A stretch of 64,000 bases of DNA from Chloroflexus sp. Y-396-1. Lineage in GTDB: Bacteria > Chloroflexota > Chloroflexia > Chloroflexales > Chloroflexaceae. Below the pieces are notes generated by a model. That model ran no database searches. It was not told where the DNA came from and saw only the letters and a program-made list of their open reading frames with translations. The position numbers were made by a program, and so were the translations under genes. Shown in pieces: positions 1 to 64,000 of this stretch. Numbering within the stretch: position 1 is the first letter of the stretch; each line of letters starts with the position of its first letter. Where the stretch lies: NCBI RefSeq assembly GCF_000516515.1, contig NZ_KI911784.1, forward strand, positions 3,510,633 to 3,574,632, read 5' to 3'.

Positions 1-230
1 TTGATGACGGGTGGACGTTCGGAAGCGCCAACGCTAGCGGTCGTGGGTAGAGCAGCGGGTGACGGATTGGTGGTCGGAGAGGGATTGCTGGCGGCTGGTC
101 GTGGAGTGCGGGTAGGTCGCGTCTCTTCGACGGTCGGTGAGGGTGAGGTGTTGCCGGTTGTTCCTCCACCACAGGCAGATAGCAAAACAATCAGGGTGGC
201 GCCGATGATGATCCTGGCAACTTTGATCAT
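1..230 (-). CDS. Putative lipoprotein, 3' end outside window
   Basis: The reading frame is open from an ATG at 228-230 to the window edge, so the C-terminus is missing. The first 20 residues form a lipoprotein signal peptide: a short basic start (MIKVAR), a hydrophobic core and the lipobox LLSAC, with the lipidated Cys at residue 20. After it come GGG and a low-complexity Thr/Pro/Ser-rich linker, typical of a spacer between a lipid anchor and an extracytoplasmic domain that lies outside the window. An AGGAG sequence precedes the start. The function of the missing domain cannot be judged. Overlapping frames on either strand look like shadows of this one. Confidence 0.75.
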   Translation of the reverse strand, partial: MIKVARIIIGATLIVLLSACGGGTTGNTSPSPTVEETRPTRTPRPAASNPSPTTNPSPAALPTTASVGASERPPVI

Positions 231-348
231 GATGATGACTCCTATTGTGTTTGTAGCTGATCGTCACAGGCGTGCGAGGCTGACGCCATCTACACTGTAC
301 CATTTGGGATAGCGTCTCGCAAAGAATATGAACATTTTGTCAGGTTTT

Positions 349-1389
349 TTAGGTGGTGTGTCCTGTAAAAGCGTTCCTAACGGCTGTCAGTAGTCGTTGG
401 GCAGTTTCGTCCCATCGCGGTAACGAAGCAGCCCTTTGTTGGGCCGCCTCGCTCAGATGCTGACGTAGGAGCGGATCTGCCATAACAGTGCGCAAGGCGT
501 GCACCAGCGCCTGTTCATCGTCAGGTGGTACCAGGATGCCACCGTTGCCAACCAGCGTCGGTACGGGGCCGACAGCACCGGCAATGACCGGTAATCCGCA
601 TGCCAGCGCTTCGGCAAAGACTAAGCCGTACCCTTCAAATCGCGATGGCAGGGCGAAGATGCTTGCACGAGCATAACGCTCGGCCAACTCGTTGTCGGGC
701 ACTACACCACGCACAATGACCGGTGTTGGGCAGTGTCGTATGGCATGCCAGATCTCTGTCGCGTAGGCTGGGTCGGCATCAGTTTCACCGATCAATTCGA
801 GGCGCCAGGTGTTAGACGCGATTTGACTCCAGGCTCGCACCAGGTGGGCTATGTTTTTGCGCGGTATCCACTGACCAACAGCAATGACCAGCATTTCACG
901 GGGTAGATTCGGCGGTATGTCGTTTCGCAAACGATCACAGCCGCCAGACACGACGTGAATGCAGGCCGGGTCGGCGCCTCGCTCAATTAGGGCCATCGCA
1001 CCTTCATCACTGACGGTAACCAGGACATCGGCGCGGAGCAAGGTTCGTTCCCATTGGTGTTCTTGCGGATCGTTGGCGCCTGCGAGCGTAGGTAGCTCGT
1101 GGATGAGGGCGACGATCGGTCGGTATGTGCGCCAGGTATCAATCCACGGTGCAACTACCGCACGGGCAAGTGCATCAATTATTAGAACATCGTAGCGACT
1201 CGGATCAATAAAGCGCTCCACCTGTGCCCTAGCCGCAAGTTGTCCGGCTACATCTGCTGGTCCCAGCACGATTTCATCGACCGGTTGACCCCAAGCGCGC
1301 CAGCGGCGAAAGACTTCACGGTGGTACAGATACCCACCAGTACGGCGATCAGGATTACCGACGGTGAGGAAGGCGAGGTTTAGTGTCAT
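349..1389 (-). CDS. Family 4 glycosyltransferase
   Basis: A protein of 346 residues with a GT-B fold. The N-terminal half has the acceptor-side pattern (NLAFLTVGNPDRRTGGYLYH). The C-terminal half has the nucleotide-sugar binding region: VIAVGQWIPRKNI near residue 170, then SRFEGYGLVFAEALACGLPV with the E-x7-E motif of GT4 retaining enzymes. The ATG at 1387-1389 is chosen because GGAGGG lies just upstream, overlapping the end of the PTPS-family gene four bases away; translation is probably coupled. It is the last gene of the pterin-type operon, so a pterin or another small molecule is a possible acceptor. The acceptor is inferred only from context; a cell-envelope glycosyltransferase is the alternative. 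Confidence 0.85.
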   Translation of the reverse strand: MTLNLAFLTVGNPDRRTGGYLYHREVFRRWRAWGQPVDEIVLGPADVAGQLAARAQVERFIDPSRYDVLIIDALARAVVAPWIDTWRTYRPIVALIHELPTLAGANDPQEHQWERTLLRADVLVTVSDEGAMALIERGADPACIHVVSGGCDRLRNDIPPNLPREMLVIAVGQWIPRKNIAHLVRAWSQIASNTWRLELIGETDADPAYATEIWHAIRHCPTPVIVRGVVPDNELAERYARASIFALPSRFEGYGLVFAEALACGLPVIAGAVGPVPTLVGNGGILVPPDDEQALVHALRTVMADPLLRQHLSEAAQQRAASLPRWDETAQRLLTAVRNAFTGHTT

Positions 1390-1393
1390 ACCC

Positions 1394-1774
1394 CTATCCC
1401 TCCAGCGCGGCACTGTAACTAGCAAACGCCTGTGGGTTTTCCCAGATACGCACCGTTAATGTCTGCAAGCCAACACCACGGACTGCGGACGCAATCCGTT
1501 CCCAGCAGTATCGAGCCACATTTTCGGCAGTGGTGTTCATGTGTTGCAGACCTTCAACGGTACTCAGATCACGGTAGTGGAGATCGGCGACGATTGCGTT
1601 GACTGCATCTTGCAAGCGCGTGATGTCAAACAGTGTTCCATCGGGATGCAGATGATGTCCGGCGACAATCGCTTCAATGCGATAGGTGTGGCCATGCATC
1701 CGAGTAGCCGGGCCAAAGTTGCCTTCTAACCGGTGAGCTGCCTCAAATTGGGCAGATATGCCGATCTCGTACAT
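1394..1774 (-). CDS. 6-pyruvoyl-tetrahydropterin synthase / QueD family protein with altered active site
   Basis: At 126 residues this is the normal length for the T-fold PTPS/QueD (COG0720) family, which acts on dihydroneopterin triphosphate. The three zinc histidines are present: H14 in FEAAHR and H27 and H29 in MHGHTY. The position four residues before HGH, a catalytic Cys in QueD and PTPS, is Ala here (ATRMHGH). The LDHHYLN segment of E. coli QueD corresponds to ADLHYRD, so the catalytic His appears to be Leu. A Glu remains near the C-terminus (IWENP). AAAGGAG stands at good spacing before the ATG. Family membership is clear, but substrate and reaction are not; it may not be a true QueD. 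Confidence 0.8.
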   Translation of the reverse strand: MYEIGISAQFEAAHRLEGNFGPATRMHGHTYRIEAIVAGHHLHPDGTLFDITRLQDAVNAIVADLHYRDLSTVEGLQHMNTTAENVARYCWERIASAVRGVGLQTLTVRIWENPQAFASYSAALEG

Positions 1775-1821
1775 AGTAATCTCCTTTCAGGATATAGTTC
1801 TCAGCCGGAACAGGCCCTCGC

Positions 1822-2865
1822 TTACGAATGCGGTTGGTGTAGATGTTCCGCCGGTGATAGCGACTCATACCGGAGCATCACCTGCACTAGACCTGCTGGG
1901 GCCTGATCGATCAAGGTGTACGCTGCCTTTGCCTCAGTGAACGGAAACTGATGACTGATGAGTTCGATTAAACGCAACTGCGGCAGGAGATCAATGACCG
2001 TGCGACTACGACGATGATAGTCCCAGCGCGGATACGTTTCAGGGGCTAGCCTTCCAACCTGTGAGGAACGCAACCGTACCCGACCACGATGAAAGTGTTC
2101 GCCCAGCATAAGCGTGACCGGTTTCTGGCCGTACCACGACGCAACCACGACCAACCCCTCAACGGCGGTTAGCTCTATTGCCTGTTGCAAGGCAGCCGGT
2201 GAACCACTGACTTCAATCACAATATCTGCGCCCCGACCGTCGGTAAGGTCGGCGATAGTTGTGCGATCAGCGTAGGCGAGGGTCAGAACGCCGAATCGCT
2301 CTGCCAATGCGCGGCGGGTGTTGTCGGGTTCGACGGCGATGACGCGGGCGCCGGCGCGTTGTAAGAGTTGCGTGACCAGTAACCCAACGACACCTTGCCC
2401 CAGTACGACAACTGTTTCGCCCAGTCGGGGAGCCGCATCGTGGCAAATGGTGAGCGCAGTTTCGACGTTGGCGTAGAATCCACCCGCTTCTGGTGGGAGA
2501 GAGGTAGGTAGTTGTTTGACCAGATGAGCAGGGATAGTAAATATTGTTTGATGCGGATGCAGGGCAACAACCGGATCACCGATCTGAAGATGCTCAACCT
2601 CTGGCCCAACATCGATTACATTGCCAACGATAGCGTAACCGTATTTGATCGGAAACGCAAAGCTACCCCGCAGCGTTGGCAGATCGAGTGCAAGCGTTGG
2701 TTCGACCTCACCGCGATAGACGAGCCGTTCGGTACCGTGGCTGATGAACGAAGCAATGGCGGCAATGCGTACCTCGCCGGCTGTAGGTGGTGGTACAGTT
2801 TCCTCACGAATGCTGACAGTCTGCGGTGCTGTAAACCAGATGGCCTGGGCAGTGAGTGGTCTCAT
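1822..2865 (-). CDS. MDR-superfamily oxidoreductase lacking the zinc motif
   Basis: This is a 347-residue medium-chain dehydrogenase/reductase. It has an N-terminal GroES-like domain (SFISHGTERLVYRGE) and a Rossmann domain with VVVLGQGVVGLLVTQLLQRAG near residue 155 and an acidic residue after beta-2 (VIAVEPDN), which suggests NAD(H). The GHE zinc motif and the four-Cys structural zinc site of alcohol dehydrogenases are absent; the equivalent region reads IKYGYAIVGNV. It probably works as a zinc-independent reductase. Its place between FolB/RibD-type and PTPS-type genes suggests a side-chain carbonyl reduction on a pterin. The GGAGG upstream is about 16 bases from the ATG, unusually far. BchC was considered, but the context does not support it. 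Confidence 0.75.
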   Translation of the reverse strand: MRPLTAQAIWFTAPQTVSIREETVPPPTAGEVRIAAIASFISHGTERLVYRGEVEPTLALDLPTLRGSFAFPIKYGYAIVGNVIDVGPEVEHLQIGDPVVALHPHQTIFTIPAHLVKQLPTSLPPEAGGFYANVETALTICHDAAPRLGETVVVLGQGVVGLLVTQLLQRAGARVIAVEPDNTRRALAERFGVLTLAYADRTTIADLTDGRGADIVIEVSGSPAALQQAIELTAVEGLVVVASWYGQKPVTLMLGEHFHRGRVRLRSSQVGRLAPETYPRWDYHRRSRTVIDLLPQLRLIELISHQFPFTEAKAAYTLIDQAPAGLVQVMLRYESLSPAEHLHQPHS

Positions 2866-2890
2866 AGTGATCGGTCGTCTGCCTCCTTAA

Positions 2891-3562
2891 TCATTTCGTA
2901 CTCTCATACACCAGTTCCCCTTCGAGCACAACATCAACTCCGCACGGTGTCCAGGTTGGATTGGCGAATTTCAGTGCCTGACTCAGCGTCGGAATACCCA
3001 GATCACCAATCGCCGTTGGCCCGCTGCCGAGAATTAACGGTGCAATCGTGATTGCTACGGCATCAACCAGTTTTGCACGTAACAGACTGGTGATGACCCG
3101 TGATCCACCTTCGACCATAACTGTAGCAATGCCACGTTCACTTAGGGCGGCAAGGAGTGCAGCCAGATCGACTCCACCTCCAGCAGCCTCTGGAAGTGTC
3201 AGAATGGTTGCTCCGCAGGCCTGTAACTCGGCGCGTCGTTCATCCGTTGCGGCTGCGGTACAGGCCAGTACTGTACCGTGTGCCGCGCCATCACGAATGA
3301 CAGCCGCATGAAGCGGTGTGCGCAGATGGGTATCAACAATAACCCGTAACGGATCAGGCCCCTTCACCAGGCGCGTGGTCAGACGTGGATTATCGCGCAG
3401 CACCGTGCCAATGCCGACCATAATCGCATCACTATTTGCCCGCAGATAATGACAAAAGCGCAGTGACTCTGATCCGCTAATCCACTGTGAGCTACCATCG
3501 ACGGCGGCAACCCGTCCGTCAAGTGTTTGAGCAAAACATAGCGTAACTCGAGGACGCATCAT
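2891..3562 (-). CDS. RibD C-terminal-type (dihydrofolate reductase fold) reductase
   Basis: A stand-alone reductase domain of 223 residues, of the type found at the C-terminus of RibD. It begins RPRVTLCFAQTLDGRVAA and continues with SDAIMVGIGTVLRDNPRLT and MVEGGSRVITSLL, the nucleotide-binding and substrate motifs of the family. There is no deaminase domain. Family members reduce a diaminopyrimidine ribitol precursor or, in some lineages, pterins with NAD(P)H. Its start overlaps the folB stop at 3559-3562 (ATGA), so the two are translationally coupled. That coupling favours a pterin or folate substrate over riboflavin. The substrate assignment is inference. Confidence 0.8.
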   Translation of the reverse strand: MMRPRVTLCFAQTLDGRVAAVDGSSQWISGSESLRFCHYLRANSDAIMVGIGTVLRDNPRLTTRLVKGPDPLRVIVDTHLRTPLHAAVIRDGAAHGTVLACTAAATDERRAELQACGATILTLPEAAGGGVDLAALLAALSERGIATVMVEGGSRVITSLLRAKLVDAVAITIAPLILGSGPTAIGDLGIPTLSQALKFANPTWTPCGVDVVLEGELVYESTK

Positions 3563-3942
3563 CTTCGGCGCACGATTTCTACAACTGAACCGGCGAGGAT
3601 GGTCTCACCTAACCGTACTCCGGGCTTTGTTACCCGGACAGCCACTGCCACAATCGACGGATGATCTTGCAGAATGGCTGTGGCGATCCGTTCGGCAACT
3701 GCTTCGGTGAGTTTAAGCGGTGGGCCGCAAACAATGTCGCGAACGCGATCATGGATCTGACTGTAATCAACCGTCTGGCTTAATTCGTCGTTCAGCCCTG
3801 CCTCTCGCAGATCGAGCTGTACCGCAACATCCACGACAAATCGCTGACCGAGCCGGTTTTCCTCTGGACGTGTGCCATGGTACCCGATAAATTGCATACC
3901 ACTTAAAATAATGCGGTCATGTCCGATTCCCCAATCATGCAT
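3559..3942 (-). CDS. folB: Dihydroneopterin aldolase
   Basis: The 127-residue product is a T-fold FolB: it starts GHDRIILSGMQFIGYHGTRPEE and contains RFVVDVAVQLDLREA and TVDYSQIHDRVRDIV, the usual signature blocks. FolB cleaves or epimerises 7,8-dihydroneopterin, giving 6-hydroxymethyl-dihydropterin for folate or dihydromonapterin. An AAAGGA stands before the ATG at 3940-3942. The start lies inside the last codons of the methyltransferase gene and the stop overlaps the reductase start, so it is embedded in a single operon. Confidence 0.88.
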   Translation of the reverse strand: MHDWGIGHDRIILSGMQFIGYHGTRPEENRLGQRFVVDVAVQLDLREAGLNDELSQTVDYSQIHDRVRDIVCGPPLKLTEAVAERIATAILQDHPSIVAVAVRVTKPGVRLGETILAGSVVEIVRRR

Positions 3943-4798
3943 AAGTAGTGTCCTTTTCTACGGCCAGACCGTACATCAGCGGGATATTCGGTATGTCGGC
4001 AGGGGGAAACATACGGCGCCCGGCTTGGGCTACCATCCGGGTAAATGGTCGCTCGCCGTTGACATAACAGTACTCGTGTAGTGCGCGTAGGCGTAATCCA
4101 GCCTGTGCAAACGCCGTAACGACTTCTCCTACTCCCCATCGGTAGAGGATGCACGGTTCCGGGTTGACAAAATCGCTCATGCCGGGCACAAATCCCGATG
4201 GCGACAGCCCACCTTCGGCGGCGCCAACATAATCCCCTACTCCCGGCAGGGTCAACGCCTGACCGTACTGCGGATAATCGTAAGCCAGTTGCCAGTCAGT
4301 GGTGAACATGTTTGAAACCGGATGAAACTCCATTAACACAAAGCGCCCACCAGGAGTAAGCAGCGCCGCAACACCGTTGGCAAACGCAGCGAGGTCGCGT
4401 AGCCAGCAGATGACCCCGTAACCTGCGTAGATGCGCTCAAATTGCAGGTTCGCTGCGGTCGCGTTGGCCAGATATTCGTAGACATCGGCTTGAACAAAGG
4501 TGGCCGGGATACCACTGGCAGCACTTAATGTTCGTGCGTGAGTAATAGCTGCATCGCTGAGGTCAACCCCGGTCACGATTGCCCCCTGCGCTGCCAGCGA
4601 GAGGCTATCGGCGCCGGTATTGCAGAGCAGGTGTAGCAATCGACAGCCACGCACATCGCCGAGCAGTGCGACTTCTTCTGGAAACAGGGTCGATCCCCCA
4701 TTGCGTAGAAACGTGGCTTCATCGGCGCGGTGACTGCTATGCACCGGTACGACAGCGTTCCAGGAACGACGATTCTGTTCGGTAATTGGGTCTAGCAT
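3935..4798 (-). CDS. Class I SAM-dependent methyltransferase
   Basis: The protein has 287 residues. The Rossmann SAM site is GCRLLHLLCNTGADSLSLA (motif I with a Cys-Asn variant), followed by the acidic VTGVDLS and later VFLMEFHP-type strands (RFVLMEFHPVSN). The ATG at 4796-4798 begins MLDPITEQNRRSWNAVVP, a common start for this family; it lies four bases after the NYN stop and has no clear Shine-Dalgarno, so coupling is likely. The substrate is unknown. Its 3' end overlaps folB by eight bases, so it is co-transcribed with the pterin genes and could act on a pterin, but nothing in the sequence proves it. Confidence 0.8.
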   Translation of the reverse strand: MLDPITEQNRRSWNAVVPVHSSHRADEATFLRNGGSTLFPEEVALLGDVRGCRLLHLLCNTGADSLSLAAQGAIVTGVDLSDAAITHARTLSAASGIPATFVQADVYEYLANATAANLQFERIYAGYGVICWLRDLAAFANGVAALLTPGGRFVLMEFHPVSNMFTTDWQLAYDYPQYGQALTLPGVGDYVGAAEGGLSPSGFVPGMSDFVNPEPCILYRWGVGEVVTAFAQAGLRLRALHEYCYVNGERPFTRMVAQAGRRMFPPADIPNIPLMYGLAVEKDTTYA

Positions 4799-4802
4799 AG
4801 CG

Positions 4803-5297
4803 TTAGTAGTAGAGCGTATCTTCGTCCTCATCGACTCCAAAGAAGCGGAGCCACTCTTCGATCTCTGCTTTACTAAGAGGGCGGTCGCCACGCTTATCAC
4901 GAGCATTCACCCGAGGCTGATCAAGCATCTGTAAGCGATGGGCAAACTCTTGGGCTGACATCACTCGGATGCCACGAGCCTGCGCTTCACCGACAACTGC
5001 CCGATCTGATGAAACCACCAGCCACTCTTCACGGCGACGAATGGCGCGAATCTGACGAATCAATTCCTGGTCAGCATTTTGCGGCGGTTTGACAAACCGT
5101 GTCTCAACCCCGTAGCCGTTGAGATTCTGCGGATGACCGTACACGCCTCCATCAAACACAACTACAATTCTGCGACCACGTTTTTTGGCTGCATAGCGAC
5201 GTAGCTTTGCAACCAGTTTTGCTTCATCATCCGGATCGCTGAGGTTGATGTCGGTCATTTGGCCAATCAAATTGTGACCGTCGATTAAAATAGGCAT
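4803..5297 (-). CDS. NYN (YacP-like) RNase-domain protein
   Basis: Small 164-residue PIN/NYN-fold protein. Acidic residues at the expected places are D7 in ILIDGHNLIG, D49 in VVVFDGG, and the SSDRAVVGEA motif with a further Asp. Members of the YacP/Rae1 group are ribosome-associated endoribonucleases; here the function is predicted by fold only. The C-terminus is acidic (GVDEDEDTLYY). A TATAAT box lies six bases upstream of the ATG, so the transcript is probably leaderless (see the promoter entry). It is the first gene of the operon that continues into the methyltransferase and pterin genes. Confidence 0.8.
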   Translation of the reverse strand: MPILIDGHNLIGQMTDINLSDPDDEAKLVAKLRRYAAKKRGRRIVVVFDGGVYGHPQNLNGYGVETRFVKPPQNADQELIRQIRAIRRREEWLVVSSDRAVVGEAQARGIRVMSAQEFAHRLQMLDQPRVNARDKRGDRPLSKAEIEEWLRFFGVDEDEDTLYY

Positions 5298-5303
5298 GCG
5301 CTG

Positions 5304-5331
5304 ATTATATCCTCAAGAATGGTGTTCGCAA
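5304..5331 (-). promoter_or_regulatory. Promoter of the NYN-pterin operon, leaderless start
   Basis: On the minus strand, -35 TTGCGA (5326-5331) and -10 TATAAT (5304-5309) are separated by 16 bases. Only six bases lie between the -10 box and the ATG at 5297, so transcription should begin at or next to the start codon. No Shine-Dalgarno is present. Confidence 0.6.
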
Positions 5332-5678
5332 AAACACTCATACTGGTATTCTAGCCTAAGTTGCTCTTATGAGAGCATTGAAAATAGGATGGAATTCCGT
5401 TCTGACTCACAGAAATCCTGGCGTGAAAGCCTATCTGCTGGAGCATCGTCATCAGTGCTTTTTGAGGTTTCCGGATTCTTTTGGTTCTTATCATACGGTA
5501 GAAAAGAAAACCGTTGCCCTGCTGCATAAGCACATTGGCGCTCTCAACCTTACCGGTGCCGTGACTAGATACTGGACGAGCATGCGTTTTCTGGTATGGG
5601 TCTCTGCCGTGCTGTTTGCCATGGCGCATTTGCAACTCTCGCCGTGATCGCAACGTCGGATGTGATGAAAGGGAAACA
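5332..5678. other. Intergenic spacer between divergent units
   Basis: This region separates the minus-strand NYN gene from the plus-strand DUF4097 gene. Open frames exist on both strands, but none has a convincing start site, recognisable domain or codon pattern like its neighbours. Nothing else was recognised apart from the minus-strand promoter to its left. Confidence 0.4.
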
Positions 5679-6779
5679 ATGAAAGATGAGCAGGAAAAAC
5701 CGATGAAACAAACTGATCTACCATCACAACCAGAGTCTCTGCCCGGCCACCTCCTACGGAGACGGTTACTCGGTATCATTCTTATTCTAGGTGGTCTTGG
5801 CTGGTTCCTTTTTGAGCTGGTGAGTCGCGGTACGATTGCTGGAATCAATCTTAATCTCGCCAGCACTGGTATTGCCGAGAGCATATCTACCCAACGTTTT
5901 GCGGTGAGTCGGGTTGAAGTGACAGGTATCAACGATCAGGTGATCTTATCTGGTACCACCGGTGAAGAAGTGATCTTGAGTGGCGAGCGACATGGTTTCG
6001 GTTGGGCGACGCAGGCTGCGGCTGCAGCGGCAACACAGGTGACCATCGAGGTTGAACAGCGTGGTGATACTCTATACGTGCATGTGCGTCATCAGCCTCA
6101 GATAATGTGGCATTTCGGTCGTGATCCGTATGCTCGTCTGGAATTGGCGCTCCCACCCGGTGTGACCTTTTACGTCGGGCTGGTATCGGGCGATGTGACG
6201 TTACGACAGGTTGTGTCGAACGGTGACATTACGACGATCAGCGGTGATGTGGTTGCCAGTGACACGAACGGCCAGTTGACTATCGAGACGACGAGCGGTG
6301 ATATTGAGTTGCGTAACCACGATGGTTCACTGCGCGTTGTGACGGTAAGTGGCGATCTGGAAGCGGTTGGGCAATTTACCGACGTGCGCGTAGAAACAAC
6401 CGAGGGTGATGTGGCGCTGCGTGGGAAGTATAGCACTGCACGCATCATCACGATCTCCGGCAATGTCACTATCGAGGCCGAGGGAGCGAATCAGATAAGT
6501 GTTGAAACAACCAGCGGTAACATCCGTTTCACCGGTCAACTGGCAAGTGAACAGCAAGAGATGGTAACTATCTCTGGCGATGTTGAACTTATCCTCAACA
6601 AACCACTTGATGCCCGGATAAATGTTACAACCGTGAGTGGGCGGATCAGTCTACCGGCCCAATTCGCCGATCAACAGGCTAGCGCACGCTCGCTAACGGA
6701 AACCTTTGGTCAAGGACAAACGATGCTGAAGGTGGAGACAACATCGGGCGACATTTCCCTCCGTTTGCGCGAGGAATGA
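5679..6779 (+). CDS. Membrane-anchored DUF4097 beta-repeat protein
   Basis: The product has 366 residues. After a charged cytoplasmic start comes one membrane segment (LLGIILILGGLGWFLFELV, about residues 30-50). The rest is a right-handed beta-helix type array of SGDV/SGDI repeats (VSGDVTLRQV, TISGDVVASD, TTSGDIELRN, TVSGDLEAVG, and so on), characteristic of the DUF4097 family. Members are common in Chloroflexi and Firmicutes, and their function is unknown. The ATG at 5679 follows GAAAGGG; a second ATG at 5703 has an equally acceptable GAGCAGGA and would remove eight residues. It appears to be monocistronic. Confidence 0.8.
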   Translation: MKDEQEKPMKQTDLPSQPESLPGHLLRRRLLGIILILGGLGWFLFELVSRGTIAGINLNLASTGIAESISTQRFAVSRVEVTGINDQVILSGTTGEEVILSGERHGFGWATQAAAAAATQVTIEVEQRGDTLYVHVRHQPQIMWHFGRDPYARLELALPPGVTFYVGLVSGDVTLRQVVSNGDITTISGDVVASDTNGQLTIETTSGDIELRNHDGSLRVVTVSGDLEAVGQFTDVRVETTEGDVALRGKYSTARIITISGNVTIEAEGANQISVETTSGNIRFTGQLASEQQEMVTISGDVELILNKPLDARINVTTVSGRISLPAQFADQQASARSLTETFGQGQTMLKVETTSGDISLRLREE

Positions 6780-6807
6780 TTTGGAAAAATCTGTGCAAAA
6801 TATTTGC

Positions 6808-6842
6808 AAACGTGGTATGCTGATATTATGCAAACCACGTTT
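6808..6842. promoter_or_regulatory. Inverted repeat, possible operator upstream of alpha/beta hydrolase
   Basis: Perfect 9-base arms AAACGTGGT (6808-6816) and ACCACGTTT (6834-6842) are separated by 17 bases, 37 bases before the next ATG. A TATTAT box (6824-6829) lies inside the loop. The spacing suits a dimeric regulator better than a terminator, because no T-run follows. A regulatory role is inferred. Confidence 0.4.
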
Positions 6843-6879
6843 ACTGTTTCTAATAGTTTATGCAAGCGAAGGATAGATC

Positions 6880-7767
6880 ATGGTCATGCAAGCCGAGACT
6901 GATACAGTGCGGAAGTTTGAAATCCGCGAAGAATACCACAGAGGGCCTGACGGCCTCATGCGGGTCTGGAAATCATCACCAGTTCATGGGCTACCGGTGC
7001 TCTTAATCCACGGTTATGGTGCTCTGATAGAGCACTGGCGTCCGGTGATGCGGCCAATCGCCGGTGAGCATACCCTTTATGCCATCGACCTCTACTATTT
7101 TGGCTACTCTGCTCGCCCATCGGGACGGCCAAGTCGTGAACGTTGGGCAGCGCAGGCAGCCGCCTTTATTCGTGACGTTATTGGTCAGCCAGCAGTGGTA
7201 ATCGGGCACTCGATGGGAGGCGTGGTTAGTGCACAACTGGCTCGTGCCTATCCCGAACTAGTTCAGGCTCTGGTTTTAGTGAATAGTTCAGGCGCCCAAT
7301 TACAGGCACGTCCGTTGAGTGCCTTTGATCGGCTGATGCTCGACGCGATTGGCTCACCGTTTGTTGGTGAGGCACTGGCTGGCGTGTTCGGGAATCGATG
7401 GGGGGTACGGCAAGGGCTGCTATCGGCGTACCATCGCAAGGAATGTGTTACACCTGAGTTAGTAGAAACATTCAGCGGCCCACTACGACGTTATGGAGCA
7501 GGATCGTACCTAAAAGTTAGTCGCGAGTTTACCAATCTGGTGCTTGATCTGAAGCCAGGTGAGATTCGGCAGCCCACTTTGCTCATTTGGGGCGCCGAAG
7601 ATCGCTCGATCCCACCGGCTCATGCTGAGATCATCAGGCAGCGCATGATCCCGCACGCTGAGATCAAGATCATTCCCGACAGCGGTCACTGCCCCTTCGA
7701 TGAAACGCCCAAAGCCTTTCTTGATATTCTCCTACCCTGGTTACGACAGGTAAGTGCACAGAGCTAA
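6880..7767 (+). CDS. Alpha/beta hydrolase
   Basis: A 295-residue alpha/beta-hydrolase fold protein. It has the oxyanion strand VLLIHGYGALIEHW (about residue 40), the nucleophile elbow GHSMGG (about residue 108), the acid in WGAEDRSIP and the catalytic His in DSGHCPFDE, so the full triad is present. There is no signal peptide. AAGGAT precedes the ATG at 6880; a second Met two codons on is possible. Close relatives include haloalkane dehalogenase-like and epoxide hydrolase-like enzymes, so the substrate cannot be named. Confidence 0.82.
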   Translation: MVMQAETDTVRKFEIREEYHRGPDGLMRVWKSSPVHGLPVLLIHGYGALIEHWRPVMRPIAGEHTLYAIDLYYFGYSARPSGRPSRERWAAQAAAFIRDVIGQPAVVIGHSMGGVVSAQLARAYPELVQALVLVNSSGAQLQARPLSAFDRLMLDAIGSPFVGEALAGVFGNRWGVRQGLLSAYHRKECVTPELVETFSGPLRRYGAGSYLKVSREFTNLVLDLKPGEIRQPTLLIWGAEDRSIPPAHAEIIRQRMIPHAEIKIIPDSGHCPFDETPKAFLDILLPWLRQVSAQS

Positions 7768-7828
7768 ATCCGTTCAAGGTTTTCAATTTCTGGGCGTATG
7801 CGATGGCCGATTCTGCTTACCTGGGAGC

Positions 7829-7845
7829 GCGGGCCTCTGGCCCGC
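7829..7845. repeat. Hairpin repeat GCGGGCC-NNN-GGCCCGC, copy 1
   Basis: Perfect 7-base stem with loop TCT, 61 bases after the hydrolase stop. Three further copies with other loops occur at 21169-21185, 46536-46552 and 52560-52576. It may act as a terminator hairpin, although no T-run follows here. Confidence 0.5.
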
Positions 7846-7914
7846 ATCCTATAGGAGCCTTCCGAATAATCGCCTCACGCTCCAGCGGATAAAACTCGTC
7901 GATGGATGGAATAC

Positions 7915-8212
7915 AATTCCCACAGCTTGGGAGAGGAGGGGGTTGGGGGGAGGTGAGGGCGGCCCTCACCCCCGACCCCGCTCCCGCGCTGCGGGCGGCC
8001 CTCACCCCCGGCCCCTCTCCCGCACTGCGGGAGAGGGGTGAGCTGGTTCGTAAACGCGGTAGCGTTGAAGGATGCAGAATTGCCCCTGCTCCGCTCATCC
8101 CCCCCCTCCTCTCCCACAGCGTGGGAGAGGAGGGGGATAGGGGGGAGGTGAGGGCCACCTGGCGCTGTCATAGTCGCGACTCATCAAAAGCCCAGGTTTT
8201 TGATCAGGCTCT
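7915..8212. repeat. GC-rich composite repeat element, copy A (right end intact)
   Basis: The region holds nested hairpins of the type CTCCC-GCACTGC-GGGAG and CTCCCACAGCGTGGGAG within runs like CCCTCACCCCC. It closes with the terminal sequence AGGTTTTTGATCAGGCTCT (8194-8212). The last ~45 bases resemble the right end of copy C at 20.9 kb. A matching left terminus was not found, so this copy looks truncated. The frames read through it are repeat artefacts. Confidence 0.6.
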
Positions 8213-8633
8213 AAGTGAGCATGTGGGACGAGTGCGACGCCTCAGACCCTCCATAAGTCGAGAATAGGGAGGATCTGCCTCTGCTACTTATACCTTGTTC
8301 TCTTTCCTGATCTTCCTATCACCACTTCCGAGCATGGAAAACTTCAAAAACCACTGGCGCAGCGCCGTGCTATATAGTCTGGGCCGGTAGGCTGACGAAT
8401 AAGACGCACGTTGATGCGCCGATCAGGTGTACTGGCGTGCATCCCTCTCTTTCCTCTCTGCTATAATTCTGCATATTAAGTATCAAACAAACGAGACTTG
8501 TCTGAATATTCCTTTGGAACGTAGAGTTGCAGGTGGACTGTTGAAGCCTGGTTTCAGCAGTCCATATAACACCGACAAGGTTAAAGTAAAAAGGATTATT
8601 TTTCAGACATATCTGAGTTGGAGTCGTTTCACA
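8213..8633 (+). promoter_or_regulatory. Leader region of the PfkB gene with a -10 box and hairpin
   Basis: A TATAAT hexamer lies at 8462-8467, about 165 bases before the ATG at 8634, without a clear -35. A hairpin formed by GGACTG (8535-8540) and CAGTCC (8558-8563), with an inner TGAA/TTCA pair, lies in the presumed leader and resembles a more perfect hairpin at 39494-39524. No gene was recognised in the stretch. Confidence 0.35.
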
Positions 8634-9464
8634 ATGATCGATTTTGTTGCTATTGGTCACGTTACTCGCGATCTGTTGCCAGACAACACCTCAACCTCGG
8701 GTGGCACGGCGCGTTTTGCTGCCTTGCTGGCACAACGGTTGGGACTACGAGCAGCTATTGTGACCGCCAGTGTTGAACCTGTGCCACCGGGGATTGCCTG
8801 GATTAGCGTGCCTGCAACGGTCAGTTCTACGTTCGAGAATCGCTACACACCTGCCGGACGACAGCAGTGGTTGCATGCCATTGCCCCATCGATTACCGAA
8901 GCTGTATTGCCGCGAATATGGCGTACTGCGCCAGTTGTGTTACTGGGACCGGTCTTACACGAATGTTCGCCGACGCTGGCAACATTCTTTGCCGGTGCGC
9001 TGATTGGCGCTACAGCGCAGGGCTGGCTGCGCGATTGGGAGGCCGATTTACCGTCGCGGATTCGCCCTCGGCGCTGGCGACCAACACCGACCGATCTGGC
9101 GCGTGTACACGTGCTGACGTTGAGTAGCGAAGATGTTGGTGGTGATACTGAATTGGCGGCTCATTACGCTCGTCTGGTGCCGATAGGCATTGTCACCCAC
9201 GGTGCAGCAGGTGCAACCATGTTTGTGTATGGTCGACCGCACCACATTGCAGCATTTCCGGCGCAAGAAGATGATCCAACCGGTGCCGGTGACGTCTTCA
9301 CCACGGCTTTTCTCATTCGTCTCTGGGAAACCGGTGATCCATTTCAGGCGGCTCGTTTTGCTGCCGCAGCGGCAGCATGTGTTGTTGAAGGGCCTGGAGA
9401 CGCAGCTCTTCCTGATCGAGTACAGATTGTCCGGCGCATGGCAACTGTACCCGATCAGTCGTAA
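8634..9464 (+). CDS. PfkB-family carbohydrate kinase
   Basis: The product has 276 residues. It starts MIDFVAIGHVTRDLL, continues with the substrate loop SGGTARFAALLAQRLG, and near residue 220 has the ATP/anion-hole motif DPTGAGDVFTTAF with the catalytic Asp. The ATG at 8634 is preferred because the frame matches the family N-terminus and GGAG lies about ten bases upstream; in-frame sequence further upstream is leader. Members phosphorylate sugars, nucleosides or related alcohols; the substrate cannot be read from the sequence. It converges on the kimA-like gene with 12 bases between the stops. Confidence 0.85.
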   Translation: MIDFVAIGHVTRDLLPDNTSTSGGTARFAALLAQRLGLRAAIVTASVEPVPPGIAWISVPATVSSTFENRYTPAGRQQWLHAIAPSITEAVLPRIWRTAPVVLLGPVLHECSPTLATFFAGALIGATAQGWLRDWEADLPSRIRPRRWRPTPTDLARVHVLTLSSEDVGGDTELAAHYARLVPIGIVTHGAAGATMFVYGRPHHIAAFPAQEDDPTGAGDVFTTAFLIRLWETGDPFQAARFAAAAAACVVEGPGDAALPDRVQIVRRMATVPDQS

Positions 9465-9476
9465 GAGGATCAGCGG

Positions 9477-11327
9477 CTAGCGTTCCAATCGGTATGGCAC
9501 ACTGGTCACCACCGTTCCGCGTAGACGTAACGCGGTCTTGATCAACAGACCGGTCTGATTATGCAGTAAATGCTCCCACCAGCGGGCCGGAACAAATTCG
9601 GGGAGGATCACGGTGATCACATCATCGCCGTAGCGCGTCTCGACCTCTTCAAGGTAGCGTAAGATCGGGTTGATCAACGAACGGTAAGGCGACTCAAGCA
9701 CTACTAGCGGTATCTCGCAGCCCCATTGGTGCCAACGGGTCCGAAGTTTTTCGGTAGCTTCAGGGTCAAGATCAACGTAGACAGCAGTAACATTATCCGG
9801 GGCGATAGAGCGAGCGTATTGTAAAGCCGGCAATACTCCTCGGTGAATACCACTGACTAGTACAATTGCAGTATGGCGGCGCAGTTCGGGCGGTAAAATG
9901 GCTCCACTCAGCGACAATTGTTCAGCTACACGCCGGTAGTGCTGGTTAATCGCTCGGAACATGAGGACCAGCAACGGGATAGCTGTAATAACGATCCAGG
10001 CACCGTGGGTGAATTTAGTAACGATCAGAATGATCAACACGATTCCGGTGAGAGTAGCACCGATTCCATTGATCAATGCGCTGTATTGCCAGCCTGGTTG
10101 CTTGCGGCGAATATGTCGGCGTACCATGCCCGATTGCGAGAGCGTAAAGGACGTGAAAACACCGACGGCGTACAGCGGTAGCATTGCGATCTCGTTGGCG
10201 CGGAAAATCATGACCAAGATCGCCGAGCAAAAGCCCAACATCAGAATGCCGTTTGAGAAGACTAACCGATCACCGCGCGAAGAAAACTGACGGGGAAGGA
10301 AGCGGTCGCGTGACAAAAAGGATGCTAGGCGCGGAAAATCGGCAAAAGCAGTGTTCGCTGCCAACACCAGGATCAGCGCTGTAGCTATCTGAATGAAGAC
10401 GTACAGTGGGCCAACCCCGAAAACTGTACGCGCAATTTGTGAGACGATAGTCTCGTGAGTGAACTCGTTCGGTACGGCTTGATGGGTGTAGGCCAGCCAG
10501 GTAATGCCGAGAAACATCGTTACCAGTAAACTAACCATCCAGGTCAGTGTGATCGCAGCGTTTCTTGACTCCGGTGGTTTAAATGCCTGCACGCCATCGC
10601 TAATTGCCTCAATCCCAGTCAGTGCGGTACACCCTGCGGCAAAGGCGCGCAAAATGAGCCAGAGAGATACAACCTCGCCCGTTAGAGGAATTTCAGGATC
10701 AATCGAATGCTGTACCGGTTCGGCGCCGTAGAGCAGATCATGGACGATCCCCACCCCAATCATCAGTAGAATCCCGCTGATAAATGCGTATGTTGGTACC
10801 GAGAAGATGAAGCCGCTTTCCTTTGCCCCACGCAAATTCGCAATAGTGACGATTAAGATACAGACCAGGGCAATTTCTACGGCATGATCGCGTAAGGCGG
10901 GGAATCCCCAGTTGGTTGCCAGCGAGGTAATTGCAGCGACTCCGGCTGAAATACTCACGGCTACCGTCAGCACATAGTCGATGAGGAGGGCGCCAGCAGC
11001 AACCAACCCTGGTAGATCACCTAGATTGTCACGGGTGACGATATAGCCACCGCCACCTTGCGGGTAGGCATGAATGGTCTGCCGGTAGGAAAAGCCAACG
11101 ATCAGGAGTAGGCCGGCAATCGCTGCCGCAATTGGTAGTGAAAGTCCTAGCGCAGCGCTGCCCCCCAATACAAGGATGGTGAGGATCGCTTCTGTTGCAT
11201 ACGAGACAGAGGAAAGCGCATCAGAGGAGAAGACGGCGAGCGCAGTTGCTTTGTTGAGACGCTCGTGATGTTGCTGTTCGGTAGCAATTGGTCTGCCGAC
11301 CAGAATGCGCTTAATCTGGGCAAACAT
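9477..11327 (-). CDS. kimA: KimA-type potassium importer (APC superfamily)
   Basis: The 616-residue protein aligns closely, as far as I remember the sequence, with Bacillus subtilis KimA (YdaO) along its whole length: KRILVGRPI at the start, ALAVFSSDALSSVSYATEAIL, YAYPQGGG-like HAYPQGGGGYIV, DYVLTVAVSISAG and ALTGIEAISDGVQAFK, then a cytoplasmic C-terminal domain from about residue 455. About 12 membrane segments. KimA is a high-affinity K+/H+ symporter controlled by c-di-AMP. The ATG at 11325-11327 follows a GGAAGGA; codons further upstream are leader. In B. subtilis a c-di-AMP riboswitch precedes the gene, but I could not see that motif here. Confidence 0.85.
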   Translation of the reverse strand: MFAQIKRILVGRPIATEQQHHERLNKATALAVFSSDALSSVSYATEAILTILVLGGSAALGLSLPIAAAIAGLLLIVGFSYRQTIHAYPQGGGGYIVTRDNLGDLPGLVAAGALLIDYVLTVAVSISAGVAAITSLATNWGFPALRDHAVEIALVCILIVTIANLRGAKESGFIFSVPTYAFISGILLMIGVGIVHDLLYGAEPVQHSIDPEIPLTGEVVSLWLILRAFAAGCTALTGIEAISDGVQAFKPPESRNAAITLTWMVSLLVTMFLGITWLAYTHQAVPNEFTHETIVSQIARTVFGVGPLYVFIQIATALILVLAANTAFADFPRLASFLSRDRFLPRQFSSRGDRLVFSNGILMLGFCSAILVMIFRANEIAMLPLYAVGVFTSFTLSQSGMVRRHIRRKQPGWQYSALINGIGATLTGIVLIILIVTKFTHGAWIVITAIPLLVLMFRAINQHYRRVAEQLSLSGAILPPELRRHTAIVLVSGIHRGVLPALQYARSIAPDNVTAVYVDLDPEATEKLRTRWHQWGCEIPLVVLESPYRSLINPILRYLEEVETRYGDDVITVILPEFVPARWWEHLLHNQTGLLIKTALRLRGTVVTSVPYRLER

Positions 11328-11486
11328 AGCCACAGGTTCCTTCCTCAGGTACCAGGAAGTTGTTCTGGTGCGTGTCACAAAAAAGACAGAACGCTAACCG
11401 CGCACGGCAGTCGGCGTTCCGTCGGCTGTCGAACGCAGGGTCGATGCTGCATCAACCTGCGCATCATCATTGACGCTCACTGCGCG

Positions 11487-11515
11487 ATCATAGCACTTTT
11501 GTTCCCTCACGTCAA
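11487..11515 (-). promoter_or_regulatory. Sigma-70-type promoter of the kimA-like gene
   Basis: On the minus strand, TTGACG (11510-11515), a 17-base spacer and TATGAT (11487-11492). The leader of about 150 bases contains a hairpin region built on GATGC-A-GCATC, which could be regulatory. Confidence 0.65.
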
Positions 11516-11663
11516 TATACGTTTGATGCTATCAAAGTTCTCACCCGACCCGGTAGAAGTGCGGAGGGAGGAGCGAGACGTGAGAAGCGAGAGCATGGTC
11601 GCAGTGTGGGTAAGGGCGTGCTACTGCCCGTGCCGATGGTAGTCTAAGTTCAGGCCTCCAGAC

Positions 11664-11714
11664 GCACGCCGATGATGCGGTGCGCGCAGGTAGGGGCGGG
11701 TTCCCACCCGCCCG
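11664..11714. repeat. Intergenic repeat with GGGCGGG/CCCGCCC palindrome, copy 1
   Basis: It starts with GCACGCCGATGATGCGGTGC and ends in the palindrome GGGCGGGTTCCCACCCGCCC. A nearly identical direct copy lies at 16309-16360, so the two bracket the SBBP gene. The rest of the 11.53-11.89 kb spacer has no recognisable gene. Confidence 0.65.
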
Positions 11715-11891
11715 GCAGGTGTGCCCCTGCGACGGGCGCAGGGCCATGGCTGCCACCGCAGCATAGAGGTCGGCGGCCCGTGCTCCCAGCAACCTATGCG
11801 GACGGGACTTGGAGGACGTGTGAAAGGCACCGATTAGGAAACACACCAAAACCTGCTCCCTCTGCGCAGCCCTTCGTGCCACATTTCCCTC

Positions 11892-11921
11892 TTGACAAGC
11901 CTGTAGTGGTTCTACTATGCT
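11892..11921 (+). promoter_or_regulatory. Promoter of the SBBP gene
   Basis: Consensus -35 TTGACA (11892-11897), an 18-base spacer and -10 TATGCT (11916-11921). The predicted leader is about 140 bases. GGAGG stands just before the ATG at 12068. Confidence 0.6.
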
Positions 11922-12067
11922 ATTAGGCGTAATAAGCGAAGTTTGGCTCGGGCTCGACCTGTGCTGGTGTTGTCGTACATTGTCTGGTAACGTGAAACTT
12001 TTTCCTTCGCTTGGGAACATTTGGAGGGTCTCACTAATGTAATATCCCCAACAGTGGAGGACACCCA

Positions 12068-15000
12068 ATGATCACCACGTACCCTCGCTCCTTTGTCCCT
12101 GTTCCGTCTGTGCGTCTAAGCCGGTTATTCGGTCTCATGAGCCTCCTTATGTTCCTTCTGCTTAGTCTGGTTCAACCGGTAGCAGTACGCCTCAATCTCC
12201 CCTTCCCGACTACGGCAGAACCCGCTTTGCCTTATGCACAGGCTGATCGAAACTTCTTCATCGAAAATCGGGGCCAGTTCGCCTCGGAGCTGGCGGCAGT
12301 GATGCTGGCCCGTGAAGCGCAGTTGGGGGTCGGACACGATGGTCGCTTACACCTCAAGGTTAACGACTTCCCACCCCTCACCCTACAGTTCGTCAGCGAG
12401 GGCTACACACCTACCCCGCAAGTTGTGCTCACCGGCCCGCTGGCAACGCACGTGTCGTTTCTGACCGGTAACGACCCGTCACGCTGGCAGACGAAGGTGC
12501 CGGTGTGGACGGAGGTGCAGCTCAAGGGGGTCGTCCCCCAGCTTACGTTGGCGCTGACGGTTGCGGAGGGGCGGCTGCGCATCCGGGCCTTGCCGACCGG
12601 ACAGCCCGACCTCACGCGCATCCGGTTGGTGATTGAGGGGGCGACGGTCGTGGAGGTAGGGAGCGCCAGCGTCGAGGTGCAGGTAGGGGAGCGATATCTC
12701 TCCTTGCCGCTGCTAGAGTTTGCCGGCGGGAATGAGCGGCTGCACCAGGTGAGACCGACGATGATCGGAGCGCACAGTGTAGGTGTCCCCATCGCCCTGA
12801 CCGAGATGATTGGAGTGCACCGGCCAACCCTTAGCTCCAGTAGTGCGGCCCACTTGCTGGCAGCGAGCACGTTTCTGGGAGGGCCAGGAGGAAGCTCAGC
12901 GAATGATGAGGCAACCGCGTTGAAGGTTGACGGGCAGGGGAATATCCTGGTGGCGGGGAGGACGGATTCGTCCGACTTCCCCACCACGGCAGGGGCGTAT
13001 GATGATATGCACAACGGCGATGATGATGCATTTGTGGCGAAGCTGAGCAGCGATCTGGACGCACTACACGCAGCTACCTTCCTTGGCGGGTCGGATTGGG
13101 ACGCAGCCACGGCGCTGGCGCTCGACGGGCAGGGCAACGTCGTCGTGGCGGGGAGGACGTGGTCGTCCGACTTCCCCACCACGGCAGGGGCGTATGATGC
13201 GACGTACAACGGCTCTTCTGATGCGTTTGTGGCGAAGCTGAGCAGCGACCTGGGCGCACTACACGCAGCTACCTTCCTTGGCGGGTCGAGTTCGGACGCA
13301 GCCACGGCGCTGGCGCTCGACGGGCAGGGCAACGTCGTCGTGGCGGGGGAGACGTGGTCTACCAACTTCCCCACCACGGCAGGGGCGTATGATGCGACGC
13401 ACAACGGCGGCTTCCGTGATGCGTTTGTGGCGAAGCTGAGCAGCGGTCTGGACGCACTACACGCAGCTACCTTCCTTGGCGGGTCGAGTGAGGACGCAGC
13501 CACGGCGCTGGCGCTCGACGGGCAGGGCAACGTCGTCGTGGCGGGGAGGACGGATTCGTCCGACTTCCCCACCACGGCAGGGGCGTATGATGATATGTAC
13601 AACGGCGATGATGATGCATTTGTGGCGAAGCTGAGCAGCGATCTGGACGCACTACACGCAGCTACCTTCCTTGGCGGGTCGAGTTCGGACGCAGCCACGG
13701 CGCTGGCGCTCGACGGGCAGGGCAACGTCGTCGTGGCGGGGGAGACGGTGTCTACCAACTTCCCCACCACGTCAGGGGCGTATGATGAGACGTACAACGG
13801 CTTCTATGATGCGTTTGTGGCGAAGCTGAGCAGCGACCTGAGCACGCTGCAAGCGGCTACCTTCCTTGGCGGGTCGAGTTCGGACGCAGCCACGGCGCTG
13901 GCGCTCGACGGGCAGGGCAACGTCGTCGTGGCGGGGGAGACGGTGTCTACCAACTTCCCCACCACGGCAGGGGCGTATGATGCGACGCACAACGGCGGCT
14001 TCCGTGATGCGTTTGTGGCGAAGCTGAGCAGCGGTCTGGACGCACTACAAGCGGCTACCTTCCTTGGCGGGTCGAGTGAGGACGCAGCCACGGCGCTGGC
14101 GCTCGACGGGCAGGGCAACGTCGTCGTGGCGGGGGAGACGTGGTCTACCGACTTCCCCACCACGGCAGGGGCGTATGATGCGACGTACAACGGCTCTTCT
14201 GATGCGTTTGTGGCGAAGCTGAGCAGCGACCTGGGCACGCTGCAAGCGGCCACCTTCCTCGGTGGGAGGTATGGGTACGACTCCGCCACGGCGCTGGCGC
14301 TCGACGGGCAGGGCAACGTCGTCGTGGCGGGGGAGACGTGGTCTACCGACTTCCCCACCACGGCAGGGGCGTATGATGAGACGTACAACGGCTTCTCTGA
14401 TGCGTTTGTGGCGAAGCTGAGCAGCGATCTGGACGCACTACAAGCAGCTACCTTCCTTGGCGGGTCGGATTGGGACGCAGCCACGGCGCTGGCGCTCGAC
14501 GGGCAGGGCAACGTCGTCGTGGCGGGGAGGACGTGGTCGTCCGACTTCCCCACCACGGCAGGGGCGTATGATGCGACGTCCAACGGCTCTTCTGATGCGT
14601 TTGTGGCGAAGCTGAGCAGCGACCTGGGCGCACTACACGCAGCTACCTTCCTTGGCGGGTCGAGTTCGGACGCAGCCACGGCGCTGGCGCTCGACGGGCA
14701 GGGCAACGTCGTCGTGGCGGGGAGGACGTGGTCGTCCGACTTCCCCACCACGGCAGGGGCGTATGATGCGACGCACAACGGCGGCTTCCGTGATGCATTT
14801 GTGGCGAAGCTGAGCAGCGACCTGGGCACGCTGCAAGCGGCCACCTTCCTCGGCGGGTCGGATGATGACTCCGCCAGCGCGCTGGCGCTCGACGGGCAGG
14901 GCAACGTCGTCGTGGCGGGGGAGACGGATTCGTCCGACTTCCCCACCACGCCAGGGGCGTATGATGATATGCACAACGGCGATGATGATGCATTTGTGGC

Positions 15001-16207
15001 GAAGCTGAGCAGTGACCTGGGCACGCTGCAAGCGGCCACCTTCCTCGGCGGGTCGGATCGGGACTTCGCCACGGCGCTGGTGCTCGACGGGCAGGGCAAC
15101 GTCGTCGTGGCGGGGTGGACGGATTCGTCCGACTTCCCCACCACGCCAGGGGCGTATGATGCGATGCACAACGGCGATGATGATGCATTTGTGGCGAAGC
15201 TGAGCAGCGACCTGGGCACGCTGCAAGCGGCCACCTTCCTCGGCGGGTCGAATTGGGACGAAGCCACGGCGCTGGCGCTCGACGGGCAGGGCAACGTCGT
15301 CGTGGCGGGGGAGACGTGGTCTACCAACTTCCCCACCACGGCAGGGGCGTATGATGCGACGCACAACGGCTTCTCTGATGCGTTTGTGGCGAAGCTGAGC
15401 AGCGATCTGGGCGCACTACACGCAGCTACCTTCCTTGGCGGGTCGCGAAGGGATGAAGCCACGGCGCTGGCGCTCGACGGGCAGGGCAACGTCGTCGTGG
15501 CGGGGAGGACGTGGTCTACCGACTTCCCCACCACGCCAGGGGCGTATGATGGGACGCGCAACGGCCCCTCTGATGCGTTTGTGACAAGGTTGAGCTTCAA
15601 GTTCGATAAGACGGCGCCTGTCAATGGCGCAACGAACCAACCGGCAACAGTGACGTTGCAGTGGCAGGCGGTGGGCAGCGGAGTTGATCACTATCGCTAC
15701 TGCTACAGCACTACCAGCGGCTGTACTCCTGCCACCAGCGTCGGTACCAACACCGGTGTCACCCTGAGCGGCTTGACCCTCGGTGCAACCTATCACTGGC
15801 AAGTGCGCGCCTGTGCCGATAGTGGGTGTACCGTATACATTGATGCCGACAACGGGCAGCATCACACCTTCACGGTCATATCATCGCCGTCGGCATTTGG
15901 TAAGACAGCGCCTGCCGATGGCGCAACGAACCAACCGGCAACGGTGACGTTGCAGTGGCAGGCGGTGGGCAGCGGAGTTGATCACTATCGCTACTGCTAC
16001 AGCACTACCAGCGGCTGTACTCCTGCCACCAGCGTCGGTACCAACACCGGTGTCACCCTGAGCGGCTTGACCCTCGGTGCAACCTATTCCTGGCAAGTGC
16101 GCGCCTGTGCCGATATTGGGTGTACCGTATACACCGATGCCGACAACGGGCAGCATCACACCTTCACGGTGCGCTTTGGCATCTATCTCCCGCTAGTACT
16201 TCGCTAG
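12068..16207 (+). CDS. Secreted SBBP beta-propeller repeat protein with two Fn3-like modules
   Basis: The product has 1379 residues. A long signal peptide (hydrophobic core about residues 20-40) is followed by an N-terminal domain starting FFIENRGQF, typical of SBBP proteins. Fourteen repeats of 65-66 residues then run from about residue 267 to 1179, each of the form ATFLGGS..DAATALALDGQ, VVVAG.T.S.DFPTT.GAYD, DAFVAKLSSDL. Two nearly identical Fn3-like modules of ~98 residues follow, each with three Cys. The chain ends IYLPLVLR, a possible C-terminal sorting signal. The repeats should fold into one or two propellers on the cell surface or sheath. The function is unknown; adhesion or filament-sheath structure is a guess. 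Confidence 0.88.
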   Translation: MITTYPRSFVPVPSVRLSRLFGLMSLLMFLLLSLVQPVAVRLNLPFPTTAEPALPYAQADRNFFIENRGQFASELAAVMLAREAQLGVGHDGRLHLKVNDFPPLTLQFVSEGYTPTPQVVLTGPLATHVSFLTGNDPSRWQTKVPVWTEVQLKGVVPQLTLALTVAEGRLRIRALPTGQPDLTRIRLVIEGATVVEVGSASVEVQVGERYLSLPLLEFAGGNERLHQVRPTMIGAHSVGVPIALTEMIGVHRPTLSSSSAAHLLAASTFLGGPGGSSANDEATALKVDGQGNILVAGRTDSSDFPTTAGAYDDMHNGDDDAFVAKLSSDLDALHAATFLGGSDWDAATALALDGQGNVVVAGRTWSSDFPTTAGAYDATYNGSSDAFVAKLSSDLGALHAATFLGGSSSDAATALALDGQGNVVVAGETWSTNFPTTAGAYDATHNGGFRDAFVAKLSSGLDALHAATFLGGSSEDAATALALDGQGNVVVAGRTDSSDFPTTAGAYDDMYNGDDDAFVAKLSSDLDALHAATFLGGSSSDAATALALDGQGNVVVAGETVSTNFPTTSGAYDETYNGFYDAFVAKLSSDLSTLQAATFLGGSSSDAATALALDGQGNVVVAGETVSTNFPTTAGAYDATHNGGFRDAFVAKLSSGLDALQAATFLGGSSEDAATALALDGQGNVVVAGETWSTDFPTTAGAYDATYNGSSDAFVAKLSSDLGTLQAATFLGGRYGYDSATALALDGQGNVVVAGETWSTDFPTTAGAYDETYNGFSDAFVAKLSSDLDALQAATFLGGSDWDAATALALDGQGNVVVAGRTWSSDFPTTAGAYDATSNGSSDAFVAKLSSDLGALHAATFLGGSSSDAATALALDGQGNVVVAGRTWSSDFPTTAGAYDATHNGGFRDAFVAKLSSDLGTLQAATFLGGSDDDSASALALDGQGNVVVAGETDSSDFPTTPGAYDDMHNGDDDAFVAKLSSDLGTLQAATFLGGSDRDFATALVLDGQGNVVVAGWTDSSDFPTTPGAYDAMHNGDDDAFVAKLSSDLGTLQAATFLGGSNWDEATALALDGQGNVVVAGETWSTNFPTTAGAYDATHNGFSDAFVAKLSSDLGALHAATFLGGSRRDEATALALDGQGNVVVAGRTWSTDFPTTPGAYDGTRNGPSDAFVTRLSFKFDKTAPVNGATNQPATVTLQWQAVGSGVDHYRYCYSTTSGCTPATSVGTNTGVTLSGLTLGATYHWQVRACADSGCTVYIDADNGQHHTFTVISSPSAFGKTAPADGATNQPATVTLQWQAVGSGVDHYRYCYSTTSGCTPATSVGTNTGVTLSGLTLGATYSWQVRACADIGCTVYTDADNGQHHTFTVRFGIYLPLVLR
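12866..15604 (+). repeat. Tandem array of 14 coding repeats, 195-198 bases each
   Basis: Fourteen in-frame units are nearly identical at the DNA level in long stretches, for example the shared core CTGGCGCTCGACGGGCAGGG. Variation is concentrated after FLGGS, around AG[RE]T and around the YD...NG segment. Variant blocks are shuffled among units (units 2 and 9, 3 and 10, 5 and 6), which suggests duplication and gene conversion. The array also keeps the opposite strand open for hundreds of codons; those frames are not genes. Confidence 0.9.
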
Positions 16208-16308
16208 GATTGCTCGCACAAACCGGAACGATGGCCCAGATAACTATCTGGGCCATTGTCACCATTGTCCGGGTGAGTTCCCCACCCGCCTAGCGGATGT
16301 GCTTCGTC

Positions 16309-16360
16309 GCACGCCGATGATGCGGTGCGCGTAGTGTAGGGGCGGGTTCCCACCCGCCCG
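16309..16360. repeat. Intergenic repeat with GGGCGGG/CCCGCCC palindrome, copy 2
   Basis: Nearly identical to 11664-11714 and in the same orientation, about 100 bases after the SBBP stop. The surrounding 16.2-16.54 kb spacer contains no recognisable gene. Confidence 0.65.
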
Positions 16361-16543
16361 AAGGGTCCTGTTCCAGAATGCCCCATCCTCTCTATCTGTA
16401 GAAAGGGAATTGGGGTGAAGGTGAGAGAATCTAGACTGATCCTCAGCATAGACACTGAACATTGCAGGTCCCTGTGTTTGTGCCTAAGCTTCCTCCCATC
16501 GAGAGGGGTATGGAGGACAGTGAGACACCTGCTCTGGCAAGCG

Positions 16544-16963
16544 TTAACGGCGGGCAAGCGTGATAATCGTCGGCGCCTGATCGAACATCCAAAAGGCAAT
16601 GACCATCCCGATGATCGATACACTTAATCCCCACGCGATGAACAGCCATATTGCGCTTAATCACCACCCAATAAAGACGAACCAGAGTGCCCGTAGCCAA
16701 AGTGGGTATTGAGGGGTCGCCATGAGGTAAACCTGCCCGCTGGCGATCACAAGGTTCTCACGTTGGGGTGCGAGTGTTACCACTTGTGGCAGCCGGTTGA
16801 GCATCCACAAACCAACCGGTAAACCAATAATTGTGACACACGACATCCACGCTATTGCAGTCCAGATTCCACTGAACCAAAGTCCAAATAAGAAAAAGTA
16901 GAGGAAACGAATCAGGATGTTCGGGCCACGTCGTTGTTCAATACTGATCGGTCGTTGCTGCAC
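16544..16963 (-). pseudogene. YccF-type inner membrane protein interrupted by TGA
   Basis: A GTG-initiated frame encodes two copies of the YccF-type domain. The first half (ILIRFLYFFLFGLWFSGIW ... CVTIIGLPVGLWMLNRLP) is followed by a TGA at 16661-16663 where the pattern FIGW-W-LSAIW would call for TGG. The frame then continues in phase (LSAIWLFIAWGLSVSIIGM ... PTIITLARR) to a TAA at 16544-16546. The second half still matches the family, so this is a single recent nonsense change or a sequencing error. Full length would be 139 residues. The weak start site and an adjacent repeat element just upstream fit a decaying gene. Confidence 0.7.
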
Positions 16964-16988
16964 TGGTGTACTCTTTTCAGGACATCTG

Positions 16989-17220
16989 AGAGCCTGATCA
17001 AAAACTTTTCATTGGGCATGTATCGTGCCCGTGCTATCATTGCGTGAGGGCGACCCTCACCCCCAGCCCCTCTCCCGCGCTGCGGGAGAGGGGTGATCTG
17101 GGTTGTAGATTTGGCATCGGTGACAGATGCCAGCGTAGAATCGCCCCTGCTCCGCTCATCCCCCCCTCCTCGCCCACAGCGTGGGAGAGGAGGGGGCTGG
17201 GGGGAGGTGAGGGCGACCCT
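16989..17220. repeat. GC-rich composite repeat element, copy B (left end intact)
   Basis: It begins with AGAGCCTGATCAAAAAC (16989-17005), the inverse of the right terminus of copy A. It contains the same hairpin modules (CCCTCACCCCC, CTCCC-GCGCTGC-GGGAG, CTCCCACAGCGTGGGAG). The left ~60 bases match copy C, including GCATGTA.CGTGCC.GTGC. No clear right terminus is visible. The remaining spacer to 17432 shows nothing recognisable. Confidence 0.6.
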
Positions 17221-17432
17221 CCACGATGTTACATAACATTTATCAGGTTTTGATATATCGCTGTCGCTAACTCTGTTTGATGATACGTGTCACGCTCCCG
17301 AAAGTTGCAGAAAATCTGCATTGCAGCTTGTACGTCATACGTAGAGGCGAGGCATGCCGTGCCCTGCCCACGACGCAGGAGACCTGTTTATCAATCCGGT
17401 ATCTAGCGTGGTTCCTGCACTTCGATTGGTGC

Positions 17433-17460
17433 TATAATCAAAACGTGAGAATTATCACGT
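17433..17460 (+). promoter_or_regulatory. -10 box and palindromic operator upstream of ABC exporter
   Basis: TATAAT at 17433-17438 is followed at 17443-17460 by ACGTGAGAATTATCACGT, a palindrome with one mismatched pair, covering the expected transcription start. This arrangement suits repression by a dimeric regulator (MarR, PadR or TetR type). No regulator gene is adjacent. The ABC gene starts at 17481. Confidence 0.55.
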
Positions 17461-17480
17461 ACTAGATATCTGAGCTAATC

Positions 17481-18428
17481 ATGAACACACCGGCAATTGA
17501 AACGACTGATCTCGTTAAGCGGTACGGCGACCTCACCGCGCTTGATCACGTGAACCTCCGTGCACCGGTTGGTCGTATCTATGCGTTGCTGGGGCCTAAC
17601 GGCGCCGGTAAAACGACCCTGCTAAGCATTTTGACCACTCTCTTGCCACCAACGTCGGGAAGTGCCCGCATTCTCGGTTATGACGTCGTCCGTGATGCGG
17701 CGGAAGTCCGCCGTCGGATTGGCGTGACATTTCAGGAAATGGTGCTCGATCCACTCCTAACCGGTCGCGAAACGCTTGATTTCCATGGACGGCTCTATCG
17801 CTTACCGGCAGACGTGCGTCGGCAGCGTATTCGTGACCTGGTCGAGCTGGTACAACTGACTGAGGCGATTGATCGTCCGGTCAAAAGTTACTCTGGCGGC
17901 ATGAAGCGTCGTCTTGAATTGGCCCGTGGCTTGATGACCGATCCACAGGTATTAGTGCTCGACGAGCCGACGCAGGGTCTTGATCCGCAAAATCGGGTGA
18001 ATATCTGGAACTACATTCGCGACCTAAACCGGCAGCGTGGGATGACCATCTTGCTGACTACACACGCTATGGATGAAGCAGAGGTTCTGGCCGATCTGGT
18101 GGGCATCATCGATCACGGGCGCTTGATCGTCGAAGGACAGCCAACCGATTTGGTTGCCTCGCTGGGTTCGGATGTGATTCGAGTACGTGGTCGGGGCGAT
18201 TTTCAATATCTGGCGACGGTCGTACACCGTATTGAGGGTGTTCAGCGCGTTGAGACCGATCCGGCTGACGGTCTGGCGCTCATTTATACCGACAACGGGA
18301 GTCGACGTCTCTCTGTTGTGCTAGGGGCGATGAGCGGGAATGGCTTTGTAATCGAAGATGTTACCCTGGCGCGACCTTCGCTCGGTGATGTCTTTTTGCA
18401 TTACACCGGTACAGCATTGCGTGATTAA
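17481..18428 (+). CDS. ABC-2 exporter, ATP-binding subunit
   Basis: The 315-residue DrrA/CcmA-type nucleotide-binding protein has Walker A GPNGAGKTT (about residue 40), the Q-loop TFQEMVLDP, the signature SYSGGMKRRLELARG, Walker B VLVLDEPTQGLD and the H-loop TTHAMDEAE. The C-terminal ~90 residues form the extra domain common to drug and lipid exporters. The permease partner follows after 11 bases. Substrate unknown; expression is probably controlled by the palindrome upstream. Confidence 0.9.
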   Translation: MNTPAIETTDLVKRYGDLTALDHVNLRAPVGRIYALLGPNGAGKTTLLSILTTLLPPTSGSARILGYDVVRDAAEVRRRIGVTFQEMVLDPLLTGRETLDFHGRLYRLPADVRRQRIRDLVELVQLTEAIDRPVKSYSGGMKRRLELARGLMTDPQVLVLDEPTQGLDPQNRVNIWNYIRDLNRQRGMTILLTTHAMDEAEVLADLVGIIDHGRLIVEGQPTDLVASLGSDVIRVRGRGDFQYLATVVHRIEGVQRVETDPADGLALIYTDNGSRRLSVVLGAMSGNGFVIEDVTLARPSLGDVFLHYTGTALRD

Positions 18429-18439
18429 GTGAGGCTCGT

Positions 18440-19195
18440 ATGTACGCAACCTACGTCATTTGGACGCGCCACATGCGCAAGTTTGTCCAGCAAACCGAAG
18501 AGCTGTTCGGTCTGGCTCTACAATCGATATTGTGGGTAGTACTCTTTGGAGTTGGCATGCGCGGCATGATCAGCTCAGTTGGGGGAAGTGACTATATGTC
18601 GTTCATCCTCCCCGGAATTATTGCTTTGAGTGCACTTGGCGGAGCTGTTGGGGGTGGGATGGTTTTACTCGATGAGCGACTCCGTGGGATTGTCAAAGAG
18701 TACCTGGCTGCACCAATTCCTCGCCTGAGCATCTTGTTGGGCAGTGCCGCTAGCACTGCGACGAAAGCACTCTTTCAGGCTATCCTGATGCTGTTCGTCG
18801 GTTTACTGATGGGAGCGCGATTGGTGATGAATCCACTTGGTTGGCTCGGCGCTCTGGTGTTGCTCGTTGTCTTTGCCACTGGCTTTAGTGGTCTGGCACT
18901 CGGTGTCGCCGCTGTATCGCGTAGTATTGCTGGCTATCATGGAATGATCTTCCTCTTCAATTTGCCATTGTTGTTTGCCTCTAACGCTCTCTATCCTCTC
19001 GACGTCTTACCTACCTGGATGCGGATAATCGTGTTGATCAATCCGGCAACGTACTTCATCGATGCAGTACGGTCGTTAGCATTTGGAACGCCAGCAACCC
19101 TGCCACTATGGATCAGTGGTTTGATCCTGCTTGGTTTTGCTGTGGTCGGGATGGCTTTCGCTTTGGCGCTCTTTCGCCGCTCGCTGCGGGCGTGA
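18440..19195 (+). CDS. ABC-2 exporter, permease subunit
   Basis: This 251-residue integral membrane protein has about six hydrophobic segments and the family pattern FILPGIIALSALGGAVGGGM, later ASNALYPLDVLPTWMRIIVLINPATYFIDAVR (the conserved LYPL.. P.W... NP..Y..D.. block). GAGG precedes the ATG at 18440. It forms the transporter with the preceding ATPase. About 120 bases without a gene separate it from the convergent HTH-LytM gene. Confidence 0.88.
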   Translation: MYATYVIWTRHMRKFVQQTEELFGLALQSILWVVLFGVGMRGMISSVGGSDYMSFILPGIIALSALGGAVGGGMVLLDERLRGIVKEYLAAPIPRLSILLGSAASTATKALFQAILMLFVGLLMGARLVMNPLGWLGALVLLVVFATGFSGLALGVAAVSRSIAGYHGMIFLFNLPLLFASNALYPLDVLPTWMRIIVLINPATYFIDAVRSLAFGTPATLPLWISGLILLGFAVVGMAFALALFRRSLRA

Positions 19196-19315
19196 TTGTG
19201 CGTGCTTGATGCTTCGGATTCTGGGGCGGTAAGGATTTGTCTGGGTTTCGCCGTATCCCGACCATCTTCGGTGACGTCGGCGTATCCCTGCCGCAGCGGT
19301 TCACAAAGCGTTCTT

Positions 19316-20335
19316 CTACCGATCACATCCAACCAGCGTGGTAGGATCGATATTCACCTCACCGCGCCAGACCTGATAATCGAGATGCGGGCCGCTGGCG
19401 AAGCCGGTACTGCCCATCAGTCCGATCACGTCGCCAGCCCGTACCTGCTGGCCGTCGATGACCGTAACAATCGCGAGATGTGAATAGCCGGTACGCCAGA
19501 TACCGTCTGCCGCCAGTACCCAGACATGATGACCAGCGGGGTAACTATCTAGCGTTACCCGTACCTTGCCGTCGTGTGTTGCGACTACAGGAGCGTACCA
19601 GCTTGCTTCCGGTTCGGCGATTCCATCACCATTGCCATCAACCGCCAGATCGATCGCACCCCAGATCGCGGTCGGTGTGTGCGAACCCACACCGTACCCC
19701 TGGGTAATCACGACCTGACCGGTAGTGGGTTGAACCGGACAACCATGGGGGCCTGTTTCATCAAGATAAAACTGGGGTGCGGCAGGTGTACGAGCTGAGG
19801 ATGGCAAGGGTGCTACAAGTGGCGCCAGAACCTCTGGCGGTGGGAGGGTCGGCAATGGTGACCGTATAGACGATGTTGTATAGGGGCGCAGCGATGTTCC
19901 CTCCTGCCGTTGTATCGGTTGAGACGGCGGTATAGCCGGTGTTGCGGTGTGGGATTCATGCCTAATAGTCTCAGCGATTGGATCGGCCTGCGATTGTAAC
20001 AGCATGCTGACCTGCTGCAGAGCAACGGTTGTCACGTAGTGTTGGAAATGCTGCCCTCTCTCGCTGAGCAGTGGTGATAATGCCAGCATTGTGGCTAGAC
20101 CAGCAGCCATAGCCGGTGGCGCCAGACTGAAACGGGCTTGAATCTGGGGAGGCAATGACCTGATCACTGTCGGTTGTATCCCCAACACAAGGGCAATAAC
20201 TTCAGCTTCGCGAGGATTGAGGTGACGTAATCCGTACTCTGCCTCGGCAAGCACACGAGCCGGAATACCGGTTAAAAGCGCCAGATCAAGAAACGTCAGC
20301 TCACGAGCACGACGAATAGTGCGAAGTGTCTGCAT
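19316..20335 (-). CDS. HTH-TM-LytM-like (degenerate M23) protein
   Basis: The protein has 339 residues. Residues 1-60 resemble an Xre-type helix-turn-helix (TFLDLALLTGIPARVLAEAE). One membrane segment lies near residues 82-100 (AMAAGLATMLALSPLL), then a Pro/Ser-rich linker and a C-terminal LytM domain (from ~residue 215). In active M23 enzymes the zinc ligands are HxxxD and the second His of HxH. Here these read WGAID and HLD, so two of three ligands are lost, while the catalytic His in YSHLA and GPHLD remain. The layout recalls RodZ-like cytoskeleton adaptors. I chose the ATG at 20333-20335 for its GAGGA. Confidence 0.75.
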   Translation of the reverse strand: MQTLRTIRRARELTFLDLALLTGIPARVLAEAEYGLRHLNPREAEVIALVLGIQPTVIRSLPPQIQARFSLAPPAMAAGLATMLALSPLLSERGQHFQHYVTTVALQQVSMLLQSQADPIAETIRHESHTATPAIPPSQPIQRQEGTSLRPYTTSSIRSPLPTLPPPEVLAPLVAPLPSSARTPAAPQFYLDETGPHGCPVQPTTGQVVITQGYGVGSHTPTAIWGAIDLAVDGNGDGIAEPEASWYAPVVATHDGKVRVTLDSYPAGHHVWVLAADGIWRTGYSHLAIVTVIDGQQVRAGDVIGLMGSTGFASGPHLDYQVWRGEVNIDPTTLVGCDR

Positions 20336-20350
20336 GACTATCCTCATCAA

Positions 20351-20996
20351 AGCCTGATCAAACACCCGGATTTCTTATCGAGCATGTACCGTGCCTGTGC
20401 AACCATTTGGGAGATGGCCAATATGCTTTCGCTTCCGTCCCTACGTTCCCCCCTCCTCGCCCACAGCGTGGGAGCGGAGGGGGGAAGGGGGGGAGGTGAA
20501 GGCCGCCCTCACCCCCGGCCCCGCTCCCGCAGCGTGGGAGAGGGGTGGTCTGGGTTGTAGACGCGGCATCATTGACAGACGCCGGTCCAGAATCGCCCCT
20601 GCTCCGCTCATCCCCCCTTCCGTTCCCGCAGCGTGGGCGCGGCAGGGGGGCTGGAAGGAAGGTGAGGGGCATCATCCTCCCCCCTCCTCGCCCACAGCGT
20701 GGGAGAGAAGGGGGGTAGGGGGGAGGTGAGGGCCGCCCTCACCCCCGGCCCCTCTCCCGCAGTGTGGGAGAGGGGTGATCTAGGTGGTAGACACGGCATC
20801 GTTGGCAGATGCCAGCGCAGAATCGTCTCTGCTCCGCTCACCCCCCCCTCCTCGCCCACAGCGTGGGAGAGGAGGGGGGTAGGGGGGAGGTGAGGGCCGC
20901 CAAGCGTACTCCGCAGCACCGACGCTGCAACCGTTGCAACTTATGGAGATGTCTTGGTCGAGACTCATCCACAGCTTAGGTTTTTGATCATGCTCT
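20351..20996. repeat. GC-rich composite repeat element, copy C (both ends present)
   Basis: Left end AGCCTGATCAAA (20351-20362) and right end AGGTTTTTGATCATGCTCT (20978-20996) form imperfect terminal inverted repeats of about 17 bases. Inside are at least two copies each of the CCCTCACCCCC/CTCCC..GGGAG hairpin and the CTCCCACAGCGTGGGAG hairpin, arranged as tandem modules. There is no coding capacity. It fits a MITE-like or REP-like non-autonomous element. Confidence 0.65.
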
Positions 20997-21165
20997 TACA
21001 ATGACACGATTAGCTTGAAGATAGCACAATCGGGTATTGCACAAGATGACAGAATGTCTACAAATCATCTTCAGATGGGTGTTTGCAAATTCTCTTTTCG
21101 ACGATTGTCTCCTGGCACCCGGCAGACATGTGGTGAGAACAAAACGCATCGCCCGATCAAATGAG

Positions 21166-21188
21166 AACGCGGGCCAGCGGCCCGCGTT
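21166..21188 (-). terminator. Hairpin terminator after the small membrane protein gene
   Basis: AACGCGGGCC (21166-21175), loop AGC, GGCCCGCGTT (21179-21188): a perfect 10-base stem 32 bases beyond the stop of the minus-strand gene. The core is copy 2 of the GCGGGCC-NNN-GGCCCGC repeat family. The T-run lies on the plus-strand side, so it may also act in the opposite direction. Confidence 0.55.
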
Positions 21189-21220
21189 TTCAGGCAAGAG
21201 GTACATTGTTCAGACGCACC

Positions 21221-21505
21221 CTAATCGCCATACGTGCGAGCTTCTTTGGCAGCGTATTCTGCTTCAAGCTCGGCTAGTTTCCGTTTCCGCTCGCGCTTCT
21301 CAAGGCGGTTGAGGGTGATGTAACCGGCGAGGATTGACACAAAGAGGGCAGGCCATACCAGCCAGGCAAAGCTGATTTTGATACTAATGGCAAATAAGAG
21401 GCCGAAAAGACCAATGAATACACCACCGGCGGCCATGTATACTTCAAAGCTAGTACTATTAAGGTAGACTTCGTCTCGTGGGCTAAACCGTTGTTGACGA
21501 GCCAT
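21221..21505 (-). CDS. Small two-TM membrane protein
   Basis: The product has 94 residues, with two membrane segments (YMAAGGVFIGLFGLLFAISI and FAWLVWPALFVSILAGYITL) and a charged, probably coiled-coil C-terminus (RLEKRERKRKLAELEAEYAA). AGAGGT stands before the ATG. Beyond that I do not recognise the family. It lies just downstream of the csmP-like gene but is separated from it by a strong terminator, so it is probably not part of the chlorosome operon. Confidence 0.7.
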   Translation of the reverse strand: MARQQRFSPRDEVYLNSTSFEVYMAAGGVFIGLFGLLFAISIKISFAWLVWPALFVSILAGYITLNRLEKRERKRKLAELEAEYAAKEARTYGD

Positions 21506-21640
21506 ACGCGACCTCTATCTGACTAATCCTTGTATCTTTGCACCTATGCTAGCACAGCGCTCGACGGAATGGTAGTAGTTGAAACGATGCATTCTTTGTG
21601 CAATATCTGTGCTTTTATGCAAAATCGAAGGATACAAGAA

Positions 21641-21661
21641 GGGGCAACCTGCGGTTGCCCC
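21641..21661 (-). terminator. Terminator of the csmP-like gene
   Basis: GGGGCAACC (21641-21649), loop TGC, GGTTGCCCC (21653-21661): a perfect 9-base stem ten bases after the minus-strand stop, followed on that strand by TTCTTGT. It probably ends the chlorosome transcription unit. Confidence 0.75.
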
Positions 21662-21670
21662 TATTGTTCA

Positions 21671-22126
21671 TCAGCGTGGTTGAGTGGCTGGTCTAGGGCC
21701 ACCTTCGATCAGCATCCGCAGGCGATCAAGTTGAATACGCATATCGAGAGAAGCAAAAATTTGGCCGAGACCAACCACAAAGACGCGCAAGCTGGGATCG
21801 GGCACTTCGTATTCAACCCGATTTTGCACAATCGTGCGTTCGCCATCGGCAAACCAACGCCAGAGTTCTTGCCCCTGCCAGAGACCTTCGATCTTCAACA
21901 GAATGTGATTGCTATCACGTTCAGTAACGGTATATGTTGCACCGGCCAGCGCGAGTGACTTCAGTCGTAGTTTGTGTTTGCTGCCCAGGGTCATTAACTC
22001 GCCTTCGATGGGGTCAAGAACGACCAGCGGCGAACGCCACTCCTTCATTAGTTGCGGATCAGTTAGATAGCGTTCTACAGTCGCAGGTGGCGCCTTAATC
22101 GAAACGAACTGTTCTTGCACGATCAT
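21671..22126 (-). CDS. csmP: SRPBCC-family protein, probable chlorosome protein CsmP
   Basis: This 151-residue protein has the START/polyketide-cyclase (SRPBCC) fold: IVQEQFVSIKAPPATVERYLTDPQLMKEWRSP at the start, a long strand set, and a C-terminal amphipathic helix (RIQLDRLRMLIEGG). The fold binds hydrophobic ligands, which would suit carotenoid, quinone or bacteriochlorophyll intermediates. GGAGAG precedes the ATG. It is the last gene of the island, after the NDH-2-like gene with 16 bases between. The csmP name rests on gene order compared with what I remember of C. aurantiacus; the family call is from sequence. Confidence 0.7.
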   Translation of the reverse strand: MIVQEQFVSIKAPPATVERYLTDPQLMKEWRSPLVVLDPIEGELMTLGSKHKLRLKSLALAGATYTVTERDSNHILLKIEGLWQGQELWRWFADGERTIVQNRVEYEVPDPSLRVFVVGLGQIFASLDMRIQLDRLRMLIEGGPRPATQPR

Positions 22127-22142
22127 GCTTACTCTCCTCTAG

Positions 22143-23312
22143 CTATGCGCTTTCGATTGTAGCGCGATAGTATTCTTCGATACCGCGTTTCAGCATCAGA
22201 GCCGGATAGCCTGTCACCGGTACACCCAGGGCATTGCCCACAGCATCGTTCGGTCCTAGCGAAACAACTTCACCGAGTTCGACCGGTTCGTAGGCGCGTG
22301 GCGCTTCACCGCGTGCTTCTGCTGCCAATATCTCAGCTAGATGCTCACCCTGACGCATCGCGTATGATGCAGTTGGTGGCAGAGTACCACCACGACCATC
22401 AGGAACTGCCGCGCAATCACCAATTGCGAAGACTGCTGCCTGTCCACTCACGCGCAAATAACGATCCACTAGCACCCGACCCATGCGATCGGTGGGAAAG
22501 CCTGCTTCGGCGAGGAGGGCTGGTGCGCGGATACCGGCCCCCCACACGATAGTCCCGGCCCGCAATATGCGACCATCGGCAAAACGGAGTAATTGTGGTT
22601 CAACCCGTACAACCGGTGTTTGCAAGAAGATATTCACACCCAAGCGTTCCAGCCGACGCACGGCCTCATTGCTAGCCCAGGTGCCGAGATGCGGTAAGAG
22701 ATGATCTTCTCGTTCGATCAGAGCAATACGGACTTCGTTGCGTGGTGCTCCAGTTTGCCGACAGAGATCATCGGCCCATCCGGCCAGTTCACCGGCCAGT
22801 TCACAACCGGTATATCCACCTCCTACAATGGCAGTCGTCATTGCAATCCGCAGCTCGGTTGGATCGGTCAACGTTGCAGCCCGGCTAAACTGGCTTATCA
22901 GATGCTTACGCAGGGCAATCGCATCGGGGAAGGTTCGTAGGGGCAGCGCATACTCGCGGGCGCCCGGAACCTGAAAGGCAGTTTCGCTGCCCAGAGCAAT
23001 AACCAATCGATCATATTCCACACTTCGGCCATCAGCAAGGGCAACTCGTCGTTCCAGGGGATGGATTGCCTGTACCCGACCCTCGATCCGTTCTACCTCA
23101 CGGCCTTGAAAGAGCTGATCGAGCTGATAGATGGATTTCTGGTCGGTAATCCCGGCGGTAGCAGTCAGATGCAACAACTGAATCAATTGATGGTACGGAT
23201 ATTGATCAACAACGTGAATAGTAATATCCAGCCCGTAAGTGCGACGGAGGCGGGCCAGATCGAGCGCAGTACGAAGACCGGCATAACCGGCGCCAAGAAT
23301 CACGATCCGCAT
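22143..23312 (-). CDS. NDH-2-type NADH dehydrogenase (FAD)
   Basis: A 389-residue flavoprotein with two dinucleotide sites: IVILGAGYAGLRTALDLARL at the N-terminus (FAD) and AIVGGGYTGCELAGELAGWA near residue 160 (NADH). FAIGDCAAVPDGRGGTLPPTASYA near residue 280 is the FAD-binding ATG/GD motif. This matches type II NADH:quinone oxidoreductases. The ATG at 23310-23312 starts the FAD motif directly and follows GGAG. It lies between csmN and csmP, so a redox role at the chlorosome or its quinones is plausible (inference). A long hairpin upstream may reduce its expression relative to csmMN. Confidence 0.85.
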   Translation of the reverse strand: MRIVILGAGYAGLRTALDLARLRRTYGLDITIHVVDQYPYHQLIQLLHLTATAGITDQKSIYQLDQLFQGREVERIEGRVQAIHPLERRVALADGRSVEYDRLVIALGSETAFQVPGAREYALPLRTFPDAIALRKHLISQFSRAATLTDPTELRIAMTTAIVGGGYTGCELAGELAGWADDLCRQTGAPRNEVRIALIEREDHLLPHLGTWASNEAVRRLERLGVNIFLQTPVVRVEPQLLRFADGRILRAGTIVWGAGIRAPALLAEAGFPTDRMGRVLVDRYLRVSGQAAVFAIGDCAAVPDGRGGTLPPTASYAMRQGEHLAEILAAEARGEAPRAYEPVELGEVVSLGPNDAVGNALGVPVTGYPALMLKRGIEEYYRATIESA

Positions 23313-23446
23313 AGTAGCAAAGCTCCGTGGAACAGTAACCTCAGAGGCATCACCAATTGCCTCTCTCTTCACAGCATACCACGGTCTGACCGCCGGTTGA
23401 CTGCACAAAAAGCACAACTTACTACTCTACCTGACAGAGAGACAAA

Positions 23447-23492
23447 CGCAGAGGATCGGGATGTGTAGGCTGACACATCCCACACCTCTGCG
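23447..23492 (-). terminator. Long bipartite hairpin after csmN, terminator or attenuator
   Basis: Outer arms CGCAGAGG/CCTCTGCG (8 bases) and inner arms GGGATGTGT/ACACATCCC (9 bases) are separated by a three-base internal loop, with a six-base apical loop. On the minus strand a T-rich tract (TTTGTCTCTC) follows. It starts 21 bases after the csmN stop. No separate promoter for the next gene was clear, so it may permit partial read-through. Confidence 0.7.
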
Positions 23493-23513
23493 TCAACCGA
23501 CAACCTCAACCGA

Positions 23514-23951
23514 TCACGGCGCCGGTGGTGTCTTGGGTGGGGTTTCGACCCACTCATCAACCTTTGCCGCACCCTGCTCGACGGCATCAGCAGCGCGGCT
23601 GGCTGCCCGGCTGAAGCTCGTTCCCAACTCTTCGGCAGCACGAGCCAGGCGTTCGGTAAACGAACGTACCTGCTCGCCTACGCGCTGTGGGCTAGGCAGT
23701 GTGATCTGCGGCGGATCGGCGGCAAAGATGTCGTCAACCACCCGCTCCGAAACGTTAGCCAACTCCTTTGGAAAAGCGACAACAGCCATCGCTACTTCTG
23801 CCATTGCCCGGCGTACTCGCCGTCGTGAATTGCGGGGGAGCAGCACTAGCGGTACCGAGGCGACAGTCAGGCCGATCCGGGTAGCGCCACCGACGAAGCT
23901 AGCCGCCATCTCAAATAGTCCATCACGCTCAGTCGTCGTTTCATTGCTCAT
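23514..23951 (-). CDS. csmN: Chlorosome envelope protein CsmN (18 kDa type)
   Basis: The protein has 145 residues and is paralogous to the next gene: EMAASFVGGATRIGLTVASV then PLVLLPRNSRRR matches SAMEFGGGIARLGFSLF then PLALLPPESRQH in CsmM. The conserved part is a Gly-rich hydrophobic stretch ending in a Pro turn, then a basic amphipathic helix. A C-terminal extension (about 65 residues, SFTERLARAAEELGTSFSRA) is a further amphipathic helix. The ATG at 23949-23951 is preferred over that at 23955-23957, because GGAGG is eight bases from the former but almost abuts the latter. The name comes from homology within the pair, size and gene order. Confidence 0.78.
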   Translation of the reverse strand: MSNETTTERDGLFEMAASFVGGATRIGLTVASVPLVLLPRNSRRRVRRAMAEVAMAVVAFPKELANVSERVVDDIFAADPPQITLPSPQRVGEQVRSFTERLARAAEELGTSFSRAASRAADAVEQGAAKVDEWVETPPKTPPAP

Positions 23952-23988
23952 ACTCATCTCCTCCTTTGCTCACCATGAGCAATCAGCG

Positions 23989-24279
23989 TTACTTCGTCTC
24001 TGACTTAGGTTCTTCACCCTCGGCTGCCCACTTCTCAATGCTCTTCCCGGCGATCTCGGCAAAATCGCGGGGCAGCGAAGCGAATGCGTACATCAACTCT
24101 TTGGTCGCATTGCGCATATGCTGGCGCGACTCCGGTGGGAGCAAAGCCAGCGGTAGTGTGAAGAGCGAGAAACCAAGCCGGGCAATCCCGCCACCAAATT
24201 CCATTGCCGACTCAACGAAGCTGTCGCTACGTCGTACTGGAACGCTGCGTACCCGCACCTCACCTTCGGTCTCCGTCAT
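23989..24279 (-). CDS. csmM: Chlorosome envelope protein CsmM (11 kDa type)
   Basis: With 96 residues, the size fits the known 11-kDa chlorosome protein of C. aurantiacus. It contains EFGGGIARLGFSLFTLPLA, a hydrophobic stretch with LLPP, and a helix (HMRNATKELMYAFASLPRDF); the C-terminus is charged. It shares its central ~65 residues with CsmN. A perfect AAGGAGGTG precedes the ATG, fitting high expression. It follows the bacteriochlorophyll synthase gene by 26 bases. The hydrophobic part is too short and Pro-broken for a normal transmembrane helix and would suit the lipid monolayer of the envelope. Confidence 0.8.
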   Translation of the reverse strand: MTETEGEVRVRSVPVRRSDSFVESAMEFGGGIARLGFSLFTLPLALLPPESRQHMRNATKELMYAFASLPRDFAEIAGKSIEKWAAEGEEPKSETK

Positions 24280-24305
24280 AGTTACACCTCCTTAAATGGT
24301 AACGG

Positions 24306-25223
24306 TCAGCCAAAATAGCCGCCTACGAGTAAACCTGAGATGATCTGGATTAAGGCCACAAATGGATTTGAGGCCAGGAGATAGCGCACATAGTTCTGCT
24401 GGGTTGGTTCCTGGTAGAGCTTCATCTGATTATAGATCGGCGCAACCAGTGCCAGCAGCATAAATGCTGCTACCCAATACTGTCCCCATATCAGTGCCAG
24501 AACAAGAAGCATGGCCTCGAAGCCATTAATGGTCAGGTATGCCACAATCAGGGTGCGTTTGACCCCAATCGCCACCGTTAGCGATTGCAATCCTAACTTG
24601 CGGTCGCCTTCAACACTCTTGATATCGTTGAGGAAGAGTAAGCCGGCTGCCAGACCACCATTAATCAATGCTACCAGCACACTTTGCCATGTCAGAGGAG
24701 CAAAGATCAGATGTCCCGCCAACCAGCTCATACTCACGTAGCCTAAGCCGACCGCTGGTGGTCCTAGCCAGAAATGCTTCTTCAGCTTAATCGGGGGCAT
24801 GCTGTAAATAACCGACAGTATAATCCCGAGCAGGGCGAGCAGGACGATCAACGGCCTACCGAACACAAATGAGACCAGTATTGTCGCTGTGCCGAGTACA
24901 ATCCAGTTCCAGCGTGCTTCTGCCAGCGAGACGATTCCAGCCGGAATCGGTCGTTGTGGATCGTTGATCGCATCAAGCTCACGGTCAAAATAGTCGTTGA
25001 TGCTCTGGCTAAAACCGGTACCGAGTGGGCCGGTCATTAATGCACCAAGCAGCAACAACCACCAGTGATTGGGTTTTGTCCAATCAAATCCTCGCTCAAA
25101 ACCTGATGCCAGTGCGCCACAGAAACAGACCAAAACTGGCGAGATCCAAGTCACCGGATCGGCCAACTCAATGTGAGCCCGGATTTTTCGGCTGAGTGAG
25201 ACACGTTGTTCAGTCGAGATCAT
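24306..25223 (-). CDS. bchK: Bacteriochlorophyll synthase (prenyltransferase), probably BchK
   Basis: A 305-residue UbiA-superfamily membrane prenyltransferase with about nine membrane helices. The first Asp-rich motif is NDYFDRELDAINDPQRPIP and the second is LLFLNDIKSVEGDRKLG. The FSQSINDYFDR context and IPAG are typical of the ChlG/BchG/BchK group, which attaches the isoprenoid tail to (bacterio)chlorophyllide. Position next to bchU and csmM favours BChl c synthase (BchK) over BChl a synthase (BchG). The upstream site is weak (GGTAAAC), and the gene is 59 bases after bchU. Confidence 0.85.
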   Translation of the reverse strand: MISTEQRVSLSRKIRAHIELADPVTWISPVLVCFCGALASGFERGFDWTKPNHWWLLLLGALMTGPLGTGFSQSINDYFDRELDAINDPQRPIPAGIVSLAEARWNWIVLGTATILVSFVFGRPLIVLLALLGIILSVIYSMPPIKLKKHFWLGPPAVGLGYVSMSWLAGHLIFAPLTWQSVLVALINGGLAAGLLFLNDIKSVEGDRKLGLQSLTVAIGVKRTLIVAYLTINGFEAMLLVLALIWGQYWVAAFMLLALVAPIYNQMKLYQEPTQQNYVRYLLASNPFVALIQIISGLLVGGYFG

Positions 25224-25282
25224 AGCTGTTTACCGCATCGCCGGGCAGAAGCTGCACCGGTCACAAGACAATGGCATCTCAC

Positions 25283-26347
25283 TTATGGCTTCACTGCCTG
25301 ATATAACACGTGATCATACCCTTCATCAAGCGTCACATCGGTAAATCCGATCTGGCGCAGCAGGTCTGGATACACGCGGTGGTCTTTAAATTCGAGCACC
25401 GAAAAGCTCATCCCGATTGCACAGAGGTAGTGGGTTAGATAGTCGTAGTTGGGATGATGGGGATCGCTAATGACCATATCAAGGATTAACACGCGACCAC
25501 CGCTTGGCAGGGCATCGTATGCCTTTTTCAGCAACATCGTGCAGAACTGAGCGTTCATCGGATAGAGGATGCGCGAGAAGAGGACGGCATCACCCTGTGG
25601 GTATGGTTCGCGATACATATCGATCGCAACCGGTGTAATCCGATCACTCAGTCCTTTGGCGGCAACATTTTCACGCACCAGATCAAGCGCGCTCGGCAGA
25701 TTAATCAGTGTCACCTTGAGCTGAGGAAAGGCCTGGCACAGCGCTGCTGCAATATCGCCGATCCCCCCACCAACATCAACCAGAGTCTGCACATCGGCAA
25801 GTCGTGCTCGCTTGACCAACAGCTCGGTGAAGAGCTGGATGTTCGAGCGGTGCAACGTCTCATAGAACAGGCTATCTTCGCGGGTGCGTGGCGGGTGAGG
25901 GACGATGCTGGTAAAATCAACTTTCCCCCGTACCACATCGGCGAGCCGCAGATAGTAGTTTTCAATCAGATCGGCAATGTAATCAACGAACGGTACCATC
26001 GTCATATTACGATGACGTTCTGGATCGGCAAAGAATTGGTCGGCGAAGGGAGTCAGTTGCCACAGATCACCTTCTCGTTTCACCAGGCCGACCTGTTCGA
26101 GCGTGATAAGGAACTTTTCCAGCCGCTGTGGTACCGTCTCTGTTACAGTTGCCAAATCGGACAGAGTACGCGGCGCTGCGGCCAGGAGATCGAATAGCCC
26201 TAAATCCTTGGCCGCTTTGATCACGAAGAAATCAACCGTTCCTTTAAAGACCATGTCGTAGGCCCGGTTGGTTGCCGCAAACAGCTCTTGTTGTTCAAGT
26301 GCTACGGCGTCTGGCATCATTGACTCAACCGATGGTACAGTCGTCAT
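25283..26347 (-). CDS. bchU: Bacteriochlorophyllide C-20 methyltransferase
   Basis: The 354-residue SAM-dependent O-methyltransferase-type enzyme (winged-helix N-terminal domain, Rossmann C-terminal domain) agrees with remembered Chlorobaculum tepidum BchU along its length. Examples are AYDMVFKGTVDFFVIKAA, PHPPRTREDSLFYETLHRSN, the SAM site VDVGGGIGDIAAALCQAFP, AVLFSRILYPMN, GGRVLILDMVISDP and the end YDHVLYQAVKP. BchU methylates C-20 to give BChl c rather than d. GAGGGGGA precedes the ATG. It follows the membrane protein gene by 31 bases. Confidence 0.93.
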   Translation of the reverse strand: MTTVPSVESMMPDAVALEQQELFAATNRAYDMVFKGTVDFFVIKAAKDLGLFDLLAAAPRTLSDLATVTETVPQRLEKFLITLEQVGLVKREGDLWQLTPFADQFFADPERHRNMTMVPFVDYIADLIENYYLRLADVVRGKVDFTSIVPHPPRTREDSLFYETLHRSNIQLFTELLVKRARLADVQTLVDVGGGIGDIAAALCQAFPQLKVTLINLPSALDLVRENVAAKGLSDRITPVAIDMYREPYPQGDAVLFSRILYPMNAQFCTMLLKKAYDALPSGGRVLILDMVISDPHHPNYDYLTHYLCAIGMSFSVLEFKDHRVYPDLLRQIGFTDVTLDEGYDHVLYQAVKP

Positions 26348-26378
26348 GCAATCCCCCTCAGGCGCAGATGTTCGGTTG

Positions 26379-26879
26379 CTACGAGATAACCGAAGTCGAA
26401 TCTTCTGTCTTGGTGGCCAGCCGATTTAGCAACGGCTGGAAAAAGATCGGAATAAAGCTGAGCCACCAACTGATGTAGCCGAGCCAGGCAAAGGTACGGT
26501 GTAACCGTTTCTGATACGGATGGTCCTTCATCGTGTGACCCCACCGATGACCGGTAATCATCGCACCTACCATGCCGATTGTTGGCAGCGGGCCGGTGAT
26601 CATAAAGTAGATTTTCAGCCAGCGGGGTTGGTGTTGCCCCCCAAACCGCTCTTCGCGGAACAGACGCTCGATCCCAACCAGTGCAACCATTAGGTTCATC
26701 AACCAGTCGAGCGCATGTGCCAGGTTGGCCAGCCGGGTACGGAGTGCGGCCCGTTCTGGTTGATAATCGTTGCCTTCCTGCCGACATAAGTAGAGTACTG
26801 CGGTATAACACGCGAGTGATACTCCCGACACGGCCGCCATTGCGTACAGTATGAACCGCTCAAAGTTCGATGATTTCAT
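26379..26879 (-). CDS. Four-TM membrane protein upstream of bchU
   Basis: A 166-residue protein with about four membrane segments: FILYAMAAVSGVSLACYTAV, ALDWLMNLMVALVGIERLF, IYFMITGPLPTIGMVGAMIT and TFAWLGYISWWLSFIPIFF. Between the last two lies a His-rich loop (GHRWGHTMKDHPYQKRLHR), which could bind metal, haem or a pigment. I do not recognise the family. The ATG at 26877-26879 has no Shine-Dalgarno, and a strong promoter is so close that the message may be leaderless. Its position just before bchU suggests a link to pigment or envelope formation. Confidence 0.7.
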   Translation of the reverse strand: MKSSNFERFILYAMAAVSGVSLACYTAVLYLCRQEGNDYQPERAALRTRLANLAHALDWLMNLMVALVGIERLFREERFGGQHQPRWLKIYFMITGPLPTIGMVGAMITGHRWGHTMKDHPYQKRLHRTFAWLGYISWWLSFIPIFFQPLLNRLATKTEDSTSVIS

Positions 26880-26888
26880 GCAATTTGT

Positions 26889-26916
26889 ATTATAGTACAA
26901 ATCAGCGATATTTCAA
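26889..26916 (-). promoter_or_regulatory. Internal promoter within the chlorosome island
   Basis: Minus strand TTGAAA (26911-26916), a 16-base spacer and TATAAT (26889-26894), overlapping the last codons of the upstream lipase-like gene. Nine bases separate the -10 box from the ATG at 26879. It would supply bchU, bchK, csmM and csmN independently of the distal promoter. Confidence 0.65.
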
Positions 26917-27626
26917 ACAACAATCGGTGAGGATCCGACTAATACGCGCTGCCAATTTCTTAACCCATCGGGGTCGCCGTACCACGGTCGTCCGTGGATC
27001 GATGAGTGGTACAGACCGGGTACCACTAGATATTCAGCGCCAGGTAATGCTGCACAGGTCAGCGTGGTAATGCCGTCCCCCCAAGCTTGAGCACCAGATG
27101 GCCCATCGATCATGACATAGCTGTTGTAGGCCATTCGTTCGATCCAGCGCCCGTTGCGATTCGCCTGAATGCTACGCCCGATGATAGAGGTGTAGCGGAT
27201 ATGGTCGTAGTATGCTCCTGGATAGTGTTGATTCGTAAACCCCACTGTCTGCCTTGTCCAGAATTCCTTGCTATGATGCGGTGTACCGAGCATGACCAGG
27301 TGATGGACAAAGCGATGACCACCGTATATCTCACCTTTATATGGGTGATCGCCGAGATACATTCGAGCTACCGTACCACCTACGCTGTGGGCCACGATTG
27401 TCACACTATCTGCTCCGGTCTCTTGTAACGCCTGAGCGACGGTGGCGCGCAAGATGCGCAAGACCGGCCGAAAATCCCAATCGCGCGTCAATGCCCAGCG
27501 CAATCGTCCAATTGGGGTGATGAAGACCTGAAAATCGAACGGTGGCCGAGAAAGAACCTGGGCCAAGGTTTTGTAATCATCAGGACTGGTCAGGTAACCG
27601 CCAATAATAACCAGTGGACGAGTCAT
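26913..27626 (-). CDS. Lipase-like alpha/beta hydrolase, paralog 2
   Basis: The 237-residue product has RPLVIIGGYLTSPDDYKTLA at the start, the nucleophile elbow VAHSVGG (first Gly replaced by Ala) and MLGTPHHSKEFW after it. The C-terminal His is probably GLYHSSIHG. It is clearly paralogous to the preceding gene. The closest general family is triacylglycerol lipase or PGAP1/DUF676-like hydrolases. The ATG at 27624-27626, after GAGAG, is preferred to the codons upstream. Located in the chlorosome island, it may act on envelope lipids or ester-linked pigment tails; this is inference. Confidence 0.75.
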   Translation of the reverse strand: MTRPLVIIGGYLTSPDDYKTLAQVLSRPPFDFQVFITPIGRLRWALTRDWDFRPVLRILRATVAQALQETGADSVTIVAHSVGGTVARMYLGDHPYKGEIYGGHRFVHHLVMLGTPHHSKEFWTRQTVGFTNQHYPGAYYDHIRYTSIIGRSIQANRNGRWIERMAYNSYVMIDGPSGAQAWGDGITTLTCAALPGAEYLVVPGLYHSSIHGRPWYGDPDGLRNWQRVLVGSSPIVV

Positions 27627-27637
27627 ACGTGCTCTCA

Positions 27638-28321
27638 CTAAGCGTCGAACCAGAGTGGCACTACATTACGAGCACCGTACCAGGTTGACGGTGCGTTGTA
27701 CGGTGCGTGACGGGCACCCTCAAGAATCAAGTTGTCCGCTCCAGCCAGATAACATGCCGCCGTCGGAACAATTCCATCACCGATGAGATTTCCATCACCA
27801 AACGAGACCTCGTAGGAACGGTAGGCAATCATCTCTTCTGGTGAGCCGAACCGGCGACCACGCACGCTCCGACCGGCAACTGCGCGATACTTGATATGCG
27901 GAAAGGCCGCACCGGGATACCGCGCTTCCAGCCAGTCAGCAAATTGCTTGACCCATATTTCCGAAGTAGCATGAGCGGTACCGAGCGTAGTGAGACTCGC
28001 CACGACCTTGTGACCGGCATAGCGAACACCCTGATACGGTTCATCGGCCAGGTACGCTCGGGCAATTCGCCCACCGGCGCTATGCCCGATGAGATCAATT
28101 TTATCTGCACCAGTTTCTTGTAATGCAAGTTGTACCGTGGCCGCCAGGGCATCGAGGGCTGGACCGAAATTCGGATCGCGCAACGCCAGCCAGTCTAGCC
28201 GACTGAAATTGACAACGTAAACGATTCGATTATACGGCGGTGCGGCCAGTATCCGCGCCATTCCTAAGTAATCGGCGGGTGACGAGAGCCACCCGCCCAT
28301 AATGACAACTGGACGAGGCAT
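27638..28321 (-). CDS. Lipase-like alpha/beta hydrolase, paralog 1
   Basis: The product has 227 residues. RPVVIMGGWLSSPADYLGMA begins the fold, LIGHSAGGRIARAYL holds the nucleophile Ser, and TTLGTAHATSEIW follows. GDGIVPTAACYLAGADNLIL and EGARHAPYNAP carry the likely Asp and His. It shares the whole architecture with the next gene (26913-27626), pointing to a tandem duplication. There is no signal peptide, so it is probably cytoplasmic, facing the chlorosome or inner membrane surface. Three bases separate it from the YTP-repeat gene. Confidence 0.75.
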   Translation of the reverse strand: MPRPVVIMGGWLSSPADYLGMARILAAPPYNRIVYVVNFSRLDWLALRDPNFGPALDALAATVQLALQETGADKIDLIGHSAGGRIARAYLADEPYQGVRYAGHKVVASLTTLGTAHATSEIWVKQFADWLEARYPGAAFPHIKYRAVAGRSVRGRRFGSPEEMIAYRSYEVSFGDGNLIGDGIVPTAACYLAGADNLILEGARHAPYNAPSTWYGARNVVPLWFDA

Positions 28322-28324
28322 AGG

Positions 28325-29038
28325 TCACTCTTTATTTTCAGAGCGTTCAGTTTCAGTCGTCACCGTTGATTTGTTGTTGCCGTTTCCATTATCGGCAACT
28401 ACTTTGATTCGACGGATGGTGCTATTCTGCGGCTTTGCCGGCTCACCGGGGAGTGCATTGATAACGGCATTGCACAGATCACCACCGATACGTAGCAATT
28501 CTTCGGTCTGGAAACGAATCCAGTGGCCGTAGAAGTTAAAGACCTTCTCGGTTGTAGTGCGTACTTCACGAGTAAAGGCTTCTAGACCCTGTGGTGGAAG
28601 AGCGCCTCGTGCATACGAACGTAGCAGATAGCCGATAGGTTGGACATCCGTCGGTGGCTCATCACCAGCCTGGCTCCGTCGTAGCGGCGTTGATGGCGTT
28701 GGCTCTTCGGAAGCCGATGGCTGATACGCAGGCGGAGTGTAGTTGCGCGGCGTAAACGACGGCGTGTACGATGGAGTAAACGACGCACTCCCAGGCGTAT
28801 ACGAGCGTGGTGGTGGAGTGTAAGTTGCCCGACCTGAGCCTGATGCCATCGGTGTGGCTTCATCAGCATAGCGTACCGGCTCATCATAAGTCAGACCCAA
28901 GAAGCGCTGAAGCCAAATAGGCATCCAGCCCGGCCCAGCCGCCTCTCTGAGCCGTGGCTCTTCTTCAGTCAGACCAAACCACCGACGTACAAAACCGGGT
29001 AGCCAACTAACAGTGTCATTTTCATTGAAGCGATTCAT
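28325..29038 (-). CDS. Trp-motif and YTP-repeat protein of the chlorosome island
   Basis: This 237-residue protein belongs to no family I recognise. Two N-terminal repeats of about 20 residues share a W-x-P...R-x-x-GLT-x-x-EP pattern: WLPGFVRRWFGLTEEEP (~residue 12) and WMPIWLQRFLGLTYDEP (~residue 38), both likely amphipathic Trp helices. A low-complexity section follows (TYTPPPRSYTPG, SYTPSFTPRNYTPPAYQP). The helical C-terminal domain holds VFNFYGHWIRFQTEELLRIG, then TIRRIKVVADNG and a charged tail. GAGGAG precedes the ATG. It may be an envelope-surface or scaffold protein. Confidence 0.65.
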   Translation of the reverse strand: MNRFNENDTVSWLPGFVRRWFGLTEEEPRLREAAGPGWMPIWLQRFLGLTYDEPVRYADEATPMASGSGRATYTPPPRSYTPGSASFTPSYTPSFTPRNYTPPAYQPSASEEPTPSTPLRRSQAGDEPPTDVQPIGYLLRSYARGALPPQGLEAFTREVRTTTEKVFNFYGHWIRFQTEELLRIGGDLCNAVINALPGEPAKPQNSTIRRIKVVADNGNGNNKSTVTTETERSENKE

Positions 29039-29053
29039 ACCCGCTCCTCTCTA

Positions 29054-29935
29054 TCAAGAGCCAAAAGCAAAGAGCCGACGACGTTGTGGTACATACGGTG
29101 CGAAACAGAAATCAATAATTCGTTCTAGGTCATCGTTTGGATAACGACGGTCAAGGGTTGCAATTGAGTCAAGAACGTACATCAATTGCTCAACCGGTGT
29201 TTCTGGTTTACAACGCACTAATTTTTTGATCAGATGTCGGCGCAATTCCAGACTATAGCGCAGCGACGTGGTTGCCAGACGGGCCAATAGTTGATCACGC
29301 ACATCCACATTTTTGGTTAGTCGATCAAGCCAGCGTGCCAATCCAAGTCGCTCACTGCGGTCAAGGTAATAGTTAACCAGATCGACCAGCCCAACGACTG
29401 ATGTCACGCTGATCACTTCTGCCCATCGTTTAGGAAAAGAGAGTCGGTTAAAGGCTGACAACGACTCGAGTTGTTCGATCAACTGGCAAGCAGAGTGGTA
29501 TGGCTCACGTTCAAAAGTACGACGTAGACCAGCTTCCCGCTCGGCCAGCATTGCGATTGCCTCGCGCACGATACCGTCGCTATCGTCGTAGCCACCGTGG
29601 TAAAGGTGCATCTCGTGAGCGAGCTCGTGCAATGCAATGCCCACGCTGCCATCTTCGTCCCAGCGGCCAAGCATCACCACCGACCCAGAACGGGGTGAAA
29701 AGCTACCACTATCACCCCAGGTTGTGTCCCGAACGGTATCAACCGCTTCAAATGTTAGGCGCTCGGCAAGTACGGTCGGTGGGATGTCCGGCCACATCTT
29801 GGTTGCCAGGCGTCGGACCTTTCCGGCCAGCCGACGCGGACGGTAGGTATACTGACCAACCGTTAGGGGGCGGTCATCAGCCCGCTCCATATCAATCATC
29901 AATTGTTGACCGCCGGAACGAAGCAACAACTGCAT
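29054..29935 (-). CDS. Predicted zinc metalloprotease (HExxH)
   Basis: A 293-residue soluble protein. IALHELAHEMHLYHGGYDD carries HELAH (about residues 102-106), the zincin motif, followed ~20 residues later by REAIAMLAEREAG, whose Glu could be the third zinc ligand. The remainder is helical and without signal peptide or membrane segments. I do not recognise a named family. A strong GGAGG precedes the ATG. CsmA is known to lose a C-terminal extension during maturation, and no protease for it is visible elsewhere in the window, so this is a candidate; the link is inference from position and motif. Confidence 0.65.
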   Translation of the reverse strand: MQLLLRSGGQQLMIDMERADDRPLTVGQYTYRPRRLAGKVRRLATKMWPDIPPTVLAERLTFEAVDTVRDTTWGDSGSFSPRSGSVVMLGRWDEDGSVGIALHELAHEMHLYHGGYDDSDGIVREAIAMLAEREAGLRRTFEREPYHSACQLIEQLESLSAFNRLSFPKRWAEVISVTSVVGLVDLVNYYLDRSERLGLARWLDRLTKNVDVRDQLLARLATTSLRYSLELRRHLIKKLVRCKPETPVEQLMYVLDSIATLDRRYPNDDLERIIDFCFAPYVPQRRRLFAFGS

Positions 29936-29947
29936 AGAGGATCCTCC

Positions 29948-30955
29948 CTAGCGAACACCTTTCAAGAAGAGGCGCATGATCTGAATGACCTGCTCTGGTA
30001 GTTCAAACAAGATCAGGTGACCACATTTTGGTATTTCCAGAAACGAGCCATTCGGAGTGAGAGCAACCAATTTTCGTCCATCAGCCGGACGCATAATCGG
30101 GTCGTTAGCCCCAGCCACCAGGAGGAGGGGCTGGCGAATCATCTTGGCCTGTTCGGCTACAGCCGCCAGAATCTCTGGGCGTGACAGTTCAGAGGCCGAC
30201 ACCCGTACAGCCGCCGGATCGCAATAGCGAAGCCCAAGCGTACCAAGTCGAATGTCGCCAACCGATGGCGTATGCTGTGCCATCACCAGTCGGGCATATA
30301 TGAAGGGCAACCACCACAGGTTGCGGCGTTCGATGGGACGTAACACCCGATTAAACACTGTATCGAGCAGGCGGGGGACGAACGCCGAAGCCAGCTTGTT
30401 GTATGGTAACAGACTAAAGTTAAAGAAGAGCAGTGAGCGCACCAGTTCGGGATGATTAGCGGCGACGTGCAAACCGACGAATGCGCCGAGCGAGAAGGCA
30501 GCTAGATGCACTGAGCCGAGATTCAGCTTCCGGATCAGCATTTCCAGATCGGTGCTAAAGCCGGCAACTGTATAATTCTGGCGCGGATCACTGTCAGAAA
30601 AGCCATGCCCTTTCAGATCGTAGCTGATCACGCGATAGCCAGCCTGGGCCAGCGGATCAACGACATGGTGCCACCAGAACGACGAGCAATCCCAACCGTG
30701 GATCAATACCAACGGTTCGCCATCGATGGGGCCAACATCTTGATAATGGTGCACCACACCGTTCAGCTCAATGAAGCGAGCACGTGCTAACAAGGCTCGT
30801 TCACCTTCAAGACGGCGTCGCTCGCGTGTGCTGAGCTTGCCGGCAAGGCGTGTGGCTACTTCGTTGGCATACGCAACGTACTTTGCCGTTGGTGGCGCAT
30901 CGATTGGTCGCGCCGGTGGTCGCTCAAACGGGATCGGTTGGGCAAGCACTGACAT
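29948..30955 (-). CDS. Alpha/beta hydrolase of the chlorosome island
   Basis: The protein has 335 residues, with an N-terminal Pro-rich and helical extension of ~60 residues before the hydrolase fold. The oxyanion region is LVLIHGWDCSSFWW, the nucleophile elbow AFSLGAF (the usual first Gly is Ala), the acid is in AGANDPIMRP and the His in PKCGHLILFE. The ATG at 30953-30955 follows AAGGGGG. Relatives include BchO-like proteins of bacteriochlorophyll gene clusters, but the similarity here is only at fold level. It could act on pigment esters or envelope lipids. Confidence 0.75.
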   Translation of the reverse strand: MSVLAQPIPFERPPARPIDAPPTAKYVAYANEVATRLAGKLSTRERRRLEGERALLARARFIELNGVVHHYQDVGPIDGEPLVLIHGWDCSSFWWHHVVDPLAQAGYRVISYDLKGHGFSDSDPRQNYTVAGFSTDLEMLIRKLNLGSVHLAAFSLGAFVGLHVAANHPELVRSLLFFNFSLLPYNKLASAFVPRLLDTVFNRVLRPIERRNLWWLPFIYARLVMAQHTPSVGDIRLGTLGLRYCDPAAVRVSASELSRPEILAAVAEQAKMIRQPLLLVAGANDPIMRPADGRKLVALTPNGSFLEIPKCGHLILFELPEQVIQIMRLFLKGVR

Positions 30956-30969
30956 ACGCGCCCCCTTCG

Positions 30970-32073
30970 CTATTCTACCCACAGCCGCAGCACTTCTCCT
31001 TCAACTCTGGCTCGCAGTCGGCCACCGTCAACCAGGCCGGGCAACAGTACGTGACGCCGCAACTGACCAAGCTGAACAACGACCTCTTCATTCGCAACGG
31101 CAATATCGAGGGATTTGGGGTCGAGGAACGGAATAAGAAGCCGCATATCGCGATCACTACTTTGCGGGCGCGGTGGCTCACTCATAAAGATGTCACCATC
31201 ACGGTAGAGTGCTGCACCACGCAATGCCCATGTGTCGCGGTCGGTCGCTGTTGCATCAATTTGCCCGATCCGTAGCAGTGGTCGTGCGCGACTCGTCTCG
31301 TGGCTGAACTCGTGGCGACTCTCATCATCAACCTGATCCGGCGTTCCGTTGACAATCACTTCGTCGCTGGCAAGCCCATAGAGACCGAATGCAGTCAATG
31401 CTGAGCGGAGTGGTGGCAGACGGAGTTCCGGTGGTAAGACAACCATACGTACACGTGCACCGCTCTCAGTCTCAAGCCGTGCCCGTTGCGCTTCTAACTC
31501 AATCCGTAGCTCTTGCAGGGGCGCAGTAGCACTTGGCGCCAGAATGGCGGCTGGAATCATTGCCTGTTCTTGCGAAGCACGCGATTTTCCCGGTCCGCGA
31601 TCAAGCCCGAAGATCAGACGGACTGCCCATCGCAACACATCAGGTAGCGTCAAGGCTCGCAGGAGGGAATCCGGTGACGGACCATCGAGAATCAGCAGAT
31701 CAAACCGGCCTGATTGACGGGCGCGCTCGGCGACTAGCATTGCCGCCACCGCATCAATACCCGGGAAAGCGGGCAACTCATCAGAGCCAAGATCGCGCAA
31801 GCGGGAAACCAACCCACTGCGCAACGAAGGTCGCACCTGCTCCCAGCGGCGTGCTACTTCTTCGTGAGGATGAATCTCCATTGCTGCCAGATTTGGTTCT
31901 AGTTCGAGTGGGCGTGAACCAAGGCTCTGATGGAGCAGATGGCCGATCAGATGTCCTGGCCCGCTCGAGGCTAGCAGGGTGCGATAGCCGCGTCGCGCAG
32001 CATGACATGCCGTCGCCAGCGCTGCCGCGCTTTGTTGGAGTTGATGATGAGCAGTAAAGATCAGTGTGCGCAT
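30970..32073 (-). CDS. ArsA/Get3-like protein without P-loop
   Basis: The 367-residue protein keeps the ArsA outline: MRTLIFTAHHQLQQSAAALA at the start, LILDGPSPDSLLRALTLPDV in place of the Asp/Thr-rich switch, and an HSP20-like C-terminal domain (MRLLIPFLDPKSLDIAVAN ... LLPGLVDGGRLRARVEGEV). The P-loop GKGGVGKT of its paralogs is replaced by AHHQLQQS, so ATP hydrolysis by the usual mechanism is not expected. The signature Cys residues are also absent. It may be a regulatory or structural partner of the two active paralogs. The ATG at 32071-32073 was chosen; a TTG further upstream is the alternative. Confidence 0.72.
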   Translation of the reverse strand: MRTLIFTAHHQLQQSAAALATACHAARRGYRTLLASSGPGHLIGHLLHQSLGSRPLELEPNLAAMEIHPHEEVARRWEQVRPSLRSGLVSRLRDLGSDELPAFPGIDAVAAMLVAERARQSGRFDLLILDGPSPDSLLRALTLPDVLRWAVRLIFGLDRGPGKSRASQEQAMIPAAILAPSATAPLQELRIELEAQRARLETESGARVRMVVLPPELRLPPLRSALTAFGLYGLASDEVIVNGTPDQVDDESRHEFSHETSRARPLLRIGQIDATATDRDTWALRGAALYRDGDIFMSEPPRPQSSDRDMRLLIPFLDPKSLDIAVANEEVVVQLGQLRRHVLLPGLVDGGRLRARVEGEVLRLWVE

Positions 32074-32142
32074 GGAGAGTGCTCGCAACCGGTGCTAGAA
32101 GCAGCCGGTATAGTCAACAGGATCGTTCCAACGAACAAGCGA

Positions 32143-33366
32143 TCATGCCGCTTCGACTTGTTGTTTACTAGTCGTGCGTTCAACCGGTACCTCGTAAAAG
32201 GCCAGGCGCAGGATACCATCTTCGTATCGATGGTCACCGAGCGTGCAATCGTACAATACACGCGGCAAGGCAATGGTACGTTCGATTCGGCCCACGGTAA
32301 TCGTCAAATCTGGGCCAATATGGCTTACCTCGATTGTTTCGCCGGGGTCAAGGAACGGCAAGCGCAGACAGAGATCATATTGACCGGGTTCGCCATCATC
32401 ACTCCATTGTTCGAGCCAGATGGGTCGCTCATCGTACAGCAATGCGCCGGGATCAACCTCACCAAAGGTCAGACGTCCGATATGCAGCAATGCCTCGACT
32501 CCAATCGGTTCACCACCTTGCAGTACGGTACGGAAGATTGGTGTGGGCGCAAAGCTGGCTTCAATCTCAGCCAGATATTGTTGCTGGAGGTTCACCCAAT
32601 AGTCAAAATACGGACCAAGATCGGTACGATGGGGTAAAATCTTATTTACCAGCACTGCATCTAATTGTAGGCCATACAGACTGAGAAAGGTATACGCCCG
32701 TCGTGTCTCAAGCAACGGCAAACGTTCTGGATTGAGCACTAACCGCACGGATACATCTGAACTCACCAGGAAATTTGCCAGTTGCTCCATCCGTTCAAGC
32801 AGTTTCCCGACCTCTTCAAAGAAGCGGTCGTCGGGCAAATCACGGCGGAAGGGACGCGCTACATTGGCAATTCCCCGGTACACCCGGAAGAGGCGTTTTC
32901 CTGCCTCACCGCCGATAATCATTTCCGGATATGCCAGCAGACGTAACGTATTCCCGGTTGGTGCCGTATCAAGTACGATAGCATCCCAGCGCCCGCTTTG
33001 TGCTTCGTCCATAACCCGCTGCAAGGCTAGGATTTCATCGAGTCCTGGTTGATTGGCCAGCTCAGCGGCTGTTGACCGTTCGATCCCACGTGCGGAGTAG
33101 GTTGCAGTGACAAATTGTTGGAAGCCGCCCAGGTTTTGACGCCACTCATAAATAGTATCTACCTCAAGGCCGTAAAGATGAGGTGCGAGCGGGGTCGGTC
33201 GATCACGGCTGATCGCAATCCCCATCACATCGGCCAGCGAGTGGGCCGGATCACTTGACAACACCAACGTTCGGCGACCGGCACTGGCAAGCATTACTGC
33301 TGTTGCCGCCGAGAGTGTTGTCTTACCAGTACCACCTTTGCCGGAGTAGATAATGACGCGCGTCAT
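32143..33366 (-). CDS. ArsA/Get3-family ATPase, second copy
   Basis: With 407 residues, it has the deviant P-loop YSGKGGTGKTTLSAATA at the N-terminus, LVLSSDPAHSLADVMGI (switch with the DPAHSL motif) and VLDTAPTGNTLRLLAYPE (the DTAPTGHTLR-type motif). The C-terminal ~80 residues form an HSP20-like beta domain (CLRLPFLDPGETIEVSHIG). Get3 homologs deliver tail-anchored membrane proteins; ArsA extrudes arsenite. No ArsB or ArsR is nearby. GAGGGA precedes the ATG. A role in inserting or chaperoning chlorosome envelope proteins is inferred. Confidence 0.85.
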   Translation of the reverse strand: MTRVIIYSGKGGTGKTTLSAATAVMLASAGRRTLVLSSDPAHSLADVMGIAISRDRPTPLAPHLYGLEVDTIYEWRQNLGGFQQFVTATYSARGIERSTAAELANQPGLDEILALQRVMDEAQSGRWDAIVLDTAPTGNTLRLLAYPEMIIGGEAGKRLFRVYRGIANVARPFRRDLPDDRFFEEVGKLLERMEQLANFLVSSDVSVRLVLNPERLPLLETRRAYTFLSLYGLQLDAVLVNKILPHRTDLGPYFDYWVNLQQQYLAEIEASFAPTPIFRTVLQGGEPIGVEALLHIGRLTFGEVDPGALLYDERPIWLEQWSDDGEPGQYDLCLRLPFLDPGETIEVSHIGPDLTITVGRIERTIALPRVLYDCTLGDHRYEDGILRLAFYEVPVERTTSKQQVEAA

Positions 33367-33409
33367 ATTCCCTCATGTGCCTGCAATATCGCTTTTCCCC
33401 CAACCCCAT

Positions 33410-34759
33410 TTACGAATCGACCGAATCGGTGGTCGTATCATTGTGCGATTCGGACGTTGCACCACTGCCACTAACCGCAGCCGGACGGTCAGTCCGACTC
33501 ACCACGATCCGACGTACCGGTGTTGACGTTCCATTTTCAGCAGCCGGTGACTCTGCTCGGCGAATGCTAATCGCACGTCGTACCGGTTGCGCATCGTTAG
33601 GAGCAGGCGGAGTTTCAGGCGCCGATGGTTGCTGCACCGATGGTTCGGCACCAGATGCGGGTGCCGATGCCGATTGACGCACGGCTGCTCGTACTGCGAT
33701 ACGGCGCTGGGTTGGTTCCTGGGCTGGCTGTTGTTCGGTTGGTTCAGCGAACCGTACTGCTGCCCGTACCACCGGACCGACGGGGGCGAGCGGTCCACCT
33801 TCAGCTTCCTGGCGGGCAGCAGCGTAGTATAGGCCACGCATTGCATTGCGTCGCACGCGGGGGTCTTGCATGTTATTGAGCAGTTCAGTGGCCCCACTCA
33901 GTATCTCGCTGGCACGTCGCATACCACGAGCCAGGCCACGCGGTACTTCGAGCATCAAGCGTAACGATCGGCTCACTTCGTACATATTGGGCTGCTCAGG
34001 CAGAGTTGGCAATGGCCCGACCGGCGCCGTCGGTGCAGGAGAAGCTGATGCGGGAGCACCGCGCTGACGCTCGTAGGCTGCAATCAGATTACCCGGTGAA
34101 ACCGGTTTCGCCTCTTCTTCCTCAGCTTTTGAACCAAACTTCCACCACGGCTTTTTCTTGGGCTGTGTGGGTTCAGGTTCAGGTGCTGGTGGCGGAGCTG
34201 GTTCGCTGGAAAGGAAAAACGGTGGTAACGGCTTACGCTCAACGGCGGGGAATTCTGCTTCAAATGCTTTTACCAACTCTTCACCACTGAGGCCTGCCAG
34301 TACCTGATCACCAACCCATGCTACCATCTTTGCCAGCACGTCAACATCTTCGACCGGCATGTAATCAAGTGTATTAATAATCACTCGTTCTGGTTGACCG
34401 GCATCCTGCACTTCACCGAGTGCAACTCGACGTTTGCGCGGCGGTGTTGCCGGTATCCGCAGGGCAAGACTCACGCGCCCGTGCCAGGGATCCCAGGTCT
34501 CGGCGCGTACTACATCCACATCGCTCCATGGAAAGCCATCAACGGTATCGTTGAAGAAGCCACGTGCCCACAGGATCAACCGCCGATCCGTTAAGGCAAC
34601 AAAATCGGCGAGGGCAAGGCCGCCAATACGACGCCGTTGTTCATCAAGGAGTGTACCGTCGAACAGTGCTAACAGGATTTCGCCCTCTTCGAGCAATCCA
34701 CGCTGCTGCATCTCTTCGACGCTTGCCATACTAACATTGACACCGAGAAATGGGCTCAT
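33410..34759 (-). CDS. PH-like N-terminal, proline-rich protein next to csmA, copy 2
   Basis: This 449-residue protein has a N-terminal domain of ~100 residues with bacterial PH/GRAM-like pattern (ILLALFDGTLLDEQRRRIG, FVALTDRRLILWARGF), a Pro/Glu-rich segment, and a helical middle part (LRLMLEVPRGLARGMRRA ... MRGLYYAAARQEAEGG). The tail carries repeated basic motifs: QRRIAVRAAVRQ, VRRAISIRRAES and VRRIVVSRTDRP. Its N-terminal domain is homologous to that of the preceding gene. AAGGAG precedes the ATG at 34757-34759. Not recognised as a named family; a structural or assembly role at the chlorosome is inferred. Confidence 0.7.
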   Translation of the reverse strand: MSPFLGVNVSMASVEEMQQRGLLEEGEILLALFDGTLLDEQRRRIGGLALADFVALTDRRLILWARGFFNDTVDGFPWSDVDVVRAETWDPWHGRVSLALRIPATPPRKRRVALGEVQDAGQPERVIINTLDYMPVEDVDVLAKMVAWVGDQVLAGLSGEELVKAFEAEFPAVERKPLPPFFLSSEPAPPPAPEPEPTQPKKKPWWKFGSKAEEEEAKPVSPGNLIAAYERQRGAPASASPAPTAPVGPLPTLPEQPNMYEVSRSLRLMLEVPRGLARGMRRASEILSGATELLNNMQDPRVRRNAMRGLYYAAARQEAEGGPLAPVGPVVRAAVRFAEPTEQQPAQEPTQRRIAVRAAVRQSASAPASGAEPSVQQPSAPETPPAPNDAQPVRRAISIRRAESPAAENGTSTPVRRIVVSRTDRPAAVSGSGATSESHNDTTTDSVDS

Positions 34760-34801
34760 ACCTGCTCCTTGGGCGGTTGCAGCCGCCGGTGATACCAATA
34801 C

Positions 34802-35881
34802 TTACGTCGTGCGATCTTGATCGGCATCTCCCGATCCACTCAACGCTGCTAGTGGTGTACGTTGTACCGGGGCAGTCCGGCGGCGGAGCGGGATGTCACG
34901 CCGATCAGAAATGTTCATTGCTGTGCTTGGCGAGGTTGATTGCATTGTCGGTGCTTCACGAGCTGCTGGCGAACGTCGACGCAACGGAATCTCGTGATAG
35001 CGATGGGGCGTCGGTTCTGGTTCAGGTGGTGGTGAATCGGCTGAAGCCGACGACGTTGGTTGAGGTACCCCCTGACGATTCAAAAACGCCAGCGCAATCT
35101 GTTGAGCAGCAGGATTATTTGCAACAGTCTGAACTAAATCATTAACAGCACGAATAGCTTCTGTCAATTCTCGAATACTTGCCGGGCTTAAATCAAAGGG
35201 TAAATCAGCTTCGCGAAGGGTGCGGCGTAACGTATCCCATGCCGAGCGAGCGAGGCGACCGGCAGTAAAAATTTGATTTGGCGGCAGGCTGGCCGGGTCA
35301 ACGATAAATGGTGCATTCGGCGTTGCTGGGGTACGCGATGCACCACCGGGCCAGCGATACGGCGTTTCATCAGGGCGTAGTGCATCTTCCGAACCATAAA
35401 TGACAGCGCCGAGGGCTGTCAATACATCGGGAGCTGCCTGACGCGGATCGATTCCGGCAGCCAACGCCGCACGAGCTGTTTCGGTAGCAGTGCGTAACAA
35501 AATCATCAAGGCCGGTACATAGGCCTGAGGCACCAGTGTCAGTGTAAAGACTTGTTCTTCGGTATCAGGGGCACTGAAACCGAGCGTCACTTCACCGTGG
35601 ATCGGGTCAATCCCTCGTCCATCGATGAGCGTCAATTCATGCAATGGAAAGCCATAGCACAAGTGTCGTCCGTAGTCACGTGCCCACAAAATGACACGTA
35701 GATCGGTAATCAGACAATAATCGTGCAACGTCGGTCCACTGAGCCGTTGTCCCTGCTGGTCGAGCAACACACCATCAACCGCGACCAGTACTTGCTCGCC
35801 GGGATCGAGCACGTCAAGGCGCGTTATCTCTTCAAGATGAGCCGGTACGGTTGTATGACTGTAGTAAAGCAGGTTAATCAT
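34802..35881 (-). CDS. PH-like N-terminal, proline-rich protein next to csmA, copy 1
   Basis: The product has 359 residues and follows csmA directly. The N-terminal domain (VLVAVDGVLLDQQGQRLSG, YCLITDLRVILWARDYGR) is homologous to copy 2. A central helical part (LTEAIRAVNDLVQTVANNPA) is followed by a Pro-rich tail with two copies of a basic motif, HEIPLRRRSPAA and RDIPLRRRTAPV. GGAG precedes the ATG at 35879-35881. There is no signal peptide or membrane helix. It is a good candidate for a lipid-surface protein of the chlorosome; unlike the Csm names, this has no assigned function that I know of. Confidence 0.7.
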   Translation of the reverse strand: MINLLYYSHTTVPAHLEEITRLDVLDPGEQVLVAVDGVLLDQQGQRLSGPTLHDYCLITDLRVILWARDYGRHLCYGFPLHELTLIDGRGIDPIHGEVTLGFSAPDTEEQVFTLTLVPQAYVPALMILLRTATETARAALAAGIDPRQAAPDVLTALGAVIYGSEDALRPDETPYRWPGGASRTPATPNAPFIVDPASLPPNQIFTAGRLARSAWDTLRRTLREADLPFDLSPASIRELTEAIRAVNDLVQTVANNPAAQQIALAFLNRQGVPQPTSSASADSPPPEPEPTPHRYHEIPLRRRSPAAREAPTMQSTSPSTAMNISDRRDIPLRRRTAPVQRTPLAALSGSGDADQDRTT

Positions 35882-35898
35882 AACGCTCCAGAGGGATC

Positions 35899-35930
35899 GG
35901 CGTGAAGCGGCAGGATGCACACTTCACGCC
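35899..35930 (-). promoter_or_regulatory. Hairpin in the csmA 3' spacer
   Basis: GGCGTGAAG and CTTCACGCC form a perfect 9-base stem around a 14-base loop, between the csmA stop and the next start. No T-run follows. It may protect the csmA message or reduce read-through to downstream genes. Confidence 0.55.
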
Positions 35931-35941
35931 TGCCCACCAAC

Positions 35942-36181
35942 CTAGCGGTTGAAGCGCGAGCGGATGCGCTTCGGACGGAAGCCGTTGCTCGAGCTGCTGA
36001 ACGCTCCCTCGCCCGAGCCACTCCGGGATACGCCCGGGTAAGCATTGCGGTTGATGTTGTCAACCGCGGCCGCGGTGGCCTGTAGCGCATTCGAGACCCA
36101 TTGCCAGTGGCCCTGGAACATAATGTCGCCGATTTGCGCCACTTGGGCCGACGACTCCGAGAACCAGCCTCTCGTCGCCAT
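35942..36181 (-). CDS. csmA: Chlorosome baseplate protein CsmA precursor
   Basis: The product is a 79-residue precursor. After Met removal, residues ATRGWFSESSAQVAQIGDIM onward give the 51-residue mature chain ending AYPGVS, the size known for the C. aurantiacus protein. The remaining 27 residues (starting RSGSGEG and ending FRPKRIRSRFNR) form the C-terminal propeptide. The likely BChl a ligand is His25 of the precursor in FQGHWQWV. A perfect AAGGAGGTG stands before the ATG at 36179-36181; an in-frame start two codons upstream lacks such spacing. CsmA binds BChl a in the baseplate between chlorosome and membrane. Confidence 0.96.
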   Translation of the reverse strand: MATRGWFSESSAQVAQIGDIMFQGHWQWVSNALQATAAAVDNINRNAYPGVSRSGSGEGAFSSSSNGFRPKRIRSRFNR

Positions 36182-36224
36182 GCACACACCTCCTTAATCA
36201 AACGAACCTCATTATTTAGGTCAT

Positions 36225-36240
36225 CGGAGGCAAGCCTCCG
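36225..36240 (-). promoter_or_regulatory. Hairpin in the spacer upstream of csmA
   Basis: CGGAGG and CCTCCG around CAAG on the plus strand (CGGAGG-CTTG-CCTCCG on the minus), between the ArsA-type gene and csmA. No T-run follows, so it is more likely a processing or stabilising structure at the 5' side of csmA than a terminator. Confidence 0.45.
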
Positions 36241-36263
36241 AGGAACCCCACCATCAGGCTGCC

Positions 36264-37463
36264 TCAACGTTGCGCCATCTGGGGCGCCATGAAGGGCACG
36301 CTTAACCATTCGCCCTCCATCTCTGCCTGACCGGCTTCAAGACCGGCCAGACTGGTCGGCAGCGTAATCACCCGCCGAAAGTCACCGATCTGCACCACCA
36401 ATTCATCACCGTTCTGATACAGATCAAGCTGTGACACATCGGCAAAGGGCAATCGAATTTTCACCCGGTAATATTTATCGCCTACTTTGCTGATTTCCAG
36501 CGGTGCCCGGTCGTAGAGCACGGCGGTTGGATCCATATCACCGTAGATGTCATCACCCATCTGGCGTAGCTTCTCCAATCCGACCACCTCTTCGGGATAA
36601 TACGGCACCCGTCGGATTGGTAATGGCACAAACGAGTGTTCGACATCTTGCAAATAACGCTGCTGAATGTCACGCCAGTGGTTCAAATAGCCGCTATCCT
36701 GGTCGAGCGGCAGTATCTTGTTGACAACAACCATGTCTACAGTCATGCCGTACATTGATAGATAGGTCAACGCACGCTGGCTCTCTTTAATTACCATCTT
36801 TTCTGGGTTCATCACCAGCCGGATCGACGTCTCGCGTGGATTGGCCAGTGTTGCCGTGACCCCTTCCATCTGGCGGAACATCTCATCGACAGCGTCGTAC
36901 ACTTCGGGTGGCGCAACCATCTTGTTGAGGCCAGGGGTGATCTTACTCATCGGACGGATCAATGGCTTAATCACATAGCGCTCAGCGCCACGTAACATAT
37001 TGATTGCCCACTTGAACGTTTCGGGCGCTGATAGCAGGCGCAACGTTTCGCCGGTAGGAGCACAATCAATGACTAGCAGATCGTAATCGCCGCGCTCTTT
37101 GTGCTTCTTAATCCGAATGAGTGGGAAGGCCTCTTCCATTCCGGGCAGGACGCTCATTTCGTCGGCCAGGATGCCCTGCACGCCCTGCTCGGCCATTAAC
37201 TGCGCGAAATGCTCGCGCACGATACCCCAGTTGCTCTCGATGTCGTGATAAATGCTCACTTCAAGCGCATCGAGATTGTTGGTAATGCGGACTGGTTCAG
37301 GGCCGAGAGGCCCTTCGAGATCGAGTGAGTCGGCCAGTGAGTGGGCCGGATCGGTGCTCATGACTAATGTCTTTAAGCCACGATCCGCAGCCCGGAGGGC
37401 TGTTGCTGCTGCGACGCTTGTTTTGCCAACGCCGCCTTTTCCGGTAAAGATTAGAGTGCGCAT
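36264..37463 (-). CDS. ArsA/Get3-family ATPase, first gene of the chlorosome island
   Basis: A 399-residue protein. MRTLIFTGKGGVGKTSVAAA carries the P-loop, LVMSTDPAHSLADSLDLEG the switch, VIDCAPTGETLRLLSAPE the DxAPTGxTLR motif, and the C-terminal ~85 residues (KVKIRLPFADVSQLDLYQNG, REDVITLP-like region) the HSP20-like domain known from plant-type and cyanobacterial ArsA. I chose the ATG at 37461-37463 because it begins the conserved N-terminus and has AAAGG upstream. No arsenic genes are nearby. It is the first gene after the promoter and directly precedes csmA, suggesting that it serves CsmA targeting. Confidence 0.85.
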   Translation of the reverse strand: MRTLIFTGKGGVGKTSVAAATALRAADRGLKTLVMSTDPAHSLADSLDLEGPLGPEPVRITNNLDALEVSIYHDIESNWGIVREHFAQLMAEQGVQGILADEMSVLPGMEEAFPLIRIKKHKERGDYDLLVIDCAPTGETLRLLSAPETFKWAINMLRGAERYVIKPLIRPMSKITPGLNKMVAPPEVYDAVDEMFRQMEGVTATLANPRETSIRLVMNPEKMVIKESQRALTYLSMYGMTVDMVVVNKILPLDQDSGYLNHWRDIQQRYLQDVEHSFVPLPIRRVPYYPEEVVGLEKLRQMGDDIYGDMDPTAVLYDRAPLEISKVGDKYYRVKIRLPFADVSQLDLYQNGDELVVQIGDFRRVITLPTSLAGLEAGQAEMEGEWLSVPFMAPQMAQR

Positions 37464-37562
37464 CAGGGCCTTTCCAGGAGCTACTGCTCGGCTGCCATCG
37501 ACTGCCGCCAATGCGGCGCCAGAGGTCTATAATCGACTACCACCTGAAGTTTTTGCTTAAAA

Positions 37563-37594
37563 GCCAAAACCTTCTGCGTTCCGTTGATTTTGGC
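37563..37594 (-). promoter_or_regulatory. Inverted repeat in the leader of the chlorosome operon
   Basis: GCCAAAA and TTTTGGC (7-base arms) with an 18-base loop. On the minus strand TTTT follows directly, so an attenuator-like stem is possible. It lies 10 bases downstream of the promoter -10 box. Confidence 0.4.
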
Positions 37595-37604
37595 CTGTAC
37601 CGCA

Positions 37605-37633
37605 ATAGTAGCACGAATATCCGCAAGTGTCAA
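37605..37633 (-). promoter_or_regulatory. Main promoter of the chlorosome island
   Basis: Minus strand consensus -35 TTGACA (37628-37633), 17-base spacer and -10 TACTAT (37605-37610), with a leader of about 135 bases before the ArsA-type ATG. It is the best-scoring promoter upstream of csmA by eye. Confidence 0.7.
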
Positions 37634-37964
37634 CAAATTTTTCTCATATGCACCAATTCACGTTCGCGGTATGAAGCCATATTGATAATGGCCAAAACCT
37701 GTTTTTGCCTTTGTTACGCAGTGGTTTCAAACCGAGTATTGCAATATAATAGTAGCTCTTTGGTCTACCGTGAAGGCGCTTTACACCGTGGTTCGTAGTA
37801 TGATTTGCAACAAACGCAGAACAAGGGTGATCGCCCTCGGCTCTCTTGTCACAGACAATTTGCGATCACGTTGTGACGATCACGATAGCAGGTATTCTAT
37901 CTCGTCAGCCAGATCACGGATAGCAAAGATTATACTCTGTAGCTTGACGTGCTGTACACCGATA
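37634..37964. other. Upstream regulatory spacer of the chlorosome island
   Basis: No gene is seen. The stretch is A/T-richer than its surroundings and holds two direct GATCACG copies (37864-37870 and 37878-37884), with TCAC-GTT-GTGA forming an inverted repeat between them. These could be regulator sites for light or oxygen control, but nothing identifies the regulator. Confidence 0.4.
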
Positions 37965-38843
37965 TTATACCAACTCTTCTGCCACTTTGGCGAGAGCTTT
38001 GAATAGATCATGCTGATCTATCGTCGTTGACCAGGGTAATACCTGCCAGATTTCATCATGGATCACAGTTGCTCCTGGTTCAAGGTGGTGAAGCGGTGCC
38101 AGGGTCTCAAGCTCGGTGCAGCTATGGTCATAGTACACTTCAAGGTTGCAGTTCCGATCAGGGTAGCGACCGTGCGGATGGTAGACTGCAAGTTTCACAA
38201 ACATCGTCTCTTGATAGAGGTAAGCCAGCCAACCGGCGGCACTGTGCGTGCCTATTTTGGCTGGTGGTCCTGCTTGTGAGGTGTCGATCAGGATATAATC
38301 GTCGCCGAAGGAAAGGCGTGGGTCGGGGAGGGGCGTGTAGGGCCAGAATGCGATCTGGCGGTTGGGAAGCAGCGGATTTGTCGGTGGCTGACCATTGTGC
38401 AGCGGTACAATTGCTAGACCACCAGGAGCAAGTTGGGTAATCGCCCATGGTGCCAGTTCAACTGGCCAGAGGCCATTGTTTGTTAGCGTGTGGCGCAAAT
38501 GGACTCGTGGATGCGTGGGATCGAGCGTGATCGTGATACTTTTAGCAATCCCACCCGGATCGATGGCACTGCGCAGGATAACGCCATGATCGATCTGTTC
38601 GGCATCAGGGCCGATCAAGTCGGGCCAATAGCTGCGCGGAAAGGCTTCGGGAGCATGCCAGAGGCGATGACCGCCGAGCAAGGCAAATTCGCCCCACGGG
38701 GTTTCCCAACGGGCGTTTGGGGTTTCGGCCAGCAGGTTGGGACCTTCGTCTAGATGGAGGGCCAGGATGCGTGGCCCACCGCTGGCCAGAACACGCAGGT
38801 GCAAACGACGAGAGGTAATGGTTACAGTGGGGAGTGGTGTCAT
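37965..38843 (-). CDS. DUF4380-like / galactose mutarotase-fold protein
   Basis: The 292-residue beta-sandwich protein contains GGPRILALHLDEGPNLLAET, ETPWGEFALLGGHRLWHAPE and LTNNGLWPVELAPWAITQLA. The GGHRLWHAPE motif with two His, and the C-terminal CNLEVYYDHSCTELETLAP, resemble the DUF4380/aldose epimerase-like fold. GAGGA precedes the ATG at 38841-38843. The substrate is probably a sugar, with function unknown. It is divergent from the haemoglobin gene. Confidence 0.72.
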   Translation of the reverse strand: MTPLPTVTITSRRLHLRVLASGGPRILALHLDEGPNLLAETPNARWETPWGEFALLGGHRLWHAPEAFPRSYWPDLIGPDAEQIDHGVILRSAIDPGGIAKSITITLDPTHPRVHLRHTLTNNGLWPVELAPWAITQLAPGGLAIVPLHNGQPPTNPLLPNRQIAFWPYTPLPDPRLSFGDDYILIDTSQAGPPAKIGTHSAAGWLAYLYQETMFVKLAVYHPHGRYPDRNCNLEVYYDHSCTELETLAPLHHLEPGATVIHDEIWQVLPWSTTIDQHDLFKALAKVAEELV

Positions 38844-38926
38844 AGCATCCTCTGTTTCTGTTTCGCCAGCAGCTTCTTTGTCATGGTAGCATAGAAATGG
38901 TGCAAACGAACGGGTAAGGTCAGGCA

Positions 38927-39310
38927 ATGAGCGAACCAACTATTTACGAACAGATTGGCGGCGAAGCGACGTTTCGTCGGATTGTTGATATTTTTTATGC
39001 GCGCGTTGAGGCCGATCCGCGGCTACGTCATCTCTTTCCACGTGATCTCGAACCGGGGAAAGAGTACCAACGGCTCTTCCTTATGCAGTACTTTGGGGGG
39101 CCACGTACCTATAGCGAACGACGTGGGCATCCGCGCCTGCGTATGCGGCATGCACCGTTCCCAATCGGACCGCGCGAACGTGATGCGTGGCTTGAACACA
39201 TGTTAGCTGCCCTCGTCGAGGCCGGTGTTCCTGAACCGGCGCGTTCGGTGATGGAAACGTATTTTCGCCATGCAGCTCAGGCAATGATGAATCAGATAGG
39301 GAACGAGTGA
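38927..39310 (+). CDS. Truncated haemoglobin, group II (GlbO type)
   Basis: The protein has 127 residues. It starts SEPTIYEQIGGEATFRRIVD, continues IFYARVEADPRLRHLFPRDL and holds the proximal His in RMRHAPFPIG. A Trp in RERDAWLEHM at the G8 position is typical of group II. Tyr B10 is in FYARV. Such globins bind O2 or NO and often act in oxidative or nitrosative defence. AAGGTCAGG precedes the ATG at 38927. No partner gene lies beside it. Confidence 0.88.
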   Translation: MSEPTIYEQIGGEATFRRIVDIFYARVEADPRLRHLFPRDLEPGKEYQRLFLMQYFGGPRTYSERRGHPRLRMRHAPFPIGPRERDAWLEHMLAALVEAGVPEPARSVMETYFRHAAQAMMNQIGNE

Positions 39311-39973
39311 AGAGTGAGCAAAGCGGAAAGATACCCATCACCTCACTTGGTGAGGGTGAGTTCCACATCACAGTTTTCACAGTTTTTCCTGATCGGCAGG
39401 GGTGATAGAAGGGTGCGCAGCACGGAACAGCGGTGGAGGTAAGTCCCATACGGAACCGGCAGCGTAGTGCGGGGAGGAGCTGACCCACAGATTTGAACTG
39501 CTGAAGCCCGACTTCAGCAGTTCATACACTGTATAGATCTGGGAAACGGTATGGGGGAACAGTCCCCAGCAGCACCCGACCTGGCTGGCGATAGGTGTTA
39601 CTGTTCTCCTCGATGCACGGGTGTGACCCCGCTCGGATCACACCTGTCTACGACAAGCGTGGATTGTACGCCCAACCTCAATTGTCAGCTAGCGGAATGC
39701 GGTGAACGAACCGGAGATGTGCTACATGAGGTGAGTACGATGATCCACAGTGCAACTTGACAGAACTAGCCTAGAGAAAGGAGCGGGTTCCAAACCCGCC
39801 CCTGGTGAGTGAGAAGACCCGCATCTTCCTTGTTCAGCGATGATCCACTACCATGCCCCTTTCGTCGCATTGTCGGATGAAGGCGCTGCCGGTGGAGGAA
39901 TGGCGACTCGCACTGCTTACGTCCGTTATTGTAATGGTAGGCTTGGCGAGGCGCAGCACCGTTGCGCCGCCAC
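39311..39973. other. Intergenic spacer with hairpin repeats
   Basis: No gene is supported. A perfect hairpin TGAACTGCTGAAG / CTTCAGCAGTTCA (39494-39506 and 39512-39524, five-base loop) resembles the one at 8535-8563. Around 39782 lies a GGAGCGGGTTCCAAACCCGC palindrome related to the 11.7 and 16.3 kb repeats. The haemoglobin and jag genes converge here. Confidence 0.55.
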
Positions 39974-40642
39974 TTACGAATGTTTGGCCGGATAGATCAC
40001 GATCTTTCGGTTTTCGCCCTCGCCTGAGCTTTCGGTATAGATCGTCTTGTCATTACGCAGAGCGAGATGGACAATGCGTCGCTCGTATGCTGCCATCGGT
40101 TCTAGCATAATCGGTCGTCCAGTCTGCCGAACCCGCTCAGCCATACGCCGAGCCAGGCTCTCTAGCGACTCTTGGCGACGTTGACGATAATTGCCCACAT
40201 CGACGACCAGTTGTGGCCATTTCTGAATTCGGCGACTGACGAGAAGATTAAGCAAGAATTGCAATGAGCGGAGCGTTTCGCCGCGTCGCCCGATTAACAA
40301 TCCCATTGCCTCTTCGTCAGCACCTTCGACATGCAGCGTAATTGTTGCTTCAGGTTCGCCTTGTGGTCCGGTTGTGTGTGAAATCACCGCCGTCACGTAT
40401 GCCTGAATATCCATGCGTTCGAGGAGATCTTCGAGAATGCGCTGGGCAATTTCACTGACCTTTTCAATTGACGGCGTCTCTTCCTCATCTTCGACGACGG
40501 TGACGCGCACCAATGCTTCATCACCGTTTTCGCCCGGATCTAGCACCTCAATCGCCACTTCATCACGGTCGCGGCCCAATTGGGCCAGCGCCAGCTCCAC
40601 GGCTTCGGCGACGGTGCGTGCGCTGATCTCGATGCGCTTCAT
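39974..40642 (-). CDS. jag: Jag/KhpB RNA-binding protein
   Basis: With 222 residues, it has all three parts: the Jag-N domain (MKRIEISARTVAEAVELALA), a KH domain with GLLIGRRGETLRSLQFLLNL, and an R3H domain (PMAAYERRIVHLALRND). Jag/KhpB binds RNA and is usually encoded beside yidC, as here. The ATG at 40640-40642 has AGAGGTG six bases upstream; the GTG two codons earlier falls inside that site. About 47 bases separate it from yidC. Confidence 0.92.
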   Translation of the reverse strand: MKRIEISARTVAEAVELALAQLGRDRDEVAIEVLDPGENGDEALVRVTVVEDEEETPSIEKVSEIAQRILEDLLERMDIQAYVTAVISHTTGPQGEPEATITLHVEGADEEAMGLLIGRRGETLRSLQFLLNLLVSRRIQKWPQLVVDVGNYRQRRQESLESLARRMAERVRQTGRPIMLEPMAAYERRIVHLALRNDKTIYTESSGEGENRKIVIYPAKHS

Positions 40643-40689
40643 AGACACCTCTCGGTCACTATGACCGCCATACAGAATGTAACTTCTGA

Positions 40690-41634
40690 CTAACGACGGC
40701 GACGTGGATTAGGATGTTGACGTACAGTGCGCTGTTCAGTACCGGTGGAATCGTTCCCTTCTACTGGCGCTTCTATGAGTGGTCGCATCACCGACCAAAA
40801 ATCAACCTTCGGAGTTTCAGACTGGGGTTCGGTTGTATTACCGGCAGGCGATGGGGCAAGGGTCAATGACGGGATTGGCCGGTTATCGGGAGGGAGGAAG
40901 CGCAGATAGTTGGCAAGTGATCCCCACCCTGACGTAAAGTACTGTTGAATAACGCCAATCACACTGCTTACCACCCAGTACAACACAGCACCGGTAGGGA
41001 AGGTAAAAGCGATATAACCGAACACGAACGGCATAATCAACATTGCCTGTGTAAAGGCTTTTTGCTGGGGGTCTTGCACTCGCGGAGTTGCCATCAATTG
41101 TTGCACTAACTGCAAGACAATTGAAAGAACCGGCAAAATCAGGTAAGCAAAACCGGCAAATCCATTGGGGCCAAACGCTGGTACACCCAAATCCATACCA
41201 AAGAAAGGGGCAGCCAGGATTTGGGCCAGTCGTTCATCTTTGAGCATCTCGGCGGCAGCGGCACTCAAGTTCACACGCTGTTCAGGCACCATCAGGTGGT
41301 AGACCGCCTGATACACACCGAAGAAAATCGGTAATTGTAGTAAGAGGGGTAAACATCCCCCGACCGGATTAATTTTATGTTCGCGATACACTCGCAGAGT
41401 CTCTTCTTGCAGCCGTTGCGGGTCTTTCCCGTACTTGCGCTGAATCTCTTTCAGGATCGGCTGCACCTCTTGCATGCGGCGGCTCGAACGGAGTGAGCTA
41501 AGGGTAAGCGGTAAGATGAAAAGACGAGCCGCAATCGTGAAGAGCACAATCCCCAGCGCCATATTTCCCGTCAGTGACGAGAAGAAGAGCAGTAATTGTT
41601 CAAGCAATCCAACAAATGCCGACCAGATATTCAT
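40690..41634 (-). CDS. yidC: Membrane protein insertase YidC/Oxa1
   Basis: The 314-residue short-type YidC has about five membrane helices. It includes [20 protein letters not shown], the conserved [20 protein letters not shown] segment, [20 protein letters not shown] and [19 protein letters not shown]. There is no large periplasmic domain, as usual in Gram-positive-like and Chloroflexi YidC. The basic tail (HPNPRRRR) can contact ribosomes. Its ATG overlaps the rnpA stop (ATGA, 41631-41634). The yidD gene often found between them is missing. Confidence 0.93.
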
Positions 41635-42038
41635 TGTGATCCTCGTTCGTGTTGCGGATTTGAAGTATGTGAAGCCGATATTTGTGTTTCGTCAACCGGT
41701 GTCGGCAAGAGGCCAGCTTGCCGGAGCAGTGAGACAATATCGTTTTGCAACTGACTAAATGGCGCGTCGATCACCTCTGGTGTGCGCACAGTGAATACAA
41801 GATCGTAGCCTGGTGATAATGTGGGCAGAAGAAGGCGAACGGCTTCTCGGATACGGCGACGGGCGCGGTTGCGTTGCACAGCACCTCCGATCTGACGACC
41901 GACGACGAATCCGCAGCGGAGGATTTGCCGTCGAGTTGGCGCAACGGAAAGGAGGAGCCAGCGTGATGTGAATATACGCCCTTCCCGACGCACTCGACGA
42001 AAATGTTCGGGACGGCGCAACCGGTTTGCACGTCGCAT
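41631..42038 (-). CDS. rnpA: Ribonuclease P protein component
   Basis: The 135-residue protein has the RnpA core: [16 protein letters not shown] at the start and [20 protein letters not shown] with the RNR motif, then [13 protein letters not shown]. It aids the P RNA in trimming tRNA 5' ends. It is longer than typical by a polar tail of ~20 residues. The start site has only a weak Shine-Dalgarno. rpmH precedes it by 92 bases, and yidC overlaps its stop. Confidence 0.92.
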
Positions 42039-42130
42039 ACGTGGAGTGCAAACGGGTTATCACTGACAGATGGCCTGTTGCCCATCACGTGCAGCACACC
42101 TCTGTTGCTGATAACCCGCTCCATAGTGAT

Positions 42131-42304
42131 TTAGCGGTGCCCGCGGCGTACAGCTCGCCGCTCATCGCTGACGGTCAATTTCCAGCGCCCTTTCAGACGC
42201 CGACGACGAAGTACTTCACGCCCATCTTTGGTTGCCATACGCGCTCGGAAGCCGTGTTTGCGGCGACGTGGAATGCGCTTTGGTTGCCATGTTCGTTTCG
42301 GCAT
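42131..42304 (-). CDS. rpmH: Ribosomal protein bL34
   Basis: A 57-residue protein starting [20 protein letters not shown] and continuing [20 protein letters not shown], the universal bL34 sequence. The C-terminus carries an extension of about ten residues ([11 protein letters not shown]). GAGGAG precedes the ATG at 42302-42304. It heads the rpmH-rnpA-yidC-jag unit. Confidence 0.96.
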
Positions 42305-42352
42305 TGTATCTACTCCTCAGGTGTTGTACATTTGTACCTAAAAACTAACGCC

Positions 42353-42382
42353 ATTATACTCATCACGATGGATTGATGTCAA
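42353..42382 (-). promoter_or_regulatory. Promoter of the rpmH operon
   Basis: Consensus TTGACA (42377-42382), an 18-base spacer and consensus TATAAT (42353-42358) on the minus strand, about 49 bases before the rpmH ATG. Confidence 0.78.
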
Positions 42383-42399
42383 ACAGACCCATTCCCCTA

Positions 42400-42428
42400 C
42401 CCCCTCTCTCGATCTGCGGGAGAGGGGG
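42400..42428 (-). terminator. Possible terminator of the S1-domain gene
   Basis: CCCCCTCTC (42400-42408) and GAGAGGGGG (42420-42428) pair around 11 bases. It lies between the S1 gene stop and the rpmH promoter. No T-run is present, and it also resembles the GC-rich intergenic repeats. Confidence 0.45.
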
Positions 42429-42575
42429 ATTTCGAGGCGTACCACTCATGTACCTGGTGCTGCACGAGGCACGGATCGGAATATCCTGCCTGTCCTTGTG
42501 AAGAGGCGCAGAGATCGCGACGTGTAACCAGAGCCCCTGCCGACAATGCCGATAAACTATCAGGAAGCGCCAGGA

Positions 42576-44090
42576 TTATTCTTCATGACCGATTTGCTCA
42601 AGTGTTCGGCGGATCACATCGCGTTGGCGTCGGTTCGTCGGACGCTCCATCTCATCTTCGTCATCTTCGTAATCGCGGCGGCGGCGATCTCGGTCACGGT
42701 CGCGGTCGCGACGATTACTCGAACCGCCGAACTTCATCAGCAGGTCTTCAATCGTGGCATTTCCTTCAAATGTCTCGTCATTATCGTCTTCGCCGACAAC
42801 ATAGGTATCAGACGTCGGTTGTGGTTGTGCTGCACGGCGTTCCCGACGCTCACGGCGTTCACTGCGTTCCCGACGCTCACCGCGCTCACCGCGTTCACCG
42901 CGCTCACTGCGTTCACGCGCTGCCTGGACTGCGGCGGCGAAGCGCTCTATGTTACTACGACTGCTGCGTGGGGTTGGTGTTTCGGCAGATGTTTCTGTTG
43001 TCTCGGAGGTAGACGTTTCCGTCGTAGGCTGCTCTTCTTCAAGCCGCATCGTCAAGCTTATGCGCTTGCTCTGCTGATCAATTCCAAGCACCTTCACAGT
43101 CACCTTATCGCCGACTTTCACCACATCTTCCACTTTGGCCACGCGATGTGGGGCGAGGGCCGAGATATGTACGAGGCCATCGCGCCCGACTCCAATATCG
43201 ACGAATGCACCAAATGGGGCGATGCCACTGACCGTACCTTCGAGGATCTGGCCGGGTTCGAGCTGCTGCATGCGTTGGGTGCGCAATGCTCGTCGTAGGC
43301 TCAGGCTAATACGAGCAGCCTCGCCATCGATCTCAAGAATCTTGAACTGATAGCGCTCACCGATCTTTACAGCATCTTCTGGCTTCTCGACCCGACCTTC
43401 GGCCAGCTCGCTCACGTGGATCAAACCGTCCTTACCAACTCCAATGTCGGCAAAAGCGCCGAAAGGAGCAAAGCCGGTAATTACGCCTTCGACCACATCA
43501 CCGACGCGCAGTGCAGCCAGTTTTTCACGGTCAATCTCTTGACGGCGCGGCGGCTGAGGTTGGGGTTGCGACTGGCGTGCGCGCCGAGGTGTTTCAGCAC
43601 GCGCAGGATTACGCATTGTCAGACTAATGCGGCGTGCTTCGGGATCGATACTCTTGACCCACACCTTGACCGTATCACCGATTTGAACTACGTCTGAGGG
43701 TGTCTCGATGCGACGGTCGCTCATTTCAGAAATATGAACCAGACCATCGCGACCAACGCCGATATCGACAAATACCCCGTAAAGTGCAATCGATGTCACT
43801 TTACCTTCCAGCTCCATGCCAGGCTGAAGATCCTTCAGCCGTCGTGGCTTTTGGGGTTGATCATCACTGACCGGCGTGAAGCTAGCGCCAGTTGCTTCCG
43901 AATCGGTTGCAGTGCTCTCGCTTGTCACTGAAGGAGTGGTCGCTTCGGTAATAGCAGCCTGCTCTGTCGGTTGTTCCGGAGTAGCAGTGGTTACCTCAGC
44001 CGTATCAACCTCTGGTGCACTGGCTACCGCACGAGGTGCTGCGGACGACTCATCCGCGTTAACCTCTTCGTTACGAACCTGATCCGTCAT
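42576..44090 (-). CDS. S1-type RNA-binding protein (three S1 domains)
   Basis: The 504-residue protein has an acidic Thr/Glu-rich N-terminus of ~85 residues, then S1 domains at about 88-160 (GMELEGKVTSIALYGVFVDI), 195-265 (GDVVEGVITGFAPFGAFADI) and 278-350 (GQILEGTVSGIAPFGAFVDI), each with the DGLVHIS or DGLIHVS motif. The C-terminus holds a low-complexity Arg/Glu repeat (RSERGERGERGERRERSE) and RRDRDRDRDRRRRDYEDDED. This suits an RpsA-like or other RNA-chaperone role; full-length RpsA usually has 4-6 S1 domains. GAGGAGGAAGG precedes the ATG. Confidence 0.85.
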   Translation of the reverse strand: MTDQVRNEEVNADESSAAPRAVASAPEVDTAEVTTATPEQPTEQAAITEATTPSVTSESTATDSEATGASFTPVSDDQPQKPRRLKDLQPGMELEGKVTSIALYGVFVDIGVGRDGLVHISEMSDRRIETPSDVVQIGDTVKVWVKSIDPEARRISLTMRNPARAETPRRARQSQPQPQPPRRQEIDREKLAALRVGDVVEGVITGFAPFGAFADIGVGKDGLIHVSELAEGRVEKPEDAVKIGERYQFKILEIDGEAARISLSLRRALRTQRMQQLEPGQILEGTVSGIAPFGAFVDIGVGRDGLVHISALAPHRVAKVEDVVKVGDKVTVKVLGIDQQSKRISLTMRLEEEQPTTETSTSETTETSAETPTPRSSRSNIERFAAAVQAARERSERGERGERGERRERSERRERRERRAAQPQPTSDTYVVGEDDNDETFEGNATIEDLLMKFGGSSNRRDRDRDRDRRRRDYEDDEDEMERPTNRRQRDVIRRTLEQIGHEE

Positions 44091-44175
44091 TTCCCACCTT
44101 CCTCCTCATATACTGTTTGGTTTGTTATGCCTGGGTGTCAGACTGAATGCAACGTCTGACATGCACCGACGAATA

Positions 44176-46266
44176 TTATGATTTCATCTGCTGTCGCACG
44201 GCCCGTACTAGACCGTCGTCATGCAGATCCTCTAACCGATAGTACACCCCGCGCAGATGTTCGGCCAATCGACGAGACAGGCCGCGTTCAAAATGCGGAT
44301 GCTCGGTATCGATAACAATTGCGTGTATCTGATGGGCAGCGATCATCTCGGCGATCCGATACGCCTCTTGTTGCGGGGGCAGATCGGAGATCGAGACGTT
44401 GGCCTGACCATCGGTTAAAAGCACCATCAGCGGTACAACTTCTGCATCTCGCCGACGTGCCCGTTCGAGTAGTTCAAACGCGGTCAGCATCCCCCGCGAG
44501 AGAGGGGTTTTACCTCCGGTAGGCATTGATTGCAAGCGACGCTGTGCCAGCTCAACACTATTTGTCAGGGGTAGCAGCACACGGGCGTAATCACGCTGGA
44601 AACTGACCAGGCCAACCTGATCGCGGCGTTGATACGCATCACGGAGCAGGGAGAGCACAGCCGCTTTCGTTGCCTGCATCCGTTCTTCGGCTGCCATGCT
44701 CCAACTAGCATCGACAACGAAGCAAACCGCATTCCGCGTGCGCCGCACACGAACTTTCTGGCGAAGATCGCTGCGTTTAATAACGATTTTTGGTCGACGA
44801 CGATGTGGCATTCCTGTTGAGTGCATCAGCTCGGTGCGACGTTTCCGCTGGTAGATAGCCGCTTCACGGAGGGTTGCATCCAGGGCCAGATCGGTAACTC
44901 TGGCTGCACGGCGGCTGGTAATGTAACGTCCCTGCTTCCGAGTTGTACGCGAGCGAGAACGCCGGCCTGGCGCACGGCGCTGGAGGCGGTCAGGTGTTGC
45001 TTCCAGACGGCGCGGCTTGAAGATTTCACCGGCACGGTACTCTTTTCCACCAGTCTGTTGTTCACTGACCGGCGCTGAGGCTTCTGGTAGACCGTTGCCA
45101 CCGACCGGTATGGTCGCACTACCGCCACCGTTCTCGTTCCCACCCTCATCGTTGCTGTCACCTATATCGGTCAGATCAGGGTTTTTTTTTACCTCAGTTG
45201 AAACACTGACTTCTTCAGTACGCTTCCCATACCGATCAAGAATGCTCGCCAGCCGCTGCTCGTCGAGCTTCACCTCACCAAACGGTTGGCGGCGCATACG
45301 GTGCGGTAGCGCCAGCTCAGCAGCCAGGCGGATGTCTTCAGCCGTCAGTGTTTGGCGACCACTCCAGGCCGCATGGGTACGGGCTGTTTCGAGAATCGTC
45401 AGATCTGCGCGATGCCCATCAACCCCCATTTCGATGCACAAACTGGCAACCACTGCCATATCGGTGCGATCAATGCGCACCTGGGGTAATAGCACACGAG
45501 CCTTGGCAATGCGCTGCGCCAGCGCTTCTTCGGCAGCCTGCCATTGCTGGATGAACCCGACCGGATCAGCTTCATAGGCCATACGTCGCTCGATAACGGC
45601 AACTCGGTCGTTCACATCGGTTAGCCCAACAACTTCGACGGCTAGGCCGAAGCGATCAAGGAGTTGCGGTCGCAACTCACCTTCTTCGGGATTCATCGTC
45701 CCGACCAGGATAAAGCGGGCCGGATGTGAGACACTCACTCCTTCACGCTCGACGGTATTGACCCCCATTGCAGCCGCATCGAGCAAGAGATCGACCAGGT
45801 GATCATCAAGCAGGTTCACTTCATCCACGTAGAGTACACCGCGATTAACCTGGGCAAGGAGACCGGGTTCAAAGCGGCGTTGTCCTTCGGTTATCGCGTG
45901 TTCGAGATCGAGCGAACCGACCACCCGATCTTCTGAAGCTGAAACCGGTAGTTCAACCAGCCGAATCGGACGTACTATCGTCGGCAATGGCCCCTGCGCC
46001 AGTCGGGCCTGGCAATCAGCGCACAGTGTTGCCGGGGCATCAGGATCGCAACTGTAGGGGCAATCGACGACGACCTTAATTGACGGCAAAAGCCGTGTCA
46101 AGGCGCGGACTGCGGTTGATTTTGCTGTCCCTTTCTCGCCACGTATCAGCACGCCGCCGATTCGCGAATTGATCGCGTTCAAAATAAGGGCGCGTTTCAA
46201 ACGCTCTTGACCAACAATGGCTGAGAAAGGATAAACTGGTCGTTGCGGAAAACTTGTGATATTCAC
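44176..46266 (-). CDS. Fused BchI/BchD-type metal chelatase subunit
   Basis: A protein of 696 residues. The N-terminal AAA+ module has Walker A GEKGTAKST, Walker B GVLYVDEVNLLDD and the sensor region GTMNPEEGELRPQLLDRFGL. A Cys pattern CPYSCDPDA ... LCADC lies in between. An acidic/Gly-rich linker (SNDEGGNENGGGSA) leads to a C-terminal VWA domain with MIDAS DASWSM and LLTDGQANV. This is the ChlI-ChlD fusion often called a putative cobaltochelatase; its metal (Mg2+ or Co2+) cannot be told from sequence. The start is GTG with no Shine-Dalgarno. It lies outside the main bch/csm island. Confidence 0.85.
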   Translation of the reverse strand: MNITSFPQRPVYPFSAIVGQERLKRALILNAINSRIGGVLIRGEKGTAKSTAVRALTRLLPSIKVVVDCPYSCDPDAPATLCADCQARLAQGPLPTIVRPIRLVELPVSASEDRVVGSLDLEHAITEGQRRFEPGLLAQVNRGVLYVDEVNLLDDHLVDLLLDAAAMGVNTVEREGVSVSHPARFILVGTMNPEEGELRPQLLDRFGLAVEVVGLTDVNDRVAVIERRMAYEADPVGFIQQWQAAEEALAQRIAKARVLLPQVRIDRTDMAVVASLCIEMGVDGHRADLTILETARTHAAWSGRQTLTAEDIRLAAELALPHRMRRQPFGEVKLDEQRLASILDRYGKRTEEVSVSTEVKKNPDLTDIGDSNDEGGNENGGGSATIPVGGNGLPEASAPVSEQQTGGKEYRAGEIFKPRRLEATPDRLQRRAPGRRSRSRTTRKQGRYITSRRAARVTDLALDATLREAAIYQRKRRTELMHSTGMPHRRRPKIVIKRSDLRQKVRVRRTRNAVCFVVDASWSMAAEERMQATKAAVLSLLRDAYQRRDQVGLVSFQRDYARVLLPLTNSVELAQRRLQSMPTGGKTPLSRGMLTAFELLERARRRDAEVVPLMVLLTDGQANVSISDLPPQQEAYRIAEMIAAHQIHAIVIDTEHPHFERGLSRRLAEHLRGVYYRLEDLHDDGLVRAVRQQMKS

Positions 46267-46706
46267 GACAACAAAAATCTTCTAGCTCAGTGTGAGCCAG
46301 AAGCCATAGCAGCAATGCCGCGTACTGTTATGATGTAGCATGTCATTCATCCGACGGGCGAACCTAACCTACGGCAATGCTCACAGCGAACACGTCTGCT
46401 TGCAACGAAGCACCATAGCAATTGTGTCACAAAGCTGCCGAAAAGTCAAATGAGAGGGGCGAGTTCTCCCCCCCCCCAACCCTCCGCCAGCGGGGAGGGA
46501 TGCGCTGGCTTAGGTGCAAGCCGTTGACCGTACCTGCGGGCCGGAGGCCCGCGCACCCAGGTGATGCTGTGGGTTGGGAGACATTGTCAGCGATGTTCGT
46601 CGGCGTCGCTCCGTCGTTACACCGTTCAGTTATCGGATATACCTGAGACTGACAACGCTGAAACGTTCTGGCATCCAACACGTCGCGAGAGCATTGCTCA
46701 GCGGTA
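46267..46706. other. Intergenic spacer with hairpin repeat copy 3
   Basis: No gene is supported. It includes a run of ten C (46471 region) followed by AACCCTCCGCCAGCGGGGAG, and the GCGGGCC-GGA-GGCCCGC hairpin at 46536-46552. The chelatase and mreB are divergent across it. Confidence 0.5.
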
Positions 46707-46748
46707 TGCTATAATATAGCGATCCAATCCGGCAGCTTACCGGATTGG
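46707..46748 (+). promoter_or_regulatory. Extended -10 promoter and leader hairpin of mreB
   Basis: TGCTATAAT at 46707-46715 is an extended -10 element; no good -35 is seen. CCAATCCGG (46724-46732) and CCGGATTGG (46740-46748) form a 9-base stem right at the expected 5' end of the message, about 75 bases before the start codon. Confidence 0.55.
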
Positions 46749-46821
46749 GCGGGATAAAGTAGCGTTTTTGGCCTGAATAGTGCCAGGTCGCCATCGAAAT
46801 CATCATTCATGGAGTGTCGCC

Positions 46822-47901
46822 GTGGGCTTCAACCCCTTTAATACAATTTTTGGTGCCTTTAGCCGTGATCTGGGTATTGATCTTGGTACGGCCAACACCC
46901 TGGTTCATGTGCGTGGCAAAGGTATCGTTATCAGTGAACCATCGGTCGTCGCGATTGATACTCGCACAAAAAAGGTGCACGCGGTTGGGGCCGAAGCCAA
47001 GGCTATGGTGGGGAAGACACCGGCCAATATTGTTGCTGTGCGACCACTGAAAGATGGGGTTATCGCCGATTTTGATGTGGTCGAGCAGATGCTGGCCTAC
47101 TTTATTAAAAAGGCTCATGCCTATGCTGCAATACCTCTCGTCGATCCTCGACCGCGGGTCGTGGTTGGTGTGCCGTTGGGTGTCACAGAGGTAGAAAAGC
47201 GCGCAGCACGAGAAGCCGCGTTGAATGCGAAAGCGCGTGAGGCCTATGTGGTCGAGGAGCCAATGGCGGCGGCTATCGGCGCCGGTCTGCCGGTGGAGGA
47301 ACCGATTGGTTCGATGATCGTTGACATCGGTGGTGGTACGACAGAGATTGCCGTCATTGCATTGGGTGGGATTGTGATAAATCATTCGATCAGGATCGCC
47401 GGTGACGAGATTGACGAAGCGATTATTCAGTTTGCGCGCCGGGAATACAATTTGTTGATCGGTGAGCGGATGGCCGAGAAAGCGAAGATTGCCGCCGGTT
47501 CGGCTTACCCCCTCGATGAAGAGATCAAAGTTGTTTTGCGGGGCCGTGATCTCCTCACCGGTTTGCCGAAGGCAATAGAGGTCAGCTCGGTTGAGCTACG
47601 TGAGGGTATTGCTGGGCCGGTGAATGCGATTGTTGCTGAAGTGCGGGCGGCGCTTGAAGAGACACCACCTGAGCTAGTTGCGGACATTATGGAACACGGC
47701 ATTATGCTGGCCGGTGGTGGTTCGTTGCTGCACGGCCTCGACAAGCGAATTGCTGCCGAGACCCGTATGCCGGTACATATTGCCCAAGATCCGCTGTCGT
47801 GTGTAGCGCGTGGTGCCGGTAAAATGGTTGAACACTTTGATAACGGAGTTTACCAGGATATTTTGATGCGCGCTCAGGCCTCTCGTCGGGTGCGGAGATA
47901 G
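46822..47901 (+). CDS. mreB: Rod shape-determining protein MreB
   Basis: This 359-residue actin homolog has phosphate-1 DLGIDLGTANTLVHVRGKGI, phosphate-2 IVDIGGGTTEIAVIALGG and the adenosine motif HGIMLAGGGSLLHGLD. The GTG at 46822 is chosen because GGAG lies seven bases upstream and it gives the standard MreB N-terminus; upstream ATG frames add unrelated residues. It starts the mreBCD-PBP2 operon that directs lateral wall growth in this filamentous rod. mreC follows by three bases. Confidence 0.94.
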   Translation: MGFNPFNTIFGAFSRDLGIDLGTANTLVHVRGKGIVISEPSVVAIDTRTKKVHAVGAEAKAMVGKTPANIVAVRPLKDGVIADFDVVEQMLAYFIKKAHAYAAIPLVDPRPRVVVGVPLGVTEVEKRAAREAALNAKAREAYVVEEPMAAAIGAGLPVEEPIGSMIVDIGGGTTEIAVIALGGIVINHSIRIAGDEIDEAIIQFARREYNLLIGERMAEKAKIAAGSAYPLDEEIKVVLRGRDLLTGLPKAIEVSSVELREGIAGPVNAIVAEVRAALEETPPELVADIMEHGIMLAGGGSLLHGLDKRIAAETRMPVHIAQDPLSCVARGAGKMVEHFDNGVYQDILMRAQASRRVRR

Positions 47902-47904
47902 CTC

Positions 47905-48813
47905 ATGCGCGATTTTCTTGATGAACGACCGTTAAAGTTACGTCGCGAGCCGGCCGGTGATCGAGGTTACTGGCGCGTGATTGCACTGGCACTGGTGTTA
48001 TTGCTGGTAAGTGTGCTGATGTTAGTGCTAGATCGGCAAGGCATTATTACGCCAGCCCACCTCCGGCTTCGTGAGGTGTTGCAACCATTGGCTTCCTGGT
48101 TGACGGAACGACGGACCGATCTTGTGTCGTGGTGGTCAACTCCGCGTGATGTGGCAACGATGCAGGCCAGAATTGCCGAACTGGAAGCCGAAAACGCTCG
48201 TCTAGCTGCTGAAGTACTGCGGCTCAAACAGGTTCAGGTTGAGAATAGTTTCTTACGACAGCAACTTGCGATTACTCGTTCGTATCCGTGGACAATTCTC
48301 GGTGCTGAGGTGATGGTGCTCGCACCTGATGCGGCTCGTCGCGTATTGACCATTGCACGTGGGGCCGAGGATGGGGTGCGAGTGGGGATGGCAGTGATAA
48401 GCCAGCAGCCAGGTGGGCCAGCAGCGTTGATTGGCGTTGTCGAGGCAGTGGGGCCGCGTACCGCTGATGTACTAATGATTACCGATATTAGCAGTCAGCT
48501 CAGCGTACGCTTGTTGCAAGCCGATTCGGCACCGCTTGGGTTGATGCAGGGGCAGTGGCAGCGTGGTTCACGTTTGCGTGTCGAGCTGATTGATCGCAGT
48601 CTGGCGATGCGCGAGGGTGATCATGTTGTAACGGCTGGAATCAGTGGAGCGCTCGATTTGCCGCTCGATCTGGCAGCAATGCCGCAAGCGGTACCGATTG
48701 GTGTGATCGAAGCGGTACGACAAGAAGGACAACGCCAGATTGGTGAGATTCGACCGTTTGTTGCTCCGGATCAGGTACGTTACGTGTGGGTAATAATCAG
48801 TCAAGACGGATAG
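47905..48813 (+). CDS. mreC: Rod shape-determining protein MreC
   Basis: The 302-residue protein has one membrane segment (VIALALVLLLVSVLMLVLD, about residues 25-44), a coiled coil (ARIAELEAENARLAAEVLRL) and a beta-rich extracytoplasmic domain with PDAARRVLTIARGAEDGVRV and LGLMQGQWQRGSRLRVELID. This is the standard MreC layout. It links MreB with PBP2. The stop overlaps the mreD-like start by 28 bases. Confidence 0.92.
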   Translation: MRDFLDERPLKLRREPAGDRGYWRVIALALVLLLVSVLMLVLDRQGIITPAHLRLREVLQPLASWLTERRTDLVSWWSTPRDVATMQARIAELEAENARLAAEVLRLKQVQVENSFLRQQLAITRSYPWTILGAEVMVLAPDAARRVLTIARGAEDGVRVGMAVISQQPGGPAALIGVVEAVGPRTADVLMITDISSQLSVRLLQADSAPLGLMQGQWQRGSRLRVELIDRSLAMREGDHVVTAGISGALDLPLDLAAMPQAVPIGVIEAVRQEGQRQIGEIRPFVAPDQVRYVWVIISQDG

Positions 48814-49316
48814 AAGAACGACTGGCACGCGAGTCAGGGCTGGTTCTCATTCTGCTGCTCCTTGCTCTGATCCAGGTGACCCTGTTAACTGCTCCCACCG
48901 GCTTTTGTATTCCTCTCCTGCTGGTCCTGGCGATTGGGCGAGCACTGGTCGGAGCAGGAACAGCGGAACCGGTTCGGGGGTTCATGCGTGGTTTGTGGTG
49001 GGCCTTTTACAGTGGGATTGCGTTGGATTTGTTGGGGTCAATGCCGTTTGGCAGTCATGCCATTGCTCATCTGGTGGCTGTGTTGGTTGTTGGCCTTTCT
49101 ACCCGCCGGTTTGCAGTTGAACGCCCGCTGGTGTCGTTGTTGGCAGTCGCATGTGGTACCCTGATTTACGAGGCTGTCCTCTGGCTTACGGTACTACCGT
49201 CTGGTAGTGACTGGCAGGCGTATGTGCGGGTGGTGATGTTGCCTTCGCTCCTTCTAGCCCTGATACCAACGCTACCTACCGTCGCTCTGCTCTACCGCCT
49301 GGTGCGGACGGTGTAA
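48786..49316 (+). CDS. mreD: MreD-like membrane protein
   Basis: A protein of 176 residues with five or six membrane segments (LVLILLLLALIQVTLLTAPT, FCIPLLLVLAIGRALVGAG, GLWWAFYSGIALDLLGSMP, AHLVAVLVVGLSTRRF and others). GLWWAFYSGIALDLLGSMPFG matches the MreD signature (G...D...P.G). The GTG at 48786 overlaps the end of mreC; the site is weak, so coupling is likely. Sequence similarity is low, as normal for MreD, and position supports the name. Confidence 0.82.
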   Translation: MGNNQSRRIEERLARESGLVLILLLLALIQVTLLTAPTGFCIPLLLVLAIGRALVGAGTAEPVRGFMRGLWWAFYSGIALDLLGSMPFGSHAIAHLVAVLVVGLSTRRFAVERPLVSLLAVACGTLIYEAVLWLTVLPSGSDWQAYVRVVMLPSLLLALIPTLPTVALLYRLVRTV

Positions 49317-49385
49317 GGTGATGATCCTTCTGCTCAGCGTTGCTATTGCAATACTGCCTGAGTTCAGAAAGGCTGAAGAACGGCC

Positions 49386-51683
49386 ATGACTCGACTCATC
49401 GCATTGCGAGCAATTCTGTTGCTGGTGGTGATTGTGTTGGTGGCACGGCTGGCACAATTACAACTGATTACAACGGATGCGCAGCGGTTTGGTCCCAACA
49501 TCGACGTCACGACAAGGCGTTATTTGACGAACCAGCCGCGTCGGGGTGAAATCCTCGATGCTCGTGGTCGCATCCTGGCCGAAAGTGTTCCGATCTATAA
49601 CTTGGCCGTTGTGCCCGGGCAGCTTCCCTCAGCCACCACTGCACCCGAACAGCGTGCGTTGATCCTAGCTCGCCTGGCACAGATTGCCGATCTGCCGGCG
49701 ACACTTATTATTGATCCGGCCAGTGCTGTTGAAACGATGCCTGATTTACGGGCCGATGTGATGGCGTTGACCGGCACGCCTTTGCCTGCCACAACTGATA
49801 GCATAACGATCACGATTGCCCCGACCGATAGTATTCGTGCGCTCACACTGAGCCAGACGTATCGAGAGGTGGTAACACTGGTCAATCCGATTGAACAGAT
49901 TCTAGTGCAGGCAAATGTACGGAGTTACCAACCGGTCATTATCAAGGAAGATATTGCTCCAGAACTGGTGCTGGCGTTGCGTGAGAATGCCAATTATCTT
50001 CCTGGTGCGCGGGTGGTAGAGGGTTTTCGTCGCCGTTATCCGCTGAGTAGCGAGATACCTTCACTTTCCCACCTGTTGGGGTATGTCGGACGGATCAATG
50101 CCTGCGAGCTGACGGCGGTGAACCCGGCCAGTTCGTGGCTACGAGCGTTAACCGATGTCACGGCGAATGCGCCGGTGTGCGGCTTAATGGCTAAGGAGAT
50201 TGAACCAACCAGCATCGGCTTGCCGCCGTATTTACCGAGTGATCTAATCGGTAAAGACGGTCTGGAGGCAGCTTACGAGAAGGTGCTGCGCGGTCAGATG
50301 GGGATCGACTCACTGTTGGTTGATGCACTGCAACGTCCGGTGAGTGGTGTAACCACGCTGCGGCCGGTTGCGAATGGTCACAATCTGATCCTGACCATTG
50401 ACGCACAATTCCAGGCCGAGGTTGAGCGCATCCTACAGCGCTGGATTCGTGTCGGTGAAGAGCGACGATTAGCTGCGAAAGAAGCGCACAAGCAGGCCTA
50501 TGAGCCGATTGTGGCAGGGGTTGCCGTGGCGCTTGACCCGCGTGATGGCCGTATCCTGGCGATGGTAAGCATCCCCGATTACGATAATAACATTTGGGTT
50601 GATCCGAAGCGGATCACCGAATTACGGACATTGCTCGCTCCATCAAGTGCCGAAGCCCAACGTGAGTTGCAGCGGCTGGCGCCTTTTACCAATCGTGCGA
50701 TCTCTGGTCAGTATCCACCGGGCTCGACAATTAAACAATTCGTTGGCGCCGTGGCGTTACAACAGGGCGTGATTTCGGCTGATACAAAACTGCGTGACCC
50801 TGGCTTGTTACGTCTGATCGAACGCAGTGGTGCTGAATTCATTCTGCCTAACTCGGTACGTAACCGCGACAATGGTTTGATCGATGTTCGCGATGCCCTC
50901 CGACTGTCGTCGAACGTCTTCTTTGCCAGCGTCGCCGGCGGTAATGACCAGGCGGTCAACCTTGATCAGCGTGCGCTCCGTATCGCTGGACTAGGGATCG
51001 ATCAGCTTGTAGAAGGGTTGTCGTGGTTCAATTTTGGTCGTGCTACCGGGGTTGATCTGGTTGGGGAAGCCAACGGTCGGGTACCGACGCGCGCCTGGAA
51101 GGCTCAGGTCCTACGTGAAGCATGGACTACTGGCGATACCTACAATACGGCCATCGGTCAAGGTTATCTGGAAGTAACACCGCTTCAACTGGCAGTTGCT
51201 GCTGGAGCAATTGCGACCGATGGTACCCTGTATCGTCCACACGTGGTTGATCGGATCGTTGATGAGAATGGTCAGGTTGTTCAGCAGATACCTGCCGAGC
51301 CAATCGGACGAATCCCGGTCGAACAACGTCATCTGGCAACAATCCGCGAAGGGTTATTCGCCTCGATTACCAATGGCTTGGGTGTCGCAGCCCGTGAAGT
51401 CTGTTCGGGATTACGCATCGCCGGAAAAACCGGTACCGCAGAGTTTGGTCCACTCCTGACGACCTCTGATGGTCGGCTGGTGCGACAGAGCCATGCCTGG
51501 TTTGTCGGTTTTGCTCCATACGAGCGCCCTGAGATTGTGGTTGCAGTGCTGGTAGAGGGAGTGGGTGACCTGAACGATGGTTCATCGACCATTGCCGTCC
51601 CGGCAGTGACGCAGATCATGCAAGCATATTTTGGAGTTACCCCACCGACCAATCCGCCATCTATTTGTCCGGTATTGCCGTAG
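49386..51683 (+). CDS. mrdA: Penicillin-binding protein 2
   Basis: The 765-residue product carries a N-terminal membrane anchor (ALRAILLLVVIVLVARLAQL), the PBP dimerisation domain (RGEILDARGRILAESVPIYN) and the transpeptidase domain with PPGSTIKQFVGAVALQQG (SxxK, catalytic Ser about residue 446), LSSNVFF (SxN) and IAGKTGTAEFG (KTG). It cross-links peptidoglycan in the elongasome. GAAAGG lies upstream of the ATG. RodA, normally its partner, is not in the window. Confidence 0.93.
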   Translation: MTRLIALRAILLLVVIVLVARLAQLQLITTDAQRFGPNIDVTTRRYLTNQPRRGEILDARGRILAESVPIYNLAVVPGQLPSATTAPEQRALILARLAQIADLPATLIIDPASAVETMPDLRADVMALTGTPLPATTDSITITIAPTDSIRALTLSQTYREVVTLVNPIEQILVQANVRSYQPVIIKEDIAPELVLALRENANYLPGARVVEGFRRRYPLSSEIPSLSHLLGYVGRINACELTAVNPASSWLRALTDVTANAPVCGLMAKEIEPTSIGLPPYLPSDLIGKDGLEAAYEKVLRGQMGIDSLLVDALQRPVSGVTTLRPVANGHNLILTIDAQFQAEVERILQRWIRVGEERRLAAKEAHKQAYEPIVAGVAVALDPRDGRILAMVSIPDYDNNIWVDPKRITELRTLLAPSSAEAQRELQRLAPFTNRAISGQYPPGSTIKQFVGAVALQQGVISADTKLRDPGLLRLIERSGAEFILPNSVRNRDNGLIDVRDALRLSSNVFFASVAGGNDQAVNLDQRALRIAGLGIDQLVEGLSWFNFGRATGVDLVGEANGRVPTRAWKAQVLREAWTTGDTYNTAIGQGYLEVTPLQLAVAAGAIATDGTLYRPHVVDRIVDENGQVVQQIPAEPIGRIPVEQRHLATIREGLFASITNGLGVAAREVCSGLRIAGKTGTAEFGPLLTTSDGRLVRQSHAWFVGFAPYERPEIVVAVLVEGVGDLNDGSSTIAVPAVTQIMQAYFGVTPPTNPPSICPVLP

Positions 51684-51826
51684 ATCGGCTGATCTTCTAC
51701 ATGCCGCTGACGTAAAGGGCGCTGGTGCAGAGTCCCGCGAACTTGTGATGAGATAGAGATGACGTGAAGCCCTGTGCGCTCAACCAGATGAACATGAAAC
51801 GGTGTCAGGATCGTGAAGCGACCTGA

Positions 51827-52447
51827 TTATCTAGTACCGAACTCCAGATCGGTCAGTACAACCAGTGCATCGAAATCATCGAGGAGATCAGGAGCATAGG
51901 TGACCACTACCGTGCGTGCAATAGATCGTTCAGTCTGATTCGCTTGACGTAGCAGACGGGTAATATCAGCGATGTCTTGGGCTCGACCTGCCTGTAATTT
52001 CATCAAGATCAGAAATTGTCGCGGTAATACCGGGAAGCCAGCGAGATCATACTCTGAGTGTGACAGGGCTTCATTGAGCCAAGGTTCTTTCAATGCCAGT
52101 ACATCGATGCTGTAACCCGTATCATCTGGCGCATGTGCGGTAAATCTGTCAATGAGCAACGGATGACCAATCCGGTAGCCGGCGGCGGTGAAGGCAAGTC
52201 GTGCAGCTTGTTCTTCGTGAGCCTGGATAACAATATCGATGTCTTGGGTCAAACGCTCTGGAGCATAGGCGCGCAGTGCCATTGCTCCAACCAGCGCCCA
52301 GTGGATACCTTCCAGTATTCGTCGCAAATCTGGCAATTGTTGCACGGTGGTTCTCCGGTTTAAGAATTCGTCCGATGAGCCGGTACCTCTGGCCGCACGA
52401 CGCAGTGCAATACGAATGTATGGATTTTTTGGTTGTAGCGTCTGCAC
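51827..52447 (-). CDS. Nucleotidyltransferase-fold protein
   Basis: This 206-residue protein contains HWALVGAMALRAYAPERLTQ followed by DIDIVIQA, a DxD of the nucleotidyltransferase superfamily (AbiEii/MNT-like), and FPVLPRQFLILMKLQAGRAQ ending in DIADI, with the typical K-x-x-A-x-R-x-x-D-x-x-D-like pattern (MKLQAGRAQDIADI). Such proteins occur as toxins, in DNA/RNA modification, or as stand-alone genes. No HEPN or antitoxin gene is next to it. The start is a GTG with a weak site. Function uncertain. Confidence 0.65.
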   Translation of the reverse strand: MQTLQPKNPYIRIALRRAARGTGSSDEFLNRRTTVQQLPDLRRILEGIHWALVGAMALRAYAPERLTQDIDIVIQAHEEQAARLAFTAAGYRIGHPLLIDRFTAHAPDDTGYSIDVLALKEPWLNEALSHSEYDLAGFPVLPRQFLILMKLQAGRAQDIADITRLLRQANQTERSIARTVVVTYAPDLLDDFDALVVLTDLEFGTR

Positions 52448-52559
52448 GACTTACCCCATTCTTTTGGAAATGGTACTCTTGCGATGAAGCAAGCAGGTGC
52501 TATTCGCATCTGATTATCGAGAACTACCAACATCTTAGCACATACCTGCTACTGGGTGT

Positions 52560-52576
52560 GCGGGCCTCTGGCCCGC
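52560..52576. repeat. Hairpin repeat GCGGGCC-NNN-GGCCCGC, copy 4
   Basis: Perfect 7-base stem with loop TCT, in the spacer between the nucleotidyltransferase and the sensor kinase. Nearby, AGCGGGTTAGGAACCAGCCC (52610 region) resembles the other GGG/CCC palindromic spacers. The rest of 52448-52699 holds no recognisable gene. Confidence 0.55.
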
Positions 52577-52699
52577 GTTGGGTGGTCATTTTAGAAAAGA
52601 CACTGCAACGAGCGGGTTAGGAACCAGCCCCTACAAGACAGTGAACTGACCGCACAGGTGGTTGTCGGTGAGCAGCGATGGGTGGTTTGACACCCGCCC

Positions 52700-53752
52700 C
52701 TACCCAGCTCGTGGTAAAGAGAGAGTAAAAGTACTGCCTTTGCCAGGGCCAGCGCTGGCAGTACGGATGTCGCCGCCCATTGCCCACGCCAGATGGCGAG
52801 AAATGGTCAGCCCAATACCACTACCACCGCTGGTACGAGCGCGTGAGGGGTCGGCTCGGTAGAAACGCTCAAAAATGAAGGGGAGATGTTCGGCGGCGAT
52901 ACCAATCCCGGTATCTTCTACAATGACCTGTACTTCGTCGTTGGTATGCACTGAACGAATAGTAATGCAACCGCCTTCAGGAGTATAGCGTACTGCATTC
53001 CCAAGGAGATTGAGCAGAATCTGCGCTACACGGTCGGGATCAGCGTGAACCAGCAGGGGTTGTTCGTGAGAAGCAAATTGCATCTGTAGACAGCTATCGA
53101 GCACCTGGGGTTGAATTTGACCAACCACATGCCGAATGACGTCATTAATATCGAAGGTCGTAAAATGGAGCGAGATCTGACCGGCTTCCACCCGCGAGAG
53201 AGTCTGAAGATCATCGACCAGGCGGCGCAGGCGACGCACTTCTTGCTTCATGTCGAGAAAGGTGTCAGCGGTGTTGGGCAGTACGCCATCGATCAAGCCC
53301 TCCAGGTAGCCTTCAATGCCGGCGAGTGGTGTGCGCAGTTCGTGGGCTACATTGCCGATCATGGTGATGCGGCGCTGCTCGATCTGTTCTAGCGCCTCGG
53401 CCATCTGGTTGAAGCTCTCGGCGACAGCACGTAACTCATCACTGGCTGGCACCTCAACGCGCTCGTCGTAACGTCCGGCGGCAATACGTTGACTGCTCCG
53501 GGCAATGCTGCGTAGTGAACGTAAGATAATCTGAACCAACAGGAGGCTGGTGCTCAGACCAGCAATTGTGGCTGCCAGAGCAGCTACGGTCAACGCCTGA
53601 ATAACAGCGGTGCGCACAGGTTTGACCTGCTCAGTTGGGATGGTTTGTTCGATCAGGATGTTGGCAGTGAGGCTGAGGGTCACAACGCCAACGATCACCA
53701 CCAACATTTGAGCACCGATGATTTGCCAGCGAAGTTGTCGCCAAAAGCGCAT
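52700..53752 (-). CDS. Two-component sensor histidine kinase
   Basis: The 350-residue kinase has two membrane helices (MLVVIVGVVTLSLTANILI and ALTVAALAATIAGLSTSLLL) around a very short loop of ~25 residues. Then come HAMP (IAAGRYDERVEVPASDEL), HisKA with the phospho-His in GNVAHELRTPLAGIEGYLEG and HATPase (N box LLNLLGNAVRYTPEG, G1 VEDTGIGIA, G2 GGSGIGLTIS). The short loop means it probably senses membrane or cytoplasmic signals. It follows the response regulator by 164 bases with no gene between. Confidence 0.92.
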   Translation of the reverse strand: MRFWRQLRWQIIGAQMLVVIVGVVTLSLTANILIEQTIPTEQVKPVRTAVIQALTVAALAATIAGLSTSLLLVQIILRSLRSIARSSQRIAAGRYDERVEVPASDELRAVAESFNQMAEALEQIEQRRITMIGNVAHELRTPLAGIEGYLEGLIDGVLPNTADTFLDMKQEVRRLRRLVDDLQTLSRVEAGQISLHFTTFDINDVIRHVVGQIQPQVLDSCLQMQFASHEQPLLVHADPDRVAQILLNLLGNAVRYTPEGGCITIRSVHTNDEVQVIVEDTGIGIAAEHLPFIFERFYRADPSRARTSGGSGIGLTISRHLAWAMGGDIRTASAGPGKGSTFTLSLPRAG

Positions 53753-53916
53753 ATGTCCACCGTAGTGTTACTGTTTGTTCGCAGCACGTGGCTGAAACGT
53801 ACTCCTGCTGAGGAAACACGGACCGAAAGCTCGTCTGGTCATGACCGGTCTGGCACTCACTCCTACCGTGTGATGCGTAAGGGTGGAGCGGACAGTTGTG
53901 CGCCGGAGCAGTTGGA

Positions 53917-54621
53917 TTAGCGTGGTGGGTCGACGAATCGGTAGCCGACGCCACGCGCAGTACGGATGACGTTTTCGCCGGTGACTGACTCAATCTTACG
54001 TCGCAGTTGACTAATGTACACGTCAACCACGCGATCGGTACCGTAGAAATCGGCGCCCCACACCTTATCGATCAAGTCCTCGCGGCTAAGCACGCGATTG
54101 TGGTTACGAGCTAGGGCCAGCAAGAGATCGAATTCGGTGGGAGTCAGGTCGAGGAGCTGACCGGCAGCACGTGCTTCACGTGCATCGGGATCGATTTCGA
54201 GGTGGGCAAAGCGCATAAGTGAACCTTTGGTCGTTTTGCCCCGTTGCCGACGTAAAATCGCCTCTACCCTGGCAACCAGTTCGCGCGGGCTGAACGGTTT
54301 GGTAAGGTAATCATCGGCGCCGACGCGCAAACCGGCCACTCGATCCATCTCGTCGCTGCGGGCCGTCAACATAAGGATATACACGTCTGAGCGTTCGCGC
54401 AGTCGGGCCGTGATCTCCATACCGTCCATACCGGGCAGCATCAGGTCAAGGACAATGAGATCGGGTTGATGATCGAGCGCCATCTGTAAGCCTTCTGGGC
54501 CGGTGGTCGCACACAAGACGCGATAACCAGCGTGTTCGAGATAGGCTTTCGCGACATTCCGAATGCTGGCTTCGTCATCGATTACCAAGATCGTCGGTTG
54601 ATTTGTGAGTTCGTCTTGCAT
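53917..54621 (-). CDS. OmpR-family response regulator
   Basis: A protein of 234 residues with a receiver domain: ILVIDDEASIRNVAKAYLEH (acidic pair DD), the phospho-acceptor Asp in DLIVLDLMLPGMDGMEI, Thr in LMLTARS and Lys in YLTKPFSPREL. A C-terminal winged helix follows (FDLLLALARNHNRVLSREDL, VDVYISQLRRKIE). It pairs with the next kinase. The site before the ATG is weak. A 16-base hairpin (CCCCGC-TGAA-GCGGGG, 54649-54664) lies upstream. Confidence 0.93.
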   Translation of the reverse strand: MQDELTNQPTILVIDDEASIRNVAKAYLEHAGYRVLCATTGPEGLQMALDHQPDLIVLDLMLPGMDGMEITARLRERSDVYILMLTARSDEMDRVAGLRVGADDYLTKPFSPRELVARVEAILRRQRGKTTKGSLMRFAHLEIDPDAREARAAGQLLDLTPTEFDLLLALARNHNRVLSREDLIDKVWGADFYGTDRVVDVYISQLRRKIESVTGENVIRTARGVGYRFVDPPR

Positions 54622-54717
54622 AAGGACGATAGCGTTTAATCTCTCTTGCCCCGCTGAAGCGGGGAAACTGCTTTAGCGCGAAGCACTTCTCCTTTTTCCC
54701 CACATCTGCGCGATCAC

Positions 54718-55362
54718 TCAGATACGGGCGCCGCTGAGAACAACACCGAGTAGATTGGCTTTGACTTTTTCGAGTTTTTGGCGTGCCTCGCGCACCCGAT
54801 CCCGCCGTGAGCGACCGGCTTGGATAACGAGTAATACGCCGTCGACACGAGTCGCCAGCACGAGCGCATCGGTAAAGGTGTGTACCGGTGGCGTGTCGAA
54901 GATCACAATATCGGCGGCCTGGCGCAGACGGTTGAGTAACCCTTCCATGCGGCGCGAACCAAGTAGGTCGGCGGGACGTGGAGGGAGAGGCCCGCTGGGT
55001 AAGAGGCTTAACCCTGGAACCTCGGTTGGTTGAAGCGCCAGTGGCGCCTCTTGATCGAGAATGGCACTGGTAAGACCTTGCTCGTTTGAGAGGCCGAAGA
55101 TGGTATGAAGCATCGGTTGACGCAGATCGCAATCGACCAAGAGAACACGTTGTTCGGCCTGGGCCATCGTGACCGCAAGATTTGCTGCGGTCAGGCTCTT
55201 TTCGGGTGTTTGTTCGGCGGAAGTCAGTAAAAGGGTGTGAATAGGTTTATCAAGGCTTGAAAACAGGATATTGGTGCGCAGGGTACGATATGCTTCCGCA
55301 GCAGCAGAAGCCGGTTCGCGCAGGGTAATCAGTACCTGCTCAGGCGACGAGGTCACTATCAT
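54718..55362 (-). CDS. CpsD/CapB-like BY-kinase ATPase with altered P-loop
   Basis: The 214-residue protein of the BY-kinase family has AAEAYRTLRTNILFSSLD at the start, Walker A' VLLVDCDLRQPMLHTIFGL and Walker B VIFDTPPVHTFTDALVLA. The Walker A, usually SxxPGEGKST, reads SAEQTPEKSLTAANLAV: Lys and Ser remain, but the glycines are gone. There is no Tyr cluster at the C-terminus (ends VVLSGARI). It may be a degenerate kinase partner of the two Wzz-like proteins encoded upstream. Confidence 0.8.
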   Translation of the reverse strand: MIVTSSPEQVLITLREPASAAAEAYRTLRTNILFSSLDKPIHTLLLTSAEQTPEKSLTAANLAVTMAQAEQRVLLVDCDLRQPMLHTIFGLSNEQGLTSAILDQEAPLALQPTEVPGLSLLPSGPLPPRPADLLGSRRMEGLLNRLRQAADIVIFDTPPVHTFTDALVLATRVDGVLLVIQAGRSRRDRVREARQKLEKVKANLLGVVLSGARI

Positions 55363-55407
55363 GTACTCCTACCTTTAACATCAACCGGCGGCGCGAGTAG
55401 CAACTGG

Positions 55408-56061
55408 CTACCGCTCAGTTAAGGGAATGGCGCCTAATGTCGGCAAACCAACAAAGCGTTCAACGTCTTCAGACGTTTTCAGTGTATCGTCAAGATATTC
55501 GAGCACAAAAGCCAGCACCAGACCAACGATCAGGCCCAGAATTGCACCGGCCAGCATATTAATGCGCGTATTAGGACGAATTTCAACCAGGCGGGCCGGC
55601 TGAATCCGGGTCACGTTGATCCGGGCAGTACCTTCGAGGGTGGCGTTAATCCGGTTCACTTCAGCGACAATTCGTTCCCCCACTGCATCGGCTAGGGCCT
55701 GCGACTGATCGAGCCGTGGCAAATCGACCTCGATCACGATCTTTTGCTCATCGGGGCGCGGTTGAATGTTGACGTCTTCCATCAACCGTTCGCCGCTTAT
55801 ATCCAACCCGATCTGTTGGCTGATCTGATCGAGAACGCTCGGTTGCATCACCAGCTCGCGATAGCTATTCATCGAGTTGCGTAGCACAATATTGAGGCCG
55901 TTGTCGGCCTGATTCGCCAGCACGAGATAGACCGCCTGTGAGCGAAACGTTTGCGGCAGCAGTTTGCTAATCACGTATGCGCCAACCACGGCTGCAATGG
56001 CGGTGAGGATAATGACCCACCAGCGTTTGACCAAGATATTTACATAGTCGCGGATTTCCAT
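55408..56061 (-). CDS. Wzz-family polysaccharide chain-length regulator
   Basis: The product has 217 residues with the usual layout: MEIRDYVNILVKRWWVIILT (first membrane helix), an extracytoplasmic domain and a second helix MLAGAILGLIVGLVLAFVLE. It ends in TSEDVERFVGLPTLGAIPL, the segment that contacts the BY-kinase. It starts 22 bases inside the preceding gene. Together with the CpsD-like ATPase it should control exopolysaccharide length or export. Confidence 0.9.
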   Translation of the reverse strand: MEIRDYVNILVKRWWVIILTAIAAVVGAYVISKLLPQTFRSQAVYLVLANQADNGLNIVLRNSMNSYRELVMQPSVLDQISQQIGLDISGERLMEDVNIQPRPDEQKIVIEVDLPRLDQSQALADAVGERIVAEVNRINATLEGTARINVTRIQPARLVEIRPNTRINMLAGAILGLIVGLVLAFVLEYLDDTLKTSEDVERFVGLPTLGAIPLTER

Positions 56062-56672
56062 AAACCCTCCTCACCTGTTGGGCGTAATCTGGCGGCAATG
56101 ACTGCCAGTGCGAAGCCGACAATCAAACCAAGTGCCGCACGAAGTGCAGCGTCAAAGAGCAGAGCGCGGAATGACGTAGTTGGACGCGCTGCGCCGACTC
56201 CATCGAGCACGACTACATGCAACTGGCCGTCGGTTCTCCCCCAGAATGATAAACCATGGGTTTGCAACACCGTAATAGCAGCTTCGACCAGGGCCTGGGC
56301 CGCTGCGGGTGATGAAGCCTCGCCCGACAAATCAATGGCACGATGTAGGGGATTCATCCGTAACCCCTGCTGAATCTCAGGCGGGGTAAGGGTGATCCCA
56401 CGCTCGGCCAGAAGTGGTACAACCTGCGCCGCAAAGCTAGCACTGCTGATAACCTGTGGCATGTCGTCGATAATGAATTCGGTGATTTGCCAGCTTTCTA
56501 TCGAGTCAGAGGTTACGGCGGATGAATAAGTGACCAACAGCCGCGCCGAGGCCTGGTAGCGCGGCGGTCTTTGCCCATCAATCCAGAGACTCAGACCACC
56601 GGCAATCAAGGCTGGCAAGAGAATGATAAGCCAGAAGCGACGGCTGATACGAATAAATGTTGTCAATCCCAT
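56040..56672 (-). CDS. Second Wzz-like membrane protein
   Basis: With 210 residues, it has a N-terminal helix (FWLIILLPALIAGGLSLWID), an extracytoplasmic part beginning GQRPPRYQASARLLVTYSSA, and a second helix near the C-terminus (ALRAALGLIVGFALAVIAA). It lacks the cytoplasmic kinase-contact segment. The ATG at 56670-56672 has AGGAAG upstream; in-frame Mets further upstream lack one. Its stop overlaps the next gene. It is probably a partner subunit in polymer assembly. Confidence 0.72.
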   Translation of the reverse strand: MGLTTFIRISRRFWLIILLPALIAGGLSLWIDGQRPPRYQASARLLVTYSSAVTSDSIESWQITEFIIDDMPQVISSASFAAQVVPLLAERGITLTPPEIQQGLRMNPLHRAIDLSGEASSPAAAQALVEAAITVLQTHGLSFWGRTDGQLHVVVLDGVGAARPTTSFRALLFDAALRAALGLIVGFALAVIAARLRPTGEEGLWKSATM

Positions 56673-56764
56673 GGCGCTTCCTATCGTCATACTCGCCAAC
56701 ATCTTACTACACTTTGCCTGGTTAGATGATAACAAAAGGAGACATAATACGTCACCGTTCATTG

Positions 56765-57910
56765 CTACGCTGGCAAGTATCGTCGATCAAGCAGACTCTG
56801 TTCAAACTCAAAGAGGCGACCTTCACGTTGGGCGCTTAACGCCTTATCGACGAAGGAGCGAAACGCTTCGAGGAAACGTTCACGACTAAAGCCTTCGGCA
56901 TGGCGGCGCAGCACTATCGGATCAATCTGATCGGTGCGGGAGAGAGCGACGGCAGCAGCCAATGCTGCGGCAGTGGGCTGGTAGAAGAAGCGTCCGGTCA
57001 CACCATCGATCAGCGTTTCGAGCGCACCACCAGCGGCGTAGGCAATGACCGGTCGACCCGTGGCCAGCACTTCAAGGGGGGTGATACCGAAATCTTCTTC
57101 GCCGGGAAAGATGAAGGCACGGCAGCGAGCAAACAGATCGAGGCGCGTAGCTTCATCGACCCAGCCTAAAAATTCGATATTAGGTCCAGCCATACGTTCA
57201 AGGCGGGCGCGGTCGCGGCCATCACCAAAGATTTTTAAGGGGAGACGGAGATGGTTAAACGCCTCTATAGCCAATTCCAGTCGTTTGTACGGGATCAGAC
57301 GACCGCCGGCCAGATAAAACTCTTCGGGTGGTTGTGGTTCGTAGGGTGGCAGATCGACTGGTGGTGGAATAACCATTGCCGGTCGGCGGTAATAACGGGC
57401 TATCCGTCCGGCAACTTCGTGCGAGTTAGCGACAAAGAGATCGACTCGATTCGCACTGACTGTATCCCAGATCCGCAGGTAGTTGAGGATGAACGGTAAG
57501 AGCTTGGCTTGGATCCCGTTGATCTGCTCACGGGCTACGTAGTCGTCGGTGCGCCAGGCAAAACGCATCGGTGTGTGACAATAGCAGATGTGGAGTGCTC
57601 CGGGACGCGGAATGACACCCTTGGCAAAAGCGCTCGAACTACTGATAATCAGATCGTAGCCGCTTAGGTCGAATCGCTCGAAAGCGGTGGGATAGAGCGC
57701 GACATAACGCCGAAACTGAGAACGCCATGCCGGCAGGTGTTGCATAAATGAGGTGCGAATATCCCAGTTCTGGTATGTAGCCGGCATTGAACTGGGATCG
57801 AAGATCGATGTGTACACCGGCGCAGCCGGGAAAAGCTCATGCAGCGCTTCGAGCACCCGCTCAGCGCCGCCGTACTGGTTGAGATAATCGTGCACGAGAG
57901 CGACCCGCAT
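56765..57910 (-). CDS. Family 4 glycosyltransferase, exopolysaccharide module
   Basis: A 381-residue GT-B enzyme starting RVALVHDYLNQYGGAERVLE. It has AGGRLIPYKRLELAIEAFN (donor side) and RAFIFPGEEDFGITPLEVLA with the E-x7-E pattern, then GRPVIAYAAGGALETL. The motif YCHTPMRFAW places it in the group of mannosyl-type transferases (WbaZ/WcaC-like). ATG 57908-57910 with AGGT upstream is preferred over a TTG two codons earlier. It is the first gene of the exopolysaccharide module and 92 bases before the Wzz-like gene. Confidence 0.87.
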   Translation of the reverse strand: MRVALVHDYLNQYGGAERVLEALHELFPAAPVYTSIFDPSSMPATYQNWDIRTSFMQHLPAWRSQFRRYVALYPTAFERFDLSGYDLIISSSSAFAKGVIPRPGALHICYCHTPMRFAWRTDDYVAREQINGIQAKLLPFILNYLRIWDTVSANRVDLFVANSHEVAGRIARYYRRPAMVIPPPVDLPPYEPQPPEEFYLAGGRLIPYKRLELAIEAFNHLRLPLKIFGDGRDRARLERMAGPNIEFLGWVDEATRLDLFARCRAFIFPGEEDFGITPLEVLATGRPVIAYAAGGALETLIDGVTGRFFYQPTAAALAAAVALSRTDQIDPIVLRRHAEGFSRERFLEAFRSFVDKALSAQREGRLFEFEQSLLDRRYLPA

Positions 57911-57985
57911 GGTCAAATACCTATCCTATCCGGCCAATTGCCGTTGCCGGATAGGATAGCACAACTTGATACCGATAATGATCGA

Positions 57986-59350
57986 TCAGGGGGTAGGTGG
58001 TAGGCTAAACTGGCGGCGGAGGGCGAGGCTAATCACCGTCATCAACCCCATTGCGCCAGTACAAGCCAGATAGGCAGTGGCTAGGTCGAAAGCATCGGCG
58101 ATGCTGGCCATAACGGCAACTGCAATCAACGTTCCGATACTGATAGAAATGTTAATCACACTTTGCGCTACACCCCGGTCGCCGGCGGCTACCTCTTCAA
58201 GTACCAGCGCACGCAGAGTACCACCAACGACGATGCCCAGGCCGCTACCCATAATCAATGTCGCCAGAATGAAAAGCCAGAACGGTGCTGCCGGTAGACT
58301 GAGGAGAGCGGTACCGATTGTCAGTTGACTGTAGCCGCTCAGCATCGCCAGCCGACCACCGATTCGCGGGAGCAAACGACCGGCAATGATGGAGGTGATC
58401 GAGGCCAGAAAGACCAGGGGTAACAGGAAGAAGCCAGCCTGACTGATCGGCACACCGAAATTGACCGCTACTGAGGTAATGAAAATGATGCTTCCCATTG
58501 CAATCCCAGAACCGGCGGCTAGAATATAGACAATCTGCAATTGTTGGTTGGTAAAGAGCCGCGGCGGCAAGAGTGGGTTTGCGGCGCGTTGCTCACGCCA
58601 CGCTAAGAGTGGTATCAGCAGCGCTATTAGCAGGAAGAGCCATGGCCAGATGGTAATGCCGAGTAAGCGGTCGAGCAGTTGATTGATGCCTAACGTTGTA
58701 CTGACCAAGATCAACACCAGTAGCAGCAACCCTTGCCAGTCGAAGATCGCATCGCGAGCCGTTTGTGGAGTAGTTGAGCGCGGTAAAGCACGCCAACCGA
58801 GGAAGATCACCACAGCAGCAACCGGCAAGTTTAGCAGGAAGATCCATTGCCAGTCGGCGATGGCTAGGATCAACGAGGCTAGAACAGGACCGACTAGAAA
58901 CGCCATTCCTGAAGTGGCCCCGATCAGTCCTAATGCCTTTGCTCGTTCGGCTGAGGGGAGAACATCGCCAATAACTGCACTGGCAGTAGGGGTAATACCG
59001 CCTGCGCAGATGCCCTGGAGCGCTCTTCCCACCAAGACCGTCATCAGGTCGTGGGAAAGAGCAATGATCAGTGAGCCGATGGCAAACCCAAACACATTCA
59101 ACAGATAGATATGCCGGCGTCCGTAGCGGTCACTCAGACTGGCCATCAATGTTGTACTGCTGAGCGAGCAGAGGGTGAAGATGATATTCACCAGTACAAC
59201 CTGGGTGTTATCAATCGCAAAGGCAGCTCGCAATGCCGGAATGATAGGACCGATGATTGCCGAGTCGAGTGCCGACATAAAGACACCGACAAACAGGACG
59301 GTCATAATCGCACGACGGGTATCGGTTTCAGGCACAGCCACCGAAGCCAT
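57986..59350 (-). CDS. MFS multidrug-type exporter
   Basis: The 454-residue protein has about 12-14 membrane helices. It contains VGVFMSALDSAIIGPIIPAL with motif D1-like residues and the motif A LSDRYGRRHIYLLNVFGFA. GATSGMAFLVGPVLASLI is motif C (antiporter signature, variant), which fits drug/H+ antiporters of the DHA2/DHA1 type. AAGGAGG precedes the ATG. It follows the M24 peptidase by 46 bases, so co-transcription is possible. Substrate unknown. Confidence 0.86.
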   Translation of the reverse strand: MASVAVPETDTRRAIMTVLFVGVFMSALDSAIIGPIIPALRAAFAIDNTQVVLVNIIFTLCSLSSTTLMASLSDRYGRRHIYLLNVFGFAIGSLIIALSHDLMTVLVGRALQGICAGGITPTASAVIGDVLPSAERAKALGLIGATSGMAFLVGPVLASLILAIADWQWIFLLNLPVAAVVIFLGWRALPRSTTPQTARDAIFDWQGLLLLVLILVSTTLGINQLLDRLLGITIWPWLFLLIALLIPLLAWREQRAANPLLPPRLFTNQQLQIVYILAAGSGIAMGSIIFITSVAVNFGVPISQAGFFLLPLVFLASITSIIAGRLLPRIGGRLAMLSGYSQLTIGTALLSLPAAPFWLFILATLIMGSGLGIVVGGTLRALVLEEVAAGDRGVAQSVINISISIGTLIAVAVMASIADAFDLATAYLACTGAMGLMTVISLALRRQFSLPPTP

Positions 59351-59396
59351 GAGACCTCCTTAGTTACAGATGTGTCGATTATGCTGCTCTCCAGGG

Positions 59397-60644
59397 TCAG
59401 ATAATATGCAAGCGGGTCTGCCGACCGTGCAGCCACTCAATTTTTCCACCAGCCAAGACGGCATCTTCCTCTAGCGCAATACGGACTGGTTGATCATCCC
59501 ATTCTGGTACCGCAGTAACGCTATTCAGTTCAATCGCATAAACCGTGTCATTGTAAAGAGGATAGTCACCGGCGCCGGGGACGCCTTCCTGCATATCCCA
59601 TAACCCGATTGTAGGGCCGGCTGCATGACCGTGATAGCCGAGCGGATGTGAGTAAATCGATGGTTGTAATCCAGCTTGAAGTGCCCGTGCGCGGGCCAGG
59701 GCCAGCACCTGATTCCCGGTACGTCCGACCTGCATTTCAGCCAACAACAGATCCTGCACCTGATTGGCCCTGGCTAATGCCGAGACCAGTCCATCCGGTG
59801 GGGACGTTTCGCCACGAGCTAATACGTAGGCGTGCTGCTGTTGATCGGTACACAGGCCAAGATGACAAAAACCGACATCGCAATGAAGCAAGTCACCGGG
59901 TAAGATACGGTTGCGTGTGGGAGGTTCGGTAAACGGCATCCCTCGCGCCTGAATGCTCACTGTCGGCTGGAACCAGGCCCGCAAGCCGGCTTCGTGCATT
60001 GTCTGACGCAGCCACCAGACAACATCGTCGGTTGTGGTAACGCCGGGCGTGATGACGGTGCGGGAAAAAGCGGTCGCGATCAGGCGATGTCCGAGCGCTA
60101 CCAGTTCAGGGTAGACTGCTAGTTCAGCCGGAATCCGTCGTTCAAGCCAGCCAATGACCAGCGACTCGGCGTGCACACAACGTTCGGCGTAGGTAGGGCC
60201 AAGCGCTATCAGCAAGCGTTCGTATTCGGCATGCGATAGACCGTCGGCGAACGCAAACGTTGGCGAGACGTTGATCCCAATTCGCTGTGGATTGTACTCA
60301 CCGACAATGCGTGTCAGGCAGGCATCTTGCGCTTCATGATCGGGATTCCAGACCTGGGTGTAGAGATCGCCGTAGCCATACCGGTCAAGGGTCAGTCGGT
60401 CAACGGTACCGTCAGCCCTGTGGGCAAAGATCAGGATAGTACGTCGCCGGGCATTCATTGCCGGTGCGGGGAGCAGGGTCATGATGACAGGGTCTTCATT
60501 GTATTCGCGGGCGACCACGATCCAGAAGTCTATTCCGCTCCGCGCCATGATTTCAGGTAATAGCGTAGTGAGACGTTCGGCAAGCCATTCGTTTTGTAGT
60601 TCGGCCTGAGCGCGCAGTGAGGATACAACTGGGCTGATTGTCAT
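59397..60644 (-). CDS. M24-family metallopeptidase (Xaa-Pro aminopeptidase-like)
   Basis: The protein has 415 residues. The C-terminal pita-bread domain has all five metal ligands: Asp in LHCDVGFCHLG, Asp in GLCTDQQQHAYV, His in IYSHPLGYHGHAAGP, Glu in VYAIELNSV and Glu in IALEEDAVLA. The N-terminal creatinase-like domain spans about residues 20-170. It should remove N-terminal residues from peptides, often before Pro, in the cytoplasm. The ATG at 60642-60644 has no Shine-Dalgarno; a TATAAT on the minus strand lies about 45 bases upstream. Confidence 0.87.
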   Translation of the reverse strand: MTISPVVSSLRAQAELQNEWLAERLTTLLPEIMARSGIDFWIVVAREYNEDPVIMTLLPAPAMNARRRTILIFAHRADGTVDRLTLDRYGYGDLYTQVWNPDHEAQDACLTRIVGEYNPQRIGINVSPTFAFADGLSHAEYERLLIALGPTYAERCVHAESLVIGWLERRIPAELAVYPELVALGHRLIATAFSRTVITPGVTTTDDVVWWLRQTMHEAGLRAWFQPTVSIQARGMPFTEPPTRNRILPGDLLHCDVGFCHLGLCTDQQQHAYVLARGETSPPDGLVSALARANQVQDLLLAEMQVGRTGNQVLALARARALQAGLQPSIYSHPLGYHGHAAGPTIGLWDMQEGVPGAGDYPLYNDTVYAIELNSVTAVPEWDDQPVRIALEEDAVLAGGKIEWLHGRQTRLHII

Positions 60645-60686
60645 ATGAATCAAAATCTGGATATGTCAGAAAATAACCTGTGAGTA

Positions 60687-63152
60687 TTATAACGCATGTG
60701 ATGACAAAGCGGTATTGATTGCTTGCGAGAGGGTATTCATGGTAAATGGTTTGGCCAGAAAAGAGACCTTGCCGGTGGCACGTAAATGGGCCGGCACTTC
60801 TTGCCGTGAGAATCCACTGGTGAGGATAATGCGTAGGGTTGAGAACTGTTTAAGTAAGGTATCAGCTAATTCATCACCGGTCATTCCGGGCATCGTAAGA
60901 TCGATCAGGGCCAACGTTATGCGCTCGCCATGCTCACGCATGATGGCGAGGGCTTCATCGCTGCTGCCGGCATCATACACGGTAAAGCCGAGACGGTGAA
61001 GCATCCGCTGCGCAACATGACGCACGGCTGGTTCATCATCTACCACTAATACCGTGCTATTGACGCCAACGTTTGTATTTGTTGTCTGAACTGGTGTCGA
61101 CTGCGATGGCGGCGACATCTCTTCTTGGGTAGGCGGTGAAGTTACAAGCGGCCAGTAGACGGTGAATGTCGTGCCCTGACCGGGAGCAGTGACAAGCTCG
61201 AGGGCGCCGCGATGAGCGCGCACAATACCGTTCACGGTTGCCAGACCAAGCCCTCGTCCGGTGAATTTCGTGCTAAAAAAGGGGTCAAAAATCCGTGCTT
61301 TTGTCGTTTCATCCATACCTTGGCCGGTATCCTGTACAGTTAGGGCTGCATACTGACCGGGTGGCTGATCGGCACCGATCTGCATGCTGCTTAACTCATG
61401 AGCACACAGTTCGCGCAGGCCGGTAGTTATCGTCACTACCCCTGAACCATTAATCGCTTCAGCGGCGTTGATGGCAAGGTTCATCAGAACCTGACGTACC
61501 TGAGCAATATTTGCCTCGATTGGCAATGGCGTGGTGGCCGGAACGAAAACGAGTTCGATGCGATGTGGAATCATACTCCGTAGGAGGTGTTCCATCTCTT
61601 CGACCGTTTGTTTCAGGTCGATACGCTGCATCTCAGGCTGGTGGCGACCGGTGTACGTCAGGAGATGATTGGTCAGTTCGGTTGCCCGAAGCGCAGCCTG
61701 TTCAATCTGTACCAGCAGGTTGTGCATTGGATGATCGGCAGGAGTTTCACTGAGGGCCAGCGAGACGTTGCCCAGAACACCTACCAACAAGTTATTAAAG
61801 TCGTGGGCAATGCCGCCAGCCATTGCTCCCAGACTCTCAAGACGTTGAGCTTCCCGCAACTGTTGTTCAATCCGTTGTCGTTCTAATTCGAGCTGACGTC
61901 GTTCGGTAACATCAAGCGCAACACCGGCAACACCGTAGATATTGCCGGCGTGGTCGAAGAGAGGGAACTTAATCGTGGTAAATGCCGTCAGTCCATCTGC
62001 TGTCCAGCGATCATCGTCGCGCTGAATCGAACGCCGACTTTCAATGACTTCCCGATCAAAAGCCCGGTAATACTCGGCAAGTGCTGGCGGGAACAGGTCT
62101 TCGTCAACCTTCCCGATCATATCTTGTGGACGGTAGCCAGCAAAACGGGCCAGCCGTTCATTCACAATCAAATAGCGTCCGGCCACATCTTTCACAAAGA
62201 TTAGGGCCGGTATCTGGTCGATGATGTCTTGTAACAATCGACGTCCCGCTTCGGCTTCTGCCTCGGCAGCACGTTGTGCTGAAAGATCTTCAATCAGGCG
62301 CGCCAGAAACGTAATCTGACCATTCGCGTCACGTATTGCGATGCAGGTCATACGTCCATAAACAATATGACCATCTTTATGCAGGTAACGCTTCTCGATA
62401 GTATAGCTGTCACGGGCGCCGTTCAGCAGCTCTTCCCACAGCGCCTGGTCAGCTTCACGATCATCTGGATGCGTGCGGTGTAGTATCCGCTTGCCAATCA
62501 GCTCCTCGCGTTCAAAACCGAGGATAGCGCTCATTGCCCGATTACAATCGAGAATCCGACCGCTCTCATCGATAGTGACGATGCCAAAACGGATCTGGTC
62601 AAACAGAGCAGCAAAGTGTTGCTCGCGTTCGCGTAATGTAGCCGCCAGACGTTGCTCTTCTTCGTGCATGCGCACCCAATCGGTAACGTCGCGATTGAGT
62701 TCGCCGATCAACACCAGGCGTTGCAGTGCATCGTAAATTGGGAAATAGGTCGTCTCTGACCAGAACTGTTGATCAATGACTCGCCCTGCAATGTTGGCTT
62801 CAGCAGTGTTGTAGAGCGTCGGTGGCATGGTTGTCACCCGACCACGACGTGCTGACTCAAAGGCGGCCACAAAGCCCTGTTTTTGGGCTACCGGATCGTT
62901 AAAGATGTTGTACCGTCCTACGACTTCATCAATCGGGGTTGCGACCAGTTGTGCATTCGCCTGATTCATTGCCACCGCCAACCCATCAGGCGCAAAGAGT
63001 ACCATTGGTAACGGTAATTGATGAAAAAGGGCATCGAACGGGATAGGATGTGTGGCCAAACTTACGGCGACTTGTGCCCGCAAGATGGAGAGTTGTTGAC
63101 GTAGGATGGCATTTTCGCGTTCGAGTGATCGCAATCGCTCGTGTATATCCAT
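60687..63152 (-). CDS. PAS hybrid histidine kinase with receiver domain
   Basis: An 821-residue cytoplasmic protein: a N-terminal coiled coil (LRSLERENAILRQQLSILRA), three PAS domains (about 40-160, 175-300 and 310-420; DESGRILDCNRAMSAILGFE in the second), then HisKA with phospho-His in GGIAHDFNNLLVGVLGNVSL. HATPase motifs are LMNLAINAAEAINGSG, VQDTGQGMDE and GRGLGLATVNG, followed by a C-terminal receiver (VLVVDDEPAVRHVAQRMLHR; Asp in LALIDLTMPGMTG). No membrane segment is seen. AAGGAGG stands before the ATG at 63150-63152. Signal unknown. Confidence 0.92.
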   Translation of the reverse strand: MDIHERLRSLERENAILRQQLSILRAQVAVSLATHPIPFDALFHQLPLPMVLFAPDGLAVAMNQANAQLVATPIDEVVGRYNIFNDPVAQKQGFVAAFESARRGRVTTMPPTLYNTAEANIAGRVIDQQFWSETTYFPIYDALQRLVLIGELNRDVTDWVRMHEEEQRLAATLREREQHFAALFDQIRFGIVTIDESGRILDCNRAMSAILGFEREELIGKRILHRTHPDDREADQALWEELLNGARDSYTIEKRYLHKDGHIVYGRMTCIAIRDANGQITFLARLIEDLSAQRAAEAEAEAGRRLLQDIIDQIPALIFVKDVAGRYLIVNERLARFAGYRPQDMIGKVDEDLFPPALAEYYRAFDREVIESRRSIQRDDDRWTADGLTAFTTIKFPLFDHAGNIYGVAGVALDVTERRQLELERQRIEQQLREAQRLESLGAMAGGIAHDFNNLLVGVLGNVSLALSETPADHPMHNLLVQIEQAALRATELTNHLLTYTGRHQPEMQRIDLKQTVEEMEHLLRSMIPHRIELVFVPATTPLPIEANIAQVRQVLMNLAINAAEAINGSGVVTITTGLRELCAHELSSMQIGADQPPGQYAALTVQDTGQGMDETTKARIFDPFFSTKFTGRGLGLATVNGIVRAHRGALELVTAPGQGTTFTVYWPLVTSPPTQEEMSPPSQSTPVQTTNTNVGVNSTVLVVDDEPAVRHVAQRMLHRLGFTVYDAGSSDEALAIMREHGERITLALIDLTMPGMTGDELADTLLKQFSTLRIILTSGFSRQEVPAHLRATGKVSFLAKPFTMNTLSQAINTALSSHAL

Positions 63153-63399
63153 TGAGAGCCTCCTTGAGCATTGCGCTGATCGTTTACACCGTAAGTTGAC
63201 CCTCGATAGGAACAACGACCGTATTTCAGCCTGATGTTGAGCTGGCCCCCTCACCTTTTCCTAGCCCCCGACCTCTCTAAGGCAAGGACGAGGGCATGGA
63301 GCTTGTCTGGCCCTGCACTGCGCACTTCTTCCTGATGAAGAGAACCGCAAGGCAGCGGAAGAGCCAGTAGTCTCTAGAACGTGTTTTTCGGACACACTG
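63153..63399. other. Short spacer upstream of the PAS kinase
   Basis: No gene or strong promoter was recognised. It contains GCCCCCTCACCTTTTCCTAG (63244 region), a weak echo of the GC-rich repeats, and the stop of the hydratase lies at its right edge. Confidence 0.4.
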
Positions 63400-64000
63400 C
63401 TAACGACCGCTGAACTGCGGCGGACGCTTTTCAATAAAGGCCTGCATCCCCTCTTTCTGGTCGGCACTGGCGAAGAGCAGGTAGAAGTTGCGTAACTCGA
63501 TAGCCAATCCTTCACGGACCGTCGTCTCGGCAGCGGCGCGCACCGCTTCTTTCGCCAGTTGAACAGCCAATGGTGGTTTGGCAGCGATAGTCTGGGCAAT
63601 GCGGCGGGCCTCATCAAGCAGGCTTTCCGGTGGACAGACCCGATTCACCAGGCCATGCGCCATCGCTTCCTGAGCGCTGATGGTAGCCCCGGTCAATACT
63701 AGTTCCATCGCTCGGTATGGGCCAAGAGCACGTGTCAGGCGTTGGGTGCCGCCGGCGCCGGGGATGATGCCTAGATTGATTTCCGGCTGACCAAATTGAG
63801 CCGTTTCACTGGCCAGGATGATGTCGCACATCATTGCTAGTTCGCATCCACCACCGAGGGCATAGCCGTTCACTGCTGCAATGACCGGTTTGCGGACTGC
63901 GGCAATGCGCGCCCAGCGGGCAATCATACCGCTGGTCAGCATATCAATGGGGGTGGCATTAGCCATCGCTTTAATATCGGCTCCGGCAGCAAAGGCACGT
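63400..64000 (-). CDS. Enoyl-CoA hydratase, 5' end outside window
   Basis: At least 199 residues of a crotonase-fold hydratase; the start is beyond the window edge. The first visible residues RAFAAGADIKAMANATPID match the usual motif with the CoA-binding AGADI. GYALGGGCELAMMCDIILA carries the oxyanion hole and the first catalytic Glu (GCEL). FGQPEINLGIIPGAGGTQRL carries the second (QPE). Both Glu are present, so hydratase activity is expected. The C-terminus (KEGMQAFIEKRPPQFSGR) is complete. It could serve fatty-acid oxidation or acyl-CoA steps of carbon metabolism. Confidence 0.9.
   Translation of the reverse strand, partial: RAFAAGADIKAMANATPIDMLTSGMIARWARIAAVRKPVIAAVNGYALGGGCELAMMCDIILASETAQFGQPEINLGIIPGAGGTQRLTRALGPYRAMELVLTGATISAQEAMAHGLVNRVCPPESLLDEARRIAQTIAAKPPLAVQLAKEAVRAAAETTVREGLAIELRNFYLLFASADQKEGMQAFIEKRPPQFSGR

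Follow-up and report, generated by a model that had tools for sequence, protein, structure and literature searches.

What do the genes packed around csmA do for the chlorosome? The question is raised by a locus of Chloroflexus sp. Y-396-1, lying in a 64,000-nt stretch of DNA that was analysed as a whole (the window). In Chloroflexus, bchU and bchK have been reported to cluster with genes for the chlorosome, and the tags of csmA, csmM, csmN and csmP fall within Caur_0126-0142 (PMC3150298). However, the available text of that paper discusses neither the helper genes of the island nor a link to Chlorobi, and it does not contain 'arsA'. CsmA has been called the sole chlorosome protein common to the phyla (2022 paper), and chlorosome formation is still debated, with budding and aggregation models (PMC9316378). 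Here, we describe the island, the core that it shares with other lineages, and a possible role of this core in protein delivery.

Layout of the csmA island

The minus strand carries 18 ORFs at 21671-37511 (Table 1). The analysis confirms both this number and the families named in the first-pass annotation. Comparison with orthologues gives likely starts at 37463 for ArsA1, 35881 for PH1, 34759 for PH2 and about 23312 for the NDH-2-like flavoprotein (NDH2). With these starts, the intergenic gaps range from -13 to 76 bp, except for 201 bp before NDH2. Order and strand are kept at all 32 csmA loci fetched from the window's family. A script passes 31 of these, and the remaining one fails only through an over-long ORF start. 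Among the family loci, lipB, P173 and CsmP come and go, and ArsA3 is missing at one locus that has sequence there.

No Pfam family covers PH1, PH2, the zincin, P237 or CsmM, nor do any of these five reach the cut-off of an NCBIfam family. The NDH-2-like flavoprotein likewise reaches no NCBIfam cut-off among the matches listed. The protein at the place of BchK is a BchG/BchK-type synthase whose score does not reach the cut-off of NF009058, the model for BChl c synthase. CsmP was assigned by a gene-order match to Caur_0142, as given in the available text of PMC3150298. Three alpha/beta hydrolases are encoded in the island. One of them, abH, was considered as BchO and rejected, as its TIGR03056 score of 86.4 bits is below the cut-off of 172.55. 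P237 was considered as a distant relative of CsmM and CsmN that shares an LPP-type segment, and this was also rejected (profile comparison probability 0.1%).

The first-pass annotation had placed all 18 genes in a unit running from one promoter to a terminator. At the two ends, the promoter hexamers are invariant in 8/8 genomes, and a 10-bp stem with a poor T tail follows csmP. Taken by itself, the promoter scan gives 16 hits where 11.7 are expected (sd 3.6), which is close to chance. A single transcript is doubtful, because a conserved hairpin, the 201-bp gap and a promoter-like site (TTGACC...TATGCT; alignment judged by eye, weaker in the window itself) all lie before NDH2. From these signals, NDH2-csmP looks like a unit of its own. 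The leader stem has z -2.0 over a 101-base stretch, and covariation was looked for there and not found; this stem is a possible attenuator or regulator site. The stem-loop between csmA and PH1, with two pairs changed on both sides among eight genomes, is perhaps an mRNA stabiliser or a processing site.

Table 1. Genes and putative regulatory features of the csmA island (window positions)
Feature	Position	Strand	Evidence
Promoter TTGACA-17-TACTAT	37605..37633	-	Scan; both hexamers invariant in 8/8 Chloroflexus genomes including the window
Leader stem GGCCAAAA/TTTTGGC, then TTTT	37561..37595	-	Conserved in 8 genomes
ArsA1, Get3d-type ATPase	36264..37463	-	PF02374 and PF17886; P-loop in 34/34
CsmA, baseplate protein	35942..36187	-	PF02043, 105.7 bits (cut-off 25); match to 2k37
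Stem-loop between csmA and PH1	35899..35930	-	Gap z -3.0
PH1, N-terminal PH-like domain, then Pro/Arg-rich tail	34802..35881	-	AlphaFold2 and fold search
PH2, paralogue of PH1	33410..34759	-	Alignments
ArsA2, Get3d-type ATPase	32143..33366	-	Pfam; P-loop in 30/30; orthologue in f5 genomes, 57-59%
ArsA3, Get3d-like without P-loop	30970..32073	-	GKGGxGK[ST] in 0/28 orthologues
Alpha/beta hydrolase (abH)	29948..30982	-	Pfam; NCBIfam scores
Zincin (gluzincin-like)	29054..29935	-	HELAH 103-107 and E125 invariant
P237 (N part variable, GALPPQGLEAFTRE segment conserved)	28325..29038	-	Sequence comparison
Lipase-like hydrolase A (GHSAGG)	27638..28321	-	Pfam
Lipase-like hydrolase B (lipB; HSVGG)	26913..27638	-	Pfam; absent from some genera
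P173, 173 aa, probably membrane	26379..26900	-	In 10/32 family loci
BchU	25283..26347	-	TIGR02716, 596 bits
BchK, (bacterio)chlorophyll synthase family	24306..25223	-	TIGR01476, 425 bits; position of Caur_0138
CsmM	23989..24279	-	Position of Caur_0139
CsmN	23514..23957	-	Position of Caur_0140
Terminator-like stem-loop before NDH2	23445..23494	-	z -4.1; conserved in 7 genomes
NDH-2-like flavoprotein (NDH2)	22143..23312	-	PF07992 (Pyr_redox_2)
CsmP, SRPBCC family	21671..22126	-	PF10604; position of Caur_0142
Stem-loop after csmP	21640..21662	-	10-bp stem, poor T tail

A core shared with Chlorobi

Part of the island recurs far outside the family of the window. In a second csmA-bearing lineage of Chloroflexota (f5 in Table 1), which is probably Chloroheliales, the csmA locus reads ArsA1-csmA-PH-PH, and the zincin, lipase and ArsA2 are present but away from csmA. 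Wherever the sequence suffices, Chlorobi csmA loci read ArsA1-csmC-csmA-PH-ArsA: ArsA1 precedes csmA in 63/63 loci and csmC is in place in 70/70, while PH follows csmA in 68/68 and the second ArsA is found in 65/65. Eleven of 11 further Chlorobi loci with a more distant CsmA have the same order, with the last ArsA cut off in two. The ArsA1-CsmA-PH(-ArsA) core is common to Chloroflexaceae, the second Chloroflexota lineage and Chlorobi. We found no description of the ArsA-csmA-PH link in the available text of the open-licence PMC papers listed. The zincin, lipase, P237 and CsmM/N have no match within 73 Chlorobi csmA loci and therefore do not belong to the core. In the Chlorobi class, 7 of 98 genomes match PF02043 but give no PH hit. 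Since most genomes of this class carry 2-5 PF02043 hits, csmA itself may be missing from these seven.

The ArsA1 proteins of the three groups form one clade (SH-aLRT 96). The tree comes from a rapid search, has long branches, above all that of ArsA3, and includes only one or two ArsA copies per genome from outside the csm loci. Orthology of ArsA1 is based on this clade together with a gap in identity, at least 62% against at most 48% among the matches listed.

Within Chloroflexota, the helper genes were followed in 158 class genomes (Chloroflexia). ArsA1 (at least 62% identity), the PH family and the zincin each occur in 36 of these. Thirty-five genomes have csmA, and among them PH and ArsA1 are found in 35/35 and the zincin in 34/35. 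Helper genes without a csmA hit are seen in two genomes whose island is split over contigs, G020 (zincin, ArsA1) and G025 (PH, zincin). A type-II reaction centre is encoded in 64 class genomes. Thirty-two of these have no csmA hit, or 30 after removal of G020 and G025, and none of the 30 has a PH, zincin or ArsA1 orthologue. PH is also found in 22 of 400 Chloroflexota genomes, all of them with csmA. In this distribution, ArsA1, PH and the zincin track chlorosomes rather than phototrophy.

Occurrence of helper genes in a different context in relatives without chlorosomes would speak against the interpretation given in the first-pass annotation. Among the 158 class genomes, none was seen for ArsA1, PH or the zincin, but one genome (G004) with reaction-centre genes and no csmA has a lone lipB relative (62%). 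This is not a hidden chlorosome genome, as the 3.6-kb contig concerned has lipB alone of the island genes. The "dedicated organelle-building" island proposed there keeps its tie to the chlorosome through the helper genes tested. However, its core is also present in Chlorobi, which the first-pass annotation did not recognise, and is not Chloroflexus-specific.

ArsA, PH and zincin proteins

ArsA1, ArsA2 and ArsA3 match both the ArsA/Get3 ATPase domain PF02374 (313, 228 and 90 bits; cut-off 24.3) and the C-terminal alpha-crystallin domain ArsA_HSP20, PF17886 (79, 62 and 32 bits; cut-off 22.5). The island ArsA also match the profile of All4481 (3igf, NosGet3d) over the full length. Orthologues of ArsA1 and ArsA2 all keep the intradimeric Walker A motif GKGGxGK[ST], and CxxC is found in 0/34 and 0/30 of them, respectively. 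This architecture, an ATPase domain with C-terminal ArsA_HSP20 and no CxxC, is that of Get3d (AtGet3d and NosGet3d/All4481; PMC10248533). The scores against the NCBIfam NosAFP equivalog NF050088 (145, 77 and 85 bits) are below its cut-off of 325. ArsA3 is filed as Get3d-like and not as an ATPase, since it lacks Walker A, and is a probable pseudo-ATPase by its motifs. A role in arsenite resistance was dropped in view of the ArsA_HSP20 architecture and the lack of an arsB-type gene among the island genes.

Get3d has already been noted in green sulfur and green nonsulfur bacteria, and NosGet3d/All4481 is reported to bind tail-anchored clients (PMC10248533); the word chlorosome is absent from the main text of this paper. 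Unlike these Get3d, the island has a third copy, which lacks the P-loop, and its ArsA1 is linked with csmA and a PH gene in two phyla. In an earlier classification of ArsA proteins (PMC2963123), cluster 11 is limited to two Chlorobi proteins, one of C. aurantiacus (Cau2, 407 aa) and one of Candidatus Chloracidobacterium, and Cau4 (399 aa) falls in cluster 8, a large group, beside proteins of Chlorobi. From their lengths and accession spacing, we match Cau2 to ArsA2 and Cau4 to ArsA1. The word chlorosome is absent from this paper, too. ArsA genes are also found in gas-vesicle clusters (PMC2963123), where, like in the island, they lie beside genes for a protein-coated organelle, although the organelle and the neighbours are unrelated.

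PH1 and PH2 have 359 and 449 aa. The AlphaFold2 model of PH1 residues 1-190 (pLDDT 87) matches 6b3y in Foldseek (E 7.9e-6, prob 1.00) and in VIA (Z 11.5, rmsd 3.5, 138 aligned). The seven-strand barrel and C-terminal helix cap that define the PH fold hold for this predicted structure. The zincin keeps its metal-ligand pattern HELAH-x17-E in 29/29 orthologues. Its AlphaFold2 model aligns with vibriolysin 3nqx (Z 8.9, rmsd 3.3, 166 aligned), while Foldseek gives no match at E <= 0.001. The PH call of the first-pass annotation is borne out by predicted fold, and the zincin call is supported by its conserved ligands.

The zincin was also considered as a general CsmA-trimming protease. Its model has no match in 15/15 Chlorobi genomes and matched 36 Chloroflexia genomes; this silence leaves room for a distant relative. 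Envelope proteins are processed in Chlorobi as well (PMC12214013), which makes it unlikely that the zincin trims CsmA in every chlorosome. Trimming of CsmA by the zincin is kept as an idea for Chloroflexota only.

Delivery of envelope proteins and rival explanations

We give an even chance to a Get3-type route that delivers CsmA and envelope proteins, with the island as a chlorosome-dedicated biogenesis cluster around an older core. The roles in delivery, trimming and lipids, with every client, substrate and assembly step, are what we infer. Once CsmA and further envelope proteins are translated, ArsA1 and ArsA2 would hold their hydrophobic helices and later release them to the chlorosome as it grows. 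ArsA3 may be a non-hydrolysing partner or regulator, and the PH proteins, with their PH-like domain and long tail, may serve for docking or as a scaffold at the membrane or monolayer. In Chloroflexaceae, this core is surrounded by the pigment-finishing enzymes BchU and BchK and the envelope proteins CsmM, CsmN and CsmP. The lipases may adjust monolayer lipids, the zincin could serve to process or remove envelope proteins, and the flavoprotein is perhaps for quinone redox. CsmA is not known as a tail-anchored protein of the classical type, which counts against Get3-type delivery.

PH genes lie directly 3' of csmA in all lineages seen and their products have long Pro/Arg-rich tails, which would also suit undiscovered structural proteins of the chlorosome. 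The PH proteins and P237 would then be baseplate or envelope-to-membrane linkers, the ArsA ordinary chaperones and the cluster a parts list, as the csm genes of the island do encode structural proteins (PMC3150298). However, the chlorosome protein lists (CsmAMNOPY; CsmA to CsmX of C. tepidum), in their available text, name nothing of PH size, and an abundant structural part should show there. We regard this explanation as rather unlikely. Less probable still is co-location through shared regulation (anoxic induction) only, with general functions for the lipases, zincin and flavoprotein. The lipB relative in G004, the variable presence of lipB, P173 and CsmP, and the separate hairpin and promoter-like site of NDH2-csmP fit such an arrangement. 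It is, however, at odds with the absence of ArsA1, PH and zincin from the 30 reaction-centre genomes without csmA, and with a zincin that accompanies csmA in the f5 genomes though unlinked.

Related ArsA proteins are known to handle ligands of another kind, for example arsenite, and bchU and bchK are within the same cluster, so that the ArsA proteins could be imagined to handle bacteriochlorophyll, quinone or a metal instead of proteins. We consider this highly improbable, as the Chlorobi core adjoins csmC and csmA, and Get3d proteins bind tail-anchored clients (PMC10248533).

Get3-type delivery can be extended, more tentatively, to an ancestral targeting system of Chlorobi and both csmA-bearing Chloroflexota lineages, in which a Get3d ATPase would bring envelope proteins, CsmA among them, to a PH receptor on the growing lipid monolayer. 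The Chloracidobacterium ArsA in cluster 11 (PMC2963123, available text) hints that such a system is shared by all three phyla. If true, this would be a targeting pathway for a bacterial monolayer organelle, predating the split or transfer between reaction-centre types.

The same core is found in two distant phyla, and organelle assembly is therefore now directly testable: in the transformable C. tepidum (PMC12214013), the fixed ArsA1-CsmA-PH core provides candidates for assembly factors. The csmA gene is itself reported to be essential. Get3d, which extends from green bacteria to chloroplasts, gains a natural candidate client. Furthermore, the shared core bears on the single versus multiple origin of chlorosomes.

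Gene content and order of the csmA island

In the closed 4.89-Mb genome of Chloroflexus sp. Y-396-1, sequence and domain annotation place 18 genes around csmA on the minus strand (see the table), which bears out the gene count of the first-pass annotation, with the families named. Their order agrees with both tag series in the available text of earlier papers: C. aurantiacus csmA Caur_0126, bchK 0138, csmM 0139, csmN 0140 and csmP 0142 (PMC3150298), and csmA Cagg_1222 down to csmP Cagg_1206 (PMC8004040).

A search of 158 genomes of the class found CsmA in 35, of which 33 belong to the Chloroflexaceae (f1) and two to a second lineage, probably Chloroheliales (f5). Across the 32 csmA loci fetched for f1, the orthologues that were found share one strand and one order. 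A scripted order rule passes 31/32; L057 fails through an over-long ORF start, and tblastn places it in order. Some absences are missing sequence, because six contigs stop inside the island (L032, L042, L046, L050, L059, L061). Lipase B, P173 and CsmP are also absent from loci having sequence there, and ArsA3 is absent in L061 although both neighbours are present.

Past the island end, a 94-amino-acid protein with no Pfam match has relatives at 51-95% identity downstream of csmP or NDH2 in many f1 loci, and may be part of the neighbourhood. A tandem repeat downstream of the island (230-bp unit, 1.9 copies, 86%) produces overlapping repeat-like ORFs on both strands.

Island genes in transcription order, and related features (window positions unless a genome or locus is named)
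Feature	Position	Strand	Present in 32 f1 loci
Island, 18 genes	21671-37511	-	
ArsA1 (Get3d-type)			32
CsmA			32
PH1 (PH-like)			30
PH2 (PH-like)			30
ArsA2 (Get3d-type)			30
ArsA3 (Get3d-like)	30970-32073	-	28
abH (alpha/beta hydrolase)			29
Zincin			29
P237			29
Lipase A			28
Lipase B			17
P173			10
BchU			24
BchK			26
CsmM			27
CsmN			27
NDH2-like flavoprotein			26
CsmP			17
94-aa protein	21221-21505		
Tandem repeat	20447-20879		
Third lipase + further ArsA	G013:C126:107593-109522 (L092)		
Third lipase + further ArsA	G026:C55:10068-12098 (L091)		
Third lipase, Y-396-1	G000:C1:1259980-1260666 (L088)		
Third PH-family gene, f5	G085:C2:1569682-1570269		
abH relative, Chlorobi class	L194:21-947		

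Tracking with the chlorosome versus phototrophy

Type-II reaction-centre genes (PF00124) occur in 64 of the 158 genomes (one, G066, under the cut-off), and 32 of the 64 have no CsmA match. The PH family is found in 36 genomes, namely the 35 with CsmA and G025. The zincin also occurs in 36 (34 with CsmA, G025 and G020); the CsmA genome without it is G031, whose csmA contig stops 1 kb past csmA. ArsA1 at 62-100% identity is present in the 35 and G020 (36/158), the next among the matches listed being at most 48% identical. Both G020 and G025 contain most of the island, spread over several contigs. The other 30 csmA-free reaction-centre genomes include six f1 members (G004, G005, G018, G019, G021, G022), apparently chlorosome-free phototrophs. 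Many of the 30 come from another family, f4; their reading frames, some 650 amino acids long, fit a fused pufL-pufM as described for Roseiflexus in the available text of PMC3150298. The f5 genome G085 has csmA and lies outside the 64, which fits the Chloroheliales assignment. In a sample of 400 genomes of the phylum, 22 have a PH match, and every one of these has CsmA.

The lipase family (E < 1e-40) occurs in 38 genomes: the 35 with CsmA, G020, G025 and G004. The last is a counter-case, since it is one of the 30; its lipase lies on a 3.6-kb contig without further island genes. In eleven more genomes the lipase matches are all weak, with E no better than 5.6e-9. The first-pass annotation, which proposed that the island is dedicated to the chlorosome, suggested looking for its genes in relatives without chlorosomes. 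That view stands for ArsA1, PH and zincin, with no orthologue found in any of the 30 genomes, but is breached for the lipase by G004. The genome counts are not independent, because the genomes are related, and weight rests on the second lineage (f5) and a second phylum (Chlorobi). ArsA1, PH and zincin almost certainly serve the chlorosome.

A core shared with f5 and Chlorobi

A search with the 2k37 chain (Chlorosome Protein A, CsmA) matched 73 csmA loci, 72 titled green sulfur bacteria and one Latescibacterota (L145). L145, whose csmA is of Chlorobi type (98% identity), is likely a binning error. Chlorobi csmA is preceded by an ArsA 48-51% identical to ArsA1 in every locus whose upstream sequence reaches 2.2 kb or more (63/63), and csmC (PF11098, 234 bits in L108) lies between the two in 70/70 with at least 0.9 kb there. 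Directly 3' of csmA is a PH-family ORF in 68/73 loci (E 5e-22 to 2e-16); in the other five the contig stops less than 760 bases from the start of the csmA match. A second ArsA follows PH in all 65 loci with at least 4.5 kb there. This order recurs in eleven further loci (G244-G250, G252-G255), most of which encode a more distant CsmA; two of them are truncated at the last ArsA. Among 98 genomes of the Chlorobi class, PF02043 is present in 96 and PH in 89; both genomes without PF02043 also lack PH, and seven have PF02043 without PH. In one locus of this class, an abH relative (37%) stands before ArsA1 in divergent orientation.

The f5 csmA locus reads ArsA1-csmA-PH-PH; ArsA2 (57-59%, adjacent to a further ArsA) is present too, as are zincin and lipase, all three unlinked to csmA. 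G085 has a third PH-family gene on another contig. In the ArsA tree, ArsA1 of f1, f5 and Chlorobi forms a single clade (SH-aLRT 96), ArsA2 of f1 and f5 forms a separate one (SH-aLRT 99), and a further ArsA occurs in csmA-bearing and csmA-free genomes alike. The 2022 statement that CsmA is the only chlorosome protein common to the phyla may need qualifying for two of them, should ArsA1 or PH prove to be chlorosome proteins.

Both ArsA1 and ArsA2 contain PF02374 and PF17886 and a two-lysine P-loop (34/34 and 30/30 orthologues). ArsA3 keeps both domains, with the P-loop in 0/28 orthologues, and is a probable conserved Get3d-like pseudo-ATPase. The profile of ArsA1-3 matches All4481 (3igf, NosGet3d) almost end to end. 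ArsA cluster 11 in the available text of PMC2963123 holds proteins of chlorosome bacteria only, from three phyla; the word chlorosome is absent from that paper. Outside the island, a further ArsA (45-48% to ArsA1) adjoins a third lipase paralogue in many CsmA genomes; in Y-396-1 the third lipase lies ahead of an SRP54/FtsY-type GTPase gene instead. Both appear tied to genomes with csmA.

Transcription signals and putative roles

The island promoter, TTGACA-17-TACTAT, is unchanged in 8/8 Chloroflexus genomes, and the leader after it has a conserved stem without covariation. The 60-bp csmA-PH1 gap contains a hairpin with two pairs altered on both sides among the eight genomes; it could make csmA mRNA last longer than the remaining message. 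The 201-bp csmN-NDH2 gap has a conserved stem-loop followed by a promoter-like site, judged by eye. The single unit with one promoter proposed earlier keeps its promoter, but the stem-loop, gap and promoter-like site would split off NDH2-csmP. On sequence grounds we read two transcription units, ArsA1-csmN and NDH2-csmP, with read-through possible.

The PH1 N-terminus has a confident predicted model whose best fold match is the DENND3 PH-like domain; the matches that follow include 3dcx and 3hsa, both PH proteins from bacteria. The zincin model is also confident, thermolysin-like by the second aligner only, and HELAH-x17-E is present in 29/29. Residues S81, D182 and H205, invariant in lipases A and B, are likely their catalytic triad.

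The conserved neighbourhood and the co-occurrence are established. By analogy with the Get3d family, ArsA1 and ArsA2 would carry hydrophobic envelope proteins, CsmA foremost; the PH fold and tail suggest that PH1 and PH2 may dock or scaffold. We give about an even chance to delivery of CsmA or envelope proteins by ArsA, partnered by PH. Roles of the lipase, zincin and flavoprotein are more tentative, that of the zincin being confined to Chloroflexota on present evidence. The csm-bch part of the cluster and Get3d in green bacteria were already known; no paper joining the two was found in searches of open-licence papers. The finding renders chlorosome assembly testable.
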